Origin: a virus
Virus record (IMG/VR): IMGVR_UViG_3300044716_001642
Span: 1 to 64,000 of that record
Strand: one strand, 5' to 3'
Length of the DNA: 64,000 nucleotides
Below the pieces are notes generated by a model. It was given only the letters and a program-made list of their open reading frames with translations, was not told where the DNA came from and searched no databases. Within the stretch, counting starts at the first letter, position 1; each line of letters opens with the position of its first letter. A program made the position numbers and the translations under genes. Shown here in pieces: positions 1 to 64,000 of this stretch.

Positions 1-1
1 G

Positions 2-1033
2 TTGTCATATAGATCGAATTCTGCAATTTACGCCACTGCTCAAACGAATTTGCCCAACACGTTTAATACGAATCAAATACTCGATGTCTTTACTCAAATT
101 CCTGCTCTGCAAATTACACAAAGGGGGGCGGGTGAGGCTTTTAGAGTTGAAGATGAATCGTCAGATCCAACGCCTTTTATTATATCAAGCCATGGAAGGA
201 TTGGAATTGGGCAATATCCAGATGTATCCGGTGGTGCCGCTTTATCTATTGACGCTGGTGGAATAAAATTTAACGATGGATCTATACAGACTACTGCCGC
301 TACGGGTTATATTACAAATTCCCAGACTGGTGCATTTTACGCCGCTTCAAATCCAAGCGGCTATATTCGCAACACTCAGACTGGTGCATTTTACGCCGCT
401 TCAAATCCAAGCGGCTATATTCGCAACACTCAGACTGGTGCATTTTACGCCGCTTCAAATCCAAGTGGTTTCATTACTGGCATAAATCTTTCTAATTACG
501 TTACCACTTCGCAAACTGGAATTTTTGCAACAACTACGAGCCTTAACAACTTAGTTTCAATAACTGGAGCGCAAACCATCAGCGGGATTAAAACTTTTGC
601 ATCAAAGCCAACTGTTAATGGAACTCCAGTTTTAATTAGTGGTGAAGTTGCAAGTAGCATCAGTCGCGGAACCGCAAGTGTCACAACAACTTCTATTGCC
701 GCAAGCGGTACATTCAATACTGGTGTTGATTTTGGATGTAAATCTTACGGGCTTCTTTCTGTAAGTGGAGTTTCCGGAGCTTGGGTGAAACTCTATTACG
801 ATACAGCGAGTAGAACTAGCGATGCAACTCGTACTATAGATCAGGATCCATCTTCGAATGTTTCTTTAATAGCCGAATCTCTTTCTACTGGAAATGGTTT
901 AATAAGATTTGCTCCAGCAACTATTGGCTATAACGAAGGTACTAATAATTTAGTTCCAATTGCAATTACTAATACAAGAACAAGTGCGGCAACATATACC
1001 ATAGCATTTAACTTCTTAAAACTAGAAATATAA
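2..1033 (+). CDS. tail fibre-like structural protein (5' end probably outside window)
   Basis: The frame is open from the first bases and the only start at this end is a TTG at base 2, so the gene probably begins upstream. The visible 343 residues are rich in Ser, Thr, Gly and Ala and contain three tandem copies of an 18-residue unit (GAFYAASNPSGYIRNTQT, about residues 109-160) encoded by 54-bp DNA repeats. The segment GGIKFNDGSIQTTAA is typical of phage and secreted fibre shafts. A host-binding fibre or appendage is the likely role; the receptor is unknown. The stop overlaps the ATG of the protease gene (TAATG), so the two are probably co-translated. Confidence 0.6.
   Translation: MSYRSNSAIYATAQTNLPNTFNTNQILDVFTQIPALQITQRGAGEAFRVEDESSDPTPFIISSHGRIGIGQYPDVSGGAALSIDAGGIKFNDGSIQTTAATGYITNSQTGAFYAASNPSGYIRNTQTGAFYAASNPSGYIRNTQTGAFYAASNPSGFITGINLSNYVTTSQTGIFATTTSLNNLVSITGAQTISGIKTFASKPTVNGTPVLISGEVASSISRGTASVTTTSIAASGTFNTGVDFGCKSYGLLSVSGVSGAWVKLYYDTASRTSDATRTIDQDPSSNVSLIAESLSTGNGLIRFAPATIGYNEGTNNLVPIAITNTRTSAATYTIAFNFLKLEI
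323..472 (+). repeat. 54-bp tandem repeat inside fibre gene
   Basis: Two full units and one partial unit start at 323, 377 and 431, nearly identical and in frame. They encode the GAFYAASNPSG(Y/F)I units. Copy number changes would lengthen or shorten the fibre shaft without a frameshift. Confidence 0.9.
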
Positions 1034-2676
1034 TGGCTGAAGACCTAAAAGAATACATCATATCAGTTGAAAATAAAGACCAACTTGACACTCTCTATGA
1101 AAAAATGGAGTCCAAGGGCGGCAGTGAATTTATTCCTGATAGAAAAGTTGAAGTAGCTCATCGTAGACCAATGAGTAGAAATACTCATTATATGCTAACC
1201 CAAAGCGAGGCTGAAAATTTAAAAAATGAAATCGGCATTATTAATGTAGAGCTTTCGCCTAAAGACATAGGCGCACGCCCAAGACCGCATTGGATACAAA
1301 GATCTTCGGATTGGGATAGGTGCGGCAGTGGAAATACTAATGATATTAATTGGGGACTACTTAGATCAAGTTTAATTCAAAATATTGATTCCTGGGGCGC
1401 GTCTTTTTGTACGCCTGGTGATAAAGAAATTATTAGCTCTAGTGACGGTTTAAATGTAGATGTGGTTATTTCAGACGGAATGGTAAATCCAGCGCATCCA
1501 GAAATGGCATTAAATCCAAATGGTACTGGTGGCGCTAGAGTAGTACAATATAATTGGCTTAGGCATAGATTAGAAGTGGAGGGGACCGCTAATGGAACCT
1601 ATATTTATACTCCATATAACGATACGAATAATGCTGACCGAACTAGTGATAATAATCACGGCATGCACGTTGCTGGAACGGTTGCTGGCAATAGACAGGG
1701 CTGGGCAAAAAGAGCTAATATATACAATATTAATCCATATGAAACCGATATAAATAGTATAAATGATTTATTCCATTTTGATTACATAAGGGCTTTTCAT
1801 AGGGCAAAAACTGCAAATCCAGCAACTAGAGTAATCAATCCAACAGTTGTAAACGCTAGCTGGGGCTATTCATCAGCAGTAAACGTATCAAATATACAGC
1901 AAATTAGATTTCAGGGAACCACTTTTAATAGTCCATTCAATATTAGTCAATTATTTAGTCTGTACAATTTAGCAAATGACGAGGTTAGCGAAGTATATTT
2001 ACCATTTAGATACACAGCTTTAGAAATAGATATTCAAGATGCTATCAATGAGGGTATTATAATTGTCAGTTCCGCTGGAAATGACACCATGAAAATAGAC
2101 GTGTTAAATGGAACATCTTGGAATGATGAAGTTAAGGCTGGGAATGTGTGGTATCAATATCACAGGGGGTCAAGCCCAAGCGCTGATGCGAATGTAATAT
2201 GTGTTGGCGCTGTTGGTAATTATTCTCTAGATACAGAAACAAAAGCCTACTACAGCAACTACGGTCCTAGAATAAATGTCTGGGCACCGGGCAGTTCTAT
2301 TATAAGTTCTGTTCATACGAATGGAACAGCTGATCCAAGAAATAGCAATTTCTTATTGGATATATATAGCGGAACAAGTATGGCTTCACCCCAGGTATGC
2401 GGAGTAATTGCTTGTTTATTACAAAAATATCCAAGCCTTAAACAGGCGGATGTATTAAAATTTTTAAATGAAAAGTTGTCTATAATAGATGGCTTAAGCG
2501 ATGATGATTCAGATTTATATGGAATCATAGATGGAGCTACAACTAGATATTTATATAACTACCCGCATAAAAAATATACTGGACAAACAGTTCCTGATTT
2601 TAACTATAATTTAAGACAGAATAATCAAGTTAAATATCCTAGAACAAAAATCCACAGAAAAGTCATTAACACTTAA
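1033..2676 (+). CDS. subtilisin-like serine protease (peptidase S8)
   Basis: This 547-residue protein carries the subtilase catalytic set in the usual order: Asp148 in VVISDGM, His209 in NNHGMHVAGTVAG, oxyanion Asn350 in SSAGND, and Ser449 in SGTSMASPQVCG. About 130 residues precede the catalytic domain, and no signal peptide is visible, so it may be a virion-associated or intracellular maturation protease. It is coupled to the fibre gene by a TAATG overlap, which suggests it processes that protein or is a component of the same appendage. Asp148 lies in a divergent context (SDGMVNP rather than D-T/S-G). The family assignment is firm; the substrate is inferred. Confidence 0.9.
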   Translation: MAEDLKEYIISVENKDQLDTLYEKMESKGGSEFIPDRKVEVAHRRPMSRNTHYMLTQSEAENLKNEIGIINVELSPKDIGARPRPHWIQRSSDWDRCGSGNTNDINWGLLRSSLIQNIDSWGASFCTPGDKEIISSSDGLNVDVVISDGMVNPAHPEMALNPNGTGGARVVQYNWLRHRLEVEGTANGTYIYTPYNDTNNADRTSDNNHGMHVAGTVAGNRQGWAKRANIYNINPYETDINSINDLFHFDYIRAFHRAKTANPATRVINPTVVNASWGYSSAVNVSNIQQIRFQGTTFNSPFNISQLFSLYNLANDEVSEVYLPFRYTALEIDIQDAINEGIIIVSSAGNDTMKIDVLNGTSWNDEVKAGNVWYQYHRGSSPSADANVICVGAVGNYSLDTETKAYYSNYGPRINVWAPGSSIISSVHTNGTADPRNSNFLLDIYSGTSMASPQVCGVIACLLQKYPSLKQADVLKFLNEKLSIIDGLSDDDSDLYGIIDGATTRYLYNYPHKKYTGQTVPDFNYNLRQNNQVKYPRTKIHRKVINT

Positions 2677-3164
2677 CCTGGCCCGTTTTATTTTTTGTAT
2701 TCTCGGCTTTTTCACTTTTTTCGCATCCCCGGCCCCGGCCTAACGGGCTTGAGCTATTTTTTATCAATTTTTATTCTATTTTTTTGAAAAATAACGGGTA
2801 CCCCTGGTGTCCTGCGGACGCGGTACTCTTCGAGTACGGGGATAGATGGGGTTTTATTATTTATTTATTATTTTTATTATTATTATTTTATATAGGGAAT
2901 ACAGAAAGACAGAAAGACAGAAAGACAGATATATGTATTTTGTATTGTATTTTGTTTTTTTGTTTTATTATTATTATATTGCATTGTTATGATCATTGCG
3001 TGATATTAATTTAATTTAATATATTTTGTTTGGGGAGACTGAATTTTAAGACCCCCGCACGCTTTTTGGGCCCATGGCTGCCTAAAATTCGAAAAATTGG
3101 GGGGGGTGTCAAGGGAAATCTTTCGAGCGTCGAAAATAAATTAAAAAAAATTCAAAAAAAATCC
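2677..3164. other. gene-free low-complexity spacer
   Basis: About 490 bases with no convincing gene. It contains GC-rich patches near 2722-2750, a T-rich stretch with three AGAAAGAC microsatellite units at about 2901-2928, and GGGCCC near 3068. An open frame at 2784-3014 has no ribosome-binding site or promoter and mostly translates T-runs, so it is not called. Confidence 0.5.
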
Positions 3165-3192
3165 TTGCGCTCCTCCTATTCTGTGGTAGATT
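3165..3192 (+). promoter_or_regulatory. leaderless-type sigma70 promoter
   Basis: TTGCGC at 3165-3170, 16-bp spacer, TAGATT at 3187-3192, then six bases to the ATG at 3199. A run of A lies upstream. Confidence 0.75.
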
Positions 3193-3198
3193 AGAAAC

Positions 3199-3402
3199 AT
3201 GAAAGACACCATCACCCTCAGCCTCGAAATTCCACAGCAAATCGTCATCGTTCGCGCCTTGATCAATCGGGTCGAAAAACTTTTCACTATTCGCCACGAC
3301 ATGAACGGAAAACTTGACAAGTGGACAGCAAACGAAATTCGCTCTGCAATTAAGCTGGTTCGCTTGGCAAGAAAAGCCCATGAGATGAAATTCTCCCTGT
3401 AA
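3199..3402 (+). CDS. small hypothetical early protein
   Basis: A 67-residue, Lys/Arg-rich, largely helical protein with no recognised domain. The start is fixed by its promoter: the -10 box ends six bases before the ATG, so the transcript probably begins at or next to the start codon. It is the first of a string of short genes each with its own promoter. Function unknown. Confidence 0.7.
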   Translation: MKDTITLSLEIPQQIVIVRALINRVEKLFTIRHDMNGKLDKWTANEIRSAIKLVRLARKAHEMKFSL

Positions 3403-3410
3403 AATAATCC

Positions 3411-3438
3411 TTGCAATCAAATTCAATTCCACTATACT
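3411..3438 (+). promoter_or_regulatory. leaderless-type sigma70 promoter
   Basis: TTGCAA 3411-3416, 16-bp spacer, TATACT 3433-3438, six bases (AAAACC) to the ATG at 3445. AAAATAATCC precedes the -35 box, as in several other promoters here. Confidence 0.8.
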
Positions 3439-3444
3439 AAAACC

Positions 3445-3804
3445 ATGATACCAATAAACACCATCCCCCTCCACGCTGTCACTCACCCGCAGCACTTCGT
3501 CAAATTCAGCGCAACGCGCATCTCAAACAGCCGTGGCACTCACGACTCTGGACAATTCCAGATTCACTCCTCGACTCGCTTGTTCCATGTGTTCGCCGTG
3601 AAACAGCCCGATGGCACTTTCATCGGCAACTACCACGGTACGGAAGAGACTCGCCTTGAACTGGTTAAGGAGAAGGCTAAAAAGCTCTCTTTCATCTGTG
3701 GTATGTATGGCATTGGCGGTCAATCACTTACCTGTGATGATGGAGTCAAGCTGGAAGATGGCTCTTTCCTCTACAACGGCAGCTACGACTGCTGGAGCGA
3801 CTAG
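3445..3804 (+). CDS. hypothetical early protein
   Basis: A 119-residue soluble protein with no family I recognise. It has a central beta-like stretch (FHVFAVKQPDGTFIGNY), a helix rich in Lys/Glu and a C-terminal part with Cys (TCDDG, YDCWSD). The gene starts directly behind a consensus-like promoter and is followed by two sigma54-like motifs and the first 69-nt palindromic element, which mark the end of its transcription unit. Confidence 0.7.
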   Translation: MIPINTIPLHAVTHPQHFVKFSATRISNSRGTHDSGQFQIHSSTRLFHVFAVKQPDGTFIGNYHGTEETRLELVKEKAKKLSFICGMYGIGGQSLTCDDGVKLEDGSFLYNGSYDCWSD

Positions 3805-3807
3805 GCC

Positions 3808-3857
3808 TGGCATAGGTCTTGCTATGCGTGTCAGGGAAACTTGGCACGCTTTTTGCT
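3808..3857 (+). promoter_or_regulatory. two sigma54-like -24/-12 motifs
   Basis: TGGCAT-N5-TTGCTA at 3808-3824 and TGGCAC-N5-TTGCT at 3842-3857. Both keep GG and GC at the -24/-12 spacing. Whether they are active promoters is unknown; no gene starts directly downstream. Confidence 0.5.
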
Positions 3858-3875
3858 ATCCAGAAGCCAATCGGC

Positions 3876-3944
3876 GTAACTCCTTCAGTATCAACCACTT
3901 AGGGGCCCCTCGGGCCCGTAAGGCATTGCTGTTCAACACTTTAC
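3876..3944 (+). repeat. 69-nt palindromic intergenic element, copy 1
   Basis: Two 25-nt imperfect inverted repeats flank the GC core GGGGCCCCTCGGGCCC. Same layout as the other copies, at the 3' end of a transcription unit. Confidence 0.9.
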
Positions 3945-3947
3945 ACT

Positions 3948-4030
3948 TGGCGCGCTTCTTGAATACCTACTCACCGGGCCTGGCACGCTTCTTGATTGGC
4001 GCGTTACCTGGCCTGGCATGACGCCTGCTT
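3948..4030 (+). promoter_or_regulatory. three sigma54-like motifs
   Basis: TGGCGC-N5-TTGA at 3948, TGGCAC-N5-TTGA at 3981 and TGGCAT-N5-CTGCTT at 4014. The last, GC-type site lies just upstream of the A-rich tract of the next sigma70 promoter. Confidence 0.5.
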
Positions 4031-4070
4031 ACATCCCAAAAAAATAATTCAAAAAAAATAGAAATAATTC

Positions 4071-4098
4071 TTGCCTTCTTTGTGATCTGTGGTATCTT
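4071..4098 (+). promoter_or_regulatory. leaderless-type sigma70 promoter
   Basis: TTGCCT 4071-4076, 16-bp spacer, TATCTT 4093-4098, six bases to the ATG at 4105. AT-rich UP-like tract upstream. Confidence 0.8.
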
Positions 4099-4104
4099 AA
4101 AAAC

Positions 4105-4437
4105 ATGACAACGAACAACACCACCGCAGTAAACCCGAACGAAATCCCAGCCTCCACGACCCTCGTGAAGTTTACCTATGCCAAACCGCTTAAAGGCGGC
4201 GGCGTGAGTGTAACCCAGCGCGTCATCCGCATGGGGCGCGAGGTCATCCTGCCACTTCTCGCAGGCGGCTCGACTTGGGGCAAGAGCAACAACGGAAACC
4301 GCTTTGTGGCTCTCTATAAGAAGGACACAGAACAACGCCGCGAATACCTGCAAGGGGTTGAGGAGCAGGAGGATGGACGCCTCAAGATCAAGCGTTTCGA
4401 CTTCGGCTACATCAGCGATCTCCAAGTGCTGGCGTAA
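4105..4437 (+). CDS. early protein, AGGxxWGK paralogue family (copy A)
   Basis: A 110-residue protein with a Thr/Asn-rich N-terminus followed by a domain holding LAGGSTWGKSNNGN and YLQGVEE...KIKRFDF. The protein at 9327-9662 shares LAGG(S/T)xWGK, YLQGV and KRF in the same order and spacing, so the two are paralogues within the window. No external family is recognised. The GK in WGKS is not a full Walker A motif. Its promoter places the -10 box six bases from the ATG. Confidence 0.75.
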   Translation: MTTNNTTAVNPNEIPASTTLVKFTYAKPLKGGGVSVTQRVIRMGREVILPLLAGGSTWGKSNNGNRFVALYKKDTEQRREYLQGVEEQEDGRLKIKRFDFGYISDLQVLA

Positions 4438-4458
4438 GCCAGCCGAAATGAGCGACTT

Positions 4459-4515
4459 ATGCTAATCTTTACAGCAGGAATAATCATCGGAATAATCTTA
4501 ATTAAAAACTCTTAA
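4459..4515 (+). CDS. single-helix membrane microprotein
   Basis: The frame encodes only 18 residues (MLIFTAGIIIGIILIKNS), almost all hydrophobic with a central GxxxG-like GIIIG and a polar Lys-Asn end. Similar 18-26-residue frames with the same design occur at 6468, 9209, 16562, 24753 and 26411. It lies between two early genes in one direction. Translation is not proven, but the recurrence argues for a real class of membrane peptides. Confidence 0.45.
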   Translation: MLIFTAGIIIGIILIKNS

Positions 4516-4523
4516 TAAATACT

Positions 4524-4727
4524 ATGAAATCTATACTTAAAGCCAAAGTTCCACCCACAGTTAAACTCGGAAGCTGCACATTAGCAGGAATTTGTAGCCT
4601 TTACGAAACCCATAAGCAAAATATTCTCTGGGCATATAATAAAATGCTGGAAAGCGAAGGATATCAACCAGTTAGGCGTATGCCAGTTGGCACAAAATAC
4701 CAGTTTGTGGCTGGGTTTGGCTTCTGA
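4524..4727 (+). CDS. small hypothetical protein
   Basis: 67 residues, with VKLGSCTLAGICSLYETHK and YQPVRRMPVGTKYQF. No domain recognised. The N-terminal half could form a helix and the C-terminal half a short beta hairpin. It follows the microprotein frame by eight bases and is probably on the same transcript; the next 69-nt element follows its stop by about ten bases. Confidence 0.6.
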   Translation: MKSILKAKVPPTVKLGSCTLAGICSLYETHKQNILWAYNKMLESEGYQPVRRMPVGTKYQFVAGFGF

Positions 4728-4737
4728 TAAATAACCC

Positions 4738-4806
4738 GTAAGTCGCTGAGTATCAACGACTTAGGGGCCCCTCGGGCCCGTAAATCATTGTCAATCAACG
4801 GGTTAC
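4738..4806 (+). repeat. 69-nt palindromic intergenic element, copy 2
   Basis: Contains the perfect hairpin TAAGTCG...CGACTTA, the GGGGCCCCTCGGGCCC core and a second 25-nt arm ending GTTAC. Confidence 0.9.
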
Positions 4807-4810
4807 AACT

Positions 4811-4860
4811 TGGCACGGAAATTGAATACTAGAAACGAGGGCCTGGCATGGCGTTTGCTT
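4811..4860 (+). promoter_or_regulatory. two sigma54-like motifs
   Basis: TGGCAC-N5-TTGA at 4811 and TGGCAT-N5-TTGCTT at 4844, directly after the 69-nt element. Confidence 0.5.
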
Positions 4861-4901
4861 GCGGAGAAAAATAAAAATGAAAAAAAAATCGAAAAAATAT
4901 C

Positions 4902-4930
4902 TGGACAAAATTAGAGTTTTAGACTACATT
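4902..4930 (+). promoter_or_regulatory. leaderless-type sigma70 promoter
   Basis: TGGACA 4902-4907, 17-bp spacer, TACATT 4925-4930, six bases to the ATG at 4937. This promoter decides the start of the downstream gene. Confidence 0.75.
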
Positions 4931-4936
4931 AAAACC

Positions 4937-5092
4937 ATGAAGCAAGAAATGGTATCCAGATACGAGTGGGCAAAAGCAAGATTTGAAAATGGCTTGATCT
5001 CTCAAGATGAATGGTTCAAACTCTGCTTTGAAATCCTTGGTGAAATCATGGAGGAGAATAAAGATGTCCTCATCCGCCTCAAGAATCGCTGA
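4937..5092 (+). CDS. small hypothetical early protein
   Basis: 51 residues, charged and helical (VSRYEWAKARFENGLISQDEWFKLCFEILGEIMEEN). The frame is open further upstream to 4859, but the promoter -10 box at 4925-4930 fixes the ATG at 4937. The phrase 'ARFENGLISQDEW' resembles short-helical linker regions of phage regulatory proteins, but I recognise no family. Confidence 0.65.
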   Translation: MKQEMVSRYEWAKARFENGLISQDEWFKLCFEILGEIMEENKDVLIRLKNR

Positions 5093-5100
5093 AATAATCC

Positions 5101-5128
5101 TTGCAATAAAAATCTCAACCAATACAAT
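5101..5128 (+). promoter_or_regulatory. leaderless-type sigma70 promoter
   Basis: TTGCAA 5101-5106, 16-bp spacer, TACAAT 5123-5128, seven bases to the ATG at 5136. Confidence 0.75.
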
Positions 5129-5135
5129 TAAAACC

Positions 5136-5255
5136 ATGAAAGCAATAAACGCCATCGAAAAACTCATCCCCTACTTGTTCGCCTCTGTCTTCGCCCTTGC
5201 CATGTTCAATCTTTTCTTTGCATTCGCTGAATATGTCGAACGCCACGGGCTTTAA
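5136..5255 (+). CDS. small membrane protein
   Basis: A 39-residue protein with one hydrophobic segment (about residues 10-30, LIPYLFASVFALAMFNLFFA) between short polar ends, so a single-pass membrane protein is likely. The frame extends upstream, but the promoter places the start at 5136. It has its own promoter and precedes the 5301 gene by 45 bases. Function unknown. Confidence 0.6.
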   Translation: MKAINAIEKLIPYLFASVFALAMFNLFFAFAEYVERHGL

Positions 5256-5300
5256 TCTCTCAATCACCAACCAACAAAAAACAAAAAACAAAAAAACACC

Positions 5301-5483
5301 ATGACAAAAAAACACTTCACAGAAATTGCAAAGAGCATCAATCTTCAATACGCGCAAGCTGCTACAACCCAAGAGCTTAAATTGATTGAAAACATTGTGG
5401 ATGATCTCTGCTCTACCTTCAAAAATCTCAACAACTTGTTCGACAAGAATCGTTTCAAACAAGCCTGTGGAATAGAAAAATAA
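5301..5483 (+). CDS. small hypothetical early protein
   Basis: 60 residues, predicted all-helical, with leucine-rich heptads (LKLIENIVDDLCSTFKNLNNLF) that could form a short coiled coil. The leader is A/C-rich (CACCAACCAACAAAAAAC type) and has no Shine-Dalgarno sequence. A 69-nt element follows within six bases of the stop. No family recognised. Confidence 0.65.
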   Translation: MTKKHFTEIAKSINLQYAQAATTQELKLIENIVDDLCSTFKNLNNLFDKNRFKQACGIEK

Positions 5484-5488
5484 AGCGC

Positions 5489-5557
5489 GCAAACCCCTGA
5501 GTATCAACGACTTAGGGGCCCGTCGGGCCCGCAAGTCCTTACACCTCAACGCTTTAC
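5489..5557 (+). repeat. 69-nt palindromic intergenic element, copy 3
   Basis: Same two-arm layout; core GGGGCCCGTCGGGCCC with one base change in the loop. Confidence 0.9.
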
Positions 5558-5561
5558 AACT

Positions 5562-5611
5562 TGGCACACTTTTTGAATACCAGAAACGAGGGCCTGGCAT
5601 GTTCCATGCTT
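5562..5611 (+). promoter_or_regulatory. two sigma54-like motifs
   Basis: TGGCAC-N5-TTGA at 5562 and TGGCAT-N5-ATGCTT at 5595. Confidence 0.45.
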
Positions 5612-5640
5612 GTGCCTGAAAAATAAATTAAAAAAATATC

Positions 5641-5669
5641 TGGACAAAAACGAGAGAATCGACTACCCT
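5641..5669 (+). promoter_or_regulatory. leaderless-type sigma70 promoter
   Basis: TGGACA 5641-5646, 17-bp spacer, TACCCT 5664-5669, six bases to the ATG at 5676. Confidence 0.7.
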
Positions 5670-5675
5670 AAAACC

Positions 5676-5882
5676 ATGAAAAAATACCTCAACCAAGACG
5701 AACTGATCGACCGCCTCTCTGACTATGCAGGGGAAAACCTCTACAACAAATATGACCGCTTCATGGAGCAAGCTGGCGGCAATGTCTGGCTCGCTGAAAG
5801 CCTCGCGCAAGAGGACGCAATCCTAAAGCGTATCGCCCGCGAACAGGCAAGAGAGCTGAAGGAAACTGAACGCTTCGACTAA
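5676..5882 (+). CDS. small helical early protein
   Basis: 68 residues, acidic/basic patterned helices (LIDRLSDYAGENLYNKYDRF, LAQEDAILKRIAREQAREL). No recognised domain. The frame is open upstream to 5610, but the promoter fixes the start at 5676. It is followed after a few bases by the promoter of the next gene. Confidence 0.65.
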   Translation: MKKYLNQDELIDRLSDYAGENLYNKYDRFMEQAGGNVWLAESLAQEDAILKRIAREQARELKETERFD

Positions 5883-5889
5883 AAATAAT

Positions 5890-5918
5890 CCTTGACGCGC
5901 TCGCCACTAACCACTAAA
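5890..5918 (+). promoter_or_regulatory. sigma70-like promoter
   Basis: TTGACG about 5890-5895, 17-bp spacer, TAAACT. Unlike its neighbours it is followed by a leader of about 25 nt before the ATG at 5946. Confidence 0.6.
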
Positions 5919-5945
5919 CTAAAAACTCAATCAAATAACCTCACC

Positions 5946-6446
5946 ATGAAATTCACTAAAAAAACAGACCCTCTAAACTTCATCCAAGCAAAAGCTGTCC
6001 TTCAAAAGATCGAAGATCAAAAGCCCTACTTCTCTCTGACTGGGCGCATTGTTGAAAATGGGCGCGAATCTGTGAGCGGCGCAATTCACGATGAAATTCT
6101 TGCCGCCTTTCCAGAACTCGATGACCTTGTTGCCATGCACCTTTCCGACATTGACGGCAGACCCATGAACTCTTTTGAAAATGGCAAATACTGGGCAGGA
6201 TTTACAAAATGGGAAAACGGCAACGCTGAAATTCTCGCAAATCATTTTAGGATTGGAAAACAAAGATCGCAAGACCTTATGTATGAGACTCTTGTTGATA
6301 AATGCAATGACATTAAAGCTGATACTGGCGAGGATGTTCTTCCAGAAACTCTCTTCAAAGAGTTCCACGATAGGCAGTTAAGAAGATGGAAACAAGAGGC
6401 TGATAATGTCATTAAAAAATACTCTCTCGAAATCGTTGCAGATTAA
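5946..6446 (+). CDS. hypothetical early protein
   Basis: 166 residues, no recognised family. It has an N-terminal helix (DPLNFIQAKAVLQKIEDQK), a middle region with LDDLVAMHLSDIDGRPMNSFENGKYWAGFTKWENGNAEIL and a C-terminal helical part. The ATG at 5946 is preceded by an A/C-rich leader. It lies upstream of a microprotein and a lipoprotein gene in the same unit. Confidence 0.7.
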   Translation: MKFTKKTDPLNFIQAKAVLQKIEDQKPYFSLTGRIVENGRESVSGAIHDEILAAFPELDDLVAMHLSDIDGRPMNSFENGKYWAGFTKWENGNAEILANHFRIGKQRSQDLMYETLVDKCNDIKADTGEDVLPETLFKEFHDRQLRRWKQEADNVIKKYSLEIVAD

Positions 6447-6467
6447 CAGATTAAGGAGAATATAAAA

Positions 6468-6527
6468 ATGGAAATCACTCTACTTCTCGGCTTGGCTCTT
6501 GGCGTCTTTCTTGTGGCAAATAATTAA
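6468..6527 (+). CDS. single-helix membrane microprotein
   Basis: 19 residues (MEITLLLGLALGVFLVANN). It is preceded by AAGGAG at the right distance, one of the few clear Shine-Dalgarno sequences in this region, which supports translation. Its sequence closely parallels the frame at 9209 (ME-x-T-x-x-LG-x-x-LG-x-F), and both sit in the same position relative to early genes. Confidence 0.6.
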   Translation: MEITLLLGLALGVFLVANN

Positions 6528-6544
6528 ATTAAAAACAAAATAAA

Positions 6545-6754
6545 ATGAAAAACAAAATCATCCTCATCTCATTCTCTCTCAACCTCTTACTGGCAATGAC
6601 TTCCTGCTCATTCTATACTCTTGCCACAATTAAACAAAACGAGAATGATCAAGTAAAAAAAGCCGCTACGCAAGTCTTTGACTTTCCAGAGATTAAGAGC
6701 GAAGAAACGCCAAAAACCCTGCCAAAGAAAAAACAGAAAGCGCGCCAATCTTAA
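6545..6754 (+). CDS. small lipoprotein
   Basis: 69 residues with a lipoprotein signal: basic start (MKNK), hydrophobic core (IILISFSLNLLLAM) and the lipobox-like MTSC with Cys near residue 21. The mature part is hydrophilic and Lys-rich at its end (KKKQKARQS). It would be anchored in the host envelope; phage lipoproteins of this size often act in superinfection exclusion or lysis, but nothing here shows which. Confidence 0.65.
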   Translation: MKNKIILISFSLNLLLAMTSCSFYTLATIKQNENDQVKKAATQVFDFPEIKSEETPKTLPKKKQKARQS

Positions 6755-6763
6755 ACGGCACGC

Positions 6764-6832
6764 GTAAGTCCCTGAGTCTCAACGACTTAGGGGCCCCTCG
6801 GGCCCGCAAGTGATTGGTAATCAACAAGTTAC
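6764..6832 (+). repeat. 69-nt palindromic intergenic element, copy 4
   Basis: Both arms well kept: TAAGTCC...GACTTA and TAAC/GTTAC type second arm; perfect GGGGCCCCTCGGGCCC core. Confidence 0.9.
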
Positions 6833-6836
6833 AAGT

Positions 6837-6886
6837 TGGCACGCTTCTTGAATACTCCGATTCGAGGCCTGGCACGGCGTCTGCTT
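6837..6886 (+). promoter_or_regulatory. two sigma54-like motifs
   Basis: TGGCAC-N5-TTGA at 6837 and TGGCAC-N5-CTGCTT at 6870. Confidence 0.5.
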
Positions 6887-6914
6887 ACATGGCAAAAATA
6901 AATTAAAAAATATC

Positions 6915-6943
6915 TTGCACTTTTTTGGGACTTGGAGTATCTT
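6915..6943 (+). promoter_or_regulatory. leaderless-type sigma70 promoter
   Basis: TTGCAC 6915-6920, 17-bp spacer, TATCTT 6938-6943, six bases (TTAACC) to the ATG at 6950. Confidence 0.8.
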
Positions 6944-6949
6944 TTAACC

Positions 6950-7246
6950 ATGAACACGACCACCACCACCACCGACAACGAAATCATCAGCCTCGCCAGC
7001 GTGACTTGCGAGGAACTTGACGATACTTACTTTCAATTCGCCGACGGACTACGCGAAGAACAGGAAAGCGAGCAATACGATTCTTACCAAATCGACGACG
7101 ACAACGACGACGATCATCACGGCTTCAACCGCGAACCCCGCGAGGACAACTTCCGTGATGATGTGGACGCGGACGCAAACGCCTTGGCTGGAGCCGGTTA
7201 CGGCACGGACGAGGATTACGGATACTTCGGGGGCGACGAGTGGTGA
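6950..7246 (+). CDS. strongly acidic small early protein
   Basis: 98 residues, dominated by Asp and Glu (for example DDDNDDDHHGF and DDVDADANALAG) with Gly/Tyr/Trp at the end (YGYFGGDEW). The start is fixed by the promoter. Highly acidic early phage proteins often mimic DNA to block restriction or repair enzymes (Ocr, Arn, DMP19 are established examples), but there is no sequence similarity to those and much of this protein may be disordered. Confidence 0.65.
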   Translation: MNTTTTTTDNEIISLASVTCEELDDTYFQFADGLREEQESEQYDSYQIDDDNDDDHHGFNREPREDNFRDDVDADANALAGAGYGTDEDYGYFGGDEW

Positions 7247-7248
7247 GC

Positions 7249-7317
7249 GTAAACCCCTGAGTCTCAACGACTTAGGGGCCCCTCGGGCCCGCAAGTGGTT
7301 GGCGTTCAACGCTTTAC
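7249..7317 (+). repeat. 69-nt palindromic intergenic element, copy 5
   Basis: Starts three bases after the upstream stop codon; perfect GGGGCCCCTCGGGCCC core. Confidence 0.9.
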
Positions 7318-7320
7318 GAT

Positions 7321-7370
7321 TGGCACGATTCTTGAATACCTCAAATTGCAACTTGGCACGCCACCTGCTT
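7321..7370 (+). promoter_or_regulatory. two sigma54-like motifs
   Basis: TGGCAC-N5-TTGA at 7321 and TGGCAC-N5-CTGCTT at 7354. Confidence 0.5.
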
Positions 7371-7410
7371 ACAGGGAAAAATAAAAATAAATAAAAATTA
7401 AAAATAATTC

Positions 7411-7438
7411 TGGACATTAAGAAACCTTGTGATACCTT
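7411..7438 (+). promoter_or_regulatory. leaderless-type sigma70 promoter
   Basis: TGGACA 7411-7416, 16-bp spacer, TACCTT 7433-7438, six bases to the ATG at 7445. Confidence 0.75.
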
Positions 7439-7444
7439 AAATCC

Positions 7445-7684
7445 ATGACAACAACACCAACCACCACGAAAGCAATGAAGAAAAAGACAACAAACCGCTG
7501 GAGGCTGTCTATAACTTACCCGTCTGGGCATGGCATAGCCGAAACATTCGCAGTTGGCGCAACTAAACAGCAAACTCTGTATAGATGGTTTCTGCAATTT
7601 TATTGTGGCAGTGTTCCATCTGGCGCTCGCATCCCTAAAAATGCAATCTCTATCACTTGGATGAAAATTTTTCCTTCAAAATAA
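7445..7684 (+). CDS. small hypothetical early protein
   Basis: 79 residues, basic, with a Thr/Lys-rich N-terminus (MTTTPTTTKAMKKKTTN) and WRLSITYPSGHGIAETFAVGATKQQTLYRWF behind it. The latter reads like a small beta-hairpin plus helix module. No family recognised. Leaderless promoter directly upstream; the -35 box of the next promoter begins right behind the stop. Confidence 0.65.
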   Translation: MTTTPTTTKAMKKKTTNRWRLSITYPSGHGIAETFAVGATKQQTLYRWFLQFYCGSVPSGARIPKNAISITWMKIFPSK

Positions 7685-7687
7685 TCC

Positions 7688-7716
7688 TTGACACCATCAA
7701 CTTTAACCATTAAATT
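7688..7716 (+). promoter_or_regulatory. sigma70-like promoter
   Basis: TTGACA, 17-bp spacer, TAAATT; a leader of about 14 bases (AAAACTCAAAAC) then leads to the ATG at 7730. Confidence 0.65.
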
Positions 7717-7729
7717 AAAAACTCAAAAC

Positions 7730-8230
7730 ATGAATACAACAAACACCCAAACCCAAAACTCCAACCTCATCATCTCGCTCTACGGCTCTGAAATTGCCGT
7801 TGGCATCGAAGGAACACGCGAGGAAATCAACCAGCAATTCAACCGCTTTTTCAACATGGGAGGGGCAGCACCAAACTGCACTGCCGCTTTCTGCTCTGAA
7901 GACTCTGACGCTGGCGACAATTACATTCACTTCTTGAGCGACCGCTTCGCTTACTTCCTCTCTGACGAAGAGGCAATGATTAAAGCCCTTGAGACTGAAC
8001 AACTTATGATTGCAAACTCCAAACCCAATCCCGAACATAAAGGCAAGAAAGACGGCATTCTTAATGAGGTAAAAACTTTAGCCAAAGATCTTTACAAAAG
8101 TATCAAGCGCGAGAACTTCATGCTTTACAAAACCTCGGAACAGGTTGCGTTCAAGAAACTTGACGGCGGCGCACCTTCGCTGGATATGTCATCGCTCAAC
8201 TTCTTCTCGACTCACGCCCATGTGAGTTGA
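7730..8230 (+). CDS. hypothetical early protein
   Basis: 166 residues. An Asn/Thr/Gln-rich start is followed by LIISLYGSEIAVGIEGTREEINQQFNRFF, a Cys/Asp-rich middle (CTAAFCSEDSDAGDNYIHFLSDRF) and a Lys-rich helical part. No recognised family. The frame is open upstream to 7688 but overlaps the promoter, so 7730 is the start. A 69-nt element follows the stop. Confidence 0.7.
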   Translation: MNTTNTQTQNSNLIISLYGSEIAVGIEGTREEINQQFNRFFNMGGAAPNCTAAFCSEDSDAGDNYIHFLSDRFAYFLSDEEAMIKALETEQLMIANSKPNPEHKGKKDGILNEVKTLAKDLYKSIKRENFMLYKTSEQVAFKKLDGGAPSLDMSSLNFFSTHAHVS

Positions 8231-8240
8231 GGAAATCCCC

Positions 8241-8309
8241 TTAAGTTGCTGAATATCAACGACTTAGGGGCCCCTCGGGCCCGCAAGGCCTTGCTACTCA
8301 ACGCTTTAC
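8241..8309 (+). repeat. 69-nt palindromic intergenic element, copy 6
   Basis: TTAAGTTG...CAACGACTTA first arm, perfect core, second arm ending in CTTTACA. Confidence 0.9.
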
Positions 8310-8313
8310 AACT

Positions 8314-8397
8314 TGGCACGAGAATTGAATAGCCCGATCTAAAACTTGGCACGCTTTTTGAATATCTCAATCAGAGGCCTGGCACGCTTCTTGAATA
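8314..8397 (+). promoter_or_regulatory. three sigma54-like motifs
   Basis: TGGCAC-N5-TTGA at 8314, 8347 and 8380, evenly spaced by 33 bases. The 33-base spacing of neighbouring motifs recurs at the other copies. Confidence 0.5.
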
Positions 8398-8452
8398 GCT
8401 GTGAGAGGGTTAAAAATAAAAATGAAAAAAAATAAAAAAAATCCCTTGCCTA

Positions 8453-8482
8453 TTCTGTCAAATAAGACTATTCTCTTTCTTG
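8453..8482 (+). promoter_or_regulatory. sigma70-like promoter
   Basis: TTGCCT, 17-bp spacer, TATTCT, preceded by an A-run; a leader of about 25 A/C-rich bases precedes the ATG at 8504. Confidence 0.6.
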
Positions 8483-8503
8483 TAATCAACACCACCAAAC
8501 ACC

Positions 8504-9175
8504 ATGACATTACTTGCCACCAATACCAAACTCGAAAAAGGAACCAAACTCGACTGGACGACAAAAGGTCTGTCCCTCGCTCCTGCTAACCTCTCTGGAA
8601 AACAGCTCTGCCCTCACCGCTCCGCTGGCTGTGAACTCGCCTGCCTCAACACCGCTGGCATGGGCGTATTCTCCAATGTTCAAGAGGCTCGAATCAATAA
8701 AACCCGCTTTCTGATCGAGAAACGCGCCGACTTTCTAGCGGCTCTCAACAAGGAACTCGTCAACCTCAACAAACGAGCAGGCAAGGGTCAGAAAATTGCT
8801 GTGCGCCTCAATGTTCTTTCCGATCTGCCTTGGCATAACATGATCGACATGAAGAGCTTCGAGAATCTTCATTTTTATGATTATACTCCTAACATGGGTC
8901 GCATGATCCAATTCTTAAATGGAGAACTCCCTGCAAACTATCACCTTACATTCAGCCGCAAAGAAAATAATCAGGCTAAGGTTGAATTGATCGTTGCAAT
9001 GGGCGGCAATGTCGCGGTCGTGTTCGACAAACTCCCCGAAAGCTATCTCGGCAAGCAAGTTGTGGACGGTGACGCAACCGACTTGCGATTCCTTGATGCT
9101 AAAGGGGTTATCGTCGGGCTGAAAGCCAAGGGCAAGGGCAAAAAAGACACATCGGGCTTCGTAGTAAAAACATAA
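8504..9175 (+). CDS. GP88-family phage protein
   Basis: 223 residues matching the phage 'gene product 88' family: APANLSGKQLCPHRSAGCELACLNTAG with Cys36, Cys43 and Cys47, followed by SNVQEARINKTRFL and FYDYTPNMGRMI. The three conserved Cys look like a metal or Fe-S site; the biochemical role of the family is not established to my knowledge. The leader is A/C-rich without a Shine-Dalgarno sequence. The start is the first ATG after the promoter and gives the family's usual N-terminus. Confidence 0.8.
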   Translation: MTLLATNTKLEKGTKLDWTTKGLSLAPANLSGKQLCPHRSAGCELACLNTAGMGVFSNVQEARINKTRFLIEKRADFLAALNKELVNLNKRAGKGQKIAVRLNVLSDLPWHNMIDMKSFENLHFYDYTPNMGRMIQFLNGELPANYHLTFSRKENNQAKVELIVAMGGNVAVVFDKLPESYLGKQVVDGDATDLRFLDAKGVIVGLKAKGKGKKDTSGFVVKT

Positions 9176-9208
9176 CATGAAAGGACATACAACAAAAACA
9201 AACTATAA

Positions 9209-9274
9209 ATGGAACTCACTATCATTCTTGGCTTTATACTTGGCATTTTTATGCTCTACTCTTCTAAAAATTAA
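9209..9274 (+). CDS. single-helix membrane microprotein
   Basis: 21 residues beginning MELTIILGFILGIFML and ending in Ser-Lys-Asn. It is a near-twin of the frame at 6468 at both protein and DNA level. It lies between the GP88 gene and the promoter of the next gene. Confidence 0.55.
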   Translation: MELTIILGFILGIFMLYSSKN

Positions 9275-9290
9275 ATCAAAAAAAATTAAC

Positions 9291-9319
9291 TTGACAAAAC
9301 AAACCAAAAAACCTATAAA
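9291..9319 (+). promoter_or_regulatory. leaderless-type sigma70 promoter
   Basis: TTGACA 9291-9296, 17-bp spacer, TATAAA 9314-9319, seven bases to the ATG at 9327. Near-consensus. Confidence 0.8.
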
Positions 9320-9326
9320 TAATAAT

Positions 9327-9662
9327 ATGATTAACCTCACTAAAACCAACAAAACCAACAACATGAACACAAACAACCGCAAAGCTCAACAACTCGCTTC
9401 ACTCATCACTGAAATCGTAATTAACAAGGGAACCTGCTTTGCAGGATTCACTTACAACGGCAAACGCCGCAACCTCACCCTCGGCGCAAAAATGGCTGGT
9501 CGCCTCGCTGGCGGCACTTCATGGGGCAAGACATACGCCAATGGCGCGATTGTAGAGCATAATAATAATCTTTATCTCCAAGGCGTTCCTAATAATGAGG
9601 ATACGACTGCCGTGGTGAAGCGGTTCAAACTCGCCGAAGTTGATAACTTTGTAATTGGTTAG
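9327..9662 (+). CDS. early protein, AGGxxWGK paralogue family (copy B)
   Basis: 111 residues from the ATG set by the promoter (a second ATG at 9363 gives 99 residues). LAGGTSWGKTYANGA, YLQGVPN and VVKRFKL align with the 4105-4437 protein, marking an in-window duplication with strong divergence. No external family recognised. It is followed by a classical intrinsic terminator and then element copy 7. Confidence 0.75.
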   Translation: MINLTKTNKTNNMNTNNRKAQQLASLITEIVINKGTCFAGFTYNGKRRNLTLGAKMAGRLAGGTSWGKTYANGAIVEHNNNLYLQGVPNNEDTTAVVKRFKLAEVDNFVIG

Positions 9663-9682
9663 TGGTCAGGGTATAAGGGTAG

Positions 9683-9715
9683 AAACGCGCCTTGTGGTGG
9701 GGCGCGTTTCTTTTT
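9683..9715 (+). terminator. intrinsic terminator
   Basis: Perfect 9-bp stem AAACGCGCC/GGCGCGTTT (9683-9691 with 9701-9709), nine-base loop, then CTTTTT. Confidence 0.85.
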
Positions 9716-9733
9716 GCCCAGAAGCCTTTCCTC

Positions 9734-9802
9734 GTAAGTTGCTCAGCATCAACGACTTACGGGCCCCTCGGGCCCCTAAAGCATTGACGATCAACGAGTT
9801 AC
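9734..9802 (+). repeat. 69-nt palindromic intergenic element, copy 7
   Basis: Core variant CGGGCCCCTCGGGCCC. It follows a separate intrinsic terminator, so the element is not simply the terminator itself. Confidence 0.9.
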
Positions 9803-9806
9803 AACT

Positions 9807-9824
9807 TGGCATGGATCATGCTTG
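9807..9824 (+). promoter_or_regulatory. sigma54-like motif
   Basis: TGGCAT-N5-ATGCTT; last of the series on the plus strand. Confidence 0.4.
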
Positions 9825-9853
9825 CATGGCAGAATAAAAATTAAAAAAATATC

Positions 9854-9882
9854 TTGACCAATAATCAAGGAGCTTGTAAGAT
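9854..9882 (+). promoter_or_regulatory. sigma70-like promoter
   Basis: TTGACC 9854-9859, 17-bp spacer, TAAGAT 9877-9882, ten bases to the ATG at 9893. Confidence 0.65.
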
Positions 9883-9892
9883 CAATACTGTA

Positions 9893-10060
9893 ATGAATAA
9901 AGTTTATATTGTTTTCAAAGAAGAAGATTATGCAGCAGATAGATTGTTGTCTATTCATGCCACAGAAGAAGGAGCCAAAAAAGAATGCCAAATACGCTTT
10001 GAGCGTCTCGGTGGCGCAATAGATCCTTACTATTGGGAAGAAACAGAAGTTCAACCATAA
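9893..10060 (+). CDS. DUF7336-like small phage protein
   Basis: 55 residues: MNKVYIVFKEEDYAADRLLSIHATEEGAKKE matches the pattern of small phage proteins (DUF7336 type) that begin with K-V-Y-I-V, then a loop and a helix with 'S-T-E-E-A'. Function not known. The frame extends upstream into the promoter; 9893 is the promoter-consistent start. Confidence 0.6.
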   Translation: MNKVYIVFKEEDYAADRLLSIHATEEGAKKECQIRFERLGGAIDPYYWEETEVQP

Positions 10061-10068
10061 AAATATCC

Positions 10069-10097
10069 TTGACCATTGTATAAAATTATAGCATACT
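10069..10097 (+). promoter_or_regulatory. sigma70-like promoter with conserved spacer
   Basis: TTGACC 10069-10074, spacer starting ATTGTATAAAATT, CATACT 10092-10097, ten bases to the ATG at 10108. The spacer sequence recurs at 12589, 19366 and 27732. Confidence 0.65.
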
Positions 10098-10107
10098 CTT
10101 TTCTGTT

Positions 10108-10323
10108 ATGAACACCATCACTCGAACACCACAAATCAACATCGGCGACGACATCACCTTGAACGACGAGAAGGAGGGACGCGTTCTCTCCAAGACCATC
10201 GCGGGAATCTTGACCAACATTTTTGATGGCGAGGGCTACATTCGCAAAGTAAAGCCAACCGAAATCATTGCGCTTCGTCGTGGTAGCAATTTCTTCAAAG
10301 TCTCAATCAAGTCAAACATTTAA
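10108..10323 (+). CDS. small hypothetical early protein
   Basis: 71 residues with alternating hydrophobic pattern (INIGDDITLNDEKEGRVLSKTIAGILTNIFDGEGYIRKV) suggesting a small beta barrel, like many phage 'KOW/SH3-like' proteins, but no clear family. Followed after 45 bases, with an ACCAAC-repeat leader, by the next gene. Confidence 0.65.
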   Translation: MNTITRTPQINIGDDITLNDEKEGRVLSKTIAGILTNIFDGEGYIRKVKPTEIIALRRGSNFFKVSIKSNI

Positions 10324-10368
10324 TCTCATTTTAATTCAACCAACAAACCAACAAACCAACCAAACAAA

Positions 10369-10596
10369 ATGAAAATCACACGCAAATCACCATTGACAGG
10401 AATCACCCGCACCAAAGAAATTGATGTCACGATTGAGCAAATCTTAGCATGGGAAGAGGGCGAACTCATCCAGAACGCAATGCCGCAACTCTCGGCGGAC
10501 GACAGGGAGTTCGTAAAGACAGGGATCACAGGGGAAGAGTGGGATCAACTCTTTGGCGGCTCTGAGGAAGCAGAACAGGAGGAGGAACTTGTATGA
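10369..10596 (+). CDS. small acidic hypothetical protein
   Basis: 75 residues, ending in an acidic tail (GGSEEAEQEEELV). ITRKSPLTGITRTKEIDVTIEQILAWEEGELIQNAMPQLSADDREFVKTGIT is a pattern I have seen in phage hypothetical proteins (DUF-type, 'L.WE.G.LIQ.A.P.L...ERE.I.TG.T'); no function known. The leader is an ACCAAC repeat without a Shine-Dalgarno sequence. Its stop overlaps the next start (ATGA). Confidence 0.7.
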   Translation: MKITRKSPLTGITRTKEIDVTIEQILAWEEGELIQNAMPQLSADDREFVKTGITGEEWDQLFGGSEEAEQEEELV

Positions 10597-10892
10597 GAAA
10601 TACAACCTCACAAGATAAGTGGCTAATGGTCTTAAACTTAGCTGGACAACTGCATGATGTTCTCTTTGATGGAAAAGATGTTTATGACTACAATTTTCCA
10701 ACAGAAAAAATTCATAAGATTAAAACTCTCTGCGGATTAGTCATTGACCATGATACACTTGCAAAAATTTGTTCAGAGAAAATGATTGGTAAGAAAGTTG
10801 TATCTTCTGCATTTGATGGTAGATGGATGACAGAGGATGTGAATACGCCTTTCACTCTCTCGGTAGCTTCTGAAACCTACTGGTCTTCATAA
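10593..10892 (+). CDS. hypothetical protein
   Basis: 99 residues, start overlapping the previous stop by four bases (translational coupling). It has WLMVLNLAGQLHDVLFDGKDVYDYNF and a C-terminal part ending TYWSS. No family recognised. A 69-nt element starts four bases behind the stop. Confidence 0.65.
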   Translation: MRNTTSQDKWLMVLNLAGQLHDVLFDGKDVYDYNFPTEKIHKIKTLCGLVIDHDTLAKICSEKMIGKKVVSSAFDGRWMTEDVNTPFTLSVASETYWSS

Positions 10893-10895
10893 AGC

Positions 10896-10956
10896 GTTAA
10901 GCCCCAGCGGTTTAGGGGCCCCTCCGGCCCGTAAGTGGTTGGTATTGAACATGTTA
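10896..10956 (+). repeat. palindromic intergenic element, copy 8 (shortened)
   Basis: About 61 nt; the first arm is shorter (GTTAAGCCCCAGCGGTTTA) but the GGGGCCCCTCCGGCCC core and second arm are kept. Confidence 0.8.
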
Positions 10957-11092
10957 TGCATGCGTATACATATACCCATAAGTGTATGCAGAACTATCCC
11001 CGCCCTCATTATTTGCATTATTTACGGCCACCTAGGCCGCTATTTGCCCAAATTTTTTTTCTTTTTTTTGAATTTTTATTTTGAAATTTTTA

Positions 11093-11121
11093 TTGACAAT
11101 GGTGTAAAAAGACACTATATT
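11093..11121 (+). promoter_or_regulatory. strong sigma70 promoter for the large RNA and tRNAs
   Basis: TTGACA 11093-11098, 17-bp spacer, TATATT 11116-11121, preceded by about 50 bases of T/A-rich sequence. A second match (TTGACA 11201, 16 bp, TAGATA 11223-11228) lies inside the transcript. Confidence 0.75.
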
Positions 11122-11127
11122 AGTTTT

Positions 11128-11731
11128 ATAAGGTAGTTGGTTCCCGATGATCCAATGGGACTGGGCTTACTCGGTCGAAAACAAAATCGGAAATTGATTT
11201 TTGACATTTTATTTTTGTTTGGTAGATAGAGTAGTAATACCTATCCCTGTGCAATCGAAAGAGGAGTGGTGCTTAATAAGGCGTTTCGTGTGCATTCGTA
11301 TGCATCGCAGCCGCTTGCCAAATAGATTTTTAGTAGACCCGCCATGCCTCTCACTTGCAATGAGTAGTTTCTAAAGTACACGGCAACTAAGTAAGTTGAT
11401 GCACACTTTGGCGGGTGTTCTTTTACCAAGCGCAGATGCTCGCAAAGCTCTACCGCGATGGGCGACAATGCAATGTTTCCGGAAACAACATTTAACCCAT
11501 AGGGAACTTCAGAAGAAGTCTTGGTAATAATTCTAAAACTGGAATGTTAGCTTAGAGGCAGCTATCATCTAAGGAGTGGGACTGGACGTGGAGAACTGGT
11601 AATTAGTATGGACACAATTCAAATAAGCCATACATCCTATTTATAGGTGCGGAGATGACCGTGAATTGCGTTTCACAGGACGAAGAAATTCGTAACCCCT
11701 TTGGCGTAAAAGCACACCAGTAAATTTTATA
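11128..11731 (+). ncRNA. large structured RNA of unknown class, with 23S L11-domain-like module
   Basis: About 600 bases without a usable reading frame lie between a near-consensus promoter and two tRNA genes. Hairpins visible in the sequence include an 8-bp stem ACCCGCCA/TGGCGGGT (11337-11344 with 11409-11416), GTGAA/TTCAC (11661-11665/11672-11676) and ACGAA-GAAA-TTCGT with a GNRA tetraloop (11680-11693). Positions 11545-11575 match E. coli 23S rRNA 1058-1088, the L11-binding GTPase-associated region, in 26 of 31 bases. Size and position next to phage tRNAs recall the GOLLD and ROOL RNAs, known large ornate phage RNAs, but I cannot confirm membership. Ends are inferred from the promoter and the first tRNA. 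Confidence 0.6.
11545..11575 (+). other. L11-binding-region-like RNA motif
   Basis: Contains TGTTAGCTTAGAGGCAGC and ATCATCTAAGGA. Compared with E. coli 23S 1058-1088, five bases differ, all transitions. Two of them, G1062 to A and C1076 to U, are partners and keep the helix-43 pair as A-U. The thiostrepton-site base A1067 is kept. Confidence 0.6.
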
Positions 11732-11817
11732 TGCGGGTTAGACTAGAGGTCAAAGTCAACGGGCTCATATCCCGTAGTCTAATATAGACACGTTTGGTTC
11801 AATTCCAACACCCGCAA
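11732..11817 (+). tRNA. class II tRNA with CAU anticodon
   Basis: Acceptor TGCGGGT/ACCCGCA, D-arm GAC...GTC with GG in the loop, anticodon arm ACGGG-CTCATAT-CCCGT (anticodon CAU), a long variable arm with perfect hairpin GTCTA-ATA-TAGAC, and a T-arm with TTCAATT and one bulged base. Long variable arms are normal for Leu, Ser and Tyr tRNAs, not for CAU tRNAs, so its charging identity is open. Confidence 0.75.
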
Positions 11818-11826
11818 ATTTTTTAA

Positions 11827-11899
11827 CGAATAGTGGCCTAATGGCTAAGGCACCCCGTTTGGGGCGGAGGGATTGGAAGTTCAAGTCTTCCCTATTCGA
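11827..11899 (+). tRNA. tRNA-Pro (UGG)
   Basis: Acceptor CGAATAG/CTATTCG, D-stem GCC/GGC, anticodon loop TTTGGGG (anticodon TGG with G37), T-arm GGAAG-TTCAAGT-CTTCC. One C-A mismatch in the anticodon stem. Confidence 0.85.
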
Positions 11900-11904
11900 T
11901 TGAC

Positions 11905-12426
11905 TTAAATCTTCTCCGTAATTTTATTCTTTATTATGGGTGCTATTTTAGTTTCAAATGCTTCATCCATAATCTGTTTTTGTTTTTTTCTACTGCTTAC
12001 TTCTGAGACATTTATAATAAAAAAAGAATAGTTCATATCACACAGCTCTCTAAATTTTATACTATCTTTAAGTTTTACATCCTCAAGCTTCTTCTCTCCG
12101 AATATTGGGAAATAGTGAACTGGTCCATTTACTTCTACCGCTAAAGATATTTCTGGTATGCAAATATCTATCTCAAGACCAGATTGTAAGGTTTTCCTAT
12201 CTGACTGAATGACATTCAAAGAGGGAAATACTTCTTTTATTTTTAAGAGAAGATAATCCTCTGGAAAGCTTATATTTCTTTTGCAACCTTTATTGATATG
12301 AAAATTTTTATTAAAATACCTCATACGGCAAGATTTGCTACAGAATCTTTGATTATGCTTTGCCTTGTTGTGCTTCCTATCTTTCAAGGGTTTAAATAAT
12401 ACATTACATTCTGGACAGTTTATCAT
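11905..12426 (-). CDS. zinc-finger PDDEXK homing endonuclease-like protein
   Basis: 173 residues. The N-terminus has a four-Cys zinc finger (CPEC...CSKSCRMRYF). The C-terminal part has GLEIDICIPEISLAVEVNGPVHY, the signature of the Vsr-like / EDxHD group of PDDEXK nucleases that includes phage homing enzymes such as I-Bth0305I. It lies on the opposite strand only five bases from tRNA-Pro, a typical landing place for such mobile endonuclease genes. AT-rich compared with its early-region neighbours, consistent with transfer. Confidence 0.7.
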   Translation of the reverse strand: MINCPECNVLFKPLKDRKHNKAKHNQRFCSKSCRMRYFNKNFHINKGCKRNISFPEDYLLLKIKEVFPSLNVIQSDRKTLQSGLEIDICIPEISLAVEVNGPVHYFPIFGEKKLEDVKLKDSIKFRELCDMNYSFFIINVSEVSSRKKQKQIMDEAFETKIAPIIKNKITEKI

Positions 12427-12485
12427 ATGCTTATGATTAATTACACTTTTACATAAGCTATTAGACTTGAAAAATATCAGTCACG

Positions 12486-12553
12486 CAAACTTCTCATAAT
12501 CAATAACTTAAGGGCCCATCCGGCCCGTAAAGCCCTCTGCGTCAACAGGTTAT
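12486..12553 (+). repeat. palindromic intergenic element, copy 9 (diverged)
   Basis: CTTAAGGGCCCATCCGGCCCGTAAAG core; arms weaker than in copies 1-7. Directly upstream of the next promoter. Confidence 0.75.
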
Positions 12554-12582
12554 ATTAAATGAATTTTTATTCAAAATAATTC

Positions 12583-12611
12583 TTGACCATTGTATAAAAT
12601 TCCTATACATT
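12583..12611 (+). promoter_or_regulatory. sigma70-like promoter with conserved spacer
   Basis: TTGACC 12583-12588, spacer ATTGTATAAAATTCCTA, TACATT 12606-12611, ten bases to the ATG at 12622. Confidence 0.65.
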
Positions 12612-12621
12612 GATAGATGTT

Positions 12622-13167
12622 ATGAGCAACCTTGTTTCACCACTACTTGTCCCATCAGATATAAGGGAGTTTGCCGAAAATAATGTTAAGAAAGCTCTCG
12701 CCATTGGAGCATCAAAATTAAATATCCACATCCCATTTGAGGGTGTGCAATTTTTCAAAAAGAGCAGGACAGCAGGATATGTCCAACCAATGACCAGTAG
12801 CCTTGTCTATTTGAATCTTGAACTTGTCAAGCAGAATCGCCAGCATTTTGAGAAAGACACGATCCCGCATGAGGTAGCTCACCTGTTTGCAAGAAAACTT
12901 CAAGTGTTGAAGAACCTTCCAGTAGAAGGGGCGCACGGCAAAACTTGGAAAATGGTTATGCGGCGCGTGTATGGTCTTGAGCCAACTCGTTGTCATTCTT
13001 TAGACACGACTGGAATAGGAAAATGCGTTTCGCGCTTCCGATATATCTGTAATTGCAAGAAGCATGAGTTTACTGCAATCCGACATAATAAAGTTCAAAG
13101 CGGCAAGCAGTCTTATCGTTGCGGCTCTTGCAAATCTCGTTTGACATTTCTTTCAAAAATTGATTAA
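12622..13167 (+). CDS. SprT-like zinc metalloprotease
   Basis: 181 residues. HEVAH (residues 83-87) with the downstream GAHGKTWK and RVYG...PTRCHSLD give the SprT/Spartan zinc-metalloprotease core. A C-terminal zinc ribbon follows (two Cys pairs, CNCKKH and RCGSCKSRL). SprT-family proteins cleave proteins crosslinked to DNA; phage members are common but their substrates are unknown. A TTG at 12610 is possible, but the ATG at 12622 fits the promoter spacing and is preferred. Confidence 0.85.
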   Translation: MSNLVSPLLVPSDIREFAENNVKKALAIGASKLNIHIPFEGVQFFKKSRTAGYVQPMTSSLVYLNLELVKQNRQHFEKDTIPHEVAHLFARKLQVLKNLPVEGAHGKTWKMVMRRVYGLEPTRCHSLDTTGIGKCVSRFRYICNCKKHEFTAIRHNKVQSGKQSYRCGSCKSRLTFLSKID

Positions 13168-13207
13168 ATATAAAAGTAGAAAACAACCAACAAACCAAAA
13201 TAAAACC

Positions 13208-13663
13208 ATGCCTAACCATTGCTATAATCAACTCAAAATCTCAAGCGAAGAAGATATTCTAAATGTTCTTAATCCTTACTTGGTATTCAAGGGAGATAAC
13301 GAATACAGCTTTGACTTCAACAAGATCATTCCAGAGCCAGAAACAAATAATGGGGAAGATTGGTATTACTGGAGAATAGAGAACTGGGGGACGAAATGGG
13401 GCGGATATGATGGGAGGCTAAATGAAGATGGTTCAATGTTTTGTTTCAACACAGCTTGGTCCGCTCCGCTTCCAGTAATTAAGAAACTTGCAGAAATCAC
13501 AGGGCTGACTTTCGTTCTTGAATATATTGAAGAGGGATGTTTTTTCTGTGGTCGCTACACGGCTGGAAAAGATGGGGATTACGATGAGTTTTACAATGAG
13601 ATTGGAACAGCCCCGCAAGAACTTCTCGATAGCGTTGGCTACGAGCCATACCAAGAAGAGTGA
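13208..13663 (+). CDS. Api92-like ferredoxin-fold protein (DUF1281 type)
   Basis: 151 residues. It begins MPNHCYNQL and has WRIENWGTKWGGYDG...FNTAWSAPLPVIKKLAEITGLTF, the hallmark of the Api92-like / DUF1281 phage and plasmid family with a ferredoxin-like fold. Their function is not established. The ATG at 13208 follows an ACCAAC-type leader and gives the family's N-terminus. A 69-nt element lies downstream. Confidence 0.8.
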   Translation: MPNHCYNQLKISSEEDILNVLNPYLVFKGDNEYSFDFNKIIPEPETNNGEDWYYWRIENWGTKWGGYDGRLNEDGSMFCFNTAWSAPLPVIKKLAEITGLTFVLEYIEEGCFFCGRYTAGKDGDYDEFYNEIGTAPQELLDSVGYEPYQEE

Positions 13664-13668
13664 TCAAC

Positions 13669-13737
13669 ATAAACCCCTGCGAGTCAATGACTTGCAGGCC
13701 CGTCGGGCCCGTAAGTTCCTGGCGCGCAACGGTTTAT
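13669..13737 (+). repeat. 69-nt palindromic intergenic element, copy 10
   Basis: Core CAGGCCCGTCGGGCCC with both arms present; followed by the promoter TTGCCT...TATAAA of the next gene. Confidence 0.85.
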
Positions 13738-13765
13738 ATTTTTTTAATTTTTATTCAAAATAGTT

Positions 13766-13794
13766 CTTGCCTATTGTCTAAAATAGTTCTATAA
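13766..13794 (+). promoter_or_regulatory. sigma70-like promoter
   Basis: TTGCCT, spacer starting ATTGTCTAAAATAG, TATAAA; similar spacer to the conserved ATTGTATAAAA promoters. The leader ends ACCAACC before the ATG at 13821. Confidence 0.6.
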
Positions 13795-13820
13795 AAGAAT
13801 TATCAACCAAACAACCAACC

Positions 13821-13970
13821 ATGAAAATCAAACCATTCAAAATCGAGGTTGCAAAACCCAAAGCGCGGAAGAAAGCTGTGCCGCCCACCAAAGTAATCAA
13901 AGACAAGAAACAATACAGCAGAAAACAAAAGTATGCTCTATCTTTTCTCCAATGGGGGTATGAACTATGA
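13821..13970 (+). CDS. very basic small protein
   Basis: 49 residues, about one third Lys/Arg (MKIKPFKIEVAKPKARKK...). Probably nucleic-acid binding by charge; no family recognised. The stop overlaps the ATG of the next gene by four bases, indicating coupled translation. Confidence 0.6.
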   Translation: MKIKPFKIEVAKPKARKKAVPPTKVIKDKKQYSRKQKYALSFLQWGYEL

Positions 13971-14200
13971 CTGCCAGCCTCAAACAGAAAGCCTTCTGGT
14001 TTCACTACAATAAGCCGCTATCGCTTCAGCAGAAGAAAAACATACTAACCATCCACTTTGACGGGGCTTGTCATTTTGTGGAGGGATTAGACTGTCGAGT
14101 TCCTATCAAGACAAGAAACAGAAAAATTCAGCCGCGCTGTGTCATGGCAGGAAAAGCAACCGAGATCAAAGTAGAAAACGAAACCGCAATTATTATTTAA
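13967..14200 (+). CDS. conserved phage hypothetical protein
   Basis: 77 residues: KAFWFHYNKPLSLQQKKN, then TIHFDGACHFVEGLDCRVPI and RNRKIQPRCVMAGKA. This arrangement (WFHYNKP ... H ... C.VP...R..QP..VM.G) is familiar from short proteins of many phages and prophages but has no assigned function. Coupled to the preceding gene by ATGA overlap. Confidence 0.7.
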   Translation: MTASLKQKAFWFHYNKPLSLQQKKNILTIHFDGACHFVEGLDCRVPIKTRNRKIQPRCVMAGKATEIKVENETAIII

Positions 14201-14209
14201 TTAAATAAA

Positions 14210-14398
14210 ATGAAATTAGATACATTAGAAGTAGCCATATTATCAGTAATGGCATTCACCTTTGGATGCCTCATAACGCTCTTTGGGGTTCAGATAATCG
14301 TAACCGATCCACTCCGAACAGAAGCTATCCAAAAAGGATATGCCTCTTGGGAAGTAATCGACCAGTCAACAGGAAAAACTGAATTCAAATTCAAATGA
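14210..14398 (+). CDS. small single-pass membrane protein
   Basis: 62 residues with a hydrophobic segment at about residues 7-30 (VAILSVMAFTFGCLITLFGVQIIV) and a polar C-terminal domain ending EFKFK. Membrane location is likely; function unknown. Overlaps the next start (ATGA). Confidence 0.6.
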   Translation: MKLDTLEVAILSVMAFTFGCLITLFGVQIIVTDPLRTEAIQKGYASWEVIDQSTGKTEFKFK

Positions 14399-14646
14399 AA
14401 ACACAACTAAAACTAATACCAGAGCTAATACCAGAGCAAGAATACAAAATCCAAACGCGCACTCTTTGGGGATGGGGTGACTTGAAGTTTAGCGAAGATG
14501 GTCATAATTACTATACCGAAACCTTTGTTTCAAAAGAAGACGCTGAGACTGAAATAGAGGATATTGTCGAGTCTCTCGAAGAGTCAGACGAACTCTACCG
14601 AGTTGTTGTAGCCGAAGAGGTGGAAGACATAAACATCTATTGTTAG
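14395..14646 (+). CDS. small acidic hypothetical protein
   Basis: 83 residues, with TLWGWGDLKFSEDGHNYYTETFVSKEDAETEIEDIVES; the K-x-D-A-E-x-E-I pattern resembles phage proteins that transform a queried angle of hypothetical 'KEDAEK' helices, but no family is named. Coupled to the upstream membrane-protein gene by a four-base overlap. Last gene of the plus-strand early block. Confidence 0.6.
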   Translation: MKTQLKLIPELIPEQEYKIQTRTLWGWGDLKFSEDGHNYYTETFVSKEDAETEIEDIVESLEESDELYRVVVAEEVEDINIYC

Positions 14647-14648
14647 AC

Positions 14649-14717
14649 TATAAGTGCTTGTAGCTCAATGAGTTACAGGCCCGAGGGGCCCGTAAGTTGT
14701 TCACTTACAAGCCTTTG
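14649..14717 (-). repeat. 69-nt palindromic intergenic element, copy 11
   Basis: Read on the minus strand: CTTACGGGCCCCTCGGGCCTGTAAC core. It lies between the convergent ends of the plus and minus early blocks. Confidence 0.85.
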
Positions 14718-14721
14718 CATT

Positions 14722-14880
14722 TTACTTTTTAATTGAAAACTTTTCGATCTCTCCTGTGCGGAAGAGCATTTGTATATATGTCTCTTCACCAAAGAGATAC
14801 AACGGGCGAGGGTCTGGCTCTCTAAACGGGAAGATGATGCTCAATACTTTATTTAGAATTTTTTTAATTAGCTTTTCCAT
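14722..14880 (-). CDS. small hypothetical protein
   Basis: 52 residues beginning MEKLIKKILNKVLSIIFPF, an amphipathic or membrane-associated helix, followed by a polar region (REPDPRPLYLFGEETYIQMLF). The longer frame upstream overlaps the next membrane-protein gene, so this inner ATG, one base past that gene's stop, is the likely start. Function unknown. Confidence 0.5.
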   Translation of the reverse strand: MEKLIKKILNKVLSIIFPFREPDPRPLYLFGEETYIQMLFRTGEIEKFSIKK

Positions 14881-14881
14881 A

Positions 14882-15079
14882 TTATTTATTTGATTTAATT
14901 TTAATCGATCCAAGAAGAAGGAAGGCGGCAAGCCATGTCCAGAAGGTGAATGGTATCCCAAGACGGAATAACTCATTCAATGACCAGATAATTGCAAGCG
15001 GCACAATGGCTGAATAAGCCGCCACAAATAAAAATCCTCCAAATAACATTCCTAAAACTTCTGCTATATCTTTTTTCAT
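14882..15079 (-). CDS. small two-helix membrane protein
   Basis: 65 residues with two hydrophobic stretches (about residues 7-32 and 39-57) and a basic C-terminus (KIKSNK). Probably an inner-membrane protein of the early operon; no family recognised. Confidence 0.6.
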   Translation of the reverse strand: MKKDIAEVLGMLFGGFLFVAAYSAIVPLAIIWSLNELFRLGIPFTFWTWLAAFLLLGSIKIKSNK

Positions 15080-15092
15080 TTTAGTTCTTCTC

Positions 15093-15413
15093 CTATGCTT
15101 CTATCTGCAAATTGCGTACATCGGATTCGCCAGCTTGCCTTATCATATACCACTCTTCGGTTTGCGCTGTGCCGTTTTTAAGATTATACTCGATGTTGTC
15201 GCCGTAGCTGTTGCCATCACCAGCTCCAGAATAATCGTAAACCTCCCATACCCAATCTTCGATTTCTGTGGCAAAGGACTCGATAAACTTTGGCGTCATG
15301 CCAACCTCAAGATAGCCATTATCGTCGCCTCCGCTGAAGTTAAGGACGATGGTTTCGATTCCAAGCTCTTTGGCTTTGTTGTAGATTGCTTTGCTTAATG
15401 GTTTGATGTTCAT
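15093..15413 (-). CDS. hypothetical phage protein
   Basis: 106 residues: IETIVLNFSGGDDNGYLEVGM and VYDYSGAGDGNSYGDNIEYNL are alternating Gly/Asp motifs seen in phage proteins of DUF6878-like type. The assignment is tentative. The region is acidic and probably beta-rich. Confidence 0.55.
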   Translation of the reverse strand: MNIKPLSKAIYNKAKELGIETIVLNFSGGDDNGYLEVGMTPKFIESFATEIEDWVWEVYDYSGAGDGNSYGDNIEYNLKNGTAQTEEWYMIRQAGESDVRNLQIEA

Positions 15414-15432
15414 AATGGTATTTTTTCTATTT

Positions 15433-15792
15433 TTATTTTATTTCGAGGGTTTGTGTTTTGGTTGTTTTTCCGACTTGTAGCATCCACTTTTCTGGATGTT
15501 TTGTCAAGGGGGAAAGATAATCTTTTGGAGTTGGGATGAATCCGCAATCCTCCATGAGATGCTGTTCAGATAAAAGTTTTGTAGGAATTTTTTGACCCTT
15601 GGAGTTGGTGATCGTATGTCCAAACTTTTCGATTGACCATTGGATGCCAGCAGAGTGATGCCTCAATGCCCTATGTGTCCAGTCCCCTGTGAATGCTTTG
15701 GTTTCGTCAAACCAGTCGTGCAGGGCGATGTAATCTTCTGGCTCACCTCCCCATTTGGCGGCAGAACTTTGAGCGTGTTTGTATGGCGTCAT
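15433..15792 (-). CDS. DUF6915-family protein
   Basis: 119 residues: TPYKHAQSSAAKWGGEPEDY, HDWFDETKAFTGDWTHRALRHH, TITNSKGQKIPTKLLSEQHLMEDCGFIPT. This matches the DUF6915 phage/bacterial family, with several conserved His that could bind metal. Biochemistry unknown. The frame continues upstream into the next gene, so the ATG next to that gene's stop (overlap of coupled genes) is taken as the start. Confidence 0.8.
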   Translation of the reverse strand: MTPYKHAQSSAAKWGGEPEDYIALHDWFDETKAFTGDWTHRALRHHSAGIQWSIEKFGHTITNSKGQKIPTKLLSEQHLMEDCGFIPTPKDYLSPLTKHPEKWMLQVGKTTKTQTLEIK

Positions 15793-15793
15793 T

Positions 15794-16060
15794 TTAGTTC
15801 CTTTCAAAGCAAATAAAAGCAGGAGTGCTTTCTCCCACCCAAGCTCCCTCAACATTAAATTGGAAGTATTCTTCGGCTTCATCATAAGACATATCTTTTG
15901 CAAGAATGTCGATGCACTTGGCGCGATCATAGACGGCAAAGACGCTGTTGAATTGAGTGGCGATGCCAACAAAGGCATCTTCGTAGCCAGTGGCTAAAGT
16001 AATTTCTTGATCCTCGCCCAAGCAAGAATCAATAGCATTTTGAATTTTGGTGGTTGACAT
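15794..16060 (-). CDS. conserved phage hypothetical protein
   Basis: 88 residues, containing VYDRAKCIDILAKDMSYDEAEEYFQFNVEGAWVGESTPAFI, a recurrent short phage protein signature (Y-D-R...C-I...L...EEAEEYFEFNV.GA.VG..TP.F). No function assigned. It has its own promoter with an ACCAAC-type leader. Confidence 0.75.
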   Translation of the reverse strand: MSTTKIQNAIDSCLGEDQEITLATGYEDAFVGIATQFNSVFAVYDRAKCIDILAKDMSYDEAEEYFQFNVEGAWVGESTPAFICFERN

Positions 16061-16081
16061 GGTTTGGTTGGTTGAGTATCC

Positions 16082-16110
16082 AATGTAGGGTAATTTTATT
16101 AACTTGTCAA
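16082..16110 (-). promoter_or_regulatory. sigma70 promoter
   Basis: Minus strand: TTGACA (16110-16105), 17-bp spacer, TACATT (16087-16082), then a 21-base ACCAACC leader to the ATG at 16060. Confidence 0.75.
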
Positions 16111-16126
16111 GCGGATTTTATACTAC

Positions 16127-16195
16127 ATAACTTGTTGCCGCCCAGGTACTTGCGGGCCGGAGGGGCCCCTAAGTCGCTGATACTCAACAACTTAA
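16127..16195 (-). repeat. 69-nt palindromic intergenic element, copy 12
   Basis: Minus-strand orientation, between the 16227 gene and the promoter of the 16060 gene. Core AGGGGCCCCTCCGGCCCG. Confidence 0.9.
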
Positions 16196-16226
16196 GGGTT
16201 GGCTTACTTGTTTTTATTAATTTGCT

Positions 16227-16493
16227 TTAGTAATCTATTTCAATGTAGATGAGCTGTCCTTCTTTGGCAAGGTTTTTATATTTCTCTTTGATCTCTGGCG
16301 TGTCCTTGTATGTGTCTTGGACTTTCCATACCTCATCGAAGTTTTCTTCTGTGAGTGTTTTTACTTCGTAAGATTCGCAGGAATTTTCATAATCAGAGAA
16401 GTGATCCTCCAGTTGGCTCAATAGTTTCTGAATGTATTCAGATTTGGTTTTGCCTTCTGGAATCCGTTTGATTTGTGTTTCGAGCATCCCCAT
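16227..16493 (-). CDS. hypothetical protein
   Basis: 88 residues, highly charged and helical (LETQIKRIPEGKTKSEYIQKLLSQLEDHF...VWKVQDTYKDTPEIKEKYKNL). No family recognised. Upstream is a TTGACA-17-TAGATT promoter (16556-16528) with a long ACC-rich leader and no Shine-Dalgarno sequence. Confidence 0.65.
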   Translation of the reverse strand: MGMLETQIKRIPEGKTKSEYIQKLLSQLEDHFSDYENSCESYEVKTLTEENFDEVWKVQDTYKDTPEIKEKYKNLAKEGQLIYIEIDY

Positions 16494-16527
16494 TTTAGGT
16501 TTAGTTTGGTTGTATTGTCGGTTGAGT

Positions 16528-16557
16528 ATTTAATCTAATTTAAATTTATTGTTTTGT
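16528..16557 (-). promoter_or_regulatory. sigma70 promoter
   Basis: Minus strand: TTGACA, 17-bp AT-rich spacer, TAGATT; leader of about 35 bases to the ATG at 16493. Confidence 0.65.
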
Positions 16558-16561
16558 CAAG

Positions 16562-16636
16562 CTACCATTTTATGAAGGTTGATAGAATGATTCCAAGAAT
16601 TACGATTAGTGCGAATGACGGGTTTGTTGTTTCCAT
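16562..16636 (-). CDS. single-helix membrane microprotein
   Basis: 24 residues: METTNP followed by a hydrophobic helix (FALIVILGIILSTF) and Ile-Lys-Trp. Same design as the 18-26-residue frames elsewhere. Lies directly behind the DNA glycosylase gene. Confidence 0.5.
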   Translation of the reverse strand: METTNPSFALIVILGIILSTFIKW

Positions 16637-16662
16637 TTTGGTTTGTTGTTTTGGTTTTGTTG

Positions 16663-17373
16663 TTAGTATTGAATCTCATCTGTAAAGTCTCCCTCCTCAA
16701 GAACATAAGACCAGTAGCGCGAGTTTGTATAGCCTTGTTTTCTATCCCAATAAATGCAACGCGCAACATAGCAGGAAACATTATACTCGAAACACATTCT
16801 GACCCAATGATGCTCGATCTCTTGATATTTGTTTCTGTGCTTTGTTTGATCCAGTCCGTAAAGTTGGAATAGGTGAGTATCAAGGCAAGTGATCTCTGCT
16901 TCTGATGGGTAGAGCATCTCGATGCTGAAGCTGGATTTTGCCATACCCAAACCAAGAATAGTATCCTCGATACGATTGCGATATTCAGTCCAAGACTCGC
17001 CTTCTGCTTTCTTGTAGAAGGATGGGTTGCTCCAATACTTGATTGAGAACTGCTTGATAAACTTTACGCGATTGTTATACAGCCCTGCGCCACTCTCCCT
17101 CAAGCGATCCTCAAGAGCCTGCCAGTTGTTCATCCACTCCCACCAGTTTTTGATGAGAGAATACGCTTTGATATTGGACTCCCAAGAGGTATGGACGCTT
17201 GTAAAGGCGAAAAGGAAACGCTGAAAAATTTCCGTATCGTTGATTGGCTTGAGAGCAGACCAGTAAGCGGTCTGGAAGTCGATCTCATTTTTTGTCAATG
17301 AAGCAAAGAAAGCCTCTGCTTCGGTTGCGTCTATTCGGGCGATTGTGGTTGTTGGTAGTGTAGTGGTTGACAT
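16663..17373 (-). CDS. HhH-type DNA glycosylase-like protein
   Basis: 236 residues. The centre carries a helix-hairpin-helix signature TILGLGMAKSSFSIEML (residues 138-154), where Lys146 sits at the position of the Schiff-base Lys of Ogg-type enzymes, followed by CLDTHLFQLYG with Asp165 at the position of the catalytic Asp. This fits a bifunctional base-excision glycosylase/lyase; the damaged base is not predictable. A TTG six bases upstream is possible, but the ATG at 17373 is eight bases from the -10 box. Confidence 0.7.
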   Translation of the reverse strand: MSTTTLPTTTIARIDATEAEAFFASLTKNEIDFQTAYWSALKPINDTEIFQRFLFAFTSVHTSWESNIKAYSLIKNWWEWMNNWQALEDRLRESGAGLYNNRVKFIKQFSIKYWSNPSFYKKAEGESWTEYRNRIEDTILGLGMAKSSFSIEMLYPSEAEITCLDTHLFQLYGLDQTKHRNKYQEIEHHWVRMCFEYNVSCYVARCIYWDRKQGYTNSRYWSYVLEEGDFTDEIQY

Positions 17374-17381
17374 ACTCAATC

Positions 17382-17410
17382 AAGGTATGCGTTTTTGATG
17401 GATGCGTCAA
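17382..17410 (-). promoter_or_regulatory. near-leaderless sigma70 promoter
   Basis: Minus strand: TTGACG (17410-17405), 17-bp spacer, TACCTT (17387-17382), eight bases to the ATG at 17373. Confidence 0.75.
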
Positions 17411-17436
17411 TGAATTTTTTATAGAATATTCCTCGT

Positions 17437-17505
17437 GCAAGTTGTTCAACCAGAAGTACTTGCGGGCCGGAGGGGCCCGTAACTCACTGAGTTACAAGGC
17501 TTTGC
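17437..17505 (-). repeat. 69-nt palindromic intergenic element, copy 13
   Basis: Minus orientation; ends one base before the 17507 gene stop, at the end of that transcription unit. Confidence 0.9.
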
Positions 17506-17506
17506 G

Positions 17507-17698
17507 TCATGAATTATACTGCAACCAATCTAAGATTTCTTGATAGTAATTATCATAAAGGAGAGCCCTTGCCTCTTCCAGCTCGCAGGTATTAACCAAA
17601 TCCAATACAAAATCAAAATTCTCTACATTAGGCATTTGACTTGATGTCAAATAAACTATAGCCTTCTTAACGCTTGAATTGATTAGATGTTGTTGCAT
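17507..17698 (-). CDS. small hypothetical protein
   Basis: 63 residues, acidic helical (FDFVLDLVNTCELEEARALLYDNYYQEILDWLQYN). No family recognised. A 16-base poly-A tract on its coding strand (17701-17718 region) separates it from the upstream gene. Confidence 0.55.
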   Translation of the reverse strand: MQQHLINSSVKKAIVYLTSSQMPNVENFDFVLDLVNTCELEEARALLYDNYYQEILDWLQYNS

Positions 17699-17772
17699 AT
17701 TTTTTTTTTTTTTAATTTAAATCTGGCGTTTTATTTTGACAGGATGACGCCCAACCCCCAATCCTCAAATTC

Positions 17773-18354
17773 TCAAGATAGCTTGAATACTCGGGCTGGC
17801 TTGCCCTTGCCTTGTGGCTTTGTGCCAACAATCTGTATTGTGTCTGGATTCTCGCGCTGAATCTTTGCAATCTCATTATTGATAACGAACTTCTTTACTC
17901 CAAGTTTAGCAGCGATATGCCCTACTGTAAACTCTTCATGGCGAGGCAATTGAATTGCGTGCTTCTTTGGGCGACCCGCGCCCACTTTTGTATGTTTAAC
18001 ATTCTCAATGCTCATTTTCTTTACTTTCTTTGTTTTAGGTTTTACTTCTTTTTCTTCTTCTTTTTTTTCATTTAAAATTGTATTTAAAATTTCTTTTGGA
18101 ATTGTTATCATGCCCTCCTTATTGATTGGTAGCTTTTGCCTCCCCACATCATAAGAGACCATTGTGGCTGGAGCGAAGAAGTCAACGAATGGTGAATAGC
18201 CCCCTGCATCTGTTTGTTTGTATCCCTGCACCTTGCAGGTTGACTCGCCGCCTCTGATGAGATACATTAGCTTGAATGTATCTTTAAGAGATTCTACGAT
18301 GAACGGAGCACCATCTTGCAGATTTTGCAATTGAGTTGTTCTACGCTGTTGCAT
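17773..18354 (-). CDS. putative DNA-binding protein with HTH and AT-hook-like motif
   Basis: 193 residues from the inner ATG. The N-terminal half has APFIVESLKDTFKLMYLIRGGEST; a Lys/Glu-rich linker follows (KEEEKEVKPKTKKVKK); then GAGRPKKH (AT-hook-like), and a helix-turn-helix-like segment FTVGHIAAKLGVKKFVINNEIAKIQRE, ending basic. Probably a transcription or replication accessory factor. It overlaps the end of the RuvB-like helicase gene, suggesting co-transcription. Confidence 0.6.
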   Translation of the reverse strand: MQQRRTTQLQNLQDGAPFIVESLKDTFKLMYLIRGGESTCKVQGYKQTDAGGYSPFVDFFAPATMVSYDVGRQKLPINKEGMITIPKEILNTILNEKKEEEKEVKPKTKKVKKMSIENVKHTKVGAGRPKKHAIQLPRHEEFTVGHIAAKLGVKKFVINNEIAKIQRENPDTIQIVGTKPQGKGKPARVFKLS

Positions 18355-19351
18355 CAGTAAACCCTCCCTCATTCTTGAAAACATACTTGCGGAGATACTC
18401 TTTGCCGTTTGCTGTGATCTCCCTGCCGCCAGCTTTAATCTGCATCAGACCTTTCTTGACAAGATAGGACTCAAACTCAAGCATGATGGCTTGCCGTGTG
18501 AACCCTGTCTTTGCTGACAAGTTGTTGAGGGAGCAACCAGTAGGGAACTCGCTCAATGCCTTGAGAACTTGAACCTCGGAACTCTCAAGACCCATAGGCA
18601 TGATACCAAGAACCTCGCAGAGAGTTTCCCAATGTTTCTGGCAAAGTTTTGAAACCTTGCCGCCCTTCATATACTGGACGATGTTATCCTTTGCCATCAA
18701 TACAGCGTTACGCGCATTGCCACGGCATACCGAAGCAACATGAGGCATTACATCTTCTGGAATCTCCAAGCCCTCATCAAGATTCTCGCGGACAATCCTT
18801 CCAAGGTCTGAATACTCGTATTCGTCCATGTGAAGAATACGGCAACGATCTTTGAAAGGCCCCACCAATTTTTGCGGATCAGTAGTGGCGAATACAAAGC
18901 TCACCTTCTTGAAGTCAAAAAGAATTTCTGAATCTTCATATCGAAACAAGTTACTATTCTTCTTGTTTGGATTAAGGATTGTAAGCAGTGAAGTTTGAAC
19001 GCTTTCTGGAAGAGCATGACACTCATCAAAAAAAACTGTCAAAGTTTGGTCATTAACATACTTGAGAACAATGTCTTCCACGAATTGTCTCACATTCTTA
19101 ACTGTGCTGGAATTGACTGTCAGCAAAGGCTTTGGGCGACCTCCCATAGCGTCGAGTCGAAGATTCCTTGCGAGGGAAACAGCGAACTCTGTTTTGCCAG
19201 AACCTCTACCGCCTACCAAAAGAATGGTTGGCAGAATTTGAGTCTCGCGGAAAGAGTTGAGATAAAAGCGAAGTTGCGCTTTCAATTTGTTCTGTCCGAT
19301 CAAGTGGGCGAAATGATCTTTCTCTTCTTGGGTTGTGTTTGTATCGTTCAT
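18341..19351 (-). CDS. RuvB-like AAA+ ATPase (Holliday junction helicase type)
   Basis: 336 residues. Walker A GGRGSGKT (47-54), Walker B VFFDECHA (106-113), sensor 1 FVFATTDP, arginine-finger region FKDRCRI, and a C-terminal winged helix (GLESSEVQVLKALSEFPTG...FESYLVKKGLMQ) typical of RuvB. RuvB drives branch migration on Holliday junctions; no RuvA is seen here, so it may use a host partner or act alone. Promoter TTGACT-17-TACTAT sits eight bases from the ATG. Confidence 0.85.
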   Translation of the reverse strand: MNDTNTTQEEKDHFAHLIGQNKLKAQLRFYLNSFRETQILPTILLVGGRGSGKTEFAVSLARNLRLDAMGGRPKPLLTVNSSTVKNVRQFVEDIVLKYVNDQTLTVFFDECHALPESVQTSLLTILNPNKKNSNLFRYEDSEILFDFKKVSFVFATTDPQKLVGPFKDRCRILHMDEYEYSDLGRIVRENLDEGLEIPEDVMPHVASVCRGNARNAVLMAKDNIVQYMKGGKVSKLCQKHWETLCEVLGIMPMGLESSEVQVLKALSEFPTGCSLNNLSAKTGFTRQAIMLEFESYLVKKGLMQIKAGGREITANGKEYLRKYVFKNEGGFTDATA

Positions 19352-19359
19352 GGTTTAAT

Positions 19360-19388
19360 ATAGTAGTTGGTTTTTATACAATAGTCAA
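19360..19388 (-). promoter_or_regulatory. near-leaderless sigma70 promoter with conserved spacer
   Basis: Minus strand: TTGACT (19388-19383), spacer beginning ATTGTATAAAA, TACTAT (19365-19360), eight bases to the ATG at 19351. Confidence 0.7.
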
Positions 19389-19415
19389 ATAATTTTATTC
19401 TAAATCCGAATAATT

Positions 19416-19724
19416 TTATAGATTGATTGTCGCGTCTAATAGAGACTCATACTTCTTCCATGCCCTGCCCAATGCAATTGAATTTCCAACTTTCCTGCTG
19501 TAGTTTTCCTGCTCAGAGCAAACTGCCTTGCCAGACACATTGAATGTTTTATCTGGACTGGTTAGCTGAATTTCGGTAATGCCCCCCTTGGCTGAAACCT
19601 CGGAAGAACTTCCATTAAAGCGATCACGCAAAAAATAATTGCGCTGATGCAGGACGCGAACTTTCCAGCCGCGCTGCCGTAGATTTTTGATTGACAATGT
19701 TGAGTTTGGTATTTCTGGTTTCAT
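19416..19724 (-). CDS. conserved phage hypothetical protein
   Basis: 102 residues, basic N-terminal half (LRQRGWKVRVLHQRNYFLRDRF) and GGITEIQLTSPDKTFNVSGKAVCSEQENYSRKVGNSIALGRAWKKY. The pattern (G-W-K-V-R-V-x-H ... GG-x-T-E-I ... A-x-C-S ... N-Y-x-R-K-x-G-N-x-I-A-L-G-R-A) is common to short phage proteins of unknown function. Confidence 0.7.
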   Translation of the reverse strand: MKPEIPNSTLSIKNLRQRGWKVRVLHQRNYFLRDRFNGSSSEVSAKGGITEIQLTSPDKTFNVSGKAVCSEQENYSRKVGNSIALGRAWKKYESLLDATINL

Positions 19725-19736
19725 ATTTTTATTTAA

Positions 19737-20066
19737 TTAAAATGGGTTTTCGTCAAATGTTTCCAGCTCTGCCTGTGGGGAAATATGGTCGTCATCCTTT
19801 GGCTCTTCTTTTACTTTGTTAGCCTTTGGAGAATCCGGCTCATCATTTCCGAAGTCAACAAGTTGCATCTCTGCCTTACCGCTACTCACGCAATGCGTGA
19901 CAACATCCAAGTTAGAACTAACAGCCTTCCCGTTAAGTCCAACAAGTTGTGCGTATCGGATAGACAAAATGACTTTTGCATCTGGTTTCAATACTCTGTT
20001 TAGTTCACTCAGTTCAACTTGCATGAAGCTAACTGACCCTGGCTTTCTTCCTCGTTGTTTTGACAT
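19737..20066 (-). CDS. conserved phage hypothetical protein
   Basis: 109 residues, beginning MSKQRGRKPGSVSFMQVELSEL with a GRKPGS basic loop, a middle AKVILSIRYAQLVGL and an acidic disordered tail (KEEPKDDDHISP). An ATG six bases upstream exists, but it abuts the -10 box (20078-20073), so the second ATG, six bases behind the box, is the promoter-consistent start. Confidence 0.65.
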   Translation of the reverse strand: MSKQRGRKPGSVSFMQVELSELNRVLKPDAKVILSIRYAQLVGLNGKAVSSNLDVVTHCVSSGKAEMQLVDFGNDEPDSPKANKVKEEPKDDDHISPQAELETFDENPF

Positions 20067-20072
20067 ACCCAT

Positions 20073-20101
20073 AATATAAATGAATTTTAATGTGAATGCA
20101 A
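20073..20101 (-). promoter_or_regulatory. leaderless-type sigma70 promoter
   Basis: Minus strand: TTGCAT (20101-20096), 17-bp spacer, TATATT (20078-20073), six bases to the ATG at 20066. Confidence 0.75.
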
Positions 20102-20119
20102 GTATAAAGTATAGGATTG

Positions 20120-20188
20120 TTAAGTTATTGATACTGAGGCGCTTGCGGGCCGGAGGGGCCCGTAACCTGTTGATATTGAATGACTTAT
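20120..20188 (-). repeat. 69-nt palindromic intergenic element, copy 14
   Basis: Minus orientation, between the rIIB terminator and the promoter of the 20066 gene. Confidence 0.9.
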
Positions 20189-20225
20189 AAAGGTGCCAGT
20201 TTGCAACCTTAAAGAATAAAAATAC

Positions 20226-20256
20226 AAAAAAAATGGGAGGCTTGCGCCCCCCATTT
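20226..20256 (-). terminator. intrinsic terminator of rIIB
   Basis: Minus strand: AAATGGGGGGC-GCAA-GCCTCCCATTT followed by a run of T (A-run at 20226-20233 on the plus strand). Confidence 0.85.
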
Positions 20257-20280
20257 CTTTCTTCAGTATGAGTTTATCTC

Positions 20281-21174
20281 TCAATCTTCTTCCTCGTCCC
20301 ACGCAAGTTCATTGTAGGCATCCTCATATCCTTTGCTGTATGCCTCGTCCAAGTCGTTTTCGGTGTAGAGAGGTTCACCATCAGAGGAAACAACAGAGTG
20401 CGAAAACTCTTCTGCCTCAACCTTGCGGTCTGTGTATTCGCGCAAGACCTCCATCTGGCAAACGCGCATCTTGGCGTTGTTGTAGTCTTTGGGAACTGCG
20501 ATAACATCAGCAGGATTCACCTTGACAATAACAATTCGATCAGTCGAATCGGAGTTAGAACCGAAGTGTGGCAGGTAGCTCCATCCCGCACAATGCAATC
20601 CATTTGAGCAAGTCCTGTCTCGGTCTGGATCAACCTCGTTGCGCTTCATCGTTGGCGTTGCGCCAACAGAGTAGTCAACAGAGTTGGAGTGAATGTCCTT
20701 CCAGTTGCCGCGAATCTTTTTCCACGCGAGGAAGTGACCATCCTCGGTGATTGGGATTTGGTTTGCCTCAAGGAACAAGTAGAGTTCTTGAACTGCCGTG
20801 TAGGATGGATTCTCCATCACATTCTCAAGGAACTTGACAAGTCCCGTTGCGTCCAGTCCCTCGCGCATAATGTCGAGGATGCGTTCGCACATAACATTGT
20901 GGAGAGGCTTGCCATCATACAAAACCTCGCCGCCAACAACTTCGACGCTACCATCGAAGGTCTGGTTGATCTGATTCTTGATTGTGGCGAGTCCTGCCGC
21001 TTCTGCATACTTGCCCTCTTTGCAGAGTTGGAGAATGTCGTTGAACTTGGGGTTTGAGTTGTCGATGACCGCAGTATCCTCGGAGAAGATAAGCGTGATT
21101 TGCTCCTTGGACACGAAGCGTCCGATGAGAGCTTGAGTTGCGTATGGGTTGGTCTGGTTGTTAGTTGTGTTCAT
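20281..21174 (-). CDS. rIIB: rIIB-like protein
   Basis: 297 residues. The C-terminal half has FLENVMENPSYTAVQELYLFLE, ITEDGHFLAWKKIRGNWKDIHS and DRTCSNGLHCAGWSYLPHFG, which match the T4-type rIIB family. It ends with a very acidic tail. In T4, rIIA and rIIB act at the membrane in superinfection exclusion and lysis inhibition; their exact activity is not settled. It follows rIIA in the same direction but has its own promoter and terminator. The frame is open upstream through a 69-nt element; the ATG at 21174 follows the promoter. Confidence 0.85.
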   Translation of the reverse strand: MNTTNNQTNPYATQALIGRFVSKEQITLIFSEDTAVIDNSNPKFNDILQLCKEGKYAEAAGLATIKNQINQTFDGSVEVVGGEVLYDGKPLHNVMCERILDIMREGLDATGLVKFLENVMENPSYTAVQELYLFLEANQIPITEDGHFLAWKKIRGNWKDIHSNSVDYSVGATPTMKRNEVDPDRDRTCSNGLHCAGWSYLPHFGSNSDSTDRIVIVKVNPADVIAVPKDYNNAKMRVCQMEVLREYTDRKVEAEEFSHSVVSSDGEPLYTENDLDEAYSKGYEDAYNELAWDEEED

Positions 21175-21183
21175 AACAAAACC

Positions 21184-21212
21184 AATATGCACCTTTTTGA
21201 TTGGCGTGTCAA
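21184..21212 (-). promoter_or_regulatory. sigma70 promoter of rIIB
   Basis: Minus strand: TTGACA (21212-21207), 17-bp spacer, CATATT (21189-21184), nine bases to the ATG at 21174. Confidence 0.75.
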
Positions 21213-21238
21213 ATTTTTTTTCAAGTTTTTTTTCAATA

Positions 21239-21308
21239 CGTAAGTTGTTGGTAGCCAAGGACTTGCGGGCCGGAGGGGCCCGTAACTCGTTGGCGTTGAT
21301 ATACTTAC
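21239..21308 (-). repeat. 69-nt palindromic intergenic element, copy 15
   Basis: Minus orientation, between the rIIA terminator and the rIIB promoter; well kept arms. Confidence 0.9.
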
Positions 21309-21328
21309 ATGAGCTGGGCGAAAAGCAA

Positions 21329-21360
21329 AAAGAAGGGGCGCGGCAACCACTCCGCGCCCC
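21329..21360 (-). terminator. intrinsic terminator of rIIA
   Basis: Minus strand: GGGGCGCGG/CCGCGCCCC perfect 9-bp stem (21360-21352 with 21343-21335), then TTCTTTTT. Confidence 0.85.
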
Positions 21361-21398
21361 CAACCACCACTAACCATGATTTTTATTTAATTTTAATT

Positions 21399-23516
21399 CT
21401 ACAACGCATCAATCATGTTGATATAATCTGTGAGCGCTTTCTTGTAAGTGTCTGGATTGTATTCGTCTGAAACTGGCAAGACGAGAGGATACTTTTTAAT
21501 GATCTCGTTTACAAGATTCGTAAACTCACTCATTTCCTTGTCGATAGATGCTTGAGCATCAGCAATGAATGACTTATTGGCAAGGCGAATGAGGCTAATA
21601 GTTTTACTATCCATGCACTTCGATTGATCTTGAATGATTGGCTTGATTGTAGCCATTGCTTTGCCAACAATATGATTGGCAGGGAGAAGCGTAACCAATG
21701 ACTTGAGAGTTTCTGGCAACCCGCGCATTTCCCAGTTTTTAGAAAAATCGCGGAACTTACTCTTGAAGTTGTCCCAAGAAATAGCATTGATTCCCTTGTT
21801 GATCTGGTCTTGAAATTTTTTGTCTTGAACAAGATTGCAGAACTTAACAACAGGCTTGCCGTCGAAAGTCGAATCATTGAACTTGTCATAATCGGCTTTT
21901 GGAAGGAACAAGGCGGCAGTCTTCTGCTTTGATTCGTCAGAGAGAATCGCAATGATCGGGTCAACATAATTTGCTTGAAGTTGATCGTAAACCTTATTCG
22001 ATACCGAGGGGAACAGGATGAACTTTTCTGTGTCCTTGTGCGAGGCGGCGTTGTAAAACTCAACGCAATCGTGAAACCCATAGTTGCGACCAGAGCGCAT
22101 ACGGAATGTGCCTTTGGCAGTTGCGCCAGTTGAAGTCGAGGTCTTACCCTTGCTTGGAACTTTAGGCAGGGAACTTGTCAACACGAACTCTCCCACCCAT
22201 CCAGTTTCTTGAATGAACTTGGCTTTTTCAGAATCCTTGAGGATGTAGAAAGCGTATGAGGCATAGCTATCATTCTTTTTCTTTTCGAGGATGACTTGCT
22301 TTGCGCGACCAACGCCGCCCACCTTCAAATCGTCCAAGAATAAAAATGCTTTTTTATTCGGCTCAACATTCTTCTCTCCCTCGCTAACATTGATTTTCTT
22401 GTTCCATGATGCCGTGGCATACAGATTAACCTTTGCATCCTTAACCTGCATTGCAGTTGCGGTCAAAGGCTTGCCGTTCCAGTTGAGCTTGAGCGTATCT
22501 GGTAGGAAGGTGAAAGATTCGCGGAGGCTTTTCAGCTTGAGCTTTGCTTCCCAAGTGTTGCCCTTGAAAGCGTCCATGTCGGCTTGCATTTTTGGCAGGA
22601 AGGAGTCAACGATCTGTTCCAGCTTGGTGAACATCCTTGTCATCGTGAGGTCATCCAGTTGGATTGCCTCGCGGGATGGAGTGATGCTGTATTCACCGAT
22701 TGGAACATGGATAACAAGATTGCATCGGAGAAGTCTATCGAACTTGGCGAACTTTTTATTCTCCAAGAGAGTTTGAACAGGTAGGCTGTAACCCACGCCT
22801 CCCATGACAATGACAGGAGAACCACTGCCCTCGTAGATTGCGAAGTTGCTTGTGCCGCCATCAAAGGTCATAGCTTGAGGCGTGAAGTTGATATTCTTGG
22901 CAATGCCATCACAGAAAACTCGCGGCTTGATTGAGAAGAATCGGTAAGCTCTTTCGACCTTCTCGTTGAATTGAGAAACATGACGATCAGGGCAAAGGAA
23001 CTTTACCTCAAAGCCATTGCGTTCAGTAGTTGCCTCGCTCTTAATCAGTCGAATGTCGGGAAGTCCATTTGATTGCAGGGAGATGAAGTATTGCGACTTT
23101 GTGCCATTGAATCGGGAGATTGCTTGGAAGTTATTCACAAGCGAGCAAAGCGACCACTTGCCAACGCCGAACCCGCCAATGAGGTCATTGTTGCCGCGCT
23201 TGCTGGATGCCCCAATGATTGAGTAAATGCGGATCATTTGATCGTGAGAGATACCCACGCCATTGTCAACGAAACGAACATTGCCGTCGAGTCGTGAGGG
23301 AAGATGCAATTCCCATCCGAGGTCTTGTGTCCCTGCCTCGATAGTAGCATCAACGCAATTTGCACCCACTTCACGAAGGACTGCCATCGTTGGGTCTTGA
23401 TAGAGATTGGCAATCATGCGGAAGAAGTGAGCGATGTTCTTCTCGTCGATACCTACGGAAATAGTCTCGAAGTTGCCGTTGAATTGAACTTTGTTGGTTT
23501 TGTCTGCGATAATCAT
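21399..23516 (-). CDS. rIIA: rIIA-like protein with GHKL ATPase fold
   Basis: 705 residues. The N-terminus has the GHKL/Hsp90-type ATP-binding motifs: REVGANCVDATIEAG (N-box), VRFVDNGVGIS (G1 box) and GGFGVGKWS (G2 box). The overall architecture and its partner rIIB identify a T4-type rIIA homologue. T4 rIIA is a membrane-associated protein needed in lambda lysogens and involved in lysis timing. The leader is 30 bases of ACCAACC-type sequence without a Shine-Dalgarno sequence. Confidence 0.85.
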   Translation of the reverse strand: MIIADKTNKVQFNGNFETISVGIDEKNIAHFFRMIANLYQDPTMAVLREVGANCVDATIEAGTQDLGWELHLPSRLDGNVRFVDNGVGISHDQMIRIYSIIGASSKRGNNDLIGGFGVGKWSLCSLVNNFQAISRFNGTKSQYFISLQSNGLPDIRLIKSEATTERNGFEVKFLCPDRHVSQFNEKVERAYRFFSIKPRVFCDGIAKNINFTPQAMTFDGGTSNFAIYEGSGSPVIVMGGVGYSLPVQTLLENKKFAKFDRLLRCNLVIHVPIGEYSITPSREAIQLDDLTMTRMFTKLEQIVDSFLPKMQADMDAFKGNTWEAKLKLKSLRESFTFLPDTLKLNWNGKPLTATAMQVKDAKVNLYATASWNKKINVSEGEKNVEPNKKAFLFLDDLKVGGVGRAKQVILEKKKNDSYASYAFYILKDSEKAKFIQETGWVGEFVLTSSLPKVPSKGKTSTSTGATAKGTFRMRSGRNYGFHDCVEFYNAASHKDTEKFILFPSVSNKVYDQLQANYVDPIIAILSDESKQKTAALFLPKADYDKFNDSTFDGKPVVKFCNLVQDKKFQDQINKGINAISWDNFKSKFRDFSKNWEMRGLPETLKSLVTLLPANHIVGKAMATIKPIIQDQSKCMDSKTISLIRLANKSFIADAQASIDKEMSEFTNLVNEIIKKYPLVLPVSDEYNPDTYKKALTDYINMIDAL

Positions 23517-23546
23517 GGTTTGGTTTGGTTGGTTGGTTGAGTCTCT

Positions 23547-23575
23547 AATATGCAGGTTTTTTATATCGAGGTCAA
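23547..23575 (-). promoter_or_regulatory. sigma70 promoter of rIIA
   Basis: Minus strand: TTGACC (23575-23570), 17-bp spacer, CATATT (23552-23547). Confidence 0.75.
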
Positions 23576-23613
23576 GGGATTTTCTTAAAAAAGTTTTAGA
23601 ATCTTTTGCTCGC

Positions 23614-23682
23614 GTAAGTTGCTATCGTTCAAGGACTTGCGGGCCGGACGGGCCCCTAAAATGCTGATAATCAACAACTTAA
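23614..23682 (-). repeat. 69-nt palindromic intergenic element, copy 16
   Basis: Last copy, minus orientation, upstream of the rIIA promoter. Core variant GGGGCCCGTCCGGCCC. Confidence 0.9.
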
Positions 23683-23990
23683 AAAATCAAGTCAATAATT
23701 TATCCTATAATATACTATACTTACATCATTCTACAAAATCCTATTAATCTTTTTTTATTAAACCTCCTATGGTTTTTCTTTATTCTCCCATATGGGATAC
23801 GGAACGTCCGTAGATCGAACGACTTGTGTGCTAGCGTTACCCATAATTAAATTTGAATTAATTGTTGTAAGTTGGGGTTTCGTAAACCATTGAGAATCAG
23901 GGACTTACGTATACGTATAAATGTGCGCACAGGCTGGTGGGCGATTGGGCGGATGATCGTGCGCCGGATCGGGCGTATCCATATACATAT
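23683..23990. other. gene-free boundary region
   Basis: About 310 bases between the early block and the AT-rich half. It contains the perfect hairpin TACGGA-ACG-TCCGTA (23798-23812), itself bracketed by TATGGG (23791) and CCCATA (23840), and a degenerate half of a palindromic element near 23866-23915. No gene is supported. Confidence 0.5.
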
Positions 23991-24089
23991 TATTTGGCGA
24001 CTTCGCGTTCGCAAATACCATATATTATTTGGCGACTTCGAGTTCGTAAATCTGACCTATATTATTTCGGGCCAAATCATTCGCAAATA
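23991..24089 (-). repeat. three 27-nt TATTTG/CAAATA hairpins
   Basis: Copies at 23991-24017, 24026-24051 (last base changed) and 24063-24089, just downstream of the 24102 gene. TATTTGGCGA...TCGCAAATA forms a stem with one bulged G. Confidence 0.75.
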
Positions 24090-24101
24090 CAGCATTCATT
24101 T

Positions 24102-24710
24102 TCAATAATCTATATTGAATATCTCAGGCCATATTCTTTCTATGCTCCATGGCATATGAGTATTCCAATTATATGAATTCAAAAGATCCATATAAAATTC
24201 CCTTGGTCTATTCAGTATGTTTTGTTTATGAACTATGTACTGTGCTCCTGAAGCGTAAACGAAATATTGTTTTGAACTATTGAAGGTTTTATAATGTAAG
24301 TCTTCAGCATAAACACCTAAGCCTGAAAGAAAAGATTGATCTTCTTTCAATATTCGATTAGCCAATGAATAACAACCCTCTGAGAATTTATTCAATTCGC
24401 CGGCGCATTGTGGAAAATCATTCACCAATCTAATAACTTCTGGACAATGATCAAATGGATTACCTTGAAGAAATATATTCCAAGTAGCAAGATTATTATA
24501 GTTATTAACTATGTGATGTAAATAAGTATGAGCTTCTCTTCCAATATTTTCTAGATGATAAACTTTTAGCTGATAAAGTTCTCTACCTTCTTTCAGAGAC
24601 AAGGCTTGTTCATCTAATGCAGATCCCTTATTGTAAATTACTACATTAGTAAATATACCATCTAGCCAAAGCAAATCTTCATTGTATCTTGAGACAATAG
24701 TAGTAACCAT
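24102..24710 (-). CDS. DUF3431-family protein
   Basis: 202 residues: TTIVSRYNEDLLWLDGI at the N-terminus, then ENIGREAHTYLHHIVNNYNNLATWNIFLQGNPFDH. N-(I/V)-G-R-E-(A/G)-H-T-Y-L with F-x-Q-G-x-P-x-D-H is the DUF3431 signature, a family related to glycosyltransferase-like enzymes acting on surface glycans. A second member lies at 43637-44581. Acts presumably on virion or host glycans; substrate unknown. Confidence 0.75.
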   Translation of the reverse strand: MVTTIVSRYNEDLLWLDGIFTNVVIYNKGSALDEQALSLKEGRELYQLKVYHLENIGREAHTYLHHIVNNYNNLATWNIFLQGNPFDHCPEVIRLVNDFPQCAGELNKFSEGCYSLANRILKEDQSFLSGLGVYAEDLHYKTFNSSKQYFVYASGAQYIVHKQNILNRPREFYMDLLNSYNWNTHMPWSIERIWPEIFNIDY

Positions 24711-24752
24711 AAAATTAATCTAATCAACTTTATGTATTACACGGAAATTTAT

Positions 24753-24833
24753 TTAAAGAAACAACTGAAAACAAATCCAAAAAATTAATCCAAGAATATA
24801 ATATACTACATCTTCATTAGCATTGTTAATCAT
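24753..24833 (-). CDS. single-helix membrane microprotein
   Basis: 26 residues: MINNANEDV then a hydrophobic helix (VYYILGLIFWICFQLFL). No ribosome-binding site visible; called because of recurrence of such frames. Confidence 0.4.
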   Translation of the reverse strand: MINNANEDVVYYILGLIFWICFQLFL

Positions 24834-24874
24834 AATACTTATATTTGTCTTTATATGTTATAATCAAAAAGAAA

Positions 24875-24989
24875 GGGACCAGGTCGGGACGGCTACCACC
24901 CCGCCCAACACAGTGGGAACCATATATGGCAACAACCACGGAGCCATACCAACCACCCCACCGTCGCCAAAGAACCTGGCGCTGGTCCC
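24875..24989 (+). ncRNA. GC-rich structured segment, candidate small RNA
   Basis: About 115 bases of more than 60% GC in an AT-rich setting, closed by a perfect 8-bp stem GGGACCAG/CTGGTCCC (24875-24882 with 24982-24989). A TATAAT at 24859-24864 is well placed for plus-strand transcription, though no -35 box is clear. On the minus strand the segment is followed by a T-rich tract and holds a GG-rich run that could form a two-tier quadruplex. Strand and function are undecided. Confidence 0.35.
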
Positions 24990-24998
24990 AAATTAAAA

Positions 24999-25619
24999 TT
25001 ACCTGCTGCCGAATCCTTGTGTTTTTATATTCAAGGATTGTAAGCTATTTGTATTTCCGCATTGCCCATCGGGAAAAACATTGAATGCTATTGTATATCT
25101 TGGCGTATCTGATTGATGCACCAGAACTTTATGCAAAAGATTAGATGGGAAAAGTATCAATGCGCCAGCTTCGGGTCTTACTGTAATAACGTCATCATGT
25201 CGGGATAAAAATGGAGACTTGTACCAAATCGGAATATTATTGGTAAAAAATTCAGTTTCTCCTCCTTCGCCAGGTTTCGCGGAGGTAAAATAAAATACTC
25301 CGCTCATGAATGAGTTAGGATGAGAGTGCAAATGGTGAGACTCTCCCTTGGTTGATTTATTAGCCCATGACTGAGTAATGACCAGGTTTTCTACTTCTAG
25401 GAATGCTATGTCTGATTTCGCTTCTTGAATGCAGTCAAGAAACCACAAATGTATATCTTTAAATCCTTCATGATTGTATAGGTCATAAATTTTTGAGTAA
25501 GAGTTTAGTTTATTCTCTTGCCAATCTGTTAATTTGATTAACTCAAATGCCTCTGCATACATTTCGGGCTTAGCATTAAATTTATATATGCTATTATGAT
25601 AATAAGAAATTTTTTTCAT
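24999..25619 (-). CDS. 2-oxoglutarate/Fe(II) oxygenase-like protein
   Basis: 206 residues. HHLHSHPNSFMSGVFYF, a distal His in FPSNLLHKVLVHQSDTPRYTIAFNVFP and the Arg after it match the double-stranded beta-helix of the phage 2OG-Fe(II) oxygenase group (TIGR02466 type). Such enzymes hydroxylate proteins, nucleic acids or sugars; the target here is unknown. One of four such genes in the window. Confidence 0.8.
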   Translation of the reverse strand: MKKISYYHNSIYKFNAKPEMYAEAFELIKLTDWQENKLNSYSKIYDLYNHEGFKDIHLWFLDCIQEAKSDIAFLEVENLVITQSWANKSTKGESHHLHSHPNSFMSGVFYFTSAKPGEGGETEFFTNNIPIWYKSPFLSRHDDVITVRPEAGALILFPSNLLHKVLVHQSDTPRYTIAFNVFPDGQCGNTNSLQSLNIKTQGFGSR

Positions 25620-25627
25620 TTTAATTA

Positions 25628-25909
25628 TTATCTACTATAGTCTACTTTGCATTTATGGCTACCAGATGTTTGAATATATCCTACTCCTTTTACAAATTCA
25701 TGCTTTGCAGATCCATTGAAGTTTACTTTTTCAATCTTTGCTCCGTACGGCAGGTTTTGAATTGCCGAAGCCAATGAGTCACCTTTACTGTTTCCAGCGC
25801 CGATAACATAATCATAATACCTATAGTCTCCGGCTGCTGAAGCCGCTGCCGTTGATGCGAGTAGCGCCGCCGCTAGAAGTTTTACTGTAGACTTGGTCAA
25901 TGCTTTCAT
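25628..25909 (-). CDS. small secreted protein
   Basis: 93 residues with a clear signal peptide (MKALTKSTVKLLAAALLASTAAASA, cut after ASA). The mature part is DYRYYDYVIGAGNSKGDSLASAIQNLPYGAKIEKVNF..., about 68 residues with one Cys. The promoter places the -10 box seven bases from the ATG. The function in the periplasm or outside is unknown. Confidence 0.65.
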   Translation of the reverse strand: MKALTKSTVKLLAAALLASTAAASAAGDYRYYDYVIGAGNSKGDSLASAIQNLPYGAKIEKVNFNGSAKHEFVKGVGYIQTSGSHKCKVDYSR

Positions 25910-25916
25910 ATATAAC

Positions 25917-25945
25917 ACTATATACCATCTTTCAAATGTTGTCAA
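25917..25945 (-). promoter_or_regulatory. leaderless-type sigma70 promoter
   Basis: Minus strand: TTGACA (25945-25940), 17-bp spacer, TATAGT (25922-25917), seven bases to the ATG at 25909. Confidence 0.75.
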
Positions 25946-26052
25946 ATGAATAAAATTATATTCGTTATTTTTTATTGTATTCTATTATAGTACAAGATAG
26001 TATTAGATCTCTTGTTATTTAATTAAATTAATTTAAACTAATTTTTATTTGG

Positions 26053-26124
26053 CTCCCAGGGTAAGATTCGAACTTACGACCAACCCGTTAACAGCGGGCC
26101 GCTCTACCTCTGAGCTACCTGGGA
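26053..26124 (-). tRNA. tRNA-Asn (GUU)
   Basis: Acceptor TCCCAGG/CCTGGGA, D-arm GCTC...GAGC, anticodon loop CTGTTAA, T-arm with TTCGAAT. Canonical. Confidence 0.92.
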
Positions 26125-26131
26125 TCTTATT

Positions 26132-26158
26132 TATTTGGCGACTTCACGTTCGCAAATA
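26132..26158 (-). repeat. 27-nt hairpin between tRNA-Glu and tRNA-Asn
   Basis: TATTTGGCGACTTCACGTTCGCAAATA type; same stem as the copies at 23991-24089. Confidence 0.75.
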
Positions 26159-26161
26159 TGG

Positions 26162-26233
26162 CATCTCCAATGGGGATTGAACCCATGCTCCCACCGTGAA
26201 AGGGTAGTGTGCTAACCGCTACACTATGGAGAC
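26162..26233 (-). tRNA. tRNA-Glu (UUC)
   Basis: Acceptor GTCTCCA/TGGAGAT, anticodon arm CTACC-CTTTCAC-GGTGG, T-arm ATGGG-TTCAATC-CCCAT. Confidence 0.9.
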
Positions 26234-26256
26234 AAAAATTTTTCGGGCGCTTATAT

Positions 26257-26283
26257 TATTTGGCAAAAAATGGTTCGCAAATA
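26257..26283 (-). repeat. 27-nt hairpin between tRNA-Thr and tRNA-Glu
   Basis: TATTTGGC...TTCGCAAATA; outer 6-bp stem kept, inner part A-rich. Confidence 0.7.
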
Positions 26284-26287
26284 CTGG

Positions 26288-26358
26288 AGGTCAATCAGAG
26301 AATCGAACTCTGCTCTCAACTTTACAAAAGTCGTGCATCACCACAATGCTTAAAGACC
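26288..26358 (-). tRNA. tRNA-Thr (UGU)
   Basis: Anticodon arm CGACT-TTTGTAA-AGTTG, T-arm CAGAG-TTCGATT-CTCTG, acceptor GGTCTTT/ATTGACC with two U-U mismatches. Confidence 0.85.
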
Positions 26359-26364
26359 GAGCTT

Positions 26365-26391
26365 TATTTGGCAAAAAATCATTCGCAAATA
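26365..26391 (-). repeat. 27-nt hairpin upstream of tRNA-Thr
   Basis: TATTTGGC...TTCGCAAATA, between the microprotein frame and tRNA-Thr. Confidence 0.7.
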
Positions 26392-26410
26392 CAGTAAATA
26401 TACTATACAC

Positions 26411-26482
26411 TTATTTATTAATTTTGTCAATGGGTAAGAGTCCTATGATGGCTCCTAATAAGATCATGAATATTATTTCCAT
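26411..26482 (-). CDS. single-helix membrane microprotein
   Basis: 23 residues: MEIIFMILLGAIIGLLPI then Asp-Lys-Ile-Asn-Lys. Same ME-x... start and GxxxG-type helix as the frames at 6468 and 9209. Lies inside the tRNA cluster between two 27-nt hairpins. Confidence 0.45.
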   Translation of the reverse strand: MEIIFMILLGAIIGLLPIDKINK

Positions 26483-26517
26483 GAAGTTATTATATTAGAT
26501 AATTGGCCGGCTTATAT

Positions 26518-26544
26518 TATTTGGGATTTTTTTGTTCGCAAATA
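26518..26544 (-). repeat. 27-nt hairpin downstream of HNH gene
   Basis: TATTTGGG...TTCGCAAATA, nine bases behind the stop of the HNH endonuclease gene. Confidence 0.65.
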
Positions 26545-26552
26545 CAGGATTA

Positions 26553-26984
26553 CTATTCTGGATAATTACAGAATTCTAAACCAACATTATCGGCGTTTTT
26601 TATTCTTCTATTGAATGTTCTGTTCTTGTGACAATTACTGCAGACTACTTCGCATTTTTGAATCTCTTCTTTTACCCTATCAAGAGAGATGGTATGAATT
26701 CTATGTTGAGAAATATTAAATTCTTTATTGCCCAAATGATCAAATTCTAAAATCCAATATGGATAATTCTCTTTGCAATCTGCGCAAGATTTACTTGACT
26801 TATATTCTTGTATGTATCTTGTTATCTTGCCTCTTGCATCTATCCTTCTTTTGTCCACTTTATCTTTTTGACCCACTCCCAAATGATAAGAGATGGTCCC
26901 CTTAGAGCAGTTCAATTCTTTTTGAATATCCCTATAAGAATAACCTTCTTTCTTTAGTTTGAAAATTTCATCTTTTAATTTCAT
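26553..26984 (-). CDS. HNH homing endonuclease
   Basis: 143 residues. An N-terminal helix-turn-helix (YSYRDIQKELNCSKGTISYHL) precedes an HNH zinc-binding core: CADCKENYPYWILEFDHLG and CEVVCSNCHKNRTF, with two CxxC pairs and the His/Asn residues of the motif. It lies between the two tRNA-Ser genes and the Thr/Glu/Asn cluster, a usual position for mobile endonucleases. Probably a self-spreading element rather than a gene serving the phage. Confidence 0.85.
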   Translation of the reverse strand: MKLKDEIFKLKKEGYSYRDIQKELNCSKGTISYHLGVGQKDKVDKRRIDARGKITRYIQEYKSSKSCADCKENYPYWILEFDHLGNKEFNISQHRIHTISLDRVKEEIQKCEVVCSNCHKNRTFNRRIKNADNVGLEFCNYPE

Positions 26985-27019
26985 TTAAATTATTTATTCT
27001 AATATTCAACTTGAAGAGT

Positions 27020-27105
27020 CGGGTGGCTGAAGTGCCGACCTCCATACCATTCCTGGTACCGCTAGTTTTCAAGACTAGGTCTAGAGCCGTCTAGATTAAC
27101 CACCC
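27020..27105 (-). tRNA. tRNA-Ser (UGA), unusual T-loop
   Basis: Class II. Acceptor GGGTGGT/GCCACCC, anticodon arm CTAGT-CTTGAAA-ACTAG, variable-arm stem TACC/GGTA. The T-loop reads GTCGGCA rather than TTCRANN, and the D-arm contains the palindrome TCTAGA twice. Confidence 0.8.
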
Positions 27106-27119
27106 ATATATAATAAACT

Positions 27120-27204
27120 CAGGCCGGGAAGGATTCGAACCTTCGGAACCTTTCGGTTCTGCAGTTTAGTAAACTGCTGCAATCGGCCGCTCTGCCACCG
27201 ACCC
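27120..27204 (-). tRNA. tRNA-Ser-like, anticodon ACU
   Basis: Class II. Acceptor GGGTCGG/CCGGCCT, anticodon arm GCAGT-TTACTAA-ACTGC giving ACU, variable arm GAACC-GAAA-GGTTC, T-arm GAAGG-TTCGAAT-CCTTC. Bacterial AGY-reading tRNA-Ser normally has GCU, so A34 is unusual. Confidence 0.8.
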
Positions 27205-27273
27205 ATGAACTATTAAATTAATTTTTATTTATTCAAACTTATTGTACTTCTTCATTACACTCATTTATTATAC

Positions 27274-27456
27274 TCAGTCTTCTTTATTAGTCCAAATTTT
27301 ATTCCCACCAAGATCATCATACTTGATTGAGAGAAGCATGCAGTTATGATAAAGGTGGTAGGCAAAGCCGGCCGGGATTCTCCAAAAAATGTCCCCAAGA
27401 TAATAGAATAGATAAGCTAATAGAGTATAGTATAAAGAAGATATAGGTTTCAACAT
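27274..27456 (-). CDS. small phage membrane-associated protein
   Basis: 60 residues: MLKPISSLYYTLLAYLFYYLGDIFWRIPAGFAYHLYHNCMLLS, hydrophobic in its first 25 residues, followed by a polar tail (IKYDDLGGNKIW). The design (Y-Y-L-G-D...A-Y-x-L-Y...) is known from short hypothetical proteins of marine and enteric phages; no function. Confidence 0.6.
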   Translation of the reverse strand: MLKPISSLYYTLLAYLFYYLGDIFWRIPAGFAYHLYHNCMLLSIKYDDLGGNKIWTNKED

Positions 27457-28145
27457 ATTTTTTTAATTTTAATTCTTTTTATTTAATTTAAATTAATTTT
27501 AATTCGAGTTTATGAGGTTTTGCGTATAGAGGCCGTATCGGCCCTAGGGAAAAAGTTCATTCGCCGCCATGAATTTTCTATTTTAATTAATTTTTATTCA
27601 GGTTTATTCAGTAAAGTTCCGCCCACTTTAGCACTATAAAGGCTTTTTAGCTGTAGGTAAAGAAGAAAATGCCGTAGGATAAGAAGAATATTCTTTTGTA
27701 TAAAATTATTTTTGGTATTTTTTGCTTGACTATTGTATAAAATTATAAAAATCGAAATATTATTAATCAATTTTTATTATTTACATTAGTATATAACATT
27801 ATCTTGTTTATTCTCTATTATTCTCTATACTTATACTCTCTTTTATTTGTGTTTATTTTGCCCTATAATTTTGTGCTATTTTCCCTAGTGTAGAGGGGTA
27901 TTTTTGGTGTTGAATTTTGTGGTATTTTTCTTAGGGTTTTCCGTAGGCTTTTCCTATCGAAATAGGGTGGCTATATTGTGGCAAAATGTGGATAAAAAAT
28001 AATACAGCGGCGAAGTTTTTAAATTTATACAAATAAAATCTTTTATATATATAGTAAGCGGTTGTATTATATATTTTAATTAATTGATTTATACGTTATA
28101 ATATGTGTAATTGGTGATATACCTCTTCAATAAACGCATTTACAT
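27457..28145. other. gene-free region at a strand switch, candidate origin
   Basis: About 690 bases of AT-rich sequence with no gene, between minus-strand genes on the left and plus-strand genes on the right. It holds a perfect DnaA-box (TGTGGATAA at 27987-27995), a TTGACTATTGTATAAAATT motif at 27726-27744 shared with early promoters, and T-rich, strand-biased tracts at 27781-27960. Confidence 0.4.
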
Positions 28146-28727
28146 ATGATATATAATTTAAACCATTTAACTCAGTTGCCAGACCAAGATGTAGTAGGTC
28201 CGATTCAAGATGATGAAGCTTTAACATTATTTGGCATAATTAAAGTAATGAGACTGAAACGCATTGTTGAAATCGGTGCTCACTCAGGGTATTCAGCTAA
28301 AAATTTTTTGGAAGCAGTTGGTGATGGTGGACACGTTATTGGAATTGATATTTTTCCGACGCCAAAGTGGAGCGAAAATCACACCACTATTATTAAAGAC
28401 GCGAGATTAGTTACATCGGAAGAGATTCCTTGGGAAATCGATTTATTATTTTATGACTGTCACGATTTGGAAGCCTCCATGCAGTTTCATTCAAATATGG
28501 TAAAAAATAACAAGATTACCAAAAGAACAATTTTAGCACTGCATGATACAAATTTACATCCTGGAGGAGTAATGCATCAACCTGTTGAAAGAAAAATGGT
28601 GAATTTGCTAGTGGAGCAAGGATGGAGCGCTATATGTTTGCATACAAGATCAGAAGATCATGACGCATCACTTCCATTTCGTCATGGGCTCACCTTAATG
28701 CAGCAATTTGTACCGCTTGAAACATGA
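28146..28727 (+). CDS. class I SAM-dependent methyltransferase
   Basis: 193 residues. IVEIGAHSGYSAKNFLEAV (motif I), HVIGIDIFP (motif II), and WEIDLLFYDCHDLEASMQF fit the Methyltransf_24 / sugar O-methyltransferase group. Its stop overlaps the start of the glf gene (ATGA), so the two are co-translated and probably work on the same glycan, perhaps capping or modifying a galactofuranose-containing sugar. Confidence 0.75.
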   Translation: MIYNLNHLTQLPDQDVVGPIQDDEALTLFGIIKVMRLKRIVEIGAHSGYSAKNFLEAVGDGGHVIGIDIFPTPKWSENHTTIIKDARLVTSEEIPWEIDLLFYDCHDLEASMQFHSNMVKNNKITKRTILALHDTNLHPGGVMHQPVERKMVNLLVEQGWSAICLHTRSEDHDASLPFRHGLTLMQQFVPLET

Positions 28728-29713
28728 AGGTAAAAATCGTAGGATGTGGGCTTTCTGGAATAACTGCTGCTATAATAGCCAAGCGCGCTGGGCATGATGT
28801 TGAGATTTTTGAATCCCGACCTCATATTGGCGGCAATTGTTATGATAGTAGTACAAATGGCGTACTATTGCATAATTATGGACCTCATATATTTCATACT
28901 GATGATGAGGAAGTATTCTCTTTTTTGAGTAGATATACTGAATGGACTCCTTTTCTGCTTAGGCCAGTTGGCAATACTTATCTTGGAAAGATATCACTAC
29001 CCTATAGTAAAAAAACTATTCAACAAATAGGTAGAGAATTAAATGAAAAAGAAATTGTTGAATTTTTATTCAAAGACTACTCTGAAAAACAATGGGGGGT
29101 TCCATTTGAGAAAATTTCCTCCGCGATTACTGGAAGAATACCAAAAACAAAAGACTGCGAAGATCCAACTTGGTTTGAGGGACAGAAGTATCAATGTATA
29201 CCTAAGAATGGATACACCTACATGATGAATAATATGCTTGACGGCATAAAGGTCAACCTTGGCGTTGAGCAATCAGAATGGAGAAAACACAAAGCCGATT
29301 TAACTATCTATACTGGAAAGATAGATGAGTATTATGGAAATCAATACGGGCAACTTCCCTACCGGTCTTTAACCTTCAATCATACCGTCACCAGCAAAAA
29401 GCAAGAGACTTTTGTTATTAATGATAATACAAAGTATAATGACTATACAAGAAAATATGATCATAGCTATTTTACTCCTGATCATAAGGGTGTTACTATA
29501 ATTACCAGAGAGTTTCCAAAAGTCTATGAGGAAGGCGATATTCCTTTTTATCCGATTACCTTTGGAGATGGGGTTAAAACTTACGGAAAATACAAAGAGC
29601 TTGCTGATTCTGAAAAAGATGTATTATTCTTGGGAAGATTGGCTACTTATAAATATTTAGATATGTGGATGGCTATTAAGCAGGTGATGGTCAAGTTAGA
29701 AGGATTAAATTAA
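28724..29713 (+). CDS. glf: UDP-galactopyranose mutase
   Basis: 329 residues. FAD-binding GCGLSG (7-12), ESRPHIGGNCYD, NYGPHIFHT, SEKQWGVPFEKI, RIPKTKD and the C-terminal FLGRLATYKYLDM are the family signatures. The enzyme interconverts UDP-galactopyranose and UDP-galactofuranose using reduced FAD. The presence in a phage with several glycosyltransferases implies that galactofuranose is added to a virion or host glycan. Slightly shorter than typical bacterial Glf (about 370-390). Confidence 0.95.
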   Translation: MKVKIVGCGLSGITAAIIAKRAGHDVEIFESRPHIGGNCYDSSTNGVLLHNYGPHIFHTDDEEVFSFLSRYTEWTPFLLRPVGNTYLGKISLPYSKKTIQQIGRELNEKEIVEFLFKDYSEKQWGVPFEKISSAITGRIPKTKDCEDPTWFEGQKYQCIPKNGYTYMMNNMLDGIKVNLGVEQSEWRKHKADLTIYTGKIDEYYGNQYGQLPYRSLTFNHTVTSKKQETFVINDNTKYNDYTRKYDHSYFTPDHKGVTIITREFPKVYEEGDIPFYPITFGDGVKTYGKYKELADSEKDVLFLGRLATYKYLDMWMAIKQVMVKLEGLN

Positions 29714-29714
29714 T

Positions 29715-30254
29715 TTAAATTCTTTTAAATGTATGTCCCTTATGTGACTTTGCCCGCCCATTTACGCAACGATAAACTGAAACATTACAAAACCCTTCGC
29801 TTTCAATGTTTGTTCTGCCCTTTAGTACTTTTACCAATTCGCCATTTTTATAAACCTCTATAGCCCCCTTGTAAACTTTGCTAGATTCACCAAATTGAAA
29901 TAGGTCTAAAAGATTATTTTGAACGGCATGTTTATGGTTTTCTTCAAAAGTATTCCACTCTAAATTTTGTATCCTATTGTCAGTCTTTATTGCGTTTTTA
30001 TGATTTACCGTTTCTTTATTGGAAGGATTAGGGATGTATTGTTTAGCAACAATTCTATGCAATGGGGTTCTATTACATTTATTACCATTTATCCTATATA
30101 GGCTGAAACAAAGATAGCCAGCATCTAAGTAGGGTTTTAATATTTTTAATTTTGTTTTGCTCCTCACTTGGACATAAGGACTTTCATCAATCATCTTGAT
30201 TTCATATCTGCCTTCATGTCCTACAATATCTGACCATTCTTCTGGATTGTTCAT
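29715..30254 (-). CDS. NUMOD4/HNH homing endonuclease
   Basis: 179 residues. EEWSDIVGHEGRYEI is a NUMOD4 motif; LHRIVAKQYIPNPSNKETVNHKNAIKTDNRIQNLEWNTFEENHKHA is the HNH core; a NUMOD1-like C-terminal DNA-recognition segment follows (IEVYKNGELVKVLKGRTN...). It lies antisense to glf with only one base between the stops. Mobile gene. Confidence 0.9.
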   Translation of the reverse strand: MNNPEEWSDIVGHEGRYEIKMIDESPYVQVRSKTKLKILKPYLDAGYLCFSLYRINGNKCNRTPLHRIVAKQYIPNPSNKETVNHKNAIKTDNRIQNLEWNTFEENHKHAVQNNLLDLFQFGESSKVYKGAIEVYKNGELVKVLKGRTNIESEGFCNVSVYRCVNGRAKSHKGHTFKRI

Positions 30255-30267
30255 AATAAGAGGGTGA

Positions 30268-30510
30268 TTATTCTGATTGAGAGATTTTTTTATATGGACA
30301 AATTTGTGTTTTGCATTTTTGAAATTTACTACAAAATTGACATAGTGGATCTGCTTGTTCAGAAAAATTATACATATTAACGGCGGCAGTGAAGTTTTTA
30401 AAATCTTTACCGACTTGGTTCGCTGTTTCGCAACCTGTAAATGTGGCTGATACGATGAGCAGAGTTACAATTTTTTTAATACTATTTGTAGTTTGTGATT
30501 TTAATTTCAT
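30268..30510 (-). CDS. small Cys-rich lipoprotein
   Basis: 80 residues. Signal: basic start, IVTLLIVSATF and the lipobox TGC (Cys near 27). The mature part ends with a Cys cluster (CQFCSKFQKCKTQICPYKK) that could bind metal or form disulfides. Envelope-anchored; role unknown. Its weak promoter (TTGACA, 17 bp, TAAAAA) ends six bases from the ATG. Confidence 0.65.
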   Translation of the reverse strand: MKLKSQTTNSIKKIVTLLIVSATFTGCETANQVGKDFKNFTAAVNMYNFSEQADPLCQFCSKFQKCKTQICPYKKISQSE

Positions 30511-30516
30511 GTATTA

Positions 30517-30545
30517 TTTTTAAAACTAATTGCGCCGATTGTCAA
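30517..30545 (-). promoter_or_regulatory. possible leaderless promoter
   Basis: Minus strand: TTGACA (30545-30540), 17-bp spacer, TAAAAA (30522-30517), six bases to the ATG at 30510. Confidence 0.5.
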
Positions 30546-30600
30546 GGGTTATTGATAAGGATAAAATAGAAATGTAGCTTAGTGTGGTGTAATATAGAGT

Positions 30601-31377
30601 ATGGATAAACTTCAATTAATAAAACTGGTAGAAGAGGGTTCGACTCACAGAGAAATTGCACAAAAAATGAACTGCGCGCAAAGCACGGTTAGACATTGGA
30701 TGAAAAAGTATGATCTGAAGAGTAAAAACTTTAAAGTCGGTGACAAAGAGTTTTATTCTACTGAAAGATTTTTGAATATGAATAGATTAGGTTCCAATAG
30801 AGATTTGTCATATATCCAATCATTATACGATAGCGGTTTAAGTTGGAGAGAAGTCAGTAAGGTTGGAAAAATTTCTTGTGCAACTATCTATGAAAAAGTG
30901 AGAAGTAATGAATTAAAAAGTAGAAACTTGTCGGACTCCATTAAACTAACGGCAGTTAAAAAACCAAGAAAACATTCAGAAGAAACGAAAAATAAAATAT
31001 CGCTAGCGAGAAAAAAATATTTGAAAGAAAATGGCGAGAATCCATGGAAATACAAGTCATCAGTTCATTCCTCTGTTCCGTGTGAAAAATTTAAATCATT
31101 CTTGAAAAAAAGGGGAATAGATTTTTCTGAAGAATACTTGCCACTTATTGAAAAGGGTAGATTTTTTAGAATAGACATAGCATTTCCAGATAAGAAAATA
31201 GGAATAGAGATCAACGGGAATCAACATTATAATCCAGACTCTTCTTTAAAACCATACTATGAAGAAAGACATAATTTGATTGTTGAAGAGGGTTGGATTT
31301 TGCTCGAAATCCCATCTAAAAGATGTTTTTCTGAAGCGAGTATGGAAGAGATTATCAAAAATATTGATTTTAAGTAA
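30601..31377 (+). CDS. PDDEXK (EDxHD-type) homing endonuclease with HTH and NUMOD3
   Basis: 258 residues. Two helix-turn-helix segments at the start (THREIAQKMNCAQSTVRHWM, SWREVSKVGKISCATIYEKV), a NUMOD3-like segment (HSEETKNKISLARKKYLKENG), then the nuclease domain with FRIDIAFPDKKIGIEINGNQHY. This is the Vsr-fold homing endonuclease design. It ends five bases from tRNA-Arg, like the related gene next to tRNA-Pro at 11905. Confidence 0.8.
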   Translation: MDKLQLIKLVEEGSTHREIAQKMNCAQSTVRHWMKKYDLKSKNFKVGDKEFYSTERFLNMNRLGSNRDLSYIQSLYDSGLSWREVSKVGKISCATIYEKVRSNELKSRNLSDSIKLTAVKKPRKHSEETKNKISLARKKYLKENGENPWKYKSSVHSSVPCEKFKSFLKKRGIDFSEEYLPLIEKGRFFRIDIAFPDKKIGIEINGNQHYNPDSSLKPYYEERHNLIVEEGWILLEIPSKRCFSEASMEEIIKNIDFK

Positions 31378-31381
31378 AAAA

Positions 31382-31453
31382 TGTCTCAAGAAAGAGTCGA
31401 ACTTTCATTAAAGGCTTAGAAGGCCCTTGTCCTATCCATTGAACGATTGAGAC
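31382..31453 (-). tRNA. tRNA-Arg (UCU)
   Basis: Acceptor GTCTCAA/TTGAGAC, anticodon arm AGGGC-CTTCTAA-GCCTT, T-arm GAAAG-TTCGACT-CTTTC. Confidence 0.9.
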
Positions 31454-31464
31454 TTATGAAGTGG

Positions 31465-31536
31465 TAGGGGCGATGGGAGTCAAACCCACTTTCCTTCCGT
31501 TATGAGCAGAGCGCATGATCGATATGCTTCACCCCT
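31465..31536 (-). tRNA. tRNA-Met (CAU) lacking G18G19 and C56
   Basis: Class I. Acceptor AGGGGTG/CGCCCCT, D-stem GCAT/ATGC with loop ATCGATC (no GG), anticodon loop CTCATAA, T-arm with TTTGACT, so C56 is U. The D-loop/T-loop G19-C56 pair cannot form. Confidence 0.8.
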
Positions 31537-31575
31537 ATAAATTGATAAGTTGCAAAATTGGTGGATCAAATTTGG

Positions 31576-31658
31576 TAGTCGAGGAGGAACTCGAATCCTC
31601 ACGCCATTACTGGCAACGGATTTTAAGTCCGTTGTGTCTGCCATTCCACCACTCGACC
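31576..31658 (-). tRNA. tRNA-Leu (UAA)
   Basis: Class II. Acceptor GGTCGAG/CTCGACT, anticodon arm ACGGA-CTTAAAA-TCCGT, variable arm TGCC/GGCG, T-arm GAGGA-TTCGAGT-TCCTC. Confidence 0.9.
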
Positions 31659-31764
31659 ATTGAATTATATCCCGTCAAAAATCTTTTCCATTTATTTTTA
31701 TAAGGTCTGGATGACCTTGTATGTGGCGCAACTCCCTCTTTTGGGCTGTTGCCGTACTTCAAAT

Positions 31765-31793
31765 ATACTACGCGCTTTTTATGCAGCTGTCAA
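31765..31793 (-). promoter_or_regulatory. promoter of tRNA-Leu/Met/Arg cluster
   Basis: Minus strand: TTGACA (31793-31788), 17-bp spacer, TAGTAT (31770-31765), about 100 bases upstream of tRNA-Leu. Confidence 0.75.
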
Positions 31794-31925
31794 ATATTTT
31801 TCGAGATGAAAATCGGAAGTGTATAAAGCGAACCGCAACGCTTGTGTAAAATTACGTCGTAACCCAAAAAGCCAATCTCCTAAAACACTTATAATCCCCG
31901 CGCAAACTCTCAGTATTAATGCGCT

Positions 31926-32996
31926 TTAACTAGAAGGGGTATATGTTGCAGTCAGCGTTGACGAAGAAGTGTTGGTGTATCCGTCGCTGCCCTGCCATCC
32001 GGGGCACCACGTTCCAAAAGCAGGAAGATTTTCACCGTCCACTGTTATACTGACGGATGTAGGGTATCCACACTGCGAAGATTCAGCCTCAGAGGTAGCT
32101 TCGTGAGCCGTTCCAGAAAGTTTTACAAAATAAAGGTCATTTTCAACATCATGACTTAATGAATAGCTTATGCTGCATGAAATTGTATATTCAGAAGGAC
32201 CGCCAGGTGGATATGTGACGGTAGCTGTTCCTTGAGCAGATACGTATCCAGAGCATCCATTTGTATCCCCGCTTCCGGATATGCTTCCGCCACCATTCGA
32301 AGATCTACCATCAGCAGCTGATTCGGTTTCTGAAAAAGCACTGGTTAAAGTCCATGTTCCTCCTCTTAAATACGCATAGTATTTTTCTTTGCTTATTTCG
32401 AAAACATTTTGACCAGAGGTGGGTCCATTGCACGGCTCGCAGCAGCCGCAATAAACATACGGCCTATATTCATCATCGTCTGTTTTCAAAACGGGTAGAG
32501 TAAAATCTATCCCAACTGGGCAATTATTTATATAAAATTCCCATTTATTTTCATATAATTTTGTAACAAGCTCTGATTCTTTATCTTTTAAAATGTCTTT
32601 TGAATCTTCCGTGATTGTTAACGTATCTATATCATAAGTGTACTGCGAAACTCTATTATTTGTTGATGTAATATCATTTGCGTCTTTTATTTTTGGCTTG
32701 GCATGACTCATTCTCCAAAAAACTTGAAATAACTGATCAAATGTAAATTTGTAACTATATTCAGGTGATAAAACCGAAACCAGATTATCACTTGATTTAC
32801 TTGGTATACTTTCGTAAGTTGTTTCTAAATCCCAATCAGAAAAAGTATTGTTTTCTTGGTCCTTTTCCAAGATTGGAAAAGGAAAACGATTGAATTTACT
32901 AGAATTGTAGGCGTCCCATCCAGATTGACTGAATTCGGCAGTTTTCCCTTCGCTATCTTTCCAATTTGTTGTTGCAAATGCTACTTTATCTGGCAT
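31926..32996 (-). CDS. putative structural protein
   Basis: 356 residues. N-terminal and middle parts are mixed; the C-terminal third is rich in Ser, Thr and Gly (GRSSNGGGSISGSGDTNG, SGYVSAQGTATVTYPPGG) with spaced Cys, like virion surface or fibre domains. It also contains CGCCEPCNG. No family recognised. It follows a 69-residue gene in the same direction, probably the same operon. Confidence 0.55.
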   Translation of the reverse strand: MPDKVAFATTNWKDSEGKTAEFSQSGWDAYNSSKFNRFPFPILEKDQENNTFSDWDLETTYESIPSKSSDNLVSVLSPEYSYKFTFDQLFQVFWRMSHAKPKIKDANDITSTNNRVSQYTYDIDTLTITEDSKDILKDKESELVTKLYENKWEFYINNCPVGIDFTLPVLKTDDDEYRPYVYCGCCEPCNGPTSGQNVFEISKEKYYAYLRGGTWTLTSAFSETESAADGRSSNGGGSISGSGDTNGCSGYVSAQGTATVTYPPGGPSEYTISCSISYSLSHDVENDLYFVKLSGTAHEATSEAESSQCGYPTSVSITVDGENLPAFGTWCPGWQGSDGYTNTSSSTLTATYTPSS

Positions 32997-33035
32997 AATC
33001 TTGAATTGGTCAAGGTTTTTTTTTTATTTTTTTTG

Positions 33036-33245
33036 TTATAATCCGGTAACTGGATCTCTCAGTACGGAACCGTCCGCGCTATTATAGATTGGTTGACCGT
33101 TTCCATTGTCATATGGAAAAAATTTATCAAAAACTAAATCAAATTCTTTATAGCCCGCAGCTGACATAGGAAAATGTGCGCCGGTAATGGTAAAATTTTT
33201 ATTTAAATTACCATTGGCATTTTCTACTTTAATATTGAAGTCCAT
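33036..33245 (-). CDS. small putative virion-associated protein
   Basis: 69 residues: MDFNIKVENANGNLNKNFTITGAHFPMSAAGYKEFDLVFDKFFPYDNGNGQPIY... ending DPVTGL. Asn/Gly-rich and beta-like. Lies upstream of the 31926 gene with a short T-rich gap. Function unknown. Confidence 0.5.
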   Translation of the reverse strand: MDFNIKVENANGNLNKNFTITGAHFPMSAAGYKEFDLVFDKFFPYDNGNGQPIYNSADGSVLRDPVTGL

Positions 33246-33339
33246 AATGTTTTTTTTGAATTTTCTATATACCTAATATATACTTATATAAGAATATTTA
33301 TATTTTTTTTAAAAAAAACTAATACCCAGCTTATTATAT

Positions 33340-34443
33340 ATGATGCAGCAAAATTATATTCTTATTCCGCATTTTTATCGCTTGAACTGGGCGAGAGAAA
33401 TGAGCGAGTTCTTGAAAAATTCTGGACGTTTCCAATGTTATGGCAAGGACTTCCAATATGGAAATTACTCCAAAGCGGGCAAATTGAGAGATGAATATTT
33501 AAATTCTTTATTAGATAATTCTGCTAAAATACAAGGCGGTGCGCTATTTTTTGTAAATCTGAATGATTATATTTACTTCAATAGAAGAACTGAACTTAAA
33601 GAAAAATTCAAAATAGCAGGTTTTATGAGAGGCTCAAGATACTTCGAAGGAGAGCCTGGAAATGCTTCTATTGGAAAAGATTCATTAGTTGATATGCAAA
33701 ATTTAGAAGGCGAGGCTTTGAAAGAGGTTGATCAACTTTTTTTAGGAAGTAAAGCTTTCTGTTCTTTTTTAACAAGTAAAGTAACAAATTTAGACATTGG
33801 CAAAATAAACATACTCGGAATACCAATTTTTATACCGCCGTATTATTTAGGAAAAACTCATGAAGAGGTAAAAAGTTTTCAAATACAAAAAAGTAAAGAC
33901 CTGATTATCTGGAATCATAGATTGCAGAAGCAGAAGAATCCTTGGGTGCTGTTTGCACTCGACCAGTTTGTAAAAGAGAGGATAGCTGTTTGTACGCCAG
34001 AAGCTTTAAGTGCAGCTTATTCAGTTGAGATGAAGCATCATGAATTAACCTTCAATAAAATTGTTAGAGACAACGGCAAAAAGCGTGACTCATATCTTGA
34101 GTGCTTGAAGAAGTCGAGTTTTGTCCTGAGTTTTGCAGAGCATGAAACTTGGGGGAACTCTATGATAGAGGCTATCATGCAAGGAGCAACTCCTCTTGCT
34201 CCAGATGGCGAATTGTGCGCGTATAAAGATTTATACCCAAAAGAGTTCCTGTATCCCGCCTCTTGGATTAAAAAAGAAAAAAATATCGACAAAAGAAAAG
34301 AGAATATGAAAAAGCTGTCAACACATATAGATAACTTTATGAAATATGATCATTCTCTTTTATTGAATGATTCACAGGATGATTTATGGTCAAAATACAA
34401 TAAAGACCAATGGTTGAAAAATTTAGTAAATCTTTTAAATTAA
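33340..34443 (+). CDS. GT-B fold glycosyltransferase
   Basis: 367 residues. The C-terminal half carries SFVLSFAEHETWGNSMIEAIMQGATPLAPDGELCAYKDLYP, the donor-binding pattern (E-x7-E) of GT4-like enzymes. The N-terminal half (IPHFYRLNWAREMSEFL) would bind the acceptor. It lies in the glycan island with glf and two other glycosyltransferases. Donor and acceptor cannot be predicted. Confidence 0.8.
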   Translation: MMQQNYILIPHFYRLNWAREMSEFLKNSGRFQCYGKDFQYGNYSKAGKLRDEYLNSLLDNSAKIQGGALFFVNLNDYIYFNRRTELKEKFKIAGFMRGSRYFEGEPGNASIGKDSLVDMQNLEGEALKEVDQLFLGSKAFCSFLTSKVTNLDIGKINILGIPIFIPPYYLGKTHEEVKSFQIQKSKDLIIWNHRLQKQKNPWVLFALDQFVKERIAVCTPEALSAAYSVEMKHHELTFNKIVRDNGKKRDSYLECLKKSSFVLSFAEHETWGNSMIEAIMQGATPLAPDGELCAYKDLYPKEFLYPASWIKKEKNIDKRKENMKKLSTHIDNFMKYDHSLLLNDSQDDLWSKYNKDQWLKNLVNLLN

Positions 34444-34449
34444 AAAAAA

Positions 34450-34758
34450 TTACCAAACGCATTCAAAGCCAGCATAAAAAGCGGTGGTTTGAGCATTTTC
34501 AATAAAAATTTCCTTTATAGGGCCACCTTTTATCCAATAATCGTGAAAGGTTTTTGCTAAAATATCACCGGAATAATGTAGCGCATTTTCATTATTTGAG
34601 AAAAGTTGTGCCTTTAATTCCCCGTGATCGTTTGTCATCTGTCTTAATTTATTAGAGAAGTCAATAAAGTTGAACCTACCTGCGTTTAGGCATCTACCGG
34701 CATTTAATTTTAAGTCAGCAGGAATTGATTTTTCTATGTTTTTTAAAATATCTTCCAT
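34450..34758 (-). CDS. hypothetical protein
   Basis: 102 residues, helical, with MEDILKNIEKSIPADLKL, NKLRQMTNDHGELKAQLF and FYAGFECVW. No family recognised. It is the third of a three-gene minus-strand run (35667 to 34450) of unknown function, convergent with the 33340 glycosyltransferase. Confidence 0.6.
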   Translation of the reverse strand: MEDILKNIEKSIPADLKLNAGRCLNAGRFNFIDFSNKLRQMTNDHGELKAQLFSNNENALHYSGDILAKTFHDYWIKGGPIKEIFIENAQTTAFYAGFECVW

Positions 34759-34765
34759 ATTCTCA

Positions 34766-35023
34766 TTAGCCCTCCCAGCTTTTTGCTGTTTCTATTGCGA
34801 GAAATAATTTGTCAGTATCGAAATCTGGAGTGAGTGCTAAAATTCTTAAATCTTTTTCATCTATTAAAACCCTAAGCGCCGAATTAATTTTAGAAATTGC
34901 CTTGTTTTCCTCGCCTTTTTCGCATCGTAAAACTATAACATCTTTTTCATTAATTTTTGAATATGGTACAATTTCCACTAATGGAGAAAGATTATATTCT
35001 TTATCAAAATTTATATTATTCAT
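34766..35023 (-). CDS. hypothetical protein
   Basis: 85 residues with alternating alpha/beta pattern: KDVIVLRCEKGEENKAISKINSALRVLIDEKDLRILALTPDFD. The segment resembles small RRM- or ferredoxin-like phage proteins, but no match is recognised. Ends seven bases before the next start. Confidence 0.6.
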   Translation of the reverse strand: MNNINFDKEYNLSPLVEIVPYSKINEKDVIVLRCEKGEENKAISKINSALRVLIDEKDLRILALTPDFDTDKLFLAIETAKSWEG

Positions 35024-35040
35024 ATTGCGAATCTTTGTTT

Positions 35041-35667
35041 TTACTTTTTGTTTTTTTGTTGTCTTGATTTCCTTGGAACTTTTTTAGTTTTCTTTATATT
35101 CTTTTTTGATTCTTCTTCATAAGTGAGTAATTCTCGCAAATTTTGAATTGCGTCATGGTCTTGGAAATATAGTTCAGTAAATTGCAACAGCTTCAAAGAT
35201 GTCCAATCCTGCATTAATTTTATTATCTCAGAGGCGTTTCCATTTAAATCCTGAACATATGATTCAAAGATTTGTTTATCATGTTCGTCTGGACTGAACA
35301 TATTATTTACATCTCTTATCATAGAGATAATTTCTTCATTATTGTAAAATCCATATACAGGAGAAGTCTCCGACTGTTGATCGCCTATTTGGGAGAATAA
35401 TTGAAAGTAAAAATAGTTTTTATTTTCTTGATTTAAATCTTCTATCTTCAAACAATAACATATATAAAAATATCTGAAGGATTTTAAAACTTTTTCAATT
35501 TGCGTTTTAGACCCGCATTCTTTTATTATTGAATTTATTTCTTCATTACTTTGTAGGAGGCTATAAGATGGAAACAACGCTTTAGATGGGCAAAACGCAA
35601 AATTCAAGGAAGCTGAAAATTGATTGAGATTTGGATTTTTATTTTCGTTATTTGATATTTTTTTCAT
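35041..35667 (-). CDS. hypothetical protein with basic tail
   Basis: 208 residues. Asn-rich start, a helical middle (LFSQIGDQQSE, IISMIRDVNNMFSPDEHDK, LKLLQFTELYFQDHDAIQNLREL) and a strongly basic tail (KKNIKKTKKVPRKSRQQKNKK) that suggests nucleic-acid contact. Diverges from the 35740 oxygenase across a 72-bp AT-rich promoter region. Confidence 0.6.
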   Translation of the reverse strand: MKKISNNENKNPNLNQFSASLNFAFCPSKALFPSYSLLQSNEEINSIIKECGSKTQIEKVLKSFRYFYICYCLKIEDLNQENKNYFYFQLFSQIGDQQSETSPVYGFYNNEEIISMIRDVNNMFSPDEHDKQIFESYVQDLNGNASEIIKLMQDWTSLKLLQFTELYFQDHDAIQNLRELLTYEEESKKNIKKTKKVPRKSRQQKNKK

Positions 35668-35739
35668 TTTCCGTGTATACGTGATATAATATATTATACT
35701 TTTAATTATTTAACAAGCAAAAAAAATATAAAAAAACAT

Positions 35740-36357
35740 ATGGAAATTAGCAATAATCAAATTCACTCAATGGAAAAAACTTTTTTTAAAAATTCTGATG
35801 AATTGCCTCGTTTAACTACGCTTGGTTTTGAAGTGAAGCGTGTTCCTGTTGAAATTTTTAATATAATTAAAGATGCGTATAATTCTCTTAAAGATTCTGC
35901 TCGTGATGAGAATGCAGGTTTGGGTTTTATAAAAAACGCTTCTGGAAGCATTGCTACAGAGATTATGTCTTTGGATCAATTTCCAGAGATTCGAGAGTCG
36001 ATACTTCAAGGATTGCTTTCTGAGCATGAAGCTTGGGCTGACGTTGATTTGAGTCCAATAGCATGTTATGGAATAAGAAGTTACAAAAATGGCTCTACAT
36101 TAAAGATGCATAAGGACAAGGTAGAAACCCACCATATTTCTTGTATCATCATTGTGGATGAAGACGGTGAAAAATGGCCTTTAGATATAAAAGACCATAC
36201 TGGAAAGCTGCATCATGTTTACGCCAAGCCTGGCGATATGATTATGTATGAGTCAGCAGTTTGCGAGCATGGAAGAACAACTCCGTATCCTGGAAATTTT
36301 TTCAGAAATATGTTTGTGCATTATAGTTTTAAGAACTTGATTTACAAACCGGAATAA
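35740..36357 (+). CDS. prolyl 4-hydroxylase-like 2OG/Fe(II) oxygenase
   Basis: 205 residues. YGIRSYKNGSTLKMHKDKVETH (His-x-Asp pair), CIIIVDED, then AKPGDMIMYESAVCEHGRTTPYPGNFFRNMFVHY with distal His and Arg. This is the P4H-like group of 2OG oxygenases, which hydroxylate peptide side chains. Together with the glycosyltransferases it could prepare hydroxyl groups for glycosylation; that link is inference. The 3' end overlaps the convergent 36329 gene. Confidence 0.8.
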   Translation: MEISNNQIHSMEKTFFKNSDELPRLTTLGFEVKRVPVEIFNIIKDAYNSLKDSARDENAGLGFIKNASGSIATEIMSLDQFPEIRESILQGLLSEHEAWADVDLSPIACYGIRSYKNGSTLKMHKDKVETHHISCIIIVDEDGEKWPLDIKDHTGKLHHVYAKPGDMIMYESAVCEHGRTTPYPGNFFRNMFVHYSFKNLIYKPE

Positions 36358-37720
36358 TCGGTTTAGAATAAATTGTATCTTTATTGGTCGTGTTATCTTT
36401 TATCTCGTCGTTAAAAAGTAAACGCCATCTCATTCTTTGAAAGTTGCTATTGCAATGAAAACTCCATAAGGAATTAATAAGTTCTTTTTTTGTAATATTT
36501 TTTCTTTCATCAATCAGGTCTAAAACTTTATCGTATTTAGCAGGGACATTGCCAATTTTATTTTTAATTGATTCTATTATTTTCGTGTTAAATACTGAGT
36601 CATCAGGTACAAATAATGTTTTCAACTTTGGACTAGAATATATTGTTGATGTTCCAATTTTATCGCGGTCAAGTAGTAAAATAATTTTATTTTTTAACTC
36701 TAAAGCATTTTTATGAAAAAAAACTGGGGCATGCTCGTATTCCTTAAACATGTCTATATAAACTTCTCTTTCAGGAATAAGAGTATAACACCCGTTGTAT
36801 ATCGCATCCAAAGCCGCCATATTCCAAGTGGAATATCCTTTGTGATTGCAAACTGCAAAGTGGCTTTGCTGCATTAAATATCCATAATTTTCAAATGGAA
36901 GTTGCTCAATGTGAACGAATGGATACTTTTTAGCTATTTCGGAGCTTTCCTTGTTCGCGGCATCGGTTATCCACAAAACAAAATCTTGTCGTGTTTGATA
37001 TATCTCTTCGAATATTTTAACAACTTCTTTCCATTGAGTTGTTTGATTTAATCTATGATTGAATAAAACTATTTTTTTACCAGAAAATTTTGACAAATCT
37101 ACTGGATCATTTCCAAATTTAGTTGCCGATGGTCTAAAATATAAAACTTTGTCGTCTTTGATTTCTTCTATATCTTTACCATTTTCGCCAAACCTGGATT
37201 TAAATTCATTTTTAAATAGGGAAAAAGCATAATCATTATGGAATGCTGAATAGTCTGCGTCAATGAACCCCTCCGCTTCTCTATAAAAATATCCCCCAAG
37301 ATCTTCACCAAATTTTCTAGATTCTTGGCAGTCTATCCAGTGGAAAAAATTAATTATTATAGGCTTTTCTCTTTTCGCTGTATCAAATAAAGTTCTTAAT
37401 GAGCCGGTTACTTCCGGCTGATTATTGAGAATAAAGTCAATATCAGTAGTGTAAGGTATAGCGTCCAGTATATTTCTGCCATAGAAATCATATCTGTTCC
37501 TATGTATGCTAGTAGGATAGGGATAGTAAATGAAATCAATATTTGGATGTGCATCAAGAAACCATTGCTGTTCGTTTTTTTTAAAAACCTGCTCTGGAAC
37601 AATCCAAGTAAATCTATAATCTTTTGGAAAACTCTTGAGAAGCTGCTTTACATATATAAATCCGCTGTCTTTGTAGTAATAAAATTTTTTGCTGATCTTA
37701 TCTATGACCAGCGGATTCAT
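36329..37720 (-). CDS. glycosyltransferase-like protein
   Basis: 463 residues from the inner ATG. FSGKKIVLFNHRLNQTTQWKEVVKIFEEI starts the C-terminal Rossmann domain, followed by DFVLWITDAAN, V-HIEQLPFENYGYLMQQSHFAVCNHKGYSTWNMAALDAIYNGCYTLIP, a GT-B donor-site pattern. The N-terminal domain (FTWIVPEQVF...DAHPNIDFIYYPYP) is the acceptor half. Overlaps convergently with the oxygenase gene by about 28 bases. Confidence 0.75.
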   Translation of the reverse strand: MNPLVIDKISKKFYYYKDSGFIYVKQLLKSFPKDYRFTWIVPEQVFKKNEQQWFLDAHPNIDFIYYPYPTSIHRNRYDFYGRNILDAIPYTTDIDFILNNQPEVTGSLRTLFDTAKREKPIIINFFHWIDCQESRKFGEDLGGYFYREAEGFIDADYSAFHNDYAFSLFKNEFKSRFGENGKDIEEIKDDKVLYFRPSATKFGNDPVDLSKFSGKKIVLFNHRLNQTTQWKEVVKIFEEIYQTRQDFVLWITDAANKESSEIAKKYPFVHIEQLPFENYGYLMQQSHFAVCNHKGYSTWNMAALDAIYNGCYTLIPEREVYIDMFKEYEHAPVFFHKNALELKNKIILLLDRDKIGTSTIYSSPKLKTLFVPDDSVFNTKIIESIKNKIGNVPAKYDKVLDLIDERKNITKKELINSLWSFHCNSNFQRMRWRLLFNDEIKDNTTNKDTIYSKPIIPVCKSSS

Positions 37721-37750
37721 GTAAATTAAACCTCTAAGCATTCTATAAAA

Positions 37751-37945
37751 TTATCCCAAATGCAAAAGTTTTAGTATGAGCTTTTTAAGCCATTGCAATT
37801 TGGATTCTGGCTTGGATCTAGTTTCTGATTTGTGACAATCCTTGTCGCAACTTCTGTTGCAACTTTTATCGCAACTTTTACCACAATTTTTTCGTGTTGT
37901 ATTTTTTCTTCTATTAAGAATATTTCTTGTTTGTCTTGTTTTCAT
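37751..37945 (-). CDS. Cys/Lys-rich small protein
   Basis: 64 residues, basic throughout, with five Cys at regular spacing (CGKSCDKSCNRSCDKDCHKS; C-x3-C repeated) and a basic C-terminal helix. The regular spacing suggests metal binding or a disulfide ladder. No family recognised. Lies between a glycosyltransferase and the UV-repair gene. Confidence 0.55.
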   Translation of the reverse strand: MKTRQTRNILNRRKNTTRKNCGKSCDKSCNRSCDKDCHKSETRSKPESKLQWLKKLILKLLHLG

Positions 37946-37954
37946 AATATGATA

Positions 37955-38866
37955 TTATATTTCTTTTAACAAGTTTTTATACTCAAAAATTGCTAGATTT
38001 TTTGCTTTTGCTTCTACTTCTATATCTACGTTGTATAGTGAGAAAATTTTAGGAATGTGCTTTATGTAGTCTGAATGCGCCCTGTCGTCAGTTTTAGACT
38101 TTCCTTCTGAATGATGAAAGACTGGATTAACATTTTTCCAAGTTAGGGTTGCAGATTTAAAAGCATCGTCAAATGACAAAAGCGCATCTGGATTGCAAAT
38201 ATAATGAAGAGAATCAAAAACAACTGGAACATTGGGAAAATAAGAACGAATGTTTGAAACGGTCCAAAAGCCGGAATGCTCATTCTCAAACGTGAGTCTG
38301 TTAAGAACATTTGGTTTTAACTTTGCAAGTGACTCTTTAAAAAATGGAAGCAGTGGGATTGGATCTTTACCATTGCTGAGGTGAATATTTATATGGGCTG
38401 AGTGATCCTGCGGCAAACCAAGTTTGTCCATAAAATCTGCATGATGAATTAAGTTTTTGATTGAATTTTCCCTAACACTTGGATTGGAAGATCCGATGCT
38501 GCAGAACTGACCTGGATGCGTGGAGCATCTGCCGCCCATCTCATAATACTTTTCTAAACAAATTTTTGCAGAATCCCATTCTGATTGATTTGAATAAAAA
38601 CTGTCGTAGACATGTGAAAAATCTGGATGATCTCCAAGCGGAAAAAGATCAGAGGAGATGCGGTAAATCCAAATTTTTTTATCTATACAGTAGTTGATTA
38701 CTTTTTTTAGCTCTAACAGGTTGTTTTTATATATATCGACAAGTTTTTTTGGTGCTTGAGACTTATTTTTAGTACACCATGATAGTGTTGTGGATTTGAA
38801 TTTAGTGCCAATGTAATTTTCGTGCGGAAGCGAGATACAGCAAAAACCAATTCTTTGTTTAGTCAT
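37955..38866 (-). CDS. uvdE: UV damage endonuclease (UvdE/UvsE family)
   Basis: 303 residues. RIGFCCISL, WIYRISSDLFPLGDHPDF, GGRCSTHPGQFCSIGSSNP, HINIHLSNGKD, RLTFENEHSGFW, VVFDSLHY and VFHHSEGKSKTDDRAHSDYI form the metal-binding TIM-barrel of the UvdE family. The enzyme nicks DNA 5' of UV photoproducts and some other lesions, starting an excision pathway independent of UvrABC. Four bases separate it from the dCMP deaminase gene; both serve phage DNA metabolism. Confidence 0.93.
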   Translation of the reverse strand: MTKQRIGFCCISLPHENYIGTKFKSTTLSWCTKNKSQAPKKLVDIYKNNLLELKKVINYCIDKKIWIYRISSDLFPLGDHPDFSHVYDSFYSNQSEWDSAKICLEKYYEMGGRCSTHPGQFCSIGSSNPSVRENSIKNLIHHADFMDKLGLPQDHSAHINIHLSNGKDPIPLLPFFKESLAKLKPNVLNRLTFENEHSGFWTVSNIRSYFPNVPVVFDSLHYICNPDALLSFDDAFKSATLTWKNVNPVFHHSEGKSKTDDRAHSDYIKHIPKIFSLYNVDIEVEAKAKNLAIFEYKNLLKEI

Positions 38867-38869
38867 ATT

Positions 38870-39286
38870 TTATATATATGATATTTTTATTGGGCAGTCA
38901 ATCTGTATTAGCTCTATTCCTAATTTTTCAGCTAATTCTAATGAGGAACTGTCCTTATCGTATACATCAGCATAAATAACCTTTTTAATTCCATATGACG
39001 ATAGGGATTTTAGACAATCATTGCATGGAAGTAATGTAGTAGCGGCTAAGTAGCATTCATCTGGTCTGATGTATCTTAATGCATTTTGCTCTGCATGCAC
39101 CACAAATTTCCTTCTCCTGTCTCTATCAGTCCAATCTTCCTCTATTCCGGCTGGAAATCCATTAAAACCATGCGCCGCGACTGTGTTATTGTGTCTCAAT
39201 AGGGTACAACCAACCTTAACATATGGATCTTTTGATTTTAAAGATGCCACAGATGCTAAGGCTAGTGCATGTTGCTCCCAAGTCAT
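38870..39286 (-). CDS. dCMP deaminase
   Basis: 138 residues. VVHAEQNAL (His64, Glu66) and LPCNDCLKSLS (Cys88, Cys91) form the zinc site of the cytidine/deoxycytidylate deaminase fold; DPYVKVGCTLLRHNN and NGFPAGIEEDW are typical of dCMP deaminases. It turns dCMP into dUMP, the substrate of ThyX, also encoded here. Downstream of a phosphoesterase gene in the same direction. Confidence 0.9.
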   Translation of the reverse strand: MTWEQHALALASVASLKSKDPYVKVGCTLLRHNNTVAAHGFNGFPAGIEEDWTDRDRRRKFVVHAEQNALRYIRPDECYLAATTLLPCNDCLKSLSSYGIKKVIYADVYDKDSSSLELAEKLGIELIQIDCPIKISYI

Positions 39287-39288
39287 TT

Positions 39289-40365
39289 TTAAAGATTAAA
39301 ATAAATCTTGTGAACCAGTCCCATTTCCTTATCAAAGAGGGAAGATTCTACTCCTCTTGTGTTGCCGACATATCCCTTCTTCTTGTGCCAGAAGTCGCTG
39401 GCGGAAAGAGATGGCTTCCAGCATACTCGAACTCCTTGCAATTCCCTTTGTTGCATCATATGATAGTGACCAAGATGCCAGAAACGATGCTTGCAGTCAG
39501 CCCACAATCTTGATTCTTCAGTTGCCATAATACCAACCAAGTCAGCAACCTTTTCCTCATTTCCATGGGTATATCCGATCAAATTCTTTCCATAGCTGTA
39601 ATACTTTCTAGTCATTGGAGAATTATTGACCGTGACATTCTTATCATGCTCATACTTTACTTCAAGCAGATCGCCAAGCATAAATTCAGAAAGATGACCG
39701 TGATTACCAGAAACAATCACAACATCCACTGGCGCAACAGTTTTCAATTTTTCAATTGTCTCAATTACGATCTTTCGACCCTCTCGCAAGATTTTCTTGA
39801 ACCTTGAGTCGGTGTCTTGATGAGTTCCAGCCGTTGTGGTATTTTGCTCATTGTCAATCTGGAAGAAGTCATTGCCGAACGGAAATACAATCTTATTAAC
39901 TGGAAACTTAGAAACAGCATTGAGAGTATAATCAATTGATTTATTCAAAGCCATCGCAGCTTCCTTCATATCATAATGTTCCCCAGCTTCCTCAGCCCAT
40001 GCGAGTTTGCCCCAATGTAGATCGAATGGTGCAAATTCTAGAAGCATTCCGTTCTCCCTGTTTTTATACTTAATAGGTGATGATTTTTGAACATAACTTG
40101 AAAGCTCCCTCTTCAACTCGCTAATGTCTTGCCCAAGAATAGTCTTCTTCTTCAGATAAACTTTAAAATTATAGCCTCTTGTGTTTTCTTCAATGGTGTA
40201 ATGATCAACACTCCATTTTGATTCATCCACTCCACAAGCCTTCAAGGTTTGCTCTAAACTCTTACCTTCCGAGCATGGCATTGAAATTGATCCATCATCG
40301 GATACTGTATCTTCGAATGTTGGTTTTTTACTTTTCGCGCTTTTTGTCATTTTGTTGTTGTTCAT
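39289..40365 (-). CDS. calcineurin-like metallophosphoesterase
   Basis: 358 residues. APFDLHWGK (D-x-H), PFGNDFFQIDN (G-N-D), IVSGNHGHLSE (G-N-H), GYTHGNEEK and HLGHYHMM (G-H-x-H) are the five metal-binding motifs. This is the phage-type relative of SbcD/Mre11 and other phosphoesterases found beside replication genes in many phages. It may be a nuclease or nucleotide phosphatase. The N-terminal 90 residues are an extra, family-specific part. Confidence 0.8.
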   Translation of the reverse strand: MNNNKMTKSAKSKKPTFEDTVSDDGSISMPCSEGKSLEQTLKACGVDESKWSVDHYTIEENTRGYNFKVYLKKKTILGQDISELKRELSSYVQKSSPIKYKNRENGMLLEFAPFDLHWGKLAWAEEAGEHYDMKEAAMALNKSIDYTLNAVSKFPVNKIVFPFGNDFFQIDNEQNTTTAGTHQDTDSRFKKILREGRKIVIETIEKLKTVAPVDVVIVSGNHGHLSEFMLGDLLEVKYEHDKNVTVNNSPMTRKYYSYGKNLIGYTHGNEEKVADLVGIMATEESRLWADCKHRFWHLGHYHMMQQRELQGVRVCWKPSLSASDFWHKKKGYVGNTRGVESSLFDKEMGLVHKIYFNL

Positions 40366-40371
40366 TTTAAA

Positions 40372-40569
40372 TTATTTTTTATTGCTCAACTTTTTAATCT
40401 TCAGCTTTGTTTTTTTTGATCCATGATGTTCCGACCATGAAAAGGGGGACATTGCGTCAAAGTCTTCATTTGTGGTATGAATATATTTCAATAAATTTTT
40501 AGAATCTTCGTTTTTAAATTTTTCAGATTCTACAAGTAAGGCAATTAGGATTTTCTCTTTCTTCGTCAT
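40372..40569 (-). CDS. small basic hypothetical protein
   Basis: 65 residues with MTKKEKILIALLVESEKF and a basic tail (GSKKTKLKIKKLSNKK). No family recognised. It lies between the MoxR-type ATPase and the phosphoesterase in the same direction. Confidence 0.6.
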   Translation of the reverse strand: MTKKEKILIALLVESEKFKNEDSKNLLKYIHTTNEDFDAMSPFSWSEHHGSKKTKLKIKKLSNKK

Positions 40570-40606
40570 TTTTTATGAAACTGTCAAGATTATTTTTATT
40601 TTTTTA

Positions 40607-41668
40607 TTAATTTGTGAGTTCTAGGTTCTCTATGTTTTTAAGAGATTTGTTCAATAGGTTTTTAATGTAACCGTCGCATGAGTCAGCGTTTTTAATTTGA
40701 ATTAGAGCTTCTTTAAAGTATAAAGGGTTTCTTAGGGCATAGCTTTTAACCTCTTCGTATTTGAAAAATAAGGATATGAATCTTTCCTCAGAAAGCACAG
40801 GCAAGAAAAATCTAAGAAATTCTTTGTTTTTAGTGATGAAGGGAATCGAGCTTTGATAGGTATTCTCCACTGACAGAAAATTTTGAGCTTGTTTGAAATC
40901 TGATTTTTGAAAAATTTCTTTGAGTTTGTCTTCAACATTGCCAATGGAAATGGAAGTAATCAGTTTCGAAGGATTAGATTCGAGCGGAAGAACATCAAAA
41001 ACATCGCCGCCAAGATTATACATCTCTATTGCGTAGTCAAGACGCCTCGGGGAAACTAATAGTTGGGTTGATTTATTCAGTCCATTCCACCATTCGATTG
41101 CTGCTTTTCCGATTTCTGCGCCAAATTTTTTTGAAAAATAACTTAAGTCAGCCTGATATGGGAGTTTTATTTGGACCTGGAAACGATCCAATTGGGCAGG
41201 GTCAAGCTGCTCAACATCATAAGACTGATCAATCTCATCGTCACTGAATGGGTTAATGCCAACCCATACGGTTTTTAACGAAGGAAATTTTTTACCATTG
41301 ATGCTTTTAAATTGAATAAGTTCCATTGAGCCATTTCTGACTTTTTTATGTGTTCTATTGTACTCATCAATAAAAATTGCCTTTATGTTTTTTGTAACAA
41401 AATGCTTTGGCAGTACGAAATCAAGATAATTATTTCCATTTTCGTCTTTCTGCTCTCTTGGAACTCCTACAAAATCTATAAATGGGTCCATGGTTGAACC
41501 GGAAAGATAAAGCCAATTCCCCTCCCCAAACTCTTCATTGAAGACTTGAGTGATGATTGTTGTTTTTCCAGTTCCGGCTCTTCCTTCCAAGAGCACATTT
41601 TGATCATGTTTTAGATAGAACTTAAGTTTTGCTATTAACTTTTGGTAGTCGAAATTATGCTTTGACAT
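40607..41668 (-). CDS. MoxR-type AAA+ ATPase
   Basis: 353 residues. Walker A GRAGTGKT (29-36), Walker B IFIDEYNR (98-105), sensor 1 WVGINPF and arginine-rich LDRFQV fit MoxR-type AAA+ ATPases. These usually act with a VWA-domain protein to remodel or insert cofactors in targets; such a partner lies at 44644-45984. The promoter leaves six bases between -10 and ATG. Confidence 0.8.
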   Translation of the reverse strand: MSKHNFDYQKLIAKLKFYLKHDQNVLLEGRAGTGKTTIITQVFNEEFGEGNWLYLSGSTMDPFIDFVGVPREQKDENGNNYLDFVLPKHFVTKNIKAIFIDEYNRTHKKVRNGSMELIQFKSINGKKFPSLKTVWVGINPFSDDEIDQSYDVEQLDPAQLDRFQVQIKLPYQADLSYFSKKFGAEIGKAAIEWWNGLNKSTQLLVSPRRLDYAIEMYNLGGDVFDVLPLESNPSKLITSISIGNVEDKLKEIFQKSDFKQAQNFLSVENTYQSSIPFITKNKEFLRFFLPVLSEERFISLFFKYEEVKSYALRNPLYFKEALIQIKNADSCDGYIKNLLNKSLKNIENLELTN

Positions 41669-41674
41669 GAAAAA

Positions 41675-41703
41675 AACATACGTAATTTTTTTCGGTATGT
41701 CAA
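41675..41703 (-). promoter_or_regulatory. leaderless-type sigma70 promoter
   Basis: Minus strand: TTGACA (41703-41698), 17-bp spacer, TATGTT (41680-41675), six bases to the ATG at 41668. Confidence 0.75.
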
Positions 41704-41704
41704 G

Positions 41705-43582
41705 TCATTTCAGAAAATATTCACCAGCCTTTGGATATGGCAAGCGAGTAAATTTATCTTCGGACAAATTGAATACATCGCAATTGTTGTCTTTTGCTAT
41801 TTTTTCAAATCTTTTGTATATGTTTTCTAAATAATTGGGGTCATTTTTTCCTCTTACTTTGACCATATAATCAGGATCTGACATTCCTCTATTTTTTATA
41901 TCTATTCCAATTCCATAGAAATGCGTATTTCCATTTTCATCTGGAATGTAACTCATATCAGCGCCCAAATAATATATCTGTTTTGGATTAAGATTATCTA
42001 AAGCCCAGTACGAAGCATTCAACATAATAGAAAATCCACATTCGCCTATGCCTCCGTATTTTCTGAGTGATGGTCCGTATATATTTGCATTTATTTCGAC
42101 CTGATTTTCCTTTATTAGATCCGGCTTAGAACCTTCGTAATCGTTTGGATGAATCCAATATGTCCATTTTTCAGTTAGAGCCCAAGCATTATTGACGGCA
42201 ATAATTGAATTGAAATATTTTTCATACTTTGAGACATCTAATCCGCTTTTTCCGCTTCCAATAATAAGGATTTTATCTTTTTCATTGCTTCTTCGAGTTA
42301 AAATTTTGTATTTTTTTAAAACATTGTCGGAAACAGCTTCTGTCTTTTTTAAATTTTCTATAGGGAATAATGGGCTTTTTTTCATCCATTTCTTAGATTT
42401 AGAATAAGGCCAAATTACAAAACTTTTTGGTTCTTGGTATGGGTGATAATAATTTATTTCGAACTCTGTTTCGTTTAATTTTTTGTTTAAAAAGTCAGGA
42501 GATTTTTTTATATTTAAATTTTTTCTTTCAATCGTATTTTCATTTGAATCTTTAATAAAAAAAGCTAAAAACGAAATATCATCCGCATAATCTACCAAAT
42601 TTATATCCCAAGTAAGCTTTACAGTAATTTTTTTCTTTATTAGTGACCACGAATCCGGGTCTGGATCAACTGGAGGCTCGTTGCACTCTACCGCGTCTTT
42701 ATGAAGAATATTTCTTTCGAAATCTATGCCTGAATAATTTTTATAATCTTCTAAGGTTCTCTCTGTTCCTAATGAAAAATTTTTAAGATCATAATCGGAA
42801 TTAAAGCCAAGTAAGCATTTCAATCTGTTTCTTGATTTAGACGATAAGACTGCGCTACTGTGATCCTTCCAATGCTTTGAGTATTCGTTTCTTATGTAAA
42901 AATGCCAAAGGAAAAAATCCACTGGATGATATATGTTATAACCACGAGTATAGAGCCTGATGAAAAGAGACGTTTCTTCCCCAGAAAAATAAAATTCTGG
43001 ATCGTATGGGACATCTTTTATAAGAAAACCTCTTCCAAAGAGGAAACCTGCAGCTAAATGTCTGGCTAAATATGGTTTTTTTCTAATTTCCCAATTGTCC
43101 AAAGTTTTTGGTCTCTGTTTTGTCATGCCGTTTTGAATAGCATAAACATGGATCACGTAAGTTTTTTTTTCCCAATCCTTTTCCTCGCTTGACGGATTGT
43201 ATGGGGGCGGATAAGACGTGTAAATAGCCTTATCATCATTAAGCGACTTCCAAGAGTCTATTAACTTTGAGTCCCAGTGTTTTATAAATCTAGAATGCGA
43301 GTCTATTTGTAAAGTGTATTCTTCGTCGGCATACATTTCATTAGTTTTGCTTCTAGCCCAACAAGCGCCAAGAGACTCCTTAAATGGAATATTTAAAATT
43401 TTGAATCTATTATCATTTTCATAACGATTGACTTCTAGAGAAAATTCGTCTTCCTCGCAGTATTGATTAACGATTGCAAATGTTAAATTTTCTGGAAATT
43501 CAGATTTAGAGATGCAGTCATCAATTGTTTTGCATAATTCGGGATCCCTATAAGATGCAATTTGAATAAATATTTTTGACAT
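41705..43582 (-). CDS. two-domain glycosyltransferase (GlcNAc-transferase type N-domain)
   Basis: 625 residues. The N-terminal half has IFIQIASYRDPELCKTIDDC, LQIDSHSRFIKHWDSKLI (DxH) and FYFSGEETSLFIRLYTRGYNIYHP, the PF11397-type GlcNAc transferase pattern (as in Skp1 GlcNAc-transferase). After a beta-rich linker, the C-terminal third has ILIIGSGKSGLDVSKYEKYFNSIIAVNNAW...YWIHPNDY, resembling DUF115/sialyltransferase-like Rossmann domains. A fusion of two glycosyl-transfer modules is likely; the substrates are unknown. Confidence 0.75.
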   Translation of the reverse strand: MSKIFIQIASYRDPELCKTIDDCISKSEFPENLTFAIVNQYCEEDEFSLEVNRYENDNRFKILNIPFKESLGACWARSKTNEMYADEEYTLQIDSHSRFIKHWDSKLIDSWKSLNDDKAIYTSYPPPYNPSSEEKDWEKKTYVIHVYAIQNGMTKQRPKTLDNWEIRKKPYLARHLAAGFLFGRGFLIKDVPYDPEFYFSGEETSLFIRLYTRGYNIYHPVDFFLWHFYIRNEYSKHWKDHSSAVLSSKSRNRLKCLLGFNSDYDLKNFSLGTERTLEDYKNYSGIDFERNILHKDAVECNEPPVDPDPDSWSLIKKKITVKLTWDINLVDYADDISFLAFFIKDSNENTIERKNLNIKKSPDFLNKKLNETEFEINYYHPYQEPKSFVIWPYSKSKKWMKKSPLFPIENLKKTEAVSDNVLKKYKILTRRSNEKDKILIIGSGKSGLDVSKYEKYFNSIIAVNNAWALTEKWTYWIHPNDYEGSKPDLIKENQVEINANIYGPSLRKYGGIGECGFSIMLNASYWALDNLNPKQIYYLGADMSYIPDENGNTHFYGIGIDIKNRGMSDPDYMVKVRGKNDPNYLENIYKRFEKIAKDNNCDVFNLSEDKFTRLPYPKAGEYFLK

Positions 43583-43636
43583 AAAGCGTGTATTATATAA
43601 TATAATATAACATTATAATTAAATAATTAATTTTTT

Positions 43637-44581
43637 ATGAAAAAAGTTGCAGTTTTATCCAGATACAAAGAAAATAATAATTTTTGGCATGACTTGGTGT
43701 CTCAAAAATACGAAGTCATTGTTTACAATAAGCACAATGGGGACAACCTTCTTCCGAATATAGGCAGGGAAGGGCATACTTATCTAAATTATATAATTGA
43801 AAATTATGACAATTTGCCAGACGAATTACTATTTTCTCAATATGACCCAATTGATCATTTTAGCAAGAAAAGAAAAATTCCATTCGAGACCGAAATGAAT
43901 ATTTTCTTGAATAAAAATTTATTAGATTTTTGTGGGATAAGTCCGACTGACTTTGACATGATCGTGCGTAAAAGGACAATAAATTGGATTGGTTTTTCTA
44001 CAGAATTATACGGAAAATTTGAATCAAAAAAAATAAATGAATTACTTGCTTGTGGAGCAACGTTATACGGAATATTCAGAGTCTCTAAAAAGGCTATTTT
44101 AAGAAACAAAATTGATTTTTATAAAAAAGCTTTGGAAATGATTTCTAGAGGGGTTGATCCATATGAGGGGTATTACTTTGAAAGAATGTGGAAATTTATT
44201 TTTACAAAAATTGGATGTGAGCAAAAGCATTTGGAAATGTTTAATAATAAAATTTTTATGTTTGGATCGCTAGACCCCGATGCGCCATTTAGTAAAACTG
44301 AACAATGGAAATTAAATAATTATGGACATTTGAAGCTTTCTGAGGATGGAACATTAAGGTCAAATGGAAATATTTCATACTACTCTCACTTTAATGAAAG
44401 CTTTTGGACAACTAGAGACGGTTTTTTGTATCTGCTGGACGGATCTGGCGCAGCAACTTCCAGATTTCAAATACATGAAAGCGTTGATTTACAAGTGATG
44501 GTTGGCGACCAAAGTGTTGGGGGACCGAATGAATGGAGAGAAAGGATAATGAAATTATCTAAGCCATTTCTATTTATTTAA
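43637..44581 (+). CDS. DUF3431-family glycosyltransferase-like protein
   Basis: 314 residues. VAVLSRYKEN, LPNIGREGHTYLNYIIENYDNLPDELLFSQYDPIDHF is the DUF3431 signature, parallel to the 24102-24710 protein, which is 100 residues shorter. The C-terminal 110 residues (FNNKIFMFGSLDPDAPF...FWTTRDGFLYLLDGSG) are an extra beta-rich domain. Diverges from the 41705 glycosyltransferase, with about 55 bases of AT-rich promoter region between. Confidence 0.7.
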   Translation: MKKVAVLSRYKENNNFWHDLVSQKYEVIVYNKHNGDNLLPNIGREGHTYLNYIIENYDNLPDELLFSQYDPIDHFSKKRKIPFETEMNIFLNKNLLDFCGISPTDFDMIVRKRTINWIGFSTELYGKFESKKINELLACGATLYGIFRVSKKAILRNKIDFYKKALEMISRGVDPYEGYYFERMWKFIFTKIGCEQKHLEMFNNKIFMFGSLDPDAPFSKTEQWKLNNYGHLKLSEDGTLRSNGNISYYSHFNESFWTTRDGFLYLLDGSGAATSRFQIHESVDLQVMVGDQSVGGPNEWRERIMKLSKPFLFI

Positions 44582-44643
44582 AAAAATAATAATCTGAATT
44601 ATGGAAAAATTTGCCTTATGAATTTGTAGATCAATTTAAAAAA

Positions 44644-45984
44644 TTATTCAAAATCTTTCAATATGAAAGCATGCGAATCTTTTGGTATACAGGATTTGTT
44701 ATCTTCTGATAAAAACCAATACCATTTTTTCGCATCTTGAGGTTTTACATTTGTTCCATGCCCATCTGTCAAAACGAAAACAGCAGCAGGATATTTTTTC
44801 CCTTCTTTTTTAATTGATTTTTGGATGAAATTTTCTATTGAAATAAAACAAGTTCCTCCAAATCCATAAAGTTTTCCCGCGTTTACGTCGGCATCTTTCA
44901 GTTTATAAACCTGGGTATCAAAGCAATAATAGTGAACATTGAATTTTTCTTTTGGAAGTGAATTCGCTGCGCGCCAAAATCTTGGAGCTAAATCCGCACA
45001 TGAGCCTGAAGTGTCAAGCATCATCCAAACGTCTATTTTTTCATCTTTTGTTTTTTTGATTTCGTATTCGATTTCGGACGGAATAAAGAAATCGGTATTG
45101 ATTAAAGAGTTTCTGCGCGCCTTCACCAACCAGTGATTTTCTTCCCTTTCGGCTTTTCCGAATTTTAAACTCCACTTTTTAATAACGGTTTCCCATTTTT
45201 TCTTCTTTTTAGGTTTTACTTTTCCAAGCAATTTTACCATTCCGCCAGCCACATTACCTCTTGTTTTTGATTTTTCTTCTTTATTTTTAGACTCTTCATT
45301 TCTAGCCATTCTTTCGCATATATCTTTTAGGCTACCAGCTTCTTCTTCGGAAAGGGATTCAGCCAAGTCTTGAACCGCTTTTTCGCCATCTTCGCCATCG
45401 AAGGAATTAAGAGACTCATGCGAATTTGTTTCTAAATCTCCCTCTCCGGATTCTCCAGATCCCATGCCACAAATTGATATTTTTTCAACATCTGCATTTT
45501 CTTTTATTTTATTGAAATAAAATTCATACCCTTTATCATTTGGCACTTTTTCTTTTTTAAAGACGGTGTTTGCCCAGCAAAATTTATTTTTTGGATCTAT
45601 GTTTTTTCTATCAAAGCCAAAATATTTAACTAGCATTTCGTTAATTGGTATATCAAGGCAGGCATTTGTCAACTCTGGATTCAATTTGGTATTTATAGAG
45701 CAAGCCCTTTTCCCATGTTCAAGAATAACATGAAGACACTCATGACAAATAATAAAATTTTTCTTTTCTTGAGAAAGTTTATTCCAGAATTTTTTATTAA
45801 TCAAGAAGTCGATACATTGATTTTCTTTATTGAAGACTACGCAAGCAGTTGGAACATTTTTGGCGTTTGTATAAGATGGTCTAACTAGATCCCAAAATTT
45901 ATAGAAAACTCCGTGATGCTTGATAATGTCCCTAGATATTTCAGAAAATTCTGAATATTCAATTGGTTCATAAAAATCTTTCAT
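44644..45984 (-). CDS. VWA-domain metallopeptidase-like protein
   Basis: 446 residues. The N-terminal part has ICHECLHVILEHG (HExxH at 81-85), as in the DUF2201 putative metallopeptidases; after an acidic linker (about 175-235) a VWA domain follows with the MIDAS motif MLDTSGSCADL (324-328) and FVLTDGHG. This DUF2201-plus-VWA design pairs with MoxR-type ATPases, and one lies 3 kb away (40607). Likely a client-remodelling pair of unknown target. Confidence 0.8.
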   Translation of the reverse strand: MKDFYEPIEYSEFSEISRDIIKHHGVFYKFWDLVRPSYTNAKNVPTACVVFNKENQCIDFLINKKFWNKLSQEKKNFIICHECLHVILEHGKRACSINTKLNPELTNACLDIPINEMLVKYFGFDRKNIDPKNKFCWANTVFKKEKVPNDKGYEFYFNKIKENADVEKISICGMGSGESGEGDLETNSHESLNSFDGEDGEKAVQDLAESLSEEEAGSLKDICERMARNEESKNKEEKSKTRGNVAGGMVKLLGKVKPKKKKKWETVIKKWSLKFGKAEREENHWLVKARRNSLINTDFFIPSEIEYEIKKTKDEKIDVWMMLDTSGSCADLAPRFWRAANSLPKEKFNVHYYCFDTQVYKLKDADVNAGKLYGFGGTCFISIENFIQKSIKKEGKKYPAAVFVLTDGHGTNVKPQDAKKWYWFLSEDNKSCIPKDSHAFILKDFE

Positions 45985-46042
45985 ACAGGAAGACTATAAT
46001 CTATACATGTAATTTGATAGCTTGTCAAGTTAACAATTTTAG

Positions 46043-46588
46043 CTATTCGCAAGAATAATATTCAGTTTGTAGTTTTAAATTCACAGTAGAGGTATTGTCA
46101 GTAAAGCTTGAATCGTTGAATAAAACTTTATTGGTTGGCTGAATGGTTAATCTTCCATTGTGTAATTTTATAAATTTAAATTCCTTTGACTGCTCTGGTG
46201 CGTTTGAAAAACCGTCTCCAATAGGAGCAACTGTGAATAAATATTCACCATCTAGGAAATTATCTTTAATTTTGCATGAACAGCCTAGCCCTTTTAAATA
46301 GGTATACTCAACGCTTGTCCAATCATAACCGTAGCAATCCCATAATTGTGAGTCATCCGCCTTCCAAATTTTTTGCCTTGGGTTTTCTGAAAATGAAATT
46401 GTATGTGGGGGCAATGATCTGTAAACCGCGCCATTTTCAAACATTACATTCAAGCCCCAAGTCCTACCAGGAAAACTAACAAGTCCAAACCAAACCGCCC
46501 TTACAAATCCTGCAGAATTTTTATGAGTAAAATTGGAGTCAACCCAAATATACTGATGCTTAGGTATTGATCCAATTAAAGTATTCAT
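46043..46588 (-). CDS. hypothetical protein
   Basis: 181 residues. MNTLIGSIPKHQYIWVDSNFTH, GFVRAVWFGLVSFPGRTWGLNVMFENGAVYRSLPPH, W-DCYGYDWTSVEYTYL. Beta-rich with aromatic residues; this organisation is seen in phage proteins of unknown function. Overlaps the upstream 46585 gene by four bases. Confidence 0.6.
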   Translation of the reverse strand: MNTLIGSIPKHQYIWVDSNFTHKNSAGFVRAVWFGLVSFPGRTWGLNVMFENGAVYRSLPPHTISFSENPRQKIWKADDSQLWDCYGYDWTSVEYTYLKGLGCSCKIKDNFLDGEYLFTVAPIGDGFSNAPEQSKEFKFIKLHNGRLTIQPTNKVLFNDSSFTDNTSTVNLKLQTEYYSCE

Positions 46589-46848
46589 TTTTCAATATCA
46601 AAATCATCCACCTTACTTGTGAAGTCGTGCCGGTTTTCTACAATTAAATTGAATAAATTTAAAATTTCTTTTTCAAATTCTAATTGTTTATGATCTTCCA
46701 ATTTAGAAACCATAAAATCTATAATTGACACGCACATTCCTGCTACAGTCGCAGGGTCCAGACTTGCCGTATTAATTTGCCTACAAGCCGGCAATTCTTG
46801 ATCGACTATTCCCACTTCAAAAACTGGGAGAAAAGATACTTTATTCAT
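46585..46848 (-). CDS. small hypothetical protein
   Basis: 87 residues: VSFLPVFEVGIVDQELPACRQINTASLDPATVAGMCVSIIDFMVSKLEDHKQ. No family recognised. Probably co-translated with the gene behind it through a four-base overlap; both lie between the VWA protein and the epimerase gene. Confidence 0.6.
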   Translation of the reverse strand: MNKVSFLPVFEVGIVDQELPACRQINTASLDPATVAGMCVSIIDFMVSKLEDHKQLEFEKEILNLFNLIVENRHDFTSKVDDFDIEK

Positions 46849-46859
46849 GTTTTTTTTAT

Positions 46860-47447
46860 TTATTTTTCACAGCTTATCACCTTTTGACCATTAGAAAAAT
46901 TTATTTCATTTATTAAAACTTTATTCAAATCTCCTGGCGTAATACATTCAGTAACCTTTTTTTTAGAAGATGTCCAGTAATATTGTTCATTTTCTTTATA
47001 GAATCTATTAGTATTATCATTATCTCCTATTACGCACGTTGGTCTAACTATGCAGTTATTTTTATAGATTTCATTTACAAACTTCTCGCAAAGAGATTTA
47101 TTATACGCATAAGATTTCATAACCTCGTCTGCATATTCATGTAAAACAGAAATAGTGGATATGTATATATACTTATGACATCTTAAATATTTTGATATAT
47201 TAGACAATTGAATAACTTTGTAACCAGAAAAATCAAACACAAAATCATAGAAATCATTAAATATTATCTGGCAATCTTTTTCTAGGTTTCTGTCGCATTT
47301 TATTTTATTTAAATTTGAAAACAATTCAGGGTTAGATACTCCTCTATTGCATAGAGTTATCTTTTTGGTGTTTTGGCTACACTCTAGCTCCTCAACAAAG
47401 CTTCTACCAAGAAATTGCGTGCCTCCTAAAATTAATATATTTGACAT
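46860..47447 (-). CDS. NAD-dependent epimerase/dehydratase-like protein
   Basis: 195 residues. ILILGGTQFLGRSFVEEL is the Rossmann G-x-x-G-x-x-G motif; YIYISTISVLHEY and YAYNKSLCEKFV hold the Ser/Thr and Tyr-x3-Lys of extended SDR enzymes. At 195 residues it is shorter than typical (about 310), lacking most of the substrate domain, so it may be a reduced form. It fits the sugar-modification island. Confidence 0.65.
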   Translation of the reverse strand: MSNILILGGTQFLGRSFVEELECSQNTKKITLCNRGVSNPELFSNLNKIKCDRNLEKDCQIIFNDFYDFVFDFSGYKVIQLSNISKYLRCHKYIYISTISVLHEYADEVMKSYAYNKSLCEKFVNEIYKNNCIVRPTCVIGDNDNTNRFYKENEQYYWTSSKKKVTECITPGDLNKVLINEINFSNGQKVISCEK

Positions 47448-47461
47448 ATTTTATTTATAAA

Positions 47462-48415
47462 TTAGATAATATTTAAATCTTCTTTACTGGATATAAATTT
47501 CATTGGTTTTTTAAAAAAAACTTGATAATTCTTAGCTTTTTCCAAATTCCATGGATTTTTTGGATCCCAGTCTTCAAATAGGGGTAAACCATTCCTTATT
47601 TGATCTTCAAAGTCTTCGAAATTTTTATGTACAAATTGCACCGGATCAGAGTGAAACCAGTTGGTATTAACATACCTATTAAATGTGGCTGGCTGAACAC
47701 CATGATAAGATTTTTTCGATATTTTAAAAATAAATAAACTATTATTGATCGGCGGAATTGTTTTAATTATATTGCGACCACTCTCATGACTGTAAATAAA
47801 AGTTCCGCCGCCATCTTGCTCTTTTAAATCTTTCTTATTATTCAGATAAAATAAAAACGCTACTGATCTTACTGCATGCTCTACAGCATCTGGATCATAA
47901 TCCATATTAGTATGCGTATATAATCTATTATTAAATTGCATATTGTTTAAATAGTTGCTTTCGCTCTCGTTTTTTGTGAATTTACATACATTTAAATCGG
48001 TATGAGGCCAGCCTAGTACCGACGGATTGTCAATTTGCCCTTCGTGCAAATGGCAAGATGAAGAGAAAAATCTTGTTAATTGTAAATCAAAAATTCTGGA
48101 AATAAAGTTTTTAAAATTCTCAGATGTAAAAAAAGAATAGCCCGTGTTTTCAGCGGCTTTAGGATAAATATTTGCTATTTTGGCATATTTTTTTGAGGTT
48201 CCGCCCGCTGAATAACTATCATTACTAACTTTTGAACATAATTCATTTGCACGACCGCACATTTCTTGGTAAGTTTCTTCGTTAAATATATTAAAAAGCC
48301 TAATGTGTTCGTATGGGTAGGAGTAGTATTCACCACTAATATTGTTACTGAATATTCCAAGCCCTCTTAATGTATTTAGAAACTGCTGCAAAATGAAGTA
48401 TTTATTTATATTCAT
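47462..48415 (-). CDS. 2OG/Fe(II) oxygenase-like protein
   Basis: 317 residues. SVLGWPHTDLNVCKF (His-x-Asp), FLFYLNN..., GTFIYSHESGRNIIKTIPPINNSLFIFKISKKSYHGVQPATFNRYVNTNWFHSD with distal His and Arg form a double-stranded beta-helix oxygenase. The substrate is unknown. Directly downstream of the epimerase in the same orientation, so probably part of the same pathway. Confidence 0.7.
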   Translation of the reverse strand: MNINKYFILQQFLNTLRGLGIFSNNISGEYYSYPYEHIRLFNIFNEETYQEMCGRANELCSKVSNDSYSAGGTSKKYAKIANIYPKAAENTGYSFFTSENFKNFISRIFDLQLTRFFSSSCHLHEGQIDNPSVLGWPHTDLNVCKFTKNESESNYLNNMQFNNRLYTHTNMDYDPDAVEHAVRSVAFLFYLNNKKDLKEQDGGGTFIYSHESGRNIIKTIPPINNSLFIFKISKKSYHGVQPATFNRYVNTNWFHSDPVQFVHKNFEDFEDQIRNGLPLFEDWDPKNPWNLEKAKNYQVFFKKPMKFISSKEDLNII

Positions 48416-48486
48416 ATTTTTAATTCAAAATTTTACAACCCAAAAATAAATACATTGAGATTATTAAAGATAGAATCAATATTAAT

Positions 48487-48633
48487 TTAATTTTTATTTT
48501 CGTTGTCACTCTTTTTTTTATTCCAATTTATTTGGTCATAATTGTCATAATACTTTTTACTGATATTTCTTGGCTTGTCGCCTTTTCCGGCATCACTTTT
48601 TGATTTAAAAATAGAATCTTTATTGTTTGACAT
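48487..48633 (-). CDS. small conserved phage protein
   Basis: 48 residues: SKSDAGKGDKPRNISKKYYDNYDQINWN. K-G-D-(K/R)-P-R...Y-x-x-N-(Y/W)-D-x-I-(F/N)-(G/W) is a small protein pattern found in many tailed phages; function unknown. Too short to be seen by length alone but supported by this pattern and by its position at the head of the gene series. Confidence 0.6.
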   Translation of the reverse strand: MSNNKDSIFKSKSDAGKGDKPRNISKKYYDNYDQINWNKKKSDNENKN

Positions 48634-48637
48634 ATTA

Positions 48638-48835
48638 TTATTTTATATTTTTATTCAATTTCAATAATCTTTCGAATCCTCTTCTGCAAGCAATGTCTCC
48701 TATAGCCCAATCATCTCTTGAAGTTTGCTTTTTTGTCCAATCTTCAATAGTTTTAACAGCATTGATTACTTTTTTTGGAACAATTGTTGCTCTTACGTCT
48801 GTGTTTTTATTTTCTTTTGCGCTTTTCATTTTCAA
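48638..48835 (-). CDS. small basic hypothetical protein
   Basis: 65 residues, basic, with RATIVPKKVINAVKTIEDWTKKQTSRDDWAIGDIACRRGFERLLKL. The residues form two probable helices. No family recognised. Follows the phosphatase gene and precedes the 48487 gene in one direction. Confidence 0.6.
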   Translation of the reverse strand: MKMKSAKENKNTDVRATIVPKKVINAVKTIEDWTKKQTSRDDWAIGDIACRRGFERLLKLNKNIK

Positions 48836-48844
48836 AAATTATAT

Positions 48845-49399
48845 TTACCAAACCCATCCAGCTTTAGGAACGAATAAATTACCGCCTTGATGTTCTTTCC
48901 ATTGTTTGATTGGAGCAACTAAATCTTGATTGAGCCTTTGGGAAGCAAATCTTAAAATTCTTAAATTGGGCCACGCCATGGGTCTAACTTGGATAATTTC
49001 ATCAAGTGCTTCGACCGGAGTTTTACCCTGTAATACCCAAGCAATTATTCCTATTGCCGTTGATCTAGACACGCCAGCAAAGCAATTAATGCCAAGATTA
49101 TACACAGTACTGGAATCAACCAGCGGTTCGATAAAAGAAATAATATTGTTAACATGTTGTTCTTGTGGTCCTTGCTGCTCTATGTTTTTTTGAATGTATT
49201 CATCATTGTCTTCATCAGACCAATCATAAAAATATTGTGCAAAATGTTTAACATTTCTTTTGCATAAATTTCCTCTCATCATTCTGATTTTATTCTCGTC
49301 CTCTTCATCGACTGTAGAAATCCAAGCATTTTGCTTAAGTTCTTTGAAAGAACTGGATACAGCATCGGAAAGATCAGTTATCGTAACGCTATTTATCAT
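48845..49399 (-). CDS. dual-specificity-type protein phosphatase-like
   Basis: 184 residues. The P-loop is NCFAGVSRSTAIG, with Cys106 and Arg112 in the C-x5-R arrangement, preceded by the helix-strand pattern of DSP enzymes. The His usually before the Cys is Asn, a change seen in some divergent or weak members. It could dephosphorylate host proteins or nucleotides. Overlaps the upstream 49389 gene. Confidence 0.7.
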   Translation of the reverse strand: MINSVTITDLSDAVSSSFKELKQNAWISTVDEEDENKIRMMRGNLCKRNVKHFAQYFYDWSDEDNDEYIQKNIEQQGPQEQHVNNIISFIEPLVDSSTVYNLGINCFAGVSRSTAIGIIAWVLQGKTPVEALDEIIQVRPMAWPNLRILRFASQRLNQDLVAPIKQWKEHQGGNLFVPKAGWVW

Positions 49400-49598
49400 T
49401 AAATTTATTTAAAAATTGGCCAAGATCCCAACTATAAACGCCGTGATCGCCATCATCGAGTATGGGACAAGTCTTTCCTCTCATGAAATTATCCCATTCT
49501 TCTCGTAATTCATTTGGAATGTTTATCAAAATTTCGCTTTCTTTAATGGCTTGAGCCTCTAAAGTTTTTTCATTTAAAATTTTTACCCAATCTTTCAT
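49389..49598 (-). CDS. small hypothetical protein
   Basis: 69 residues: NEKTLEAQAIKESEILINIPNELREEWDNFMRGKTCPILDDGDHGVYSWDL. No family recognised. Overlaps the phosphatase start by 11 bases and the upstream gene stop by four, so it is part of a coupled series. Confidence 0.6.
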   Translation of the reverse strand: MKDWVKILNEKTLEAQAIKESEILINIPNELREEWDNFMRGKTCPILDDGDHGVYSWDLGQFLNKFNDK

Positions 49599-50080
49599 TT
49601 TATTAATGATAATGCTTTTTCAGTATTCAGAACGATTTGTTTGTATTCTTCTAGTTTATTAGCGAGGAAGTCTTTACCGACAATTGCTGGTTTCCCATGA
49701 TCTGTTACGACCAATTGGCAATCGATTCCCGTATTGATGATATAACCATATCCATCCATCTCCCATTGATGATTTAAAATTTCAAATTTATGAATAATTT
49801 TGCCAAATTCTTTTTCTATTTTTTTCTCAACCCCAGTTGAATGCGGCAAATCATCCCAAGATCCAATTATTTCTGGATACTTCACAGATGCTTCCATATA
49901 TTCATAATCATCAAGAGTGATGTTAAAATCCGTCGGGATATTTTCCATGGCTTCTTTAAAATTAAACTTACTTCCATCGCCGTAAGATGTTGTAAAATTA
50001 ATTTCCTGCAATTTGTTCTTTGCTTTAAGAAAAGCCACTTCTTTTTCTAATTCTTCTACTCGTTGTTCAATGTATTTCAT
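49595..50080 (-). CDS. hypothetical protein with N-terminal coiled coil
   Basis: 161 residues. The start (YIEQRVEELEKEVAFLKAKNKLQ) is a heptad coiled coil; the rest is alpha/beta with YGYIINTGIDCQLVVTDHGKPAIVGKDFL. No family recognised. Overlaps its upstream neighbour by 14 bases. Confidence 0.6.
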   Translation of the reverse strand: MKYIEQRVEELEKEVAFLKAKNKLQEINFTTSYGDGSKFNFKEAMENIPTDFNITLDDYEYMEASVKYPEIIGSWDDLPHSTGVEKKIEKEFGKIIHKFEILNHQWEMDGYGYIINTGIDCQLVVTDHGKPAIVGKDFLANKLEEYKQIVLNTEKALSLIK

Positions 50081-50219
50081 AATAATCTCCTATATCGTAC
50101 TGCGTCCAAGTGTGTTTGTCTACTAAAATTTCAATCAAGCCTTCTGATTCATCTTCAACATAAAATGAATAGCGTTTAAAAAACCAAAAGCCCCAAACAT
50201 CTTTATGGTAAATTTTCAT
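50067..50219 (-). CDS. small conserved phage protein
   Basis: 50 residues: MKIYHKDVWGFWFFKRYSFYVEDESEGLIEILVDKHTWTQYDIGDYY. The end W-T-Q-Y-x-I-G-D-(Y/W)-Y and aromatic content are typical of short phage proteins of unknown function. Overlaps both neighbours, and its start codon overlaps the 50216 stop. Confidence 0.6.
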   Translation of the reverse strand: MKIYHKDVWGFWFFKRYSFYVEDESEGLIEILVDKHTWTQYDIGDYYEIH

Positions 50220-50491
50220 TTATATTGCTCAAGACCTTTCTCCAGAAGATCTGAAATAACTTGATTAATTGAAACGTCTTTGTCACAAGACTCTTGGATA
50301 AGAAATTCTAGAATTTCTCTATCAACCTCATTCAAATCGATATCAATAGTAGCAAATTTTTCAAGTAAAATTCCTTCTTCTGTTTCTTTAATAGAAAACT
50401 TGTCTCCTTGCTTAATATTAAGTTGCGCAAGTTCATCTTCTGTGAATTTAACACAGACATCTCCTGTTGGTTCTACTGTTTTTTTAATCAT
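50216..50491 (-). CDS. AbrB-like DNA-binding protein (antitoxin-type fold)
   Basis: 91 residues. The N-terminal part (KKTVEPTGDVCVKFTEDELAQLNIKQGDKFSIKETEEGILLEK) is a SpoVT/AbrB-type swapped-hairpin domain; the C-terminal half (DREILEFLIQESCDKDVSINQVISDLLEKGLEQY) looks like a ribbon-helix-helix tail. Such proteins are usually transcription regulators or antitoxins. No toxin is obvious next to it, though the 50488 gene overlaps its start. Confidence 0.65.
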   Translation of the reverse strand: MIKKTVEPTGDVCVKFTEDELAQLNIKQGDKFSIKETEEGILLEKFATIDIDLNEVDREILEFLIQESCDKDVSINQVISDLLEKGLEQYK

Positions 50492-50829
50492 AAAAGTTTT
50501 TCTAGTAATTCTTTTTCGTTACAAACAAATTCACAATCAGTCCAGTCTCTGCTTTGAACGCTATTGTCTAATTTGTCATCTAAAATTGTGTGGGCGGTTT
50601 TTAGTGCTTTTTTTGCATCCTTACTCAACTTGCATTTCAATAGTGTTAAAATAGCTTCGACATCGTCATCATCCAAATCAAATCTTAGCTTACTACCATC
50701 ATACTTTGATCCATATCCAAAGTCAAGTATTAATTCTACATGAGGATCAAATTCTCCAAAACATTTTCCAGAGAAATCAGAATAATAAACTGCTTCTTCT
50801 CGCTGTGCTGGTCTAGTTGTTTTTTTCAT
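50488..50829 (-). CDS. hypothetical protein
   Basis: 113 residues: VELILDFGYGSKYDGSKLRFDLDDDDVEAILTLLKCKLSKDAKKALKTAHTIL. Acidic middle and helical C-terminus. Overlaps the AbrB-like gene start by four bases, so the two could be a regulatory pair; that is inference. No family recognised. Confidence 0.6.
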   Translation of the reverse strand: MKKTTRPAQREEAVYYSDFSGKCFGEFDPHVELILDFGYGSKYDGSKLRFDLDDDDVEAILTLLKCKLSKDAKKALKTAHTILDDKLDNSVQSRDWTDCEFVCNEKELLEKLL

Positions 50830-51122
50830 TTTAAATGTTCCTTAACTACCTCCCATAATGACGGAATATCATAACAAATTTCCTTGCCATTTTTATCTGT
50901 TGCTAAATTTACCTTATCGTTGAATCCGATTCGTTCGTATAGGTACCAATCAACCCATCCGCAACCCTCTTCATCGAAGACGCCCTTCATAAGAATATCA
51001 ATTATTTTAAAATAAGAATCTTCAAAATCTAAAAGATCTATATCTAATTTATACAGCGCCGATGAACGTTCCCTTACTTTTTCAATTGTTTCAATCAGGT
51101 CTTTGAATTGTTCGTATTCCAT
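50826..51122 (-). CDS. hypothetical protein
   Basis: 98 residues: FKDLIETIEKVRERSSALYKLDIDLLDFEDSYFKIIDILMKGVFDEEGCGWVDWYLYERIGF...VVKEHLK. A common short phage protein pattern (helical, ending K-D...S-L-W-E-V...). Overlaps the previous gene by four bases. Function unknown. Confidence 0.65.
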   Translation of the reverse strand: MEYEQFKDLIETIEKVRERSSALYKLDIDLLDFEDSYFKIIDILMKGVFDEEGCGWVDWYLYERIGFNDKVNLATDKNGKEICYDIPSLWEVVKEHLK

Positions 51123-51125
51123 ATA

Positions 51126-51383
51126 TTAAAATTCTATTTTTAGAGTCGTGAAAACATTAGTTTCTTTTATTTCATTTTTAAAACAATCAAGATCAACATT
51201 GATGGCATTTGAAATACTGATCAAAACCTTATGATCTTCATAAATCTTAAAAAGATGTTCGACTTTGCCGCTTGACGATAAGTGTTTGTCGTTTTGTTGC
51301 GAATAGTTTGTGTTACCATTAAAGTTTACCTGAGTAAAACTAACATTAGCACTTATTAAAATTAAAGCAAGTGCTAGTTTCAT
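51126..51383 (-). CDS. small secreted protein
   Basis: 85 residues with a signal peptide (MKLALALILISANVSFTQ, cleavage near residue 18). The mature part is Asn/Lys-rich (VNFNGNTNYSQQNDKHLSSSGKVEHLFKIYEDHKVLISISN...). No family recognised. Overlaps the 51380 gene by four bases. Confidence 0.6.
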   Translation of the reverse strand: MKLALALILISANVSFTQVNFNGNTNYSQQNDKHLSSSGKVEHLFKIYEDHKVLISISNAINVDLDCFKNEIKETNVFTTLKIEF

Positions 51384-51973
51384 AGTATGTTTCTGATGAT
51401 GAAATATCGAATAATATCAAAAAAGCGAGACGTTGAATAGCAGCGCTTTTCTATTTTCTTCCATAACCAAAACCAGCCAGAATATTTTCTAAGCTTGTAA
51501 CAGAAGCTATTTTGTTTGCTCTCGTAAGTCTTCCAATACTCATCCATTTTTACTTTACGGTTTTCGTATTTTTCAACCTTGGCTAATTCTAGTTTATCTA
51601 GCTTCCCATAAACGAAATAAGCGTCAAAGTCTACCCAAATAGATTCTTGATCATTTAAATCAAGAGTTTCATAAAAAACAATCTTGCCATGAAAATCTAC
51701 CTTCTTTGTTTCTTGTTTTACTATCTTTTGATCTTTGACAAGATTCCAAGGCTTGTGGTTTTTTTGCTTCTTTTCCTCTTCTGTATAATACGTGTACTCA
51801 TACTCTATTACCTCCTCCAACAGCTCTCCGTCTTCTGAGATAATATAAGTCTCCAAACAATTATCCAAATCTTTGGTTTGGTATTGCAATTCGTTCCACT
51901 TCACAGAAAGACCTTTTAGTTCTTCTGTAAGTGGTAATTCCTTTTTACATTTAATATATGAAAACATTCCCAT
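51380..51973 (-). CDS. conserved phage protein (MGMFxYIxC type)
   Basis: 197 residues beginning MGMFSYIKCKKELPL...FQTKDL-type, the typical N-terminus of a widespread phage family (M-G-M-F-D-Y-I-x-C). Function not known. A cluster of basic and aromatic residues lies in the C-terminal third. The promoter leaves seven bases between -10 and ATG. Confidence 0.7.
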   Translation of the reverse strand: MGMFSYIKCKKELPLTEELKGLSVKWNELQYQTKDLDNCLETYIISEDGELLEEVIEYEYTYYTEEEKKQKNHKPWNLVKDQKIVKQETKKVDFHGKIVFYETLDLNDQESIWVDFDAYFVYGKLDKLELAKVEKYENRKVKMDEYWKTYESKQNSFCYKLRKYSGWFWLWKKIEKRCYSTSRFFDIIRYFIIRNIL

Positions 51974-51980
51974 GAGTTTT

Positions 51981-52008
51981 AGTATAAATTATTATTTGTT
52001 TAGGTCAA
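51981..52008 (-). promoter_or_regulatory. leaderless-type sigma70 promoter
   Basis: Minus strand: TTGACC (52008-52003), 16-bp spacer, TATACT (51986-51981), seven bases to the ATG at 51973. Confidence 0.75.
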
Positions 52009-52010
52009 CA

Positions 52011-52649
52011 TTACAGCCAATTTAAAGCACAAGAAGTAACTGGAAATTCTTTAACAAAAATCTTTTTAATTTCTTCTGCAATAATTCTGTGCTCTTTTTG
52101 CGTATCTTCTTTTGTTCTTAGTTCCAAATAATGTATCCAAGAACGAATTGTACCAGACATAAACAATGTAGTGGATGTAGTCAAAGGCAGAACCATTCTA
52201 GCACATTCTTTAGCAATACCGTTTCCAATAAGCTTATCGTAAAGTTCTTTACAATTAGTTAAAGTAGCATCGACTTCGTATTTTAGCTCTGGTGACAAAT
52301 CTATTTCTTCGTCCCCAACTTGTCTATTTGTTTTACCCTGCATTCTCCATTCAATATCTTCAAAAGAAGTAGATTGGGAATATCTTTGTGAAAATTCTTG
52401 AAAACTAAAACTACGATGTCTAAGAATTTGTGCTGCAATGGCTCTTGAAGTTTTAATTTCTACGCACATATTGACCATCTCATACGGACTGAAATGTTTA
52501 TGAGTGATTAGATACTTTAGAAGCTTTGGAGCAGTTTCGACATTGAGTTGGTTTGATGGATTAGAAACTCTTGCACAATAAGATATCAAATCTTCGGCAG
52601 TTTTTAGTCCTTCTATGTTAGGTTGTGTGAGTGATATTAATTTGATCAT
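52011..52649 (-). CDS. thyX: flavin-dependent thymidylate synthase
   Basis: 212 residues. RHRSFSFQEFSQRYS (77-91) is the ThyX motif (R-H-R-x7-S). It makes dTMP from dUMP using FAD, NADPH and methylene-tetrahydrofolate. The dCMP deaminase at 38870 supplies dUMP. The stop of the upstream gene overlaps its start by four bases. Confidence 0.95.
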   Translation of the reverse strand: MIKLISLTQPNIEGLKTAEDLISYCARVSNPSNQLNVETAPKLLKYLITHKHFSPYEMVNMCVEIKTSRAIAAQILRHRSFSFQEFSQRYSQSTSFEDIEWRMQGKTNRQVGDEEIDLSPELKYEVDATLTNCKELYDKLIGNGIAKECARMVLPLTTSTTLFMSGTIRSWIHYLELRTKEDTQKEHRIIAEEIKKIFVKEFPVTSCALNWL

Positions 52650-53263
52650 GTCCAGAAATATTCTCTACGTTTAATAAGTTCAGTTAGAACTTCTGTATCT
52701 CGGTTTTTAATCTCTTCTTCGATTCTATTGACGTCCTTATATTTTACTTCATAAGGGATACCATCGTCTTTCATATATATTCTAGTTGTTCCGTCTTCTT
52801 GTGGAATGCGCTCAAACATTTCTTCAATTGGTTTGGAAGGAGGATAAGCATTTTGTAGATCAATTTCTAGTTGAGGTTTAATCTTAGTTACATATTCGTA
52901 AGCTTTTTCCAACCATTCCGCAAACTCTTTATGATGTTCTGTTGCTTCCCAATCTACAATATCAGCCTTGTATTCATCTTCGTAGAATGCTTTAATAAAT
53001 TCAAAATTAACACTCACTACCAATTCAGTAACATCAACCCAAGTACGAGGAATAGACTTTCTAATCTTTTGGTTTTGAGGTTTAATGATTGGTCTAATTT
53101 TATCGTAATATGTCATTCTCCAGCTATAAGGAAACAAATCCCAAGCATCCCAAAAGCCATATTTTTCAAAAATATAACTCCTTACTTTTCCAAATAGAGT
53201 TTCATCCTTTTTGGGAAAATCTTTCAAGCAGTGATTTTTAGCTATAAATTTTTCTTCGTTCAT
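52646..53263 (-). CDS. conserved phage hypothetical protein
   Basis: 205 residues: KVRSYIFEKYGFWDAWDLFPYSWRMTYYDKIRPI, PRTWVDVTELVVSVNFEFIKAFYEDE, DWEATEHHKEFAEWLEKAYEYVTKIKPQLE. The W-(D/V)-x-x-x-(L/F)-(F/Y)...(P/R)-x-x-W-x-D layout is shared by several phage hypothetical families of unknown role. Overlaps thyX by four bases. Confidence 0.65.
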   Translation of the reverse strand: MNEEKFIAKNHCLKDFPKKDETLFGKVRSYIFEKYGFWDAWDLFPYSWRMTYYDKIRPIIKPQNQKIRKSIPRTWVDVTELVVSVNFEFIKAFYEDEYKADIVDWEATEHHKEFAEWLEKAYEYVTKIKPQLEIDLQNAYPPSKPIEEMFERIPQEDGTTRIYMKDDGIPYEVKYKDVNRIEEEIKNRDTEVLTELIKRREYFWT

Positions 53264-53544
53264 TTTTTATTCATCCATTTGTTAAATTTTTCAGCAGTAT
53301 CTTGCAAGTGGTTTTCACAAGCAATTATAGCATCTTCTTCTGTCTTATAAAACTTATTAGAAATTTTTGTAATATCATCATCAAACTTTCCAAAGTATAA
53401 ACCTCCAATAAAGCCACAATGTTGCCCAAAATCATAATCACTATCTACAATATATTCCCAACCAATAACAGGTACTTTTGCAGAATACCAATAACCAGAT
53501 TTATCATCAAGCCATTTCTTCTTCCAATTTAATTTAGTTTTCAT
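53260..53544 (-). CDS. small hypothetical protein
   Basis: 94 residues from the inner ATG: TKLNWKKKWLDDKSGYWYSAKVPVIGWEYIVDSDYDFGQHCGFIGGLYFGKFDDD...TEEDAIIACENHLQDTAEKFN. A strand-rich body and a C-terminal helix ('A-x-x-A-C-x-x-H') fit a family of short phage proteins. The longer frame overlaps the upstream gene, so the inner start is preferred. Confidence 0.55.
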   Translation of the reverse strand: MKTKLNWKKKWLDDKSGYWYSAKVPVIGWEYIVDSDYDFGQHCGFIGGLYFGKFDDDITKISNKFYKTEEDAIIACENHLQDTAEKFNKWMNKK

Positions 53545-53951
53545 TTCAAGTTCAATAAATAGTCTATATGTTTTTGAAGATTTGTCAAGTCTTCTTCTAG
53601 GATTCCACAAACTTCTAATTTTGCTGTTGGTCCCGAATAACCTTCTCTGTCATGTAATTTTACTTCTGGATAGTATCTCAAATCAAATGTAAAATAATCT
53701 TCAAAAACTGGCATGAGTGCTTCTAGATGAAGTCTTTTAAATTTTTCATTTTTACTTTTAAATCCGAATTGCCACCATAATGAAGATTCCTCTATATCTG
53801 GTTTTTCTTTAGCAACCGACATATCTTTCCAGTTACCACAATAACGACCATCAGAATACCAAAGGCATTCAAGATTCTCAAAACCATGTTCTTTTAGAAC
53901 TTCGCGGAAAAAATCTACTTTTTTAATTATTTTAATTAATTCTGGACTCAT
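53541..53951 (-). CDS. hypothetical protein
   Basis: 136 residues from the inner ATG: MSPELIKIIKKVDFFREVLKEHGFENLECLWYSDGRYCGNWKDM, FDLRYYPEVKLHDREGYSGPTAKLEVC. Mixed alpha/beta with conserved aromatic residues, no family recognised. A longer start at 54020 overlaps the previous gene by 89 bases and is less likely. Confidence 0.55.
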   Translation of the reverse strand: MSPELIKIIKKVDFFREVLKEHGFENLECLWYSDGRYCGNWKDMSVAKEKPDIEESSLWWQFGFKSKNEKFKRLHLEALMPVFEDYFTFDLRYYPEVKLHDREGYSGPTAKLEVCGILEEDLTNLQKHIDYLLNLK

Positions 53952-54369
53952 ATGTTTTTTCCAAAAATGTTCTGGCAATTTGTCCCATACTTTTCCAATC
54001 TTCGTATGTATCATCACCATCTATATAGATATCTTCAATTTTCATTATTGCGTCTATTGCTGCGTCTCGTTCGCGGATTGCTTTTTCTTTTTCAGAAACA
54101 GCTTTTTCCGCTCCAGTATTTTCTGCGATTGATCTGTATTCTTCTAGCTCTATCAACGCCTCATCCCGTTCGCGTTCTGCTTTTATTTTGGCATTCAAGT
54201 ATTCATGGCACAGTTCTTGCGTCTGACGGAGAAATTCCTGAACCCCAATACGCTGAAATTCAAAGTTACTGCATTTTTCTTCAAGTTCTTCGATGTATCC
54301 TGTTGCAGTAGGATCTCCTGACCATTTTGCTATTAAAGCATCTGTTTCTAATGTTGGTCTGTTATTCAT
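53932..54369 (-). CDS. coiled-coil phage protein
   Basis: 145 residues. LIAKWSGDPTATGYIEELEEKC then heptad repeats (KIKAERERDEALIELEEYRSIAENTG...KEKAIRERDAAIDAIMKIED). Its repeat RERDAAID-A-I/L also occurs in the 54369 protein (RDAAMDVLSKV), suggesting related proteins. Phage Ea22-like proteins have similar coiled coils; no function known. Confidence 0.6.
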   Translation of the reverse strand: MNNRPTLETDALIAKWSGDPTATGYIEELEEKCSNFEFQRIGVQEFLRQTQELCHEYLNAKIKAERERDEALIELEEYRSIAENTGAEKAVSEKEKAIRERDAAIDAIMKIEDIYIDGDDTYEDWKSMGQIARTFLEKTYESRIN

Positions 54370-54818
54370 TATGCTTTTCCCAATACATGTGCATTTTTAT
54401 TTTGCCATTTGTTTATTCTATCTGTGCCTTCTATCTCATCCATAGCAAGCCAAGCTTCTTTTAATTCTTTGATTAAATTGGTTTTTTCTGCTTCCGCTAA
54501 ATCCCTCTCGCCACCAAGCCGGTTACTCAAGTCAACAAATCCATCAATGATTCTATCACCAAATTGTTTGGCGGTGGTGGTTTCGTCTCCAATCCCGCAA
54601 CTCAAAAAATGAGAAACTTTACTTAAAACATCCATTGCTGCGTCTCGTTGATTGCAAATTTTATTAACTTCCAGCATATTTTCTGTTGCAAGGGTGTCGT
54701 ATTTTTCTTGTAATTCGTTAAGTTCTTTTTCGACTGAAAGGAATTGTTCTAACGGAACAACAAAGGCAGATCTTTCATAATCTTGCGCTTCTTTGTATTC
54801 TGCTTGTATTTTTCTCAT
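54369..54818 (-). CDS. coiled-coil phage protein
   Basis: 149 residues. Heptads through most of the length (LEQFLSVEKELNELQEKYDTLATENMLEVNKICNQRDAAMDVLSKV ... RLGGERDLAEAEKTNLIKELKEAWLAMDEI). Starts one base before the 53932 start region ends and shares the R-D-A-A-M/I-D element with it. Function unknown. Confidence 0.6.
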   Translation of the reverse strand: MRKIQAEYKEAQDYERSAFVVPLEQFLSVEKELNELQEKYDTLATENMLEVNKICNQRDAAMDVLSKVSHFLSCGIGDETTTAKQFGDRIIDGFVDLSNRLGGERDLAEAEKTNLIKELKEAWLAMDEIEGTDRINKWQNKNAHVLGKA

Positions 54819-55120
54819 TTTAAAACCTTTTCTTTTTGTTTCAAAATTCTACCTTTTGCTTCAGACCAAAACTTTTGTCTCTCTTCGCTATCTTTATCAG
54901 TTTTAGGAGTATCGCAAAGTTTCCAGAATGTGCTATTGATCATTTTGTCTCTTTGAGCATCAGTAACAAACTCCCCGCTTCTGTGACTGTAGCTCCAATT
55001 ATCGGCATTCTCTACTAGCTCTCTAACTCCGTCATTATTGCCAGAAATACAAAACATATTAATCTTGTGCAGGAAAGCCTCATATTGGGCCACTTTTTGT
55101 TTAAGCGTCGGATTTTTCAT
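54815..55120 (-). CDS. small hypothetical protein
   Basis: 101 residues, charged and helical: KQKVAQYEAFLHKINMFCISGNNDGVRELVENADNWSYSHRSG. This short-protein pattern ('E-x-F-L-x-x-I-x-x-x-C-x-x-G-N') is common in T4-like phages. The perfect consensus promoter lies directly upstream. Overlaps the next gene by four bases. Confidence 0.65.
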   Translation of the reverse strand: MKNPTLKQKVAQYEAFLHKINMFCISGNNDGVRELVENADNWSYSHRSGEFVTDAQRDKMINSTFWKLCDTPKTDKDSEERQKFWSEAKGRILKQKEKVLK

Positions 55121-55121
55121 A

Positions 55122-55454
55122 TTATTGATTATAGAAGTCTTTTTCTACAATGTCAAGCCTATCTTTTAGCCAGGCACGCAATGCCCAATGGTAATGTGTA
55201 TAATTTGGATCCCTCTCGTAATGAAAGAAAGCGTGACCAACATCAAAATAAACATCAGCCGCGATTTTATTCTTTAATCCTTTAATATTTTTTATATTAA
55301 AATTATTTAAATTTACAGCGCCATCCATGCCAAAATCCCAAGTATAATACGCAACCTTGGCTTTTCGGTCTACATAATATACATCAACATAGATTGGTTC
55401 TTTGCAGCTTACTAAGCCAATTTCAACAAAATGTTTTTTAAGATAGAGTTTCAC
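55122..55454 (-). CDS. hypothetical protein
   Basis: 110 residues: KLYLKKHFVEIGLVSCKEPIYVDVYYVDRKAKVAYYTWDFGMDG..., then FDVGHAFFHYERDPNYTHYHWALRAWLKDRL. Beta-rich N-terminus and an aromatic, His-rich C-terminus. No family recognised. Overlaps the YopX-like gene by 17 bases. Confidence 0.6.
   Translation of the reverse strand: MKLYLKKHFVEIGLVSCKEPIYVDVYYVDRKAKVAYYTWDFGMDGAVNLNNFNIKNIKGLKNKIAADVYFDVGHAFFHYERDPNYTHYHWALRAWLKDRLDIVEKDFYNQ
55128..55156 (-). promoter_or_regulatory. leaderless-type promoter, perfect consensus
   Basis: Minus strand: TTGACA (55156-55151), 17-bp spacer, TATAAT (55133-55128), seven bases to the ATG at 55120. Confidence 0.9.
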
Positions 55455-55809
55455 GTTTTACCAGCTCTCCTTTTTCATCATACATATAATCTTCAATCAT
55501 ATTACCGAGTATTTCTAAAGAGTCAAATGCTATATTAGAAATTTCATGATACCAATCTACAACATAGCAGCAAAGATCATAACTATATATTACTTCTCCG
55601 ATTATATCAATTCCTTCTAAGCCATATGTGCCTTTTACTACGTCTCCCTCATAAACTTCTTTCATGCGTGAATCTAAAATTCCAAGAAATTGCTGAACCG
55701 AACATGAATGCTGAGAAAGCAAACGATCAGGAACAGTGATATTATTAAGATCAAAGTATTCAAACTTCTTCTGAATGTTGTCCCAAACTCTAAATTTTTT
55801 ATTGTTCAT
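55438..55809 (-). CDS. YopX-like protein (copy 1)
   Basis: 123 residues: KKFRVWDNIQKKFEYFDL, QFLGILDSRMKEVYEGDVVKG, GEVIYSYDLCCYVVDWY, EILGNMIEDYMY. The R-V-W-D...Q-F-x-G-x-x-D...V-Y-E-G-D...G-x-V...E-x-x-G-N pattern is the YopX fold found in many phages. Function not established. First of five paralogues between here and 59121. Confidence 0.8.
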   Translation of the reverse strand: MNNKKFRVWDNIQKKFEYFDLNNITVPDRLLSQHSCSVQQFLGILDSRMKEVYEGDVVKGTYGLEGIDIIGEVIYSYDLCCYVVDWYHEISNIAFDSLEILGNMIEDYMYDEKGELVKRETLS

Positions 55810-55937
55810 TTATTTTTTTGAATTTTATTAACCAACTTTTTTAGTCCTCGTTTTCCAAGTTTCAGAAAATTTGGATGATTTGCTACTTCGGTTGCTAAAT
55901 TTTTACCACCTTTAAGTTTTTTCAGTTCTTTGCTCAT
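55806..55937 (-). CDS. small basic protein
   Basis: 43 residues, one quarter Lys (MSKELKKLKGGKNLATEVANHPNFLKLGKRGLKKLVNKIQKNK). The inner ATG is set by the promoter, whose -10 box lies seven bases upstream. Function unknown; nucleic-acid binding is possible by charge. Confidence 0.55.
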   Translation of the reverse strand: MSKELKKLKGGKNLATEVANHPNFLKLGKRGLKKLVNKIQKNK

Positions 55938-55944
55938 GTTGATA

Positions 55945-55973
55945 ATATTAGAGAATATTTTCGGAAACGTCAA
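55945..55973 (-). promoter_or_regulatory. leaderless-type sigma70 promoter
   Basis: Minus strand: TTGACG (55973-55968), 17-bp spacer, TAATAT (55950-55945), seven bases to the ATG at 55937. Nearly identical to the promoter at 56608-56636. Confidence 0.8.
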
Positions 55974-56115
55974 TCTTTTTCTGCATAGCCTTCTCCATAT
56001 CACCATAGATACTATTTGAGATTTGATCTTCCCCTGCATCAAACAAAGCATCTATTGCTTTTTTTAGAAGTTTTGATAATTCCAACTCTAATTTTGTTAG
56101 GTTTTTAATGTTCAT
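55948..56115 (-). CDS. small hypothetical protein
   Basis: 55 residues: MNIKNLTKLELELSKLLKKAIDALFDAGEDQISNS..., helical. Its 3' end overlaps the promoter of the next gene. Called on length and position in the gene series only; no family recognised. Confidence 0.5.
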   Translation of the reverse strand: MNIKNLTKLELELSKLLKKAIDALFDAGEDQISNSIYGDMEKAMQKKIDVSENIL

Positions 56116-56302
56116 TAATCAAAGTTTTTCTTATTAAATCTATTAGATAATAATAACTCACGCTCGACACGCGACAAGTATAACGAGATTTCTTAATCTC
56201 GTAACTATCACCGTTTGCTACCGCAACTACATCGGCTTTATTATGCATATCCATCATTTCAGCTTTTTCGTATTCTTTTTGATTTTTGTATATAGTGATC
56301 AT
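56105..56302 (-). CDS. small hypothetical protein
   Basis: 65 residues: TIYKNQKEYEKAEMMDMHNKADVVAVANGDSYEIKKSRYTCRVSSVSYYYLIDLIRK. No family recognised. A possible TAATAC -10-like box lies in the end of the upstream gene, but it is not convincing. Overlaps the 55948 gene by 11 bases. Confidence 0.55.
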   Translation of the reverse strand: MITIYKNQKEYEKAEMMDMHNKADVVAVANGDSYEIKKSRYTCRVSSVSYYYLIDLIRKTLINEH

Positions 56303-56315
56303 GACAGTATTGGTA

Positions 56316-56597
56316 TTAGATATTATTGATTTTTTTCAGTAACTTGCTGGCTTCTTTAGTTCTTTCGATCTTAATCTTTTGTAGTTGCTTAATAAGATAG
56401 TCCGCGCCTAGAATTTCTCTATATAAGTCATTCAAGTCTAATACTTTTTCATGATGAGAAGTACTAATAAAAGACTTAGGTTCTGTGTAGTTGTCATTTG
56501 CGATGTCATGGAGAGTTGTATCAAGCAAGTCAAGAAGGTCTTCTTTCATCTCAAAAGAGATTTTGATTTTACTAGGTTGTTTATATGTTTTATTCAT
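56316..56597 (-). CDS. small hypothetical protein
   Basis: 93 residues, helical (KIKISFEMKEDLLDLLDTTLHDIANDNY, DLYREILGADYLIKQLQKIKIERTKEASKLLKKINNI). The frame is open upstream through the promoter -35 box read as TTG, so the ATG ten bases behind the -10 box is taken as the start. Confidence 0.6.
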   Translation of the reverse strand: MNKTYKQPSKIKISFEMKEDLLDLLDTTLHDIANDNYTEPKSFISTSHHEKVLDLNDLYREILGADYLIKQLQKIKIERTKEASKLLKKINNI

Positions 56598-56607
56598 ACT
56601 AGAAACG

Positions 56608-56636
56608 ATATTAGACAATATTTCTGGAAACGTCAA
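56608..56636 (-). promoter_or_regulatory. sigma70 promoter
   Basis: Minus strand: TTGACG (56636-56631), 17-bp spacer, TAATAT (56613-56608), ten bases to the ATG at 56597. Spacer sequence closely matches the promoter at 55945-55973. Confidence 0.75.
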
Positions 56637-56929
56637 TCTTTTTCTGCATCTTCTCCAAAAATTAATTTGTGTAATTTATCCAAACCTTTTTGATGAACTT
56701 CCCATTCTTTTTTAAGACCTAAACAATAGCAAATCTTTTCTGCTAAAGGATAAAGAAAGTCTTGTTCATATTTCAAGTATACATAAAGATAATGAGGCTT
56801 TCTGGTCTTAAGCAATCTCATCAACCACATGATTATATTTGCAATGAATTCAGAAAGTCTGAATAAACCACCTACTATTACGATACTAGCAATTTTTTGT
56901 TTGAGTGTCATTTGGATGCGTATTTTCAA
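56633..56929 (-). CDS. membrane-associated hypothetical protein
   Basis: 98 residues with a hydrophobic segment (IASIVIVGGLFRLSEFIANIIMWLMRLL, about residues 13-40) and a charged C-terminal half (EQDFLYPLAEKICYCLGLKKEWEVHQKG). Probably a membrane protein of the host envelope. Overlaps the previous gene by four bases. Confidence 0.6.
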   Translation of the reverse strand: MKIRIQMTLKQKIASIVIVGGLFRLSEFIANIIMWLMRLLKTRKPHYLYVYLKYEQDFLYPLAEKICYCLGLKKEWEVHQKGLDKLHKLIFGEDAEKD

Positions 56930-57117
56930 TTTTCATGAACAATAATTTCTTTACATGGATTATAATTCAGCCATGCTTTTGCTCTGAACAATGATTCAAA
57001 TGCCATATCAGATCCATGTAAATTCTCAAAATTGCGCCACCAAAATAAGAATTTATATTGCGGAAAATATCTTCTATTGTTTCTGCTGTCTACAACTTCA
57101 AGGATGCGCGTTTTCAT
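56926..57117 (-). CDS. small hypothetical protein
   Basis: 63 residues: KTRILEVVDSRNNRRYFPQYKFLFWWRNFENLHGSDMAFESLFRAKAWLNYNPC. This is a common phage motif set (Y-F-P-Q-Y-K, A-x-x-W-L). No function known. Overlaps the 56633 gene by four bases. Confidence 0.65.
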   Translation of the reverse strand: MKTRILEVVDSRNNRRYFPQYKFLFWWRNFENLHGSDMAFESLFRAKAWLNYNPCKEIIVHEN

Positions 57118-57150
57118 ATTAGGGACTTGTTGTTTTGTAGATTTGTATGT

Positions 57151-57507
57151 CTAAACAGCGTTCGCGTAACGGCAAAACCATTCCTGCCGCACAAAAACTG
57201 GTTTTCCGGCGCGAGTGATTTCTTCAAATCCAGAAACCATGAATCCATCGGCGTGCATCCAGTCGATCTGCGCTCGCTCCATTCTGCGGATGGCGCGTCT
57301 TCCATCTGCGTCCATCAGTAGTGCCATCCCGTTGTGTTGCACCGATACAGTGCATTGCCCTAGTTCTTTTAATGTTGGCTGTTGTTCGATACACCAAAAA
57401 GCGCGAACAGGCGCATCAACCGCAACGCCAGCCCGTTCAGAGTTTGAGTTTTTCTTTGATTTCATAGGTTTATTTGCAGCAGCGATGTTTTTTTCTTCGT
57501 TTGTCAT
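57151..57507 (-). CDS. hypothetical protein of foreign base composition
   Basis: 118 residues, more than 50% GC in a surrounding of about a third. WCIEQQPTLKELGQCTVSVQHNGMALLMDADGRRAIRRMERAQIDWMHADGFMVSGFEEITRAGKPVFVRQEWFCRY reads like a small metabolic or regulatory domain, but I recognise no family. The leaderless promoter fixes the start. The high GC content suggests recent transfer or import from another replicon. Confidence 0.6.
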   Translation of the reverse strand: MTNEEKNIAAANKPMKSKKNSNSERAGVAVDAPVRAFWCIEQQPTLKELGQCTVSVQHNGMALLMDADGRRAIRRMERAQIDWMHADGFMVSGFEEITRAGKPVFVRQEWFCRYANAV

Positions 57508-57514
57508 GATTTAG

Positions 57515-57543
57515 ATATTAGAGATTGTTTAAGGAAAGGTCAA
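57515..57543 (-). promoter_or_regulatory. leaderless-type sigma70 promoter
   Basis: Minus strand: TTGACC (57543-57538), 17-bp spacer, TAATAT (57520-57515), seven bases to the ATG at 57507. Confidence 0.8.
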
Positions 57544-57953
57544 GAATCTTTTTTAATAAATTGACAATCGCTCAACCAACAATCACAAACCAAACATTCT
57601 CCATTATGATCTGGATTGCAAGGTAATTGAAAAATATTTCCAACTACTTCAAAGTATTTCATATAATCCATCAAATCTTCAAATGTTTCAAAAGCATTTC
57701 CAGTCCTAACTCCAAATGATGCTCTGTCTTCAAGCCATATTACTTCCCCAAAGAAGTCTACATTTCCAGTATAACCAAATCTTACTCTGTCACCTTCATA
57801 GATTGGTTTTTTGTTCTTGTCGTAGAGTTCGGTGAATTGCTGAACGATGTACTTCTCATCTTCAAACAAATCAGTATATGAACATTCTTTGACATCAATC
57901 CAATTTAATTTTGTATCGTCCCATGCTCTGAATTTTAGTGTTCTATTTCTCAT
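57540..57953 (-). CDS. YopX-like protein (copy 2) with Cys-rich tail
   Basis: 137 residues: LKFRAWDDTKLNWIDV, VQQFTELYDKNKKPIYEGDRVRFG, GEVIWLEDRASFGVR, YFEVVGNIFQ are the YopX elements. The tail adds five Cys (CNPDHNGECLVCDCWLSDCQF) that could bind zinc. It is the longest of the five paralogues. Confidence 0.8.
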   Translation of the reverse strand: MRNRTLKFRAWDDTKLNWIDVKECSYTDLFEDEKYIVQQFTELYDKNKKPIYEGDRVRFGYTGNVDFFGEVIWLEDRASFGVRTGNAFETFEDLMDYMKYFEVVGNIFQLPCNPDHNGECLVCDCWLSDCQFIKKDS

Positions 57954-58386
57954 TGTTTAAAAGTTCTTTAGATTCGAAGATATTACCAATTACTTCATAA
58001 CTATAAGAAAGATATCGAAAATCATCCATATCATCATAACCTTTATAAGAAATTAAAAAGGTAGCTTTGGTTTCCAGCCAAATTATCTGTCCTGTCTCTA
58101 ACCCTCCATCAATTGTTTTATATTCTATTTTCCCATCCTTAACATAAGGACGAGTAAAACTTCTTTGGACATTAACTATATCTCCTTCATAGATTGGTTT
58201 TCCATTTTTGTCTTTTAATCCTGTGAATTGTTGAAAAATTATACTATCAAATGATTGCGATTCCCAGTAATTAAACCAAACTGCTTTGTCATATCCAATA
58301 GTTTCAAAAACAAAATCTATGGTTCTTAATTCTATAAATCTCTTTTCAACTTTATGCCAGACCCTATAATTTGGAATTCTATTCAT
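57943..58386 (-). CDS. YopX-like protein (copy 3)
   Basis: 147 residues from the inner ATG: NRIPNYRVWHKVEKRFIELRTIDFV, FQQFTGLKDKNGKPIYEGDIVNV, GQIIWLETKATFLIS, YEVIGNIFESKELL. YopX pattern. Its N-terminus is very close to copy 4, indicating a recent duplication. Overlaps copy 2 by 11 bases. Confidence 0.8.
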   Translation of the reverse strand: MNRIPNYRVWHKVEKRFIELRTIDFVFETIGYDKAVWFNYWESQSFDSIIFQQFTGLKDKNGKPIYEGDIVNVQRSFTRPYVKDGKIEYKTIDGGLETGQIIWLETKATFLISYKGYDDMDDFRYLSYSYEVIGNIFESKELLNNEK

Positions 58387-58747
58387 TATCAAATATATTT
58401 CCAATTACTTCAATATCATCTCCGCTCCATATACCTGTATATTCTTTTTCATTAATTTTTGAATGAAAGGCGGCGTCTATAAAAACTACTTCAGCTTCAT
58501 AATTGTCGTTAATAAATTCTTTGGAATATGATCTAATGATATCGCCTTCATAAATTTCTTTTTTGTTCTTATCATATTCTCCAGTCCATTGCTGAAAGAC
58601 GATCTCATCAAATTTAGCAACATCATAATAATGAGCTTCTCCTTGACAATCATAACCAATACTTTCTTGTTCAAAGTCTATGTTTCGCAAATCAACAAAA
58701 CGTTTTTCAATTTTGTGCCAGACTCTATAATTTGGTATTTTATTCAT
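58379..58747 (-). CDS. YopX-like protein (copy 4)
   Basis: 122 residues: NKIPNYRVWHKIEKRFVDLRNIDFEQESIGYD, FQQWTGEYDKNKKEIYEGDIIRS, AEVVFIDAAFHSK, IEVIGNIFDNE. Differs from copy 3 by only a few residues in the first 33 positions and more afterwards. Overlaps copies 3 and 5 by a few bases. Confidence 0.8.
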   Translation of the reverse strand: MNKIPNYRVWHKIEKRFVDLRNIDFEQESIGYDCQGEAHYYDVAKFDEIVFQQWTGEYDKNKKEIYEGDIIRSYSKEFINDNYEAEVVFIDAAFHSKINEKEYTGIWSGDDIEVIGNIFDNE

Positions 58748-59121
58748 TTATTTAAAAGTTCTCTAGATTCAAAAATATTTCCAACTACTTCAAAGTTTGG
58801 CAAATTGACTATTAGAGGTGTACTATATAATCTTGTATCTATCATCTCCCAACCATTATTACCCCACCCTACGGTTTGAGTATAAACAGTGCCATCTAGC
58901 TCATATCTTACTATGTCGCCTTCATAAATATCATTACTTTCATAGTCTTTTAGTCCAGTCCATTGCTGAACAACATATTCATCACCACCAGAACCATTCT
59001 GAAGGTTTTGAAATTGTCCATTCAAAGTAAGAACATAATGTCCTTGATATCCTTTATCTGGATAGGTGAATTGTTTTGCTAGTTTATCCCAAGCGCGAAA
59101 TTTAAGGGTTCTATTTTGCAT
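58744..59121 (-). CDS. YopX-like protein (copy 5)
   Basis: 125 residues: TLKFRAWDKLAKQFTYPDKGYQ, VQQWTGLKDYESNDIYEGDIVRYE, FEVVGNIFESRELL. YopX pattern. Starts the tandem run; overlaps the next gene upstream by 11 bases. Confidence 0.8.
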   Translation of the reverse strand: MQNRTLKFRAWDKLAKQFTYPDKGYQGHYVLTLNGQFQNLQNGSGGDEYVVQQWTGLKDYESNDIYEGDIVRYELDGTVYTQTVGWGNNGWEMIDTRLYSTPLIVNLPNFEVVGNIFESRELLNK

Positions 59122-59599
59122 AATAATCTAAAGCTTCTTGATATTGCTTTTCATTATATGATCCATCTTCATTGCTGTCAACATAAAAAGTTTTAGGTAT
59201 AAGAGGAAATTTGACATTCATTTTGGATTTTCCATTTGTGTAGCAATCTCCATCTGAATCTCTCCAAACTACAGCTTCTATGTAATATGCTGACCCATCT
59301 GAATTTTTAAATACTGCCCCATTTCTTATGTTTTGATATTTTGCATCATCTCCTAAACTAGAAATATCTCCCCATTCATCGTCTTCTCCAGTGAGAGGAG
59401 TTAATGTTTCAAAATTTGCTAAAGTTTTAAACATATTTGCAACATAGGGAGCACTGAAACCAGAATGTCCTTGTTTTGAAAATACTTCAATAAGCTCCAG
59501 AATACAATCATATGCTAATTTATTATATCCTTCTTTTAAATCTTCTTCTGAATAGATAAGACCAAGTTCTTTTTTTGCGTGTGTTATTAGGTTACTCAT
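59111..59599 (-). CDS. hypothetical protein
   Basis: 162 residues: KKELGLIYSEEDLKEGYNKLAYDCILELIEVFSKQGHSGFSAPYVANMFKTLANFETLTPLTGEDDEWGDIS. The start (LAYDCILELIEVFSKQGHSGFSAPYV...F..L) and W-x-D are a recurring phage and plasmid protein pattern of unknown function. Overlaps the YopX copy 5 start by 11 bases. Confidence 0.65.
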   Translation of the reverse strand: MSNLITHAKKELGLIYSEEDLKEGYNKLAYDCILELIEVFSKQGHSGFSAPYVANMFKTLANFETLTPLTGEDDEWGDISSLGDDAKYQNIRNGAVFKNSDGSAYYIEAVVWRDSDGDCYTNGKSKMNVKFPLIPKTFYVDSNEDGSYNEKQYQEALDYYAK

Positions 59600-59603
59600 A
59601 TTT

Positions 59604-59831
59604 TTAATTTGGTATATATTTTTTCCAATTTTTGATTAAAGTTATCGGAATTTCTCCGTTTGAATTCTCCCATTCTTTTTTGGTAACATAAATCCACGGA
59701 CTTCGGCAACCGCATGAATCACAGGATATTGCAGACGGTATTCCTTCTCTGTCTTCGCAATCAAACTGAACAGGAACAAAATTATGCTCGTCAGAAGTTC
59801 TGCAAAATGGGCAAGTTAAATTATATTTCAT
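59604..59831 (-). CDS. zinc-ribbon protein, Lar-like
   Basis: 75 residues: CPFCRTSDEHNFVPVQFD...ISCDSCGCRSPWIYVTKKE. Two Cys pairs, CPFC and CDSC, form a zinc ribbon like that of Lar, a restriction-alleviation protein of Rac/lambdoid phages, and of its many small phage relatives. The match is to the fold; restriction alleviation is not proven. The promoter leaves seven bases to the ATG. Confidence 0.6.
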   Translation of the reverse strand: MKYNLTCPFCRTSDEHNFVPVQFDCEDREGIPSAISCDSCGCRSPWIYVTKKEWENSNGEIPITLIKNWKKYIPN

Positions 59832-59838
59832 TTTTTAA

Positions 59839-59867
59839 ATACTATACTTTTTCCATCTTAAAGTCAA
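59839..59867 (-). promoter_or_regulatory. leaderless-type sigma70 promoter
   Basis: Minus strand: TTGACT (59867-59862), 17-bp spacer, TAGTAT (59844-59839), seven bases to the ATG at 59831. Confidence 0.75.
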
Positions 59868-60274
59868 GCTTCAAAATCTGCTAAAGAAAACCATTGTCTC
59901 TTGTTTCTCATTTCTTCAATCTTCCAATATGGAACTCCGTGTTCGTTTTGATATTCTCCTGTCATATGATGAATCTCTACATTATAGCCATATTTTCTTG
60001 TCAAGTCAATATAAGGTTTTGCTTCTTTTTTGGTAAGAGTAGTATTAGAGACAATAACATCTTCCCCTCTCTGCATAGACTCTTCTGTGCTTTTTTGGCA
60101 CTCTGCATGACAATAACCAAGCCTTTTGGGATTAAAAAAATAGTTGTCATAAAGATCAACCATCCATTGATCTGCTTCAAAATGATTTGTAATGCCTTTT
60201 TCTTTTTTAAGTTTATTGGCGAAAGTAGTTTTTCCCGAACCACTTGGACCGCAAATGAGATAAAGAGTTTTCAT
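59864..60274 (-). CDS. P-loop kinase-like protein
   Basis: 136 residues. ICGPSGSGKTTFANKL (Walker A), DQWMVDLYDNYFFNPKRLGYCHAECQKSTEESMQRGEDVIVSNTTLTKKEAKPYIDLTRKYGYNVEIHHM is the pattern of the polynucleotide-kinase-like / N4BP2L1-like P-loop family (Walker B-like V-I-V-S-N-T). It could phosphorylate nucleic-acid ends. Start codon overlaps the stop of the phosphoesterase gene. Confidence 0.7.
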   Translation of the reverse strand: MKTLYLICGPSGSGKTTFANKLKKEKGITNHFEADQWMVDLYDNYFFNPKRLGYCHAECQKSTEESMQRGEDVIVSNTTLTKKEAKPYIDLTRKYGYNVEIHHMTGEYQNEHGVPYWKIEEMRNKRQWFSLADFEA

Positions 60275-60960
60275 TAAAATGGATTTAAAGTGTCTTTAGT
60301 ATGATGGTCAAATGTTTTATTTTCTTTTTCTTTAAAGCGCATTCTAAGTTGAGGAAAACTTATAGGTTCACTAACTTCTTCTACTCCCACGTCTCTAATC
60401 TTACAATGTATGTATAGAGTTTTTCCAATATCACTATTCCACAAATTACCATGACAATGCCCATGAATCATCCAACTTCCTTTTGCCTGACCATTCCACG
60501 AAACTAATGGGTAATGAGAAAGCACAATAGGTTGACCGCAAATCATAATCTCTAAATAATTTGGAACAAAATAAACTCTTTTATTATCAAAATTAAGATA
60601 CCTAGTTCCATTTTCTTCCGATGATTTACTCAACAATTGTTTGTAACCAGCTGAATGATTGCCAGAAAAAAGATAAAGAGTCTTAAATGTCAACCTATTG
60701 AGAACATCTGTTAATCTTTCTTCTCCTTTAGTACCAAACATTATATCACCTAAATGAAAGATTTCAGATTCTTCTCCAAGATTATCATTCCACCTTTTAA
60801 TAAGAATTTCGTCATGTTCTTCAACAGAGTTAAAACCTCTATTTTTCCATAATGGAGTTTCCCAATGTTCGCACTTATGACCCAAGTGCATATCAGACCA
60901 AAACCAAACATTAGTATGTTCGATTTTAATTGGTTCCCAAAAATAGTTAGATAGTTTCAC
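60274..60960 (-). CDS. metallophosphoesterase
   Basis: 228 residues. FWSDMHLGHK (D-x-H), IFHLGDIMFG (G-D), YLFSGNHS (G-N-H), VLSHYPLVSWNG, MIHGHCHG (G-H-x-H) are the metallophosphoesterase motifs. Coupled with the kinase gene (stop and start overlap), it may form a nucleic-acid end-repair pair with the kinase; that is inference. Confidence 0.85.
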   Translation of the reverse strand: MKLSNYFWEPIKIEHTNVWFWSDMHLGHKCEHWETPLWKNRGFNSVEEHDEILIKRWNDNLGEESEIFHLGDIMFGTKGEERLTDVLNRLTFKTLYLFSGNHSAGYKQLLSKSSEENGTRYLNFDNKRVYFVPNYLEIMICGQPIVLSHYPLVSWNGQAKGSWMIHGHCHGNLWNSDIGKTLYIHCKIRDVGVEEVSEPISFPQLRMRFKEKENKTFDHHTKDTLNPF

Positions 60961-60963
60961 GTT

Positions 60964-61122
60964 TTAATTTCCGTATCCAAAAAAGTTATAAATTCTAAAA
61001 TAACCATCACTAAAGTTATTTTGTTTATGATATGAATTATAAGAAATTTTAGGTTTCCATGAACCTCTTTCAATTTGAAAATGCCAAGCAAAAAGTCTAA
61101 TGTTTATTATTGTGTTGTCCAT
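60964..61122 (-). CDS. small hypothetical protein
   Basis: 52 residues: MDNTIINIRLFAWHFQIERGSWKPKISYNSYHKQNNF...YRIYNFFGYGN. The aromatic-rich end and 'R-L-F-A-W-H-F' type start are known from small phage proteins. No family name. Starts inside the end of the next gene upstream. Confidence 0.5.
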   Translation of the reverse strand: MDNTIINIRLFAWHFQIERGSWKPKISYNSYHKQNNFSDGYFRIYNFFGYGN

Positions 61123-61327
61123 ATTTTTTAAATTTAAAACCGAAAATCCATTCCATCATCTTTCTGTGAAAGATATTAGGTGTTTTGGTAAGAAAGAATA
61201 TTACATCATCATTACCAAATGGTCTACATTCGCATTCACCTTTTTTTGGTTTATTGAAAAAATTGTCCTGTATATATGTTAAATCTCCTTTAACGGATGT
61301 CAATAGATATTTTGAATTATCATCCAT
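61097..61327 (-). CDS. small hypothetical protein
   Basis: 76 residues: YLLTSVKGDLTYIQDNFFNKPKKGECECRPFGNDDVIFFLTKTPNIFHRKMMEWIFGFKFKKY. Contains C-x-C and a hydrophobic C-terminal half. No family recognised. Confidence 0.55.
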   Translation of the reverse strand: MDDNSKYLLTSVKGDLTYIQDNFFNKPKKGECECRPFGNDDVIFFLTKTPNIFHRKMMEWIFGFKFKKYGQHNNKH

Positions 61328-61583
61328 ATTTCTTTCTCTCTAGTCTAACTTCTTTCCTCTTCAAGTCAAGTTTTTTGATTTGTTCTTCGAGTTTCTTATT
61401 TCTGTGTTTTCCAAAATCGAAACGAAAAGCCCCAGTGGAGATTACTCGCTCTTGGAGTCTTGAAATCTGTCTATCCAGCTTTTGTAATTTTTTAAAAATG
61501 GTCGAAAGTACACGACTCGAACGTGTGCCACTCGTACGTCTACGGCTGTTCTCTCCTCCTAAACTAACTTTCGAAATTTTCAC
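61320..61583 (-). CDS. small basic coiled-coil protein
   Basis: 87 residues, one quarter Arg/Lys (RRRTSGTRSSRVLSTIFKKLQKLDRQISRLQERVIST...KKLEEQIKKLDLKRKEVRLERKK). Helical and basic, so likely to bind nucleic acid. No family recognised. Overlaps both neighbours by four to eight bases. Confidence 0.6.
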   Translation of the reverse strand: MKISKVSLGGENSRRRTSGTRSSRVLSTIFKKLQKLDRQISRLQERVISTGAFRFDFGKHRNKKLEEQIKKLDLKRKEVRLERKKYG

Positions 61584-61960
61584 ACGTCTAAATCTTTTAA
61601 CTGGTTGCCGAGTTTATATTGCAACTCTATAATATTTTGTACAGATTTTTTAATCCTATGAACAATTTCAGAATCTTCGCGTTCTGTTTTTCTTTCATTT
61701 CCACAAGGCTCTAGATTAGGATGTTCATTGGGATTAGAAACCCATTCCAATCTTTCAATTAAAGTTTCTTGAAGTGCGGAAAGTTTTTCAATTGCATATT
61801 CCAATTCTGAGAGTTGTTCATAAACTGGAATTATTTTTACTTCCTCTGGATGAGGTTTTGGATAGTTGTTTTGTTTGTAGTATTTTTGATCCTCTGGATG
61901 AGGTTCTAGATAATTATTTTGTTTATCTTCGCTTCTTGCTTCGTAGTTGTATTTATTCAT
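61580..61960 (-). CDS. hypothetical protein with repeated acidic segments
   Basis: 126 residues. Two short repeats at the start (QNNYLEPHPEDQKYYK / QNNYPKPHPEEVKII), then heptad segments (LSELEYAIEKLSALQETLIERLEW...RIKKSVQNIIELQYKLGNQLKDL). Coiled coil; overlaps its neighbour by four bases. No family recognised. Confidence 0.55.
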   Translation of the reverse strand: MNKYNYEARSEDKQNNYLEPHPEDQKYYKQNNYPKPHPEEVKIIPVYEQLSELEYAIEKLSALQETLIERLEWVSNPNEHPNLEPCGNERKTEREDSEIVHRIKKSVQNIIELQYKLGNQLKDLDV

Positions 61961-61964
61961 AATG

Positions 61965-62186
61965 TTAATTTACTTTAATTTTCTGATAACCAATTTCTTC
62001 AATTACTTCACCATCTTTAAGCAAACGGTGCTTATAGTTCTGATTATAATAACTTTTCAACATAGCCCAAGCACCTTCCGCAAATGATTTTTGCATACAA
62101 TCATAAGGATATAAAAGTGACCATCGATTATGTTCGGGCGTATCAGGATATTCCCAAAATCTTTCTATTTTGTAAAGGCTTTTCAT
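61965..62186 (-). CDS. small hypothetical protein
   Basis: 73 residues: YKIERFWEYPDTPEHNRWSLLYPYDCMQKSFAEGAWAMLKSYYNQNYKHRLLKDG. Recurrent phage pattern (aromatic, K/R rich). No function known. Overlaps the 62183 gene by four bases. Confidence 0.6.
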   Translation of the reverse strand: MKSLYKIERFWEYPDTPEHNRWSLLYPYDCMQKSFAEGAWAMLKSYYNQNYKHRLLKDGEVIEEIGYQKIKVN

Positions 62187-62428
62187 ACTTCTCCCTTTGC
62201 TTTTTTCATTTTGTGAATGTTTTTATAATCTACAGTACCGATAGTATCTGAATGCTCAAACATTTGAACAACATAAGCATAAGCATCATAAAGACCTTCC
62301 GAATATCTCCTGTAATACTCGTCTCTCATCATATCATTTTTTAGACCCTCATTTAATTTTTTATGGTGAAGAGCCATATAATAGATGTTGTTTAAGAGTT
62401 TTTTGTTAGTCATGGTACATTTTTTCAT
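62183..62428 (-). CDS. small hypothetical protein
   Basis: 81 residues, helical: LLNNIYYMALHHKKLNEGLKNDMMRDEYYRRYSEGLYDAYAYVVQMF. No family recognised. It overlaps 61965 by four bases and abuts 62429, so these three form one unit. Confidence 0.6.
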   Translation of the reverse strand: MKKCTMTNKKLLNNIYYMALHHKKLNEGLKNDMMRDEYYRRYSEGLYDAYAYVVQMFEHSDTIGTVDYKNIHKMKKAKGEV

Positions 62429-62629
62429 TTAAAGTTTGAATTGCTTATCATTTCCAAAATGTATTGAACAAAGCATATCCACGCATCCATGAATTTCTCT
62501 CATTAAATTGGCATGAGGGTTGCTAAAAAGGCTTTCTGGGTAATCAAAACCAGTAGAAATAGAACGAACTGGTTCTAGTGTTTCAGAATCTTTTATTGTA
62601 ATTTCAATAAAGTATCTTTTATCCTTCAT
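62429..62629 (-). CDS. small hypothetical protein
   Basis: 66 residues: KRYFIEITIKDSETLEPVRSISTGFDYPESLFSNPHANLMREIHGCVDMLCSI. Alternating strand/helix pattern; the start is fixed by the promoter with six bases between -10 and ATG. No family recognised. Confidence 0.6.
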   Translation of the reverse strand: MKDKRYFIEITIKDSETLEPVRSISTGFDYPESLFSNPHANLMREIHGCVDMLCSIHFGNDKQFKL

Positions 62630-62635
62630 ATAACC

Positions 62636-62663
62636 AGTATAGATTATTTGTAGGAAAAGTCAA
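62636..62663 (-). promoter_or_regulatory. leaderless-type sigma70 promoter
   Basis: Minus strand: TTGACT (62663-62658), 16-bp spacer, TATACT (62641-62636), six bases to the ATG at 62629. Confidence 0.8.
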
Positions 62664-62676
62664 GCTTCTTTAAGAT

Positions 62677-63510
62677 TTAATGTTGTCCGCCTTCCCATGT
62701 GCTACCACACGGACCCCCGCTCTGATTAGCTTCAATCATGATATCTTCCCCTTCAGGAGTTATTAACGGAAGATAATGCTTGCTAATACGTTCTGTTGTT
62801 TTTGGAACATAATGGCAAATAAATGATCTGCGAAATCTGTCTTTGGATCGATTTGGTCCGGAGCCATGAATTGAAGAGCCATTAAAGAATAATGTATCTC
62901 CTGACTTCATAATACAGGGAACAGCTTTTTTTCCTTTTGGAGTTGGTACAAGATGCGTTGTAAATGACTCATTAGCATTAGCTTCTTTAGGACATATGAT
63001 CTCCTCTTCTGCTGTATCTGACACAAGGTACATTCCTCCGTTATCAGGATCAGCATCATCAATTGCTGTCCATGCTGCAACACACGTTTGCGGCTCAACT
63101 AAAAGATAGAAATTGTCTTGATGCATTGCTTGTCCCTTAGAACCAGGTGGTTTATAATAAAACATACTCTGTGCGGCAAGTACATCTTCTTGCATGAGGT
63201 CTTTCAAGCAAAAAAGAACACCCGAATGAACAAGATTCTTACGAGATACTGCGTTGAAACGGTGCGGTTGCATCACTCTTGGAAATTCTTTTAAAGGATC
63301 TCCGTTTGATTCTTCTTTGGACACAGGGTAAAAATAATCTTCAATAGTACCATTCTTTGCAATTTGATCAAAGGTATTTTTAATTTCCTCGACCTCCGCT
63401 TTGGAAAACAAGCCACGAGCAACAGCATATCCGTGTTGTTTAAATGATTCTCTCATTTCATCCAAATTAACAGATTCAGGAAGAATATAATTGTCGTTTG
63501 TTGTGCTCAT
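62677..63510 (-). CDS. phytanoyl-CoA dioxygenase-family protein
   Basis: 277 residues. HGYAVARGLFSKAEVEEIK, AMHQDNFYLLVEP (His-x-Asp), AWTAIDDADPDNGGMYLVSDT, FNGSSIHGSGPNRSKDRFRRSFICHYVP with distal His and Arg are the PhyH-family signature. It is a 2OG/Fe(II) oxygenase likely to act on small molecules or sugars. Composition is less AT-rich than its neighbours. Confidence 0.85.
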   Translation of the reverse strand: MSTTNDNYILPESVNLDEMRESFKQHGYAVARGLFSKAEVEEIKNTFDQIAKNGTIEDYFYPVSKEESNGDPLKEFPRVMQPHRFNAVSRKNLVHSGVLFCLKDLMQEDVLAAQSMFYYKPPGSKGQAMHQDNFYLLVEPQTCVAAWTAIDDADPDNGGMYLVSDTAEEEIICPKEANANESFTTHLVPTPKGKKAVPCIMKSGDTLFFNGSSIHGSGPNRSKDRFRRSFICHYVPKTTERISKHYLPLITPEGEDIMIEANQSGGPCGSTWEGGQH

Positions 63511-63534
63511 ATATATGATATTTATTTTAAATAA

Positions 63535-63867
63535 TTACACTAACTCCAGCCAATTTGTATCATCTGGCATTATTTCTACCTTCACTCCGGCTTCTTTGGA
63601 TTTTTCTATAATGTCATGTAAAACTCCGTGACCGTACATATTGGTTCCATAAGCATCTGTGTGACATTTATAAACAGAACCAGAATAGCCTTCAAACAAA
63701 TAGAAATTTTCTTCTTGTGTGGCTCTTGTGATGCCGCTATTCATCTTCCAAGAATCGCCATTCAAATAACCTCCATACCAACAAGCAAATACTTTATAAG
63801 TCAAAGGAAATTTTCCTCCCTCGATCTTAACAACTAGCCATTTATGAGGAATGTATTCGTTATTCAT
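63535..63867 (-). CDS. hypothetical protein
   Basis: 110 residues: HKWLVVKIEGGKFPLTYKVFACWYGGYLNGDSWKMNSGITRATQEENFYLFEGYSGSVYKCHTDAYG. Phage protein pattern with W-x-x-G-Y and 'Y-x-F-x-G-x-S-G-S-x-Y-x-C'; no function known. It overlaps the gene at the window edge by eight bases. Confidence 0.65.
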   Translation of the reverse strand: MNNEYIPHKWLVVKIEGGKFPLTYKVFACWYGGYLNGDSWKMNSGITRATQEENFYLFEGYSGSVYKCHTDAYGTNMYGHGVLHDIIEKSKEAGVKVEIMPDDTNWLELV

Positions 63868-64000
63868 TTAATGAAGATTCTTCTAATGCTTTTTTTGCAA
63901 CATTTTTATACCATTCGACGTTATTAAATGGTTCTTTATCAGAAGGAGCAAGGGCAATTTCATTCAATGCTTCTTGAAGAATAAAATATTGTTTGGTAAC
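63860..64000 (-). CDS. partial hypothetical protein (5' end outside window)
   Basis: The last 46 residues of a minus-strand gene: VTKQYFILQEALNEIALAPSDKEPFNNVEWYKNVAKKALEESSLNE. The C-terminal helix resembles the ends of Ea22-like and other short phage proteins. The start lies beyond the window edge. Confidence 0.6.
   Translation of the reverse strand, partial: VTKQYFILQEALNEIALAPSDKEPFNNVEWYKNVAKKALEESSLNE

Follow-up and report, generated by a model that had tools for sequence, protein, structure and literature searches.

A Repeated Double Palindrome as a Putative Protein-Bound Boundary of Early Gene Cassettes in an Uncultivated Phage Family

The first 64,000 nucleotides of the virus record IMGVR_UViG_3300044716_001642, which we refer to as the window, carry a 69-nt palindromic element that recurs between early transcription units. 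What kind of element is this, and what does it do at the ends of genes? A sequence-only reading had left three options side by side: the element might act in RNA processing or stability, as an insulator, or as a binding site for a protein.

All 16 copies lie where that reading had placed them, ten on the plus strand (3876-13737) and six on the minus strand (14650-23682), and the length of exactly 69 nt that it gave for the first seven extends to the whole set, which aligns without gaps. The 25-nt arms are, as described, imperfect palindromes that are also direct repeats of each other. The core was less uniform than proposed: only five copies (3876, 4738, 6764, 7249 and 8241) match GGGGCCCCTCGGGCCC exactly. 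Repeat matches have E values of 1e-8 to 1e-33 and 23 of the genome's 24 GGGCCC hexamers fall inside elements, so the element is not a product of chance. With one copy as query, all matches in the 134,417-base record fell within 3.8-23.7 kb, and a core scan over the other 70 kb of the record found no copy. A PWM scan located a solo arm without a core, which is conserved in the relative G001; the two scored 25.3 (window) and 26.4 (G001), against a best score of 17.0 in a shuffled genome.

The copies, their surroundings and the predicted promoters are listed in Table 1. Copy orientation follows the direction of transcription in 16 of 16 cases, and a stop codon lies within ~10 nt of 9 of the 16. 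Classical hairpin-plus-T terminators, read from the sequence, precede the copies at 9734, 20120 and 21240, the three cases previously noticed. The claim that copies sit at unit ends and upstream of the next promoter needs correcting at two places. No promoter comes after the copy at 14650-14718, and the copy at 12485 stands behind an oppositely oriented gene in the window, although in G001 it lies behind the end of a co-directional gene.

Table 1. Coordinates of element copies and predicted promoters in the window.
Feature	Coordinates	Strand	Context
Element copy 1	3876..3944	+	-24/-12 boxes: two upstream, three downstream
Element copy 2	4738..4806	+	~10 nt past stop of ORF 4524-4727
Element copy 3	5489..5557	+	5 nt past stop 5483
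Element copy 4	6764..6832	+	9 nt past stop 6754
Element copy 5	7249..7317	+	2 nt past stop 7246
Element copy 6	8241..8309	+	10 nt past stop 8230
Element copy 7	9734..9802	+	classical terminator in front
Element copy 8	10889..10957	+	its first TAA doubles as stop of ORF 10593-10892
Element copy 9	12485..12553	+	upstream neighbour is opposite-strand gene 11905-12426
Element copy 10	13669..13737	+	5 nt past stop 13663
Element copy 11	14650..14718	-	fills convergent junction between stops 14646(+) and 14722(-); no promoter after
Element copy 12	16127..16195	-	
Element copy 13	17437..17505	-	~1 nt past stop codon 17507-17509
Element copy 14	20120..20188	-	behind terminator that follows rIIB
Element copy 15	21240..21308	-	behind terminator that follows rIIA
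Element copy 16	23614..23682	-	before rIIA
Solo arm without core	23883..23907	-	PWM scan; conserved in G001 at 711-735 (+)
Two predicted -24/-12 boxes	3807..3859	+	upstream of copy 1
Three predicted -24/-12 boxes, 33-bp spacing	3947..4031	+	after copy 1
Two predicted -24/-12 boxes, 33-bp spacing	4810..4861	+	
Two predicted -24/-12 boxes, 33-bp spacing	5561..5612	+	
Two predicted -24/-12 boxes, 33-bp spacing	6836..6887	+	
Two predicted -24/-12 boxes, 33-bp spacing	7320..7371	+	
Three predicted -24/-12 boxes, 33-bp spacing	8313..8397	+	
Single predicted -24/-12 box	9806..9824	+	
Sigma-70-like promoter, leaderless	4071..4107	+	-10 ends 6 nt before ATG
Sigma-70-like promoters akin to that at 4071..4107	3165, 3411, 5101, 6915		

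Comparison of 158 distinct arms from ten genomes revealed the pattern AA-N5-T-N7-A-N5-TT, dyad-symmetric about the arm centre and essentially invariant: AA, T8 and TT each occur in 158 of 158 arms, and A16 in 157. The same invariants had already appeared in the first 36 copies, most of which were found by their core. Watson-Crick pairing across the arms is at the level of chance (left, 541 versus 535 expected; right, 552 versus 577), and A.C mismatches (239) outnumber G.T (129); uncompensated deviations of this kind fit what would be expected of sites that bind dimers. In 77 copies from nine related virus genomes the spacer between the two arms is exactly 17 nt, and in a tenth relative the arms are retained but separated by 25 nt. 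The near-invariant arm positions and the fixed spacer make all phage copies look constrained. Judging from this pattern, each 25-bp arm, with the ideal form TAAGTCGTTGA-NNN-TCAACGACTTA, most likely binds one protein dimer, and the two arms lie 42 bp apart, or about four helical turns, with the GC spacer between them. A wHTH candidate for the binding protein (17773-18384) was dropped, with a Pfam E value of 0.19, an AlphaFold pLDDT of 59 and a C-terminal half below 50, and no candidate for a phage repressor gave a reliable DNA-binding match. We also rejected a protein-coding relic, in which the arms read K-x-L-x-[ILVF]-N-x-L and 69 is 3 x 23; in-frame stop codons in some copies (6764, 14650 and 17437), and invariants that mirror each other around the arm centre and follow no codon pattern, argue against it.

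Between relatives, the units that separate the elements are reshuffled and inverted, with elements at their borders: the order of cassettes A, B, F, y, z and O differs, and some units are flipped. All four relatives that have a convergent junction (G000, G001, G007 and G010) have an element in it. Copies are orthologous across relatives and their position is conserved; the sequence-only reading had listed a lack of such conservation among the outcomes that would refute it. Among the 77 copies, 26 have a co-directional stop within 12 nt and none has a co-directional start called within 12 nt downstream, both counts depending on gene calls that are crude for short genes. Cores diverge by 10% within one genome versus 18% between orthologous copies of different genomes, and arms show the reverse (33-36% within a genome versus 29% between orthologues). 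By this comparison the cores are homogenised within each genome, a pattern that could reflect co-evolution with a trans-acting factor and not recombination. A first genome scan with a narrow core gave no match, and the element has no match in isolated phages; the closest rIIA is only 29% identical, so we draw no host inference from it.

Our preferred reading, in which we place about even confidence, is that the element is bound by a protein and forms the boundary of exchangeable early gene cassettes in this uncultivated family of phages; part of that reading is that it works as double-stranded DNA and not as an RNA device. At the cassette border it starts on or shortly after the final stop codon of a unit, and the predicted -24/-12 and/or -35/-10 promoters of the next unit usually come after it. 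We infer that a host- or phage-encoded protein binds the arm pairs to form a compact complex, which would act as a roadblock or insulator against read-through from the neighbouring unit; with read-through blocked, each cassette would keep its own promoters at any site and in either direction. The repeated borders may, in addition, provide short matches for homologous recombination, through which cassettes would move, flip and homogenise their cores. Dyad-symmetric invariants in 158 arms, the unit-end position and its conservation across relatives fit the protein-binding and insulator options of the sequence-only reading, which did not include the shuffling and inversion of cassettes, the sigma-54-type promoters or the Acidobacteria counterpart described below.

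Promoters in this analysis were called by consensus only. In one block, arrays of predicted sigma-54-type (-24/-12) promoters lie downstream of the element, with a fixed tandem spacing of 33 bp, sometimes 27 bp, and upstream of separate sigma-70-like promoters. The boxes match both motifs of the sigma-54 consensus, TGGCAC-N5-7-TTGCT, with the correct spacing (PMC12316311), and differ from it in forming tandem arrays in early cassettes and in the many -12 boxes where TTGA replaces TTGC. TG is found at the -12 position in 56 of 57 TGGCAC sites (chance, 1/16), followed by C in 23 and by A in 33. Comparison across the elements links these sites to them: 57 TGGCAC sites are on the same strand versus 4 on the opposite strand, and the gap from element to first box is 3-4 nt in 17 units and 10-13 nt in about ten others. 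The fixed distance of 3-4 nt would also fit a promoter-regulatory site. In the plus block, four sigma-70-like promoters lack an element, which is therefore no general component of promoters. The literature searched yielded no sigma-54-type promoter arrays in phage early regions, and those predicted here suggest a coupling between infection and a host sigma factor for stress or nutrients.

This linkage bears on another explanation, which we consider unlikely though not negligible, namely that the palindromes serve as UAS through which a bacterial enhancer-binding protein or another host regulator activates the sigma-54-type promoters directly downstream. If a host regulator activated them, the early cassettes would answer to host physiology. 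The box distances, the TG at -12 and the strand bias all favor such an arrangement, as do the sigma-54 genes present in all three Acidobacteria genomes that carry arm sites; coordinates put the dyads at about -77/-119 or -110/-152 from the second or third box, which are usual UAS distances. However, the distance to the first box is too short for a UAS, and 41 of the 77 elements, among them the entire rII block and the copies in convergent junctions, have no TGGCAC within 260 nt downstream. The phage record contains no enhancer-binding AAA+ domain above cut-off, and a phage-encoded enhancer-binding protein was set aside, the only match being partial and below threshold. The Acidobacteria consensus, moreover, has no -24/-12 motif.

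An RNA reading, in which alternative hairpins at mRNA 3′ ends would act in termination, processing or stability, is strongly disfavoured, and we think it improbable. It would suit elements at unit ends and in convergent junctions, and a GC core that is able to fold, but it fails because no helix covaries. Across 44 divergent copies, the three-hairpin fold has no covariation in any helix, and the share of paired cells is 69.7%, against 70.4% in shuffled data; the RNAalifold consensus retains only four G-C pairs, none compensated. The compensatory changes that the sequence-only reading had asked about were thus not found, and its interpretation is partly supported overall. Four alternative pairings in 36 copies give no more pairing than expected from column composition. 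Nor does the element as a whole fold better than column-shuffled chimeras; the left arm alone does slightly better, whereas the right arm and the extended core do worse. A.C mismatches are common, copies are not followed by a consistent T run that could supply an intrinsic-terminator U tract, and real terminators stand in front of three. In an Rfam search of the whole window only tRNAs reached the gathering score, and no family did on an element.

The arm signature and its 17-nt spacing recur in a multi-copy intergenic repeat of Acidobacteriaceae chromosomes (KBS 89, Edaphobacter and Granulicella), for which we found no published name. Like the phage element, it is found in most cases 3′ of a co-directional gene. 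It differs in being chromosomal, without -24/-12 boxes, and in having a third arm after 4 nt, then a terminator-like GC hairpin with a T-rich run, as an RNA device might, and further conserved sequence, ~270 bp in all. This counterpart provides a cultivable setting in which to seek the binding protein, as well as a testable link from the uncultivated phage group to a host. It would also suit a selfish or host-derived mobile repeat (REP/MITE-like) spread by transposition without function for the phage, an origin we regard as very improbable. REP elements are palindromes of 20-40 bp with a GTAG or CGTC tag on one end (PMC3733652); CGTC is present between arms 2 and 3 of the Acidobacteriaceae repeat, and the phage copies lack the tag. 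Invariant positions in essentially all phage arms, the fixed spacer, the orthology of copies across relatives and a record without an integrase or resolvase domain also speak against mobility. Least probable of all is an attC-like site at which a recombinase moves cassettes: one oriented element per cassette directly past the stop codon, and shuffling and inversion at elements, resemble such a system, but integron attC needs RYYYAAC/GTTRRRY core sites and C follows AA in only 7 of 158 arms, conservation is of sequence and not of fold, and a site-specific recombinase was rejected, as the record has no tyrosine or serine recombinase domain.

Returning to the boundary reading, we offer tentatively, and with more doubt than belief, the idea that phages took over a host chromosomal gene-end nucleoprotein site and added sigma-54 arrays, obtaining a universal plug for movable, flippable, transcriptionally isolated early cassettes, with the cores of all copies rewritten in concert in each phage lineage. 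If the element is such a boundary, it would represent a second, differently built way to interchangeable early cassettes, in phages outside T4, and the direction of a transcription unit would itself be flippable cassette by cassette.

Among known systems, the stoperators of cluster A mycobacteriophages, many genome-wide sites where bound repressor stops elongation, provide a working model for the proposed roadblock; they are asymmetric and bound by a monomeric repressor, whereas the phage element consists of two 25-bp palindromes flanking a GC spacer (PMC9283540). SPBRE of Bacillus phage SPbeta, likewise an intergenic phage DNA site present in multiple copies, was also first noticed in the sequence alone; it has a 15-bp motif, and its binding by the repressor MrpR was shown later (PMC10516654). 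SPBRE is located in the promoter regions of a temperate phage whose repressor is known (PMC10516654), whereas the element described here is a paired site abutting gene ends in a record without an integrase or resolvase domain. The closest known kind is the promoter early stem loop (PeSL) of T4, here without a conserved RNA stem-loop. PeSLs of T4-type phages were reportedly described by Arbiol in 2010 and Comeau in 2014. They are reported to be repeated, composite, promoter-containing cassette borders in a variable early region that mediate modular shuffling (PMC4503421). The phage element is likewise a repeated border with an early promoter, called by consensus only, in a variable region, and it coincides with cassette shuffling between relatives. 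The conserved part in T4 is reported to be a terminator stem-loop, whereas here it is a double palindrome of putative protein-binding DNA, and terminators are separate from the element and seen at only 3 of 16 borders. The phage element also differs in that its promoters are predicted to be of sigma-54 type, whole units flip, and promoterless convergent junctions are filled as well.

Relatives of the phage were gathered with pattern and protein searches, yielding a near-identical contig (3300042545_002007) and the diverged genomes in the table, numbered with a G (G000 is the window's own record). All 16 copies located by the sequence-only reading were recovered in place, and its length of 69 nt holds for all 16, which align without gaps; no further copies were found in the remainder of the 134,417-base IMG/VR record, whose first 64 kb make up the window. 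In nine genomes, counting our own and leaving out G009, 77 elements were found, and in each the spacer is exactly 17 nt long. The arms persist in G009, where 25 nt separate them and the core is CG-rich and quite different. Because the record encodes rIIA, rIIB, a clamp loader, DNA polymerase, a DnaB-like helicase, UvsX, ribonucleotide reductase and RNA ligases, and a search of its full length found no integrase or resolvase domain, the source is probably a virulent tailed phage. Elements contain 23 of the 24 GGGCCC hexamers in the genome. GTCGAC is rare in the whole record (2 observed, 13.6 expected), which suggests restriction-site avoidance.

Features of the window by position, and records of the diverged relatives
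Feature	Position or record	Strand	Observation
Elements, plus block	3876-13737	+	10 copies
Elements, minus block	14650-23682	-	6 copies
Tandem repeats	305-475		54-nt units within ORF 2-1033, upstream of tail-fibre-like gene
Early genes	3165, 3411, 4071, 5101, 6915		sigma-70-like -10 hexamer ends 6-7 nt before ATG, so leaderless mRNAs are implied
Non-coding region	10958-11731	+	about 770 nt, adjoins tRNA-Met/Pro; blocks shared with G010 and G001 at 95-97% identity, variable stretches between; region also in G007, G009; no Rfam family above gathering threshold (abiF, at 29.8 bits, stays below its 37); may be a large structured phage RNA
Opposite-strand gene	11905-12426	-	adjoins element 12485; looks endonuclease-like on inspection, only match a weak one to a zinc finger; unrelated co-directional gene at this locus in G001; probable insertion or replacement
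Conserved non-coding stretch	23684-23910	-	follows solo arm (one arm without core); 81.7% in G001, where its small ORF is not conserved (ATG to ATA)
Repeat family	23987-24088; 26128-26543		30-40 nt, ATATTATTTGGCGACTTCGCGTTCGCAAAT, around tRNA genes; distinct from the 69-nt element
G001	3300020160_002556
G003	3300046011_011878
G004	3300032116_001414
G005	3300028569_002424
G007	3300046777_002930
G008	3300044617_002163
G009	3300002275_000002
G010	3300008261_000210
G012	3300032289_002562

Nine of the 16 window copies are no more than about 10 nt from an upstream stop codon, and one of these contains the stop codon itself. Of the 77 copies, 26 follow a co-directional stop by at most 12 nt, and in the 12 nt downstream of the copies no co-directional start was called; calls of short genes are crude here. 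A classical terminator, where present, stands between gene and element (copies 9734, 20120 and 21240). Four sigma-70-like promoters of the plus block occupy short gaps without any element, and copy 14650 fills a convergent junction that has no promoter; convergent junctions of G001, G007 and G010 also carry the element. Because of this gene-end position, the promoters without elements and the promoterless junctions with them, the element is a marker of borders, not of promoters as such.

The strongest competing reading gives the element a regulatory, UAS-like function at sigma-54-type promoters. Promoter partners went unmentioned in the sequence-only reading; we found that in one block one to three -24/-12 sites lie downstream of elements and point the same way, with 17 such sites in the first 25 kb (0.4 expected) and one in the remaining 109 kb. 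Across relatives, an unbiased test counted 57 TGGCAC sites within 260 nt downstream of elements on the same strand, against 4 on the opposite strand, and the TG fell exactly at offset 12 in 56 of the 57; tandem sites were spaced by 33 (14 times), 27 (3) or 34 (2). The published sigma-54 consensus is TGGCAC-N5-7-TTGCT (PMC12316311). In G009, the boxes occur on both strands. Yet 41 of the 77 elements, mainly on the rII side, lack a TGGCAC site, and a UAS-like role alone accounts for less than half of the copies. Further downstream are A-rich tracts and sigma-70-like promoters (by consensus only); in several of these the -10 hexamer lies 6 nt ahead of the ATG.

An RNA fold can be rejected: covariation and compensated pairs were lacking, and the whole element folded no better than chimeras. 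In 36 copies, Watson-Crick pairs in each of four pairings (left arm, right arm, core-extended and outer) were as frequent as column composition predicts. For the three-hairpin structure in 44 copies, paired cells made up 69.7% versus 70.4 +/- 0.5 in shuffles, and covariation was 0.084 versus 0.089. The RNAalifold consensus retained only four nearly invariant G-C pairs, none compensated. On the sense strand, real elements folded at -24.7 kcal/mol versus -25.0 for column-shuffled chimeras; the left arm alone folded slightly better than chimeras (1 of 200 sets equally low), and the right arm and extended core folded worse. On these results the alternative foldings proposed earlier, though possible on paper, are not the feature that selection maintains.

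A DNA site is well supported. Among 158 distinct arms AA, T8 and TT are unbroken and A16 is broken once, although counts from the later scans alone would be biased, as these use position weights or demand the invariant positions. The core was what identified most of the 36 copies collected first, so the invariance is not merely a detection artefact. The invariant positions mirror each other across the arm centre, and most others are no more than preferences, which share the palindromic bias and show no compensation. A dimer that reads its two half-sites independently would leave such a pattern.

A 43-bit double-arm pattern (chance expectation about 0.06) gave five matches in 84,980 genomes, all in Acidobacteriaceae and all belonging to a single repeat, whose copies number at least 40 in strain KBS 89 and 32 in an Edaphobacter MAG. 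The repeat comprises arm, 17-nt spacer, arm, 4 nt, a third arm, a GC hairpin with a T-rich run and further conserved sequence, and lies mostly behind a co-directional gene. It is intergenic, multi-copy and roughly 270 bp; its hairpin is terminator-like, and its tail, GGGGCTTGACATGC, is conserved. We found no published name for it. With a broader pattern, 6 of 297 Acidobacteriota genomes in a sample were positive for it (reversed control, 0). Because the repeat has the same double arm, and all three Acidobacteriaceae genomes tested encode sigma-54, a binding protein common to phages and Acidobacteriaceae and an Acidobacteriaceae-like host are suggested, as a lead rather than proof.

Between elements, gene order and direction vary among relatives. 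Gene F, which in the window is the only gene between two elements, has another location in G001; A and B have changed places in G003 and G004; the unit that includes Y and the DUF6915 gene is oriented like the rII side in G000 and G001, but both are oriented like the opposite block in G007, as Y is in G010; and the Ogg-like unit is flipped in G007. By gene-order comparison, elements sit at these borders. Core divergence is 10% between copies of one genome versus 18% between orthologous copies of different genomes, and arms show the reverse (33-36% versus 29%). Cores are thus homogenised within each genome; elements recombining with one another would have this effect, and so would their co-evolution with a factor acting in trans.

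We favour the element as a protein-bound border of cassettes. Its paired dyads, four turns apart, would hold a protein complex that may act as a roadblock, halting read-through so that each cassette works wherever it is placed, and the repeated elements could supply the match for recombination. As described second-hand in PMC4503421, the T4 PeSLs are closest in mode of action, but the element lacks a conserved stem-loop like theirs. As a repeated phage DNA site, the element resembles SPBRE (PMC10516654) and the stoperators (PMC9283540).
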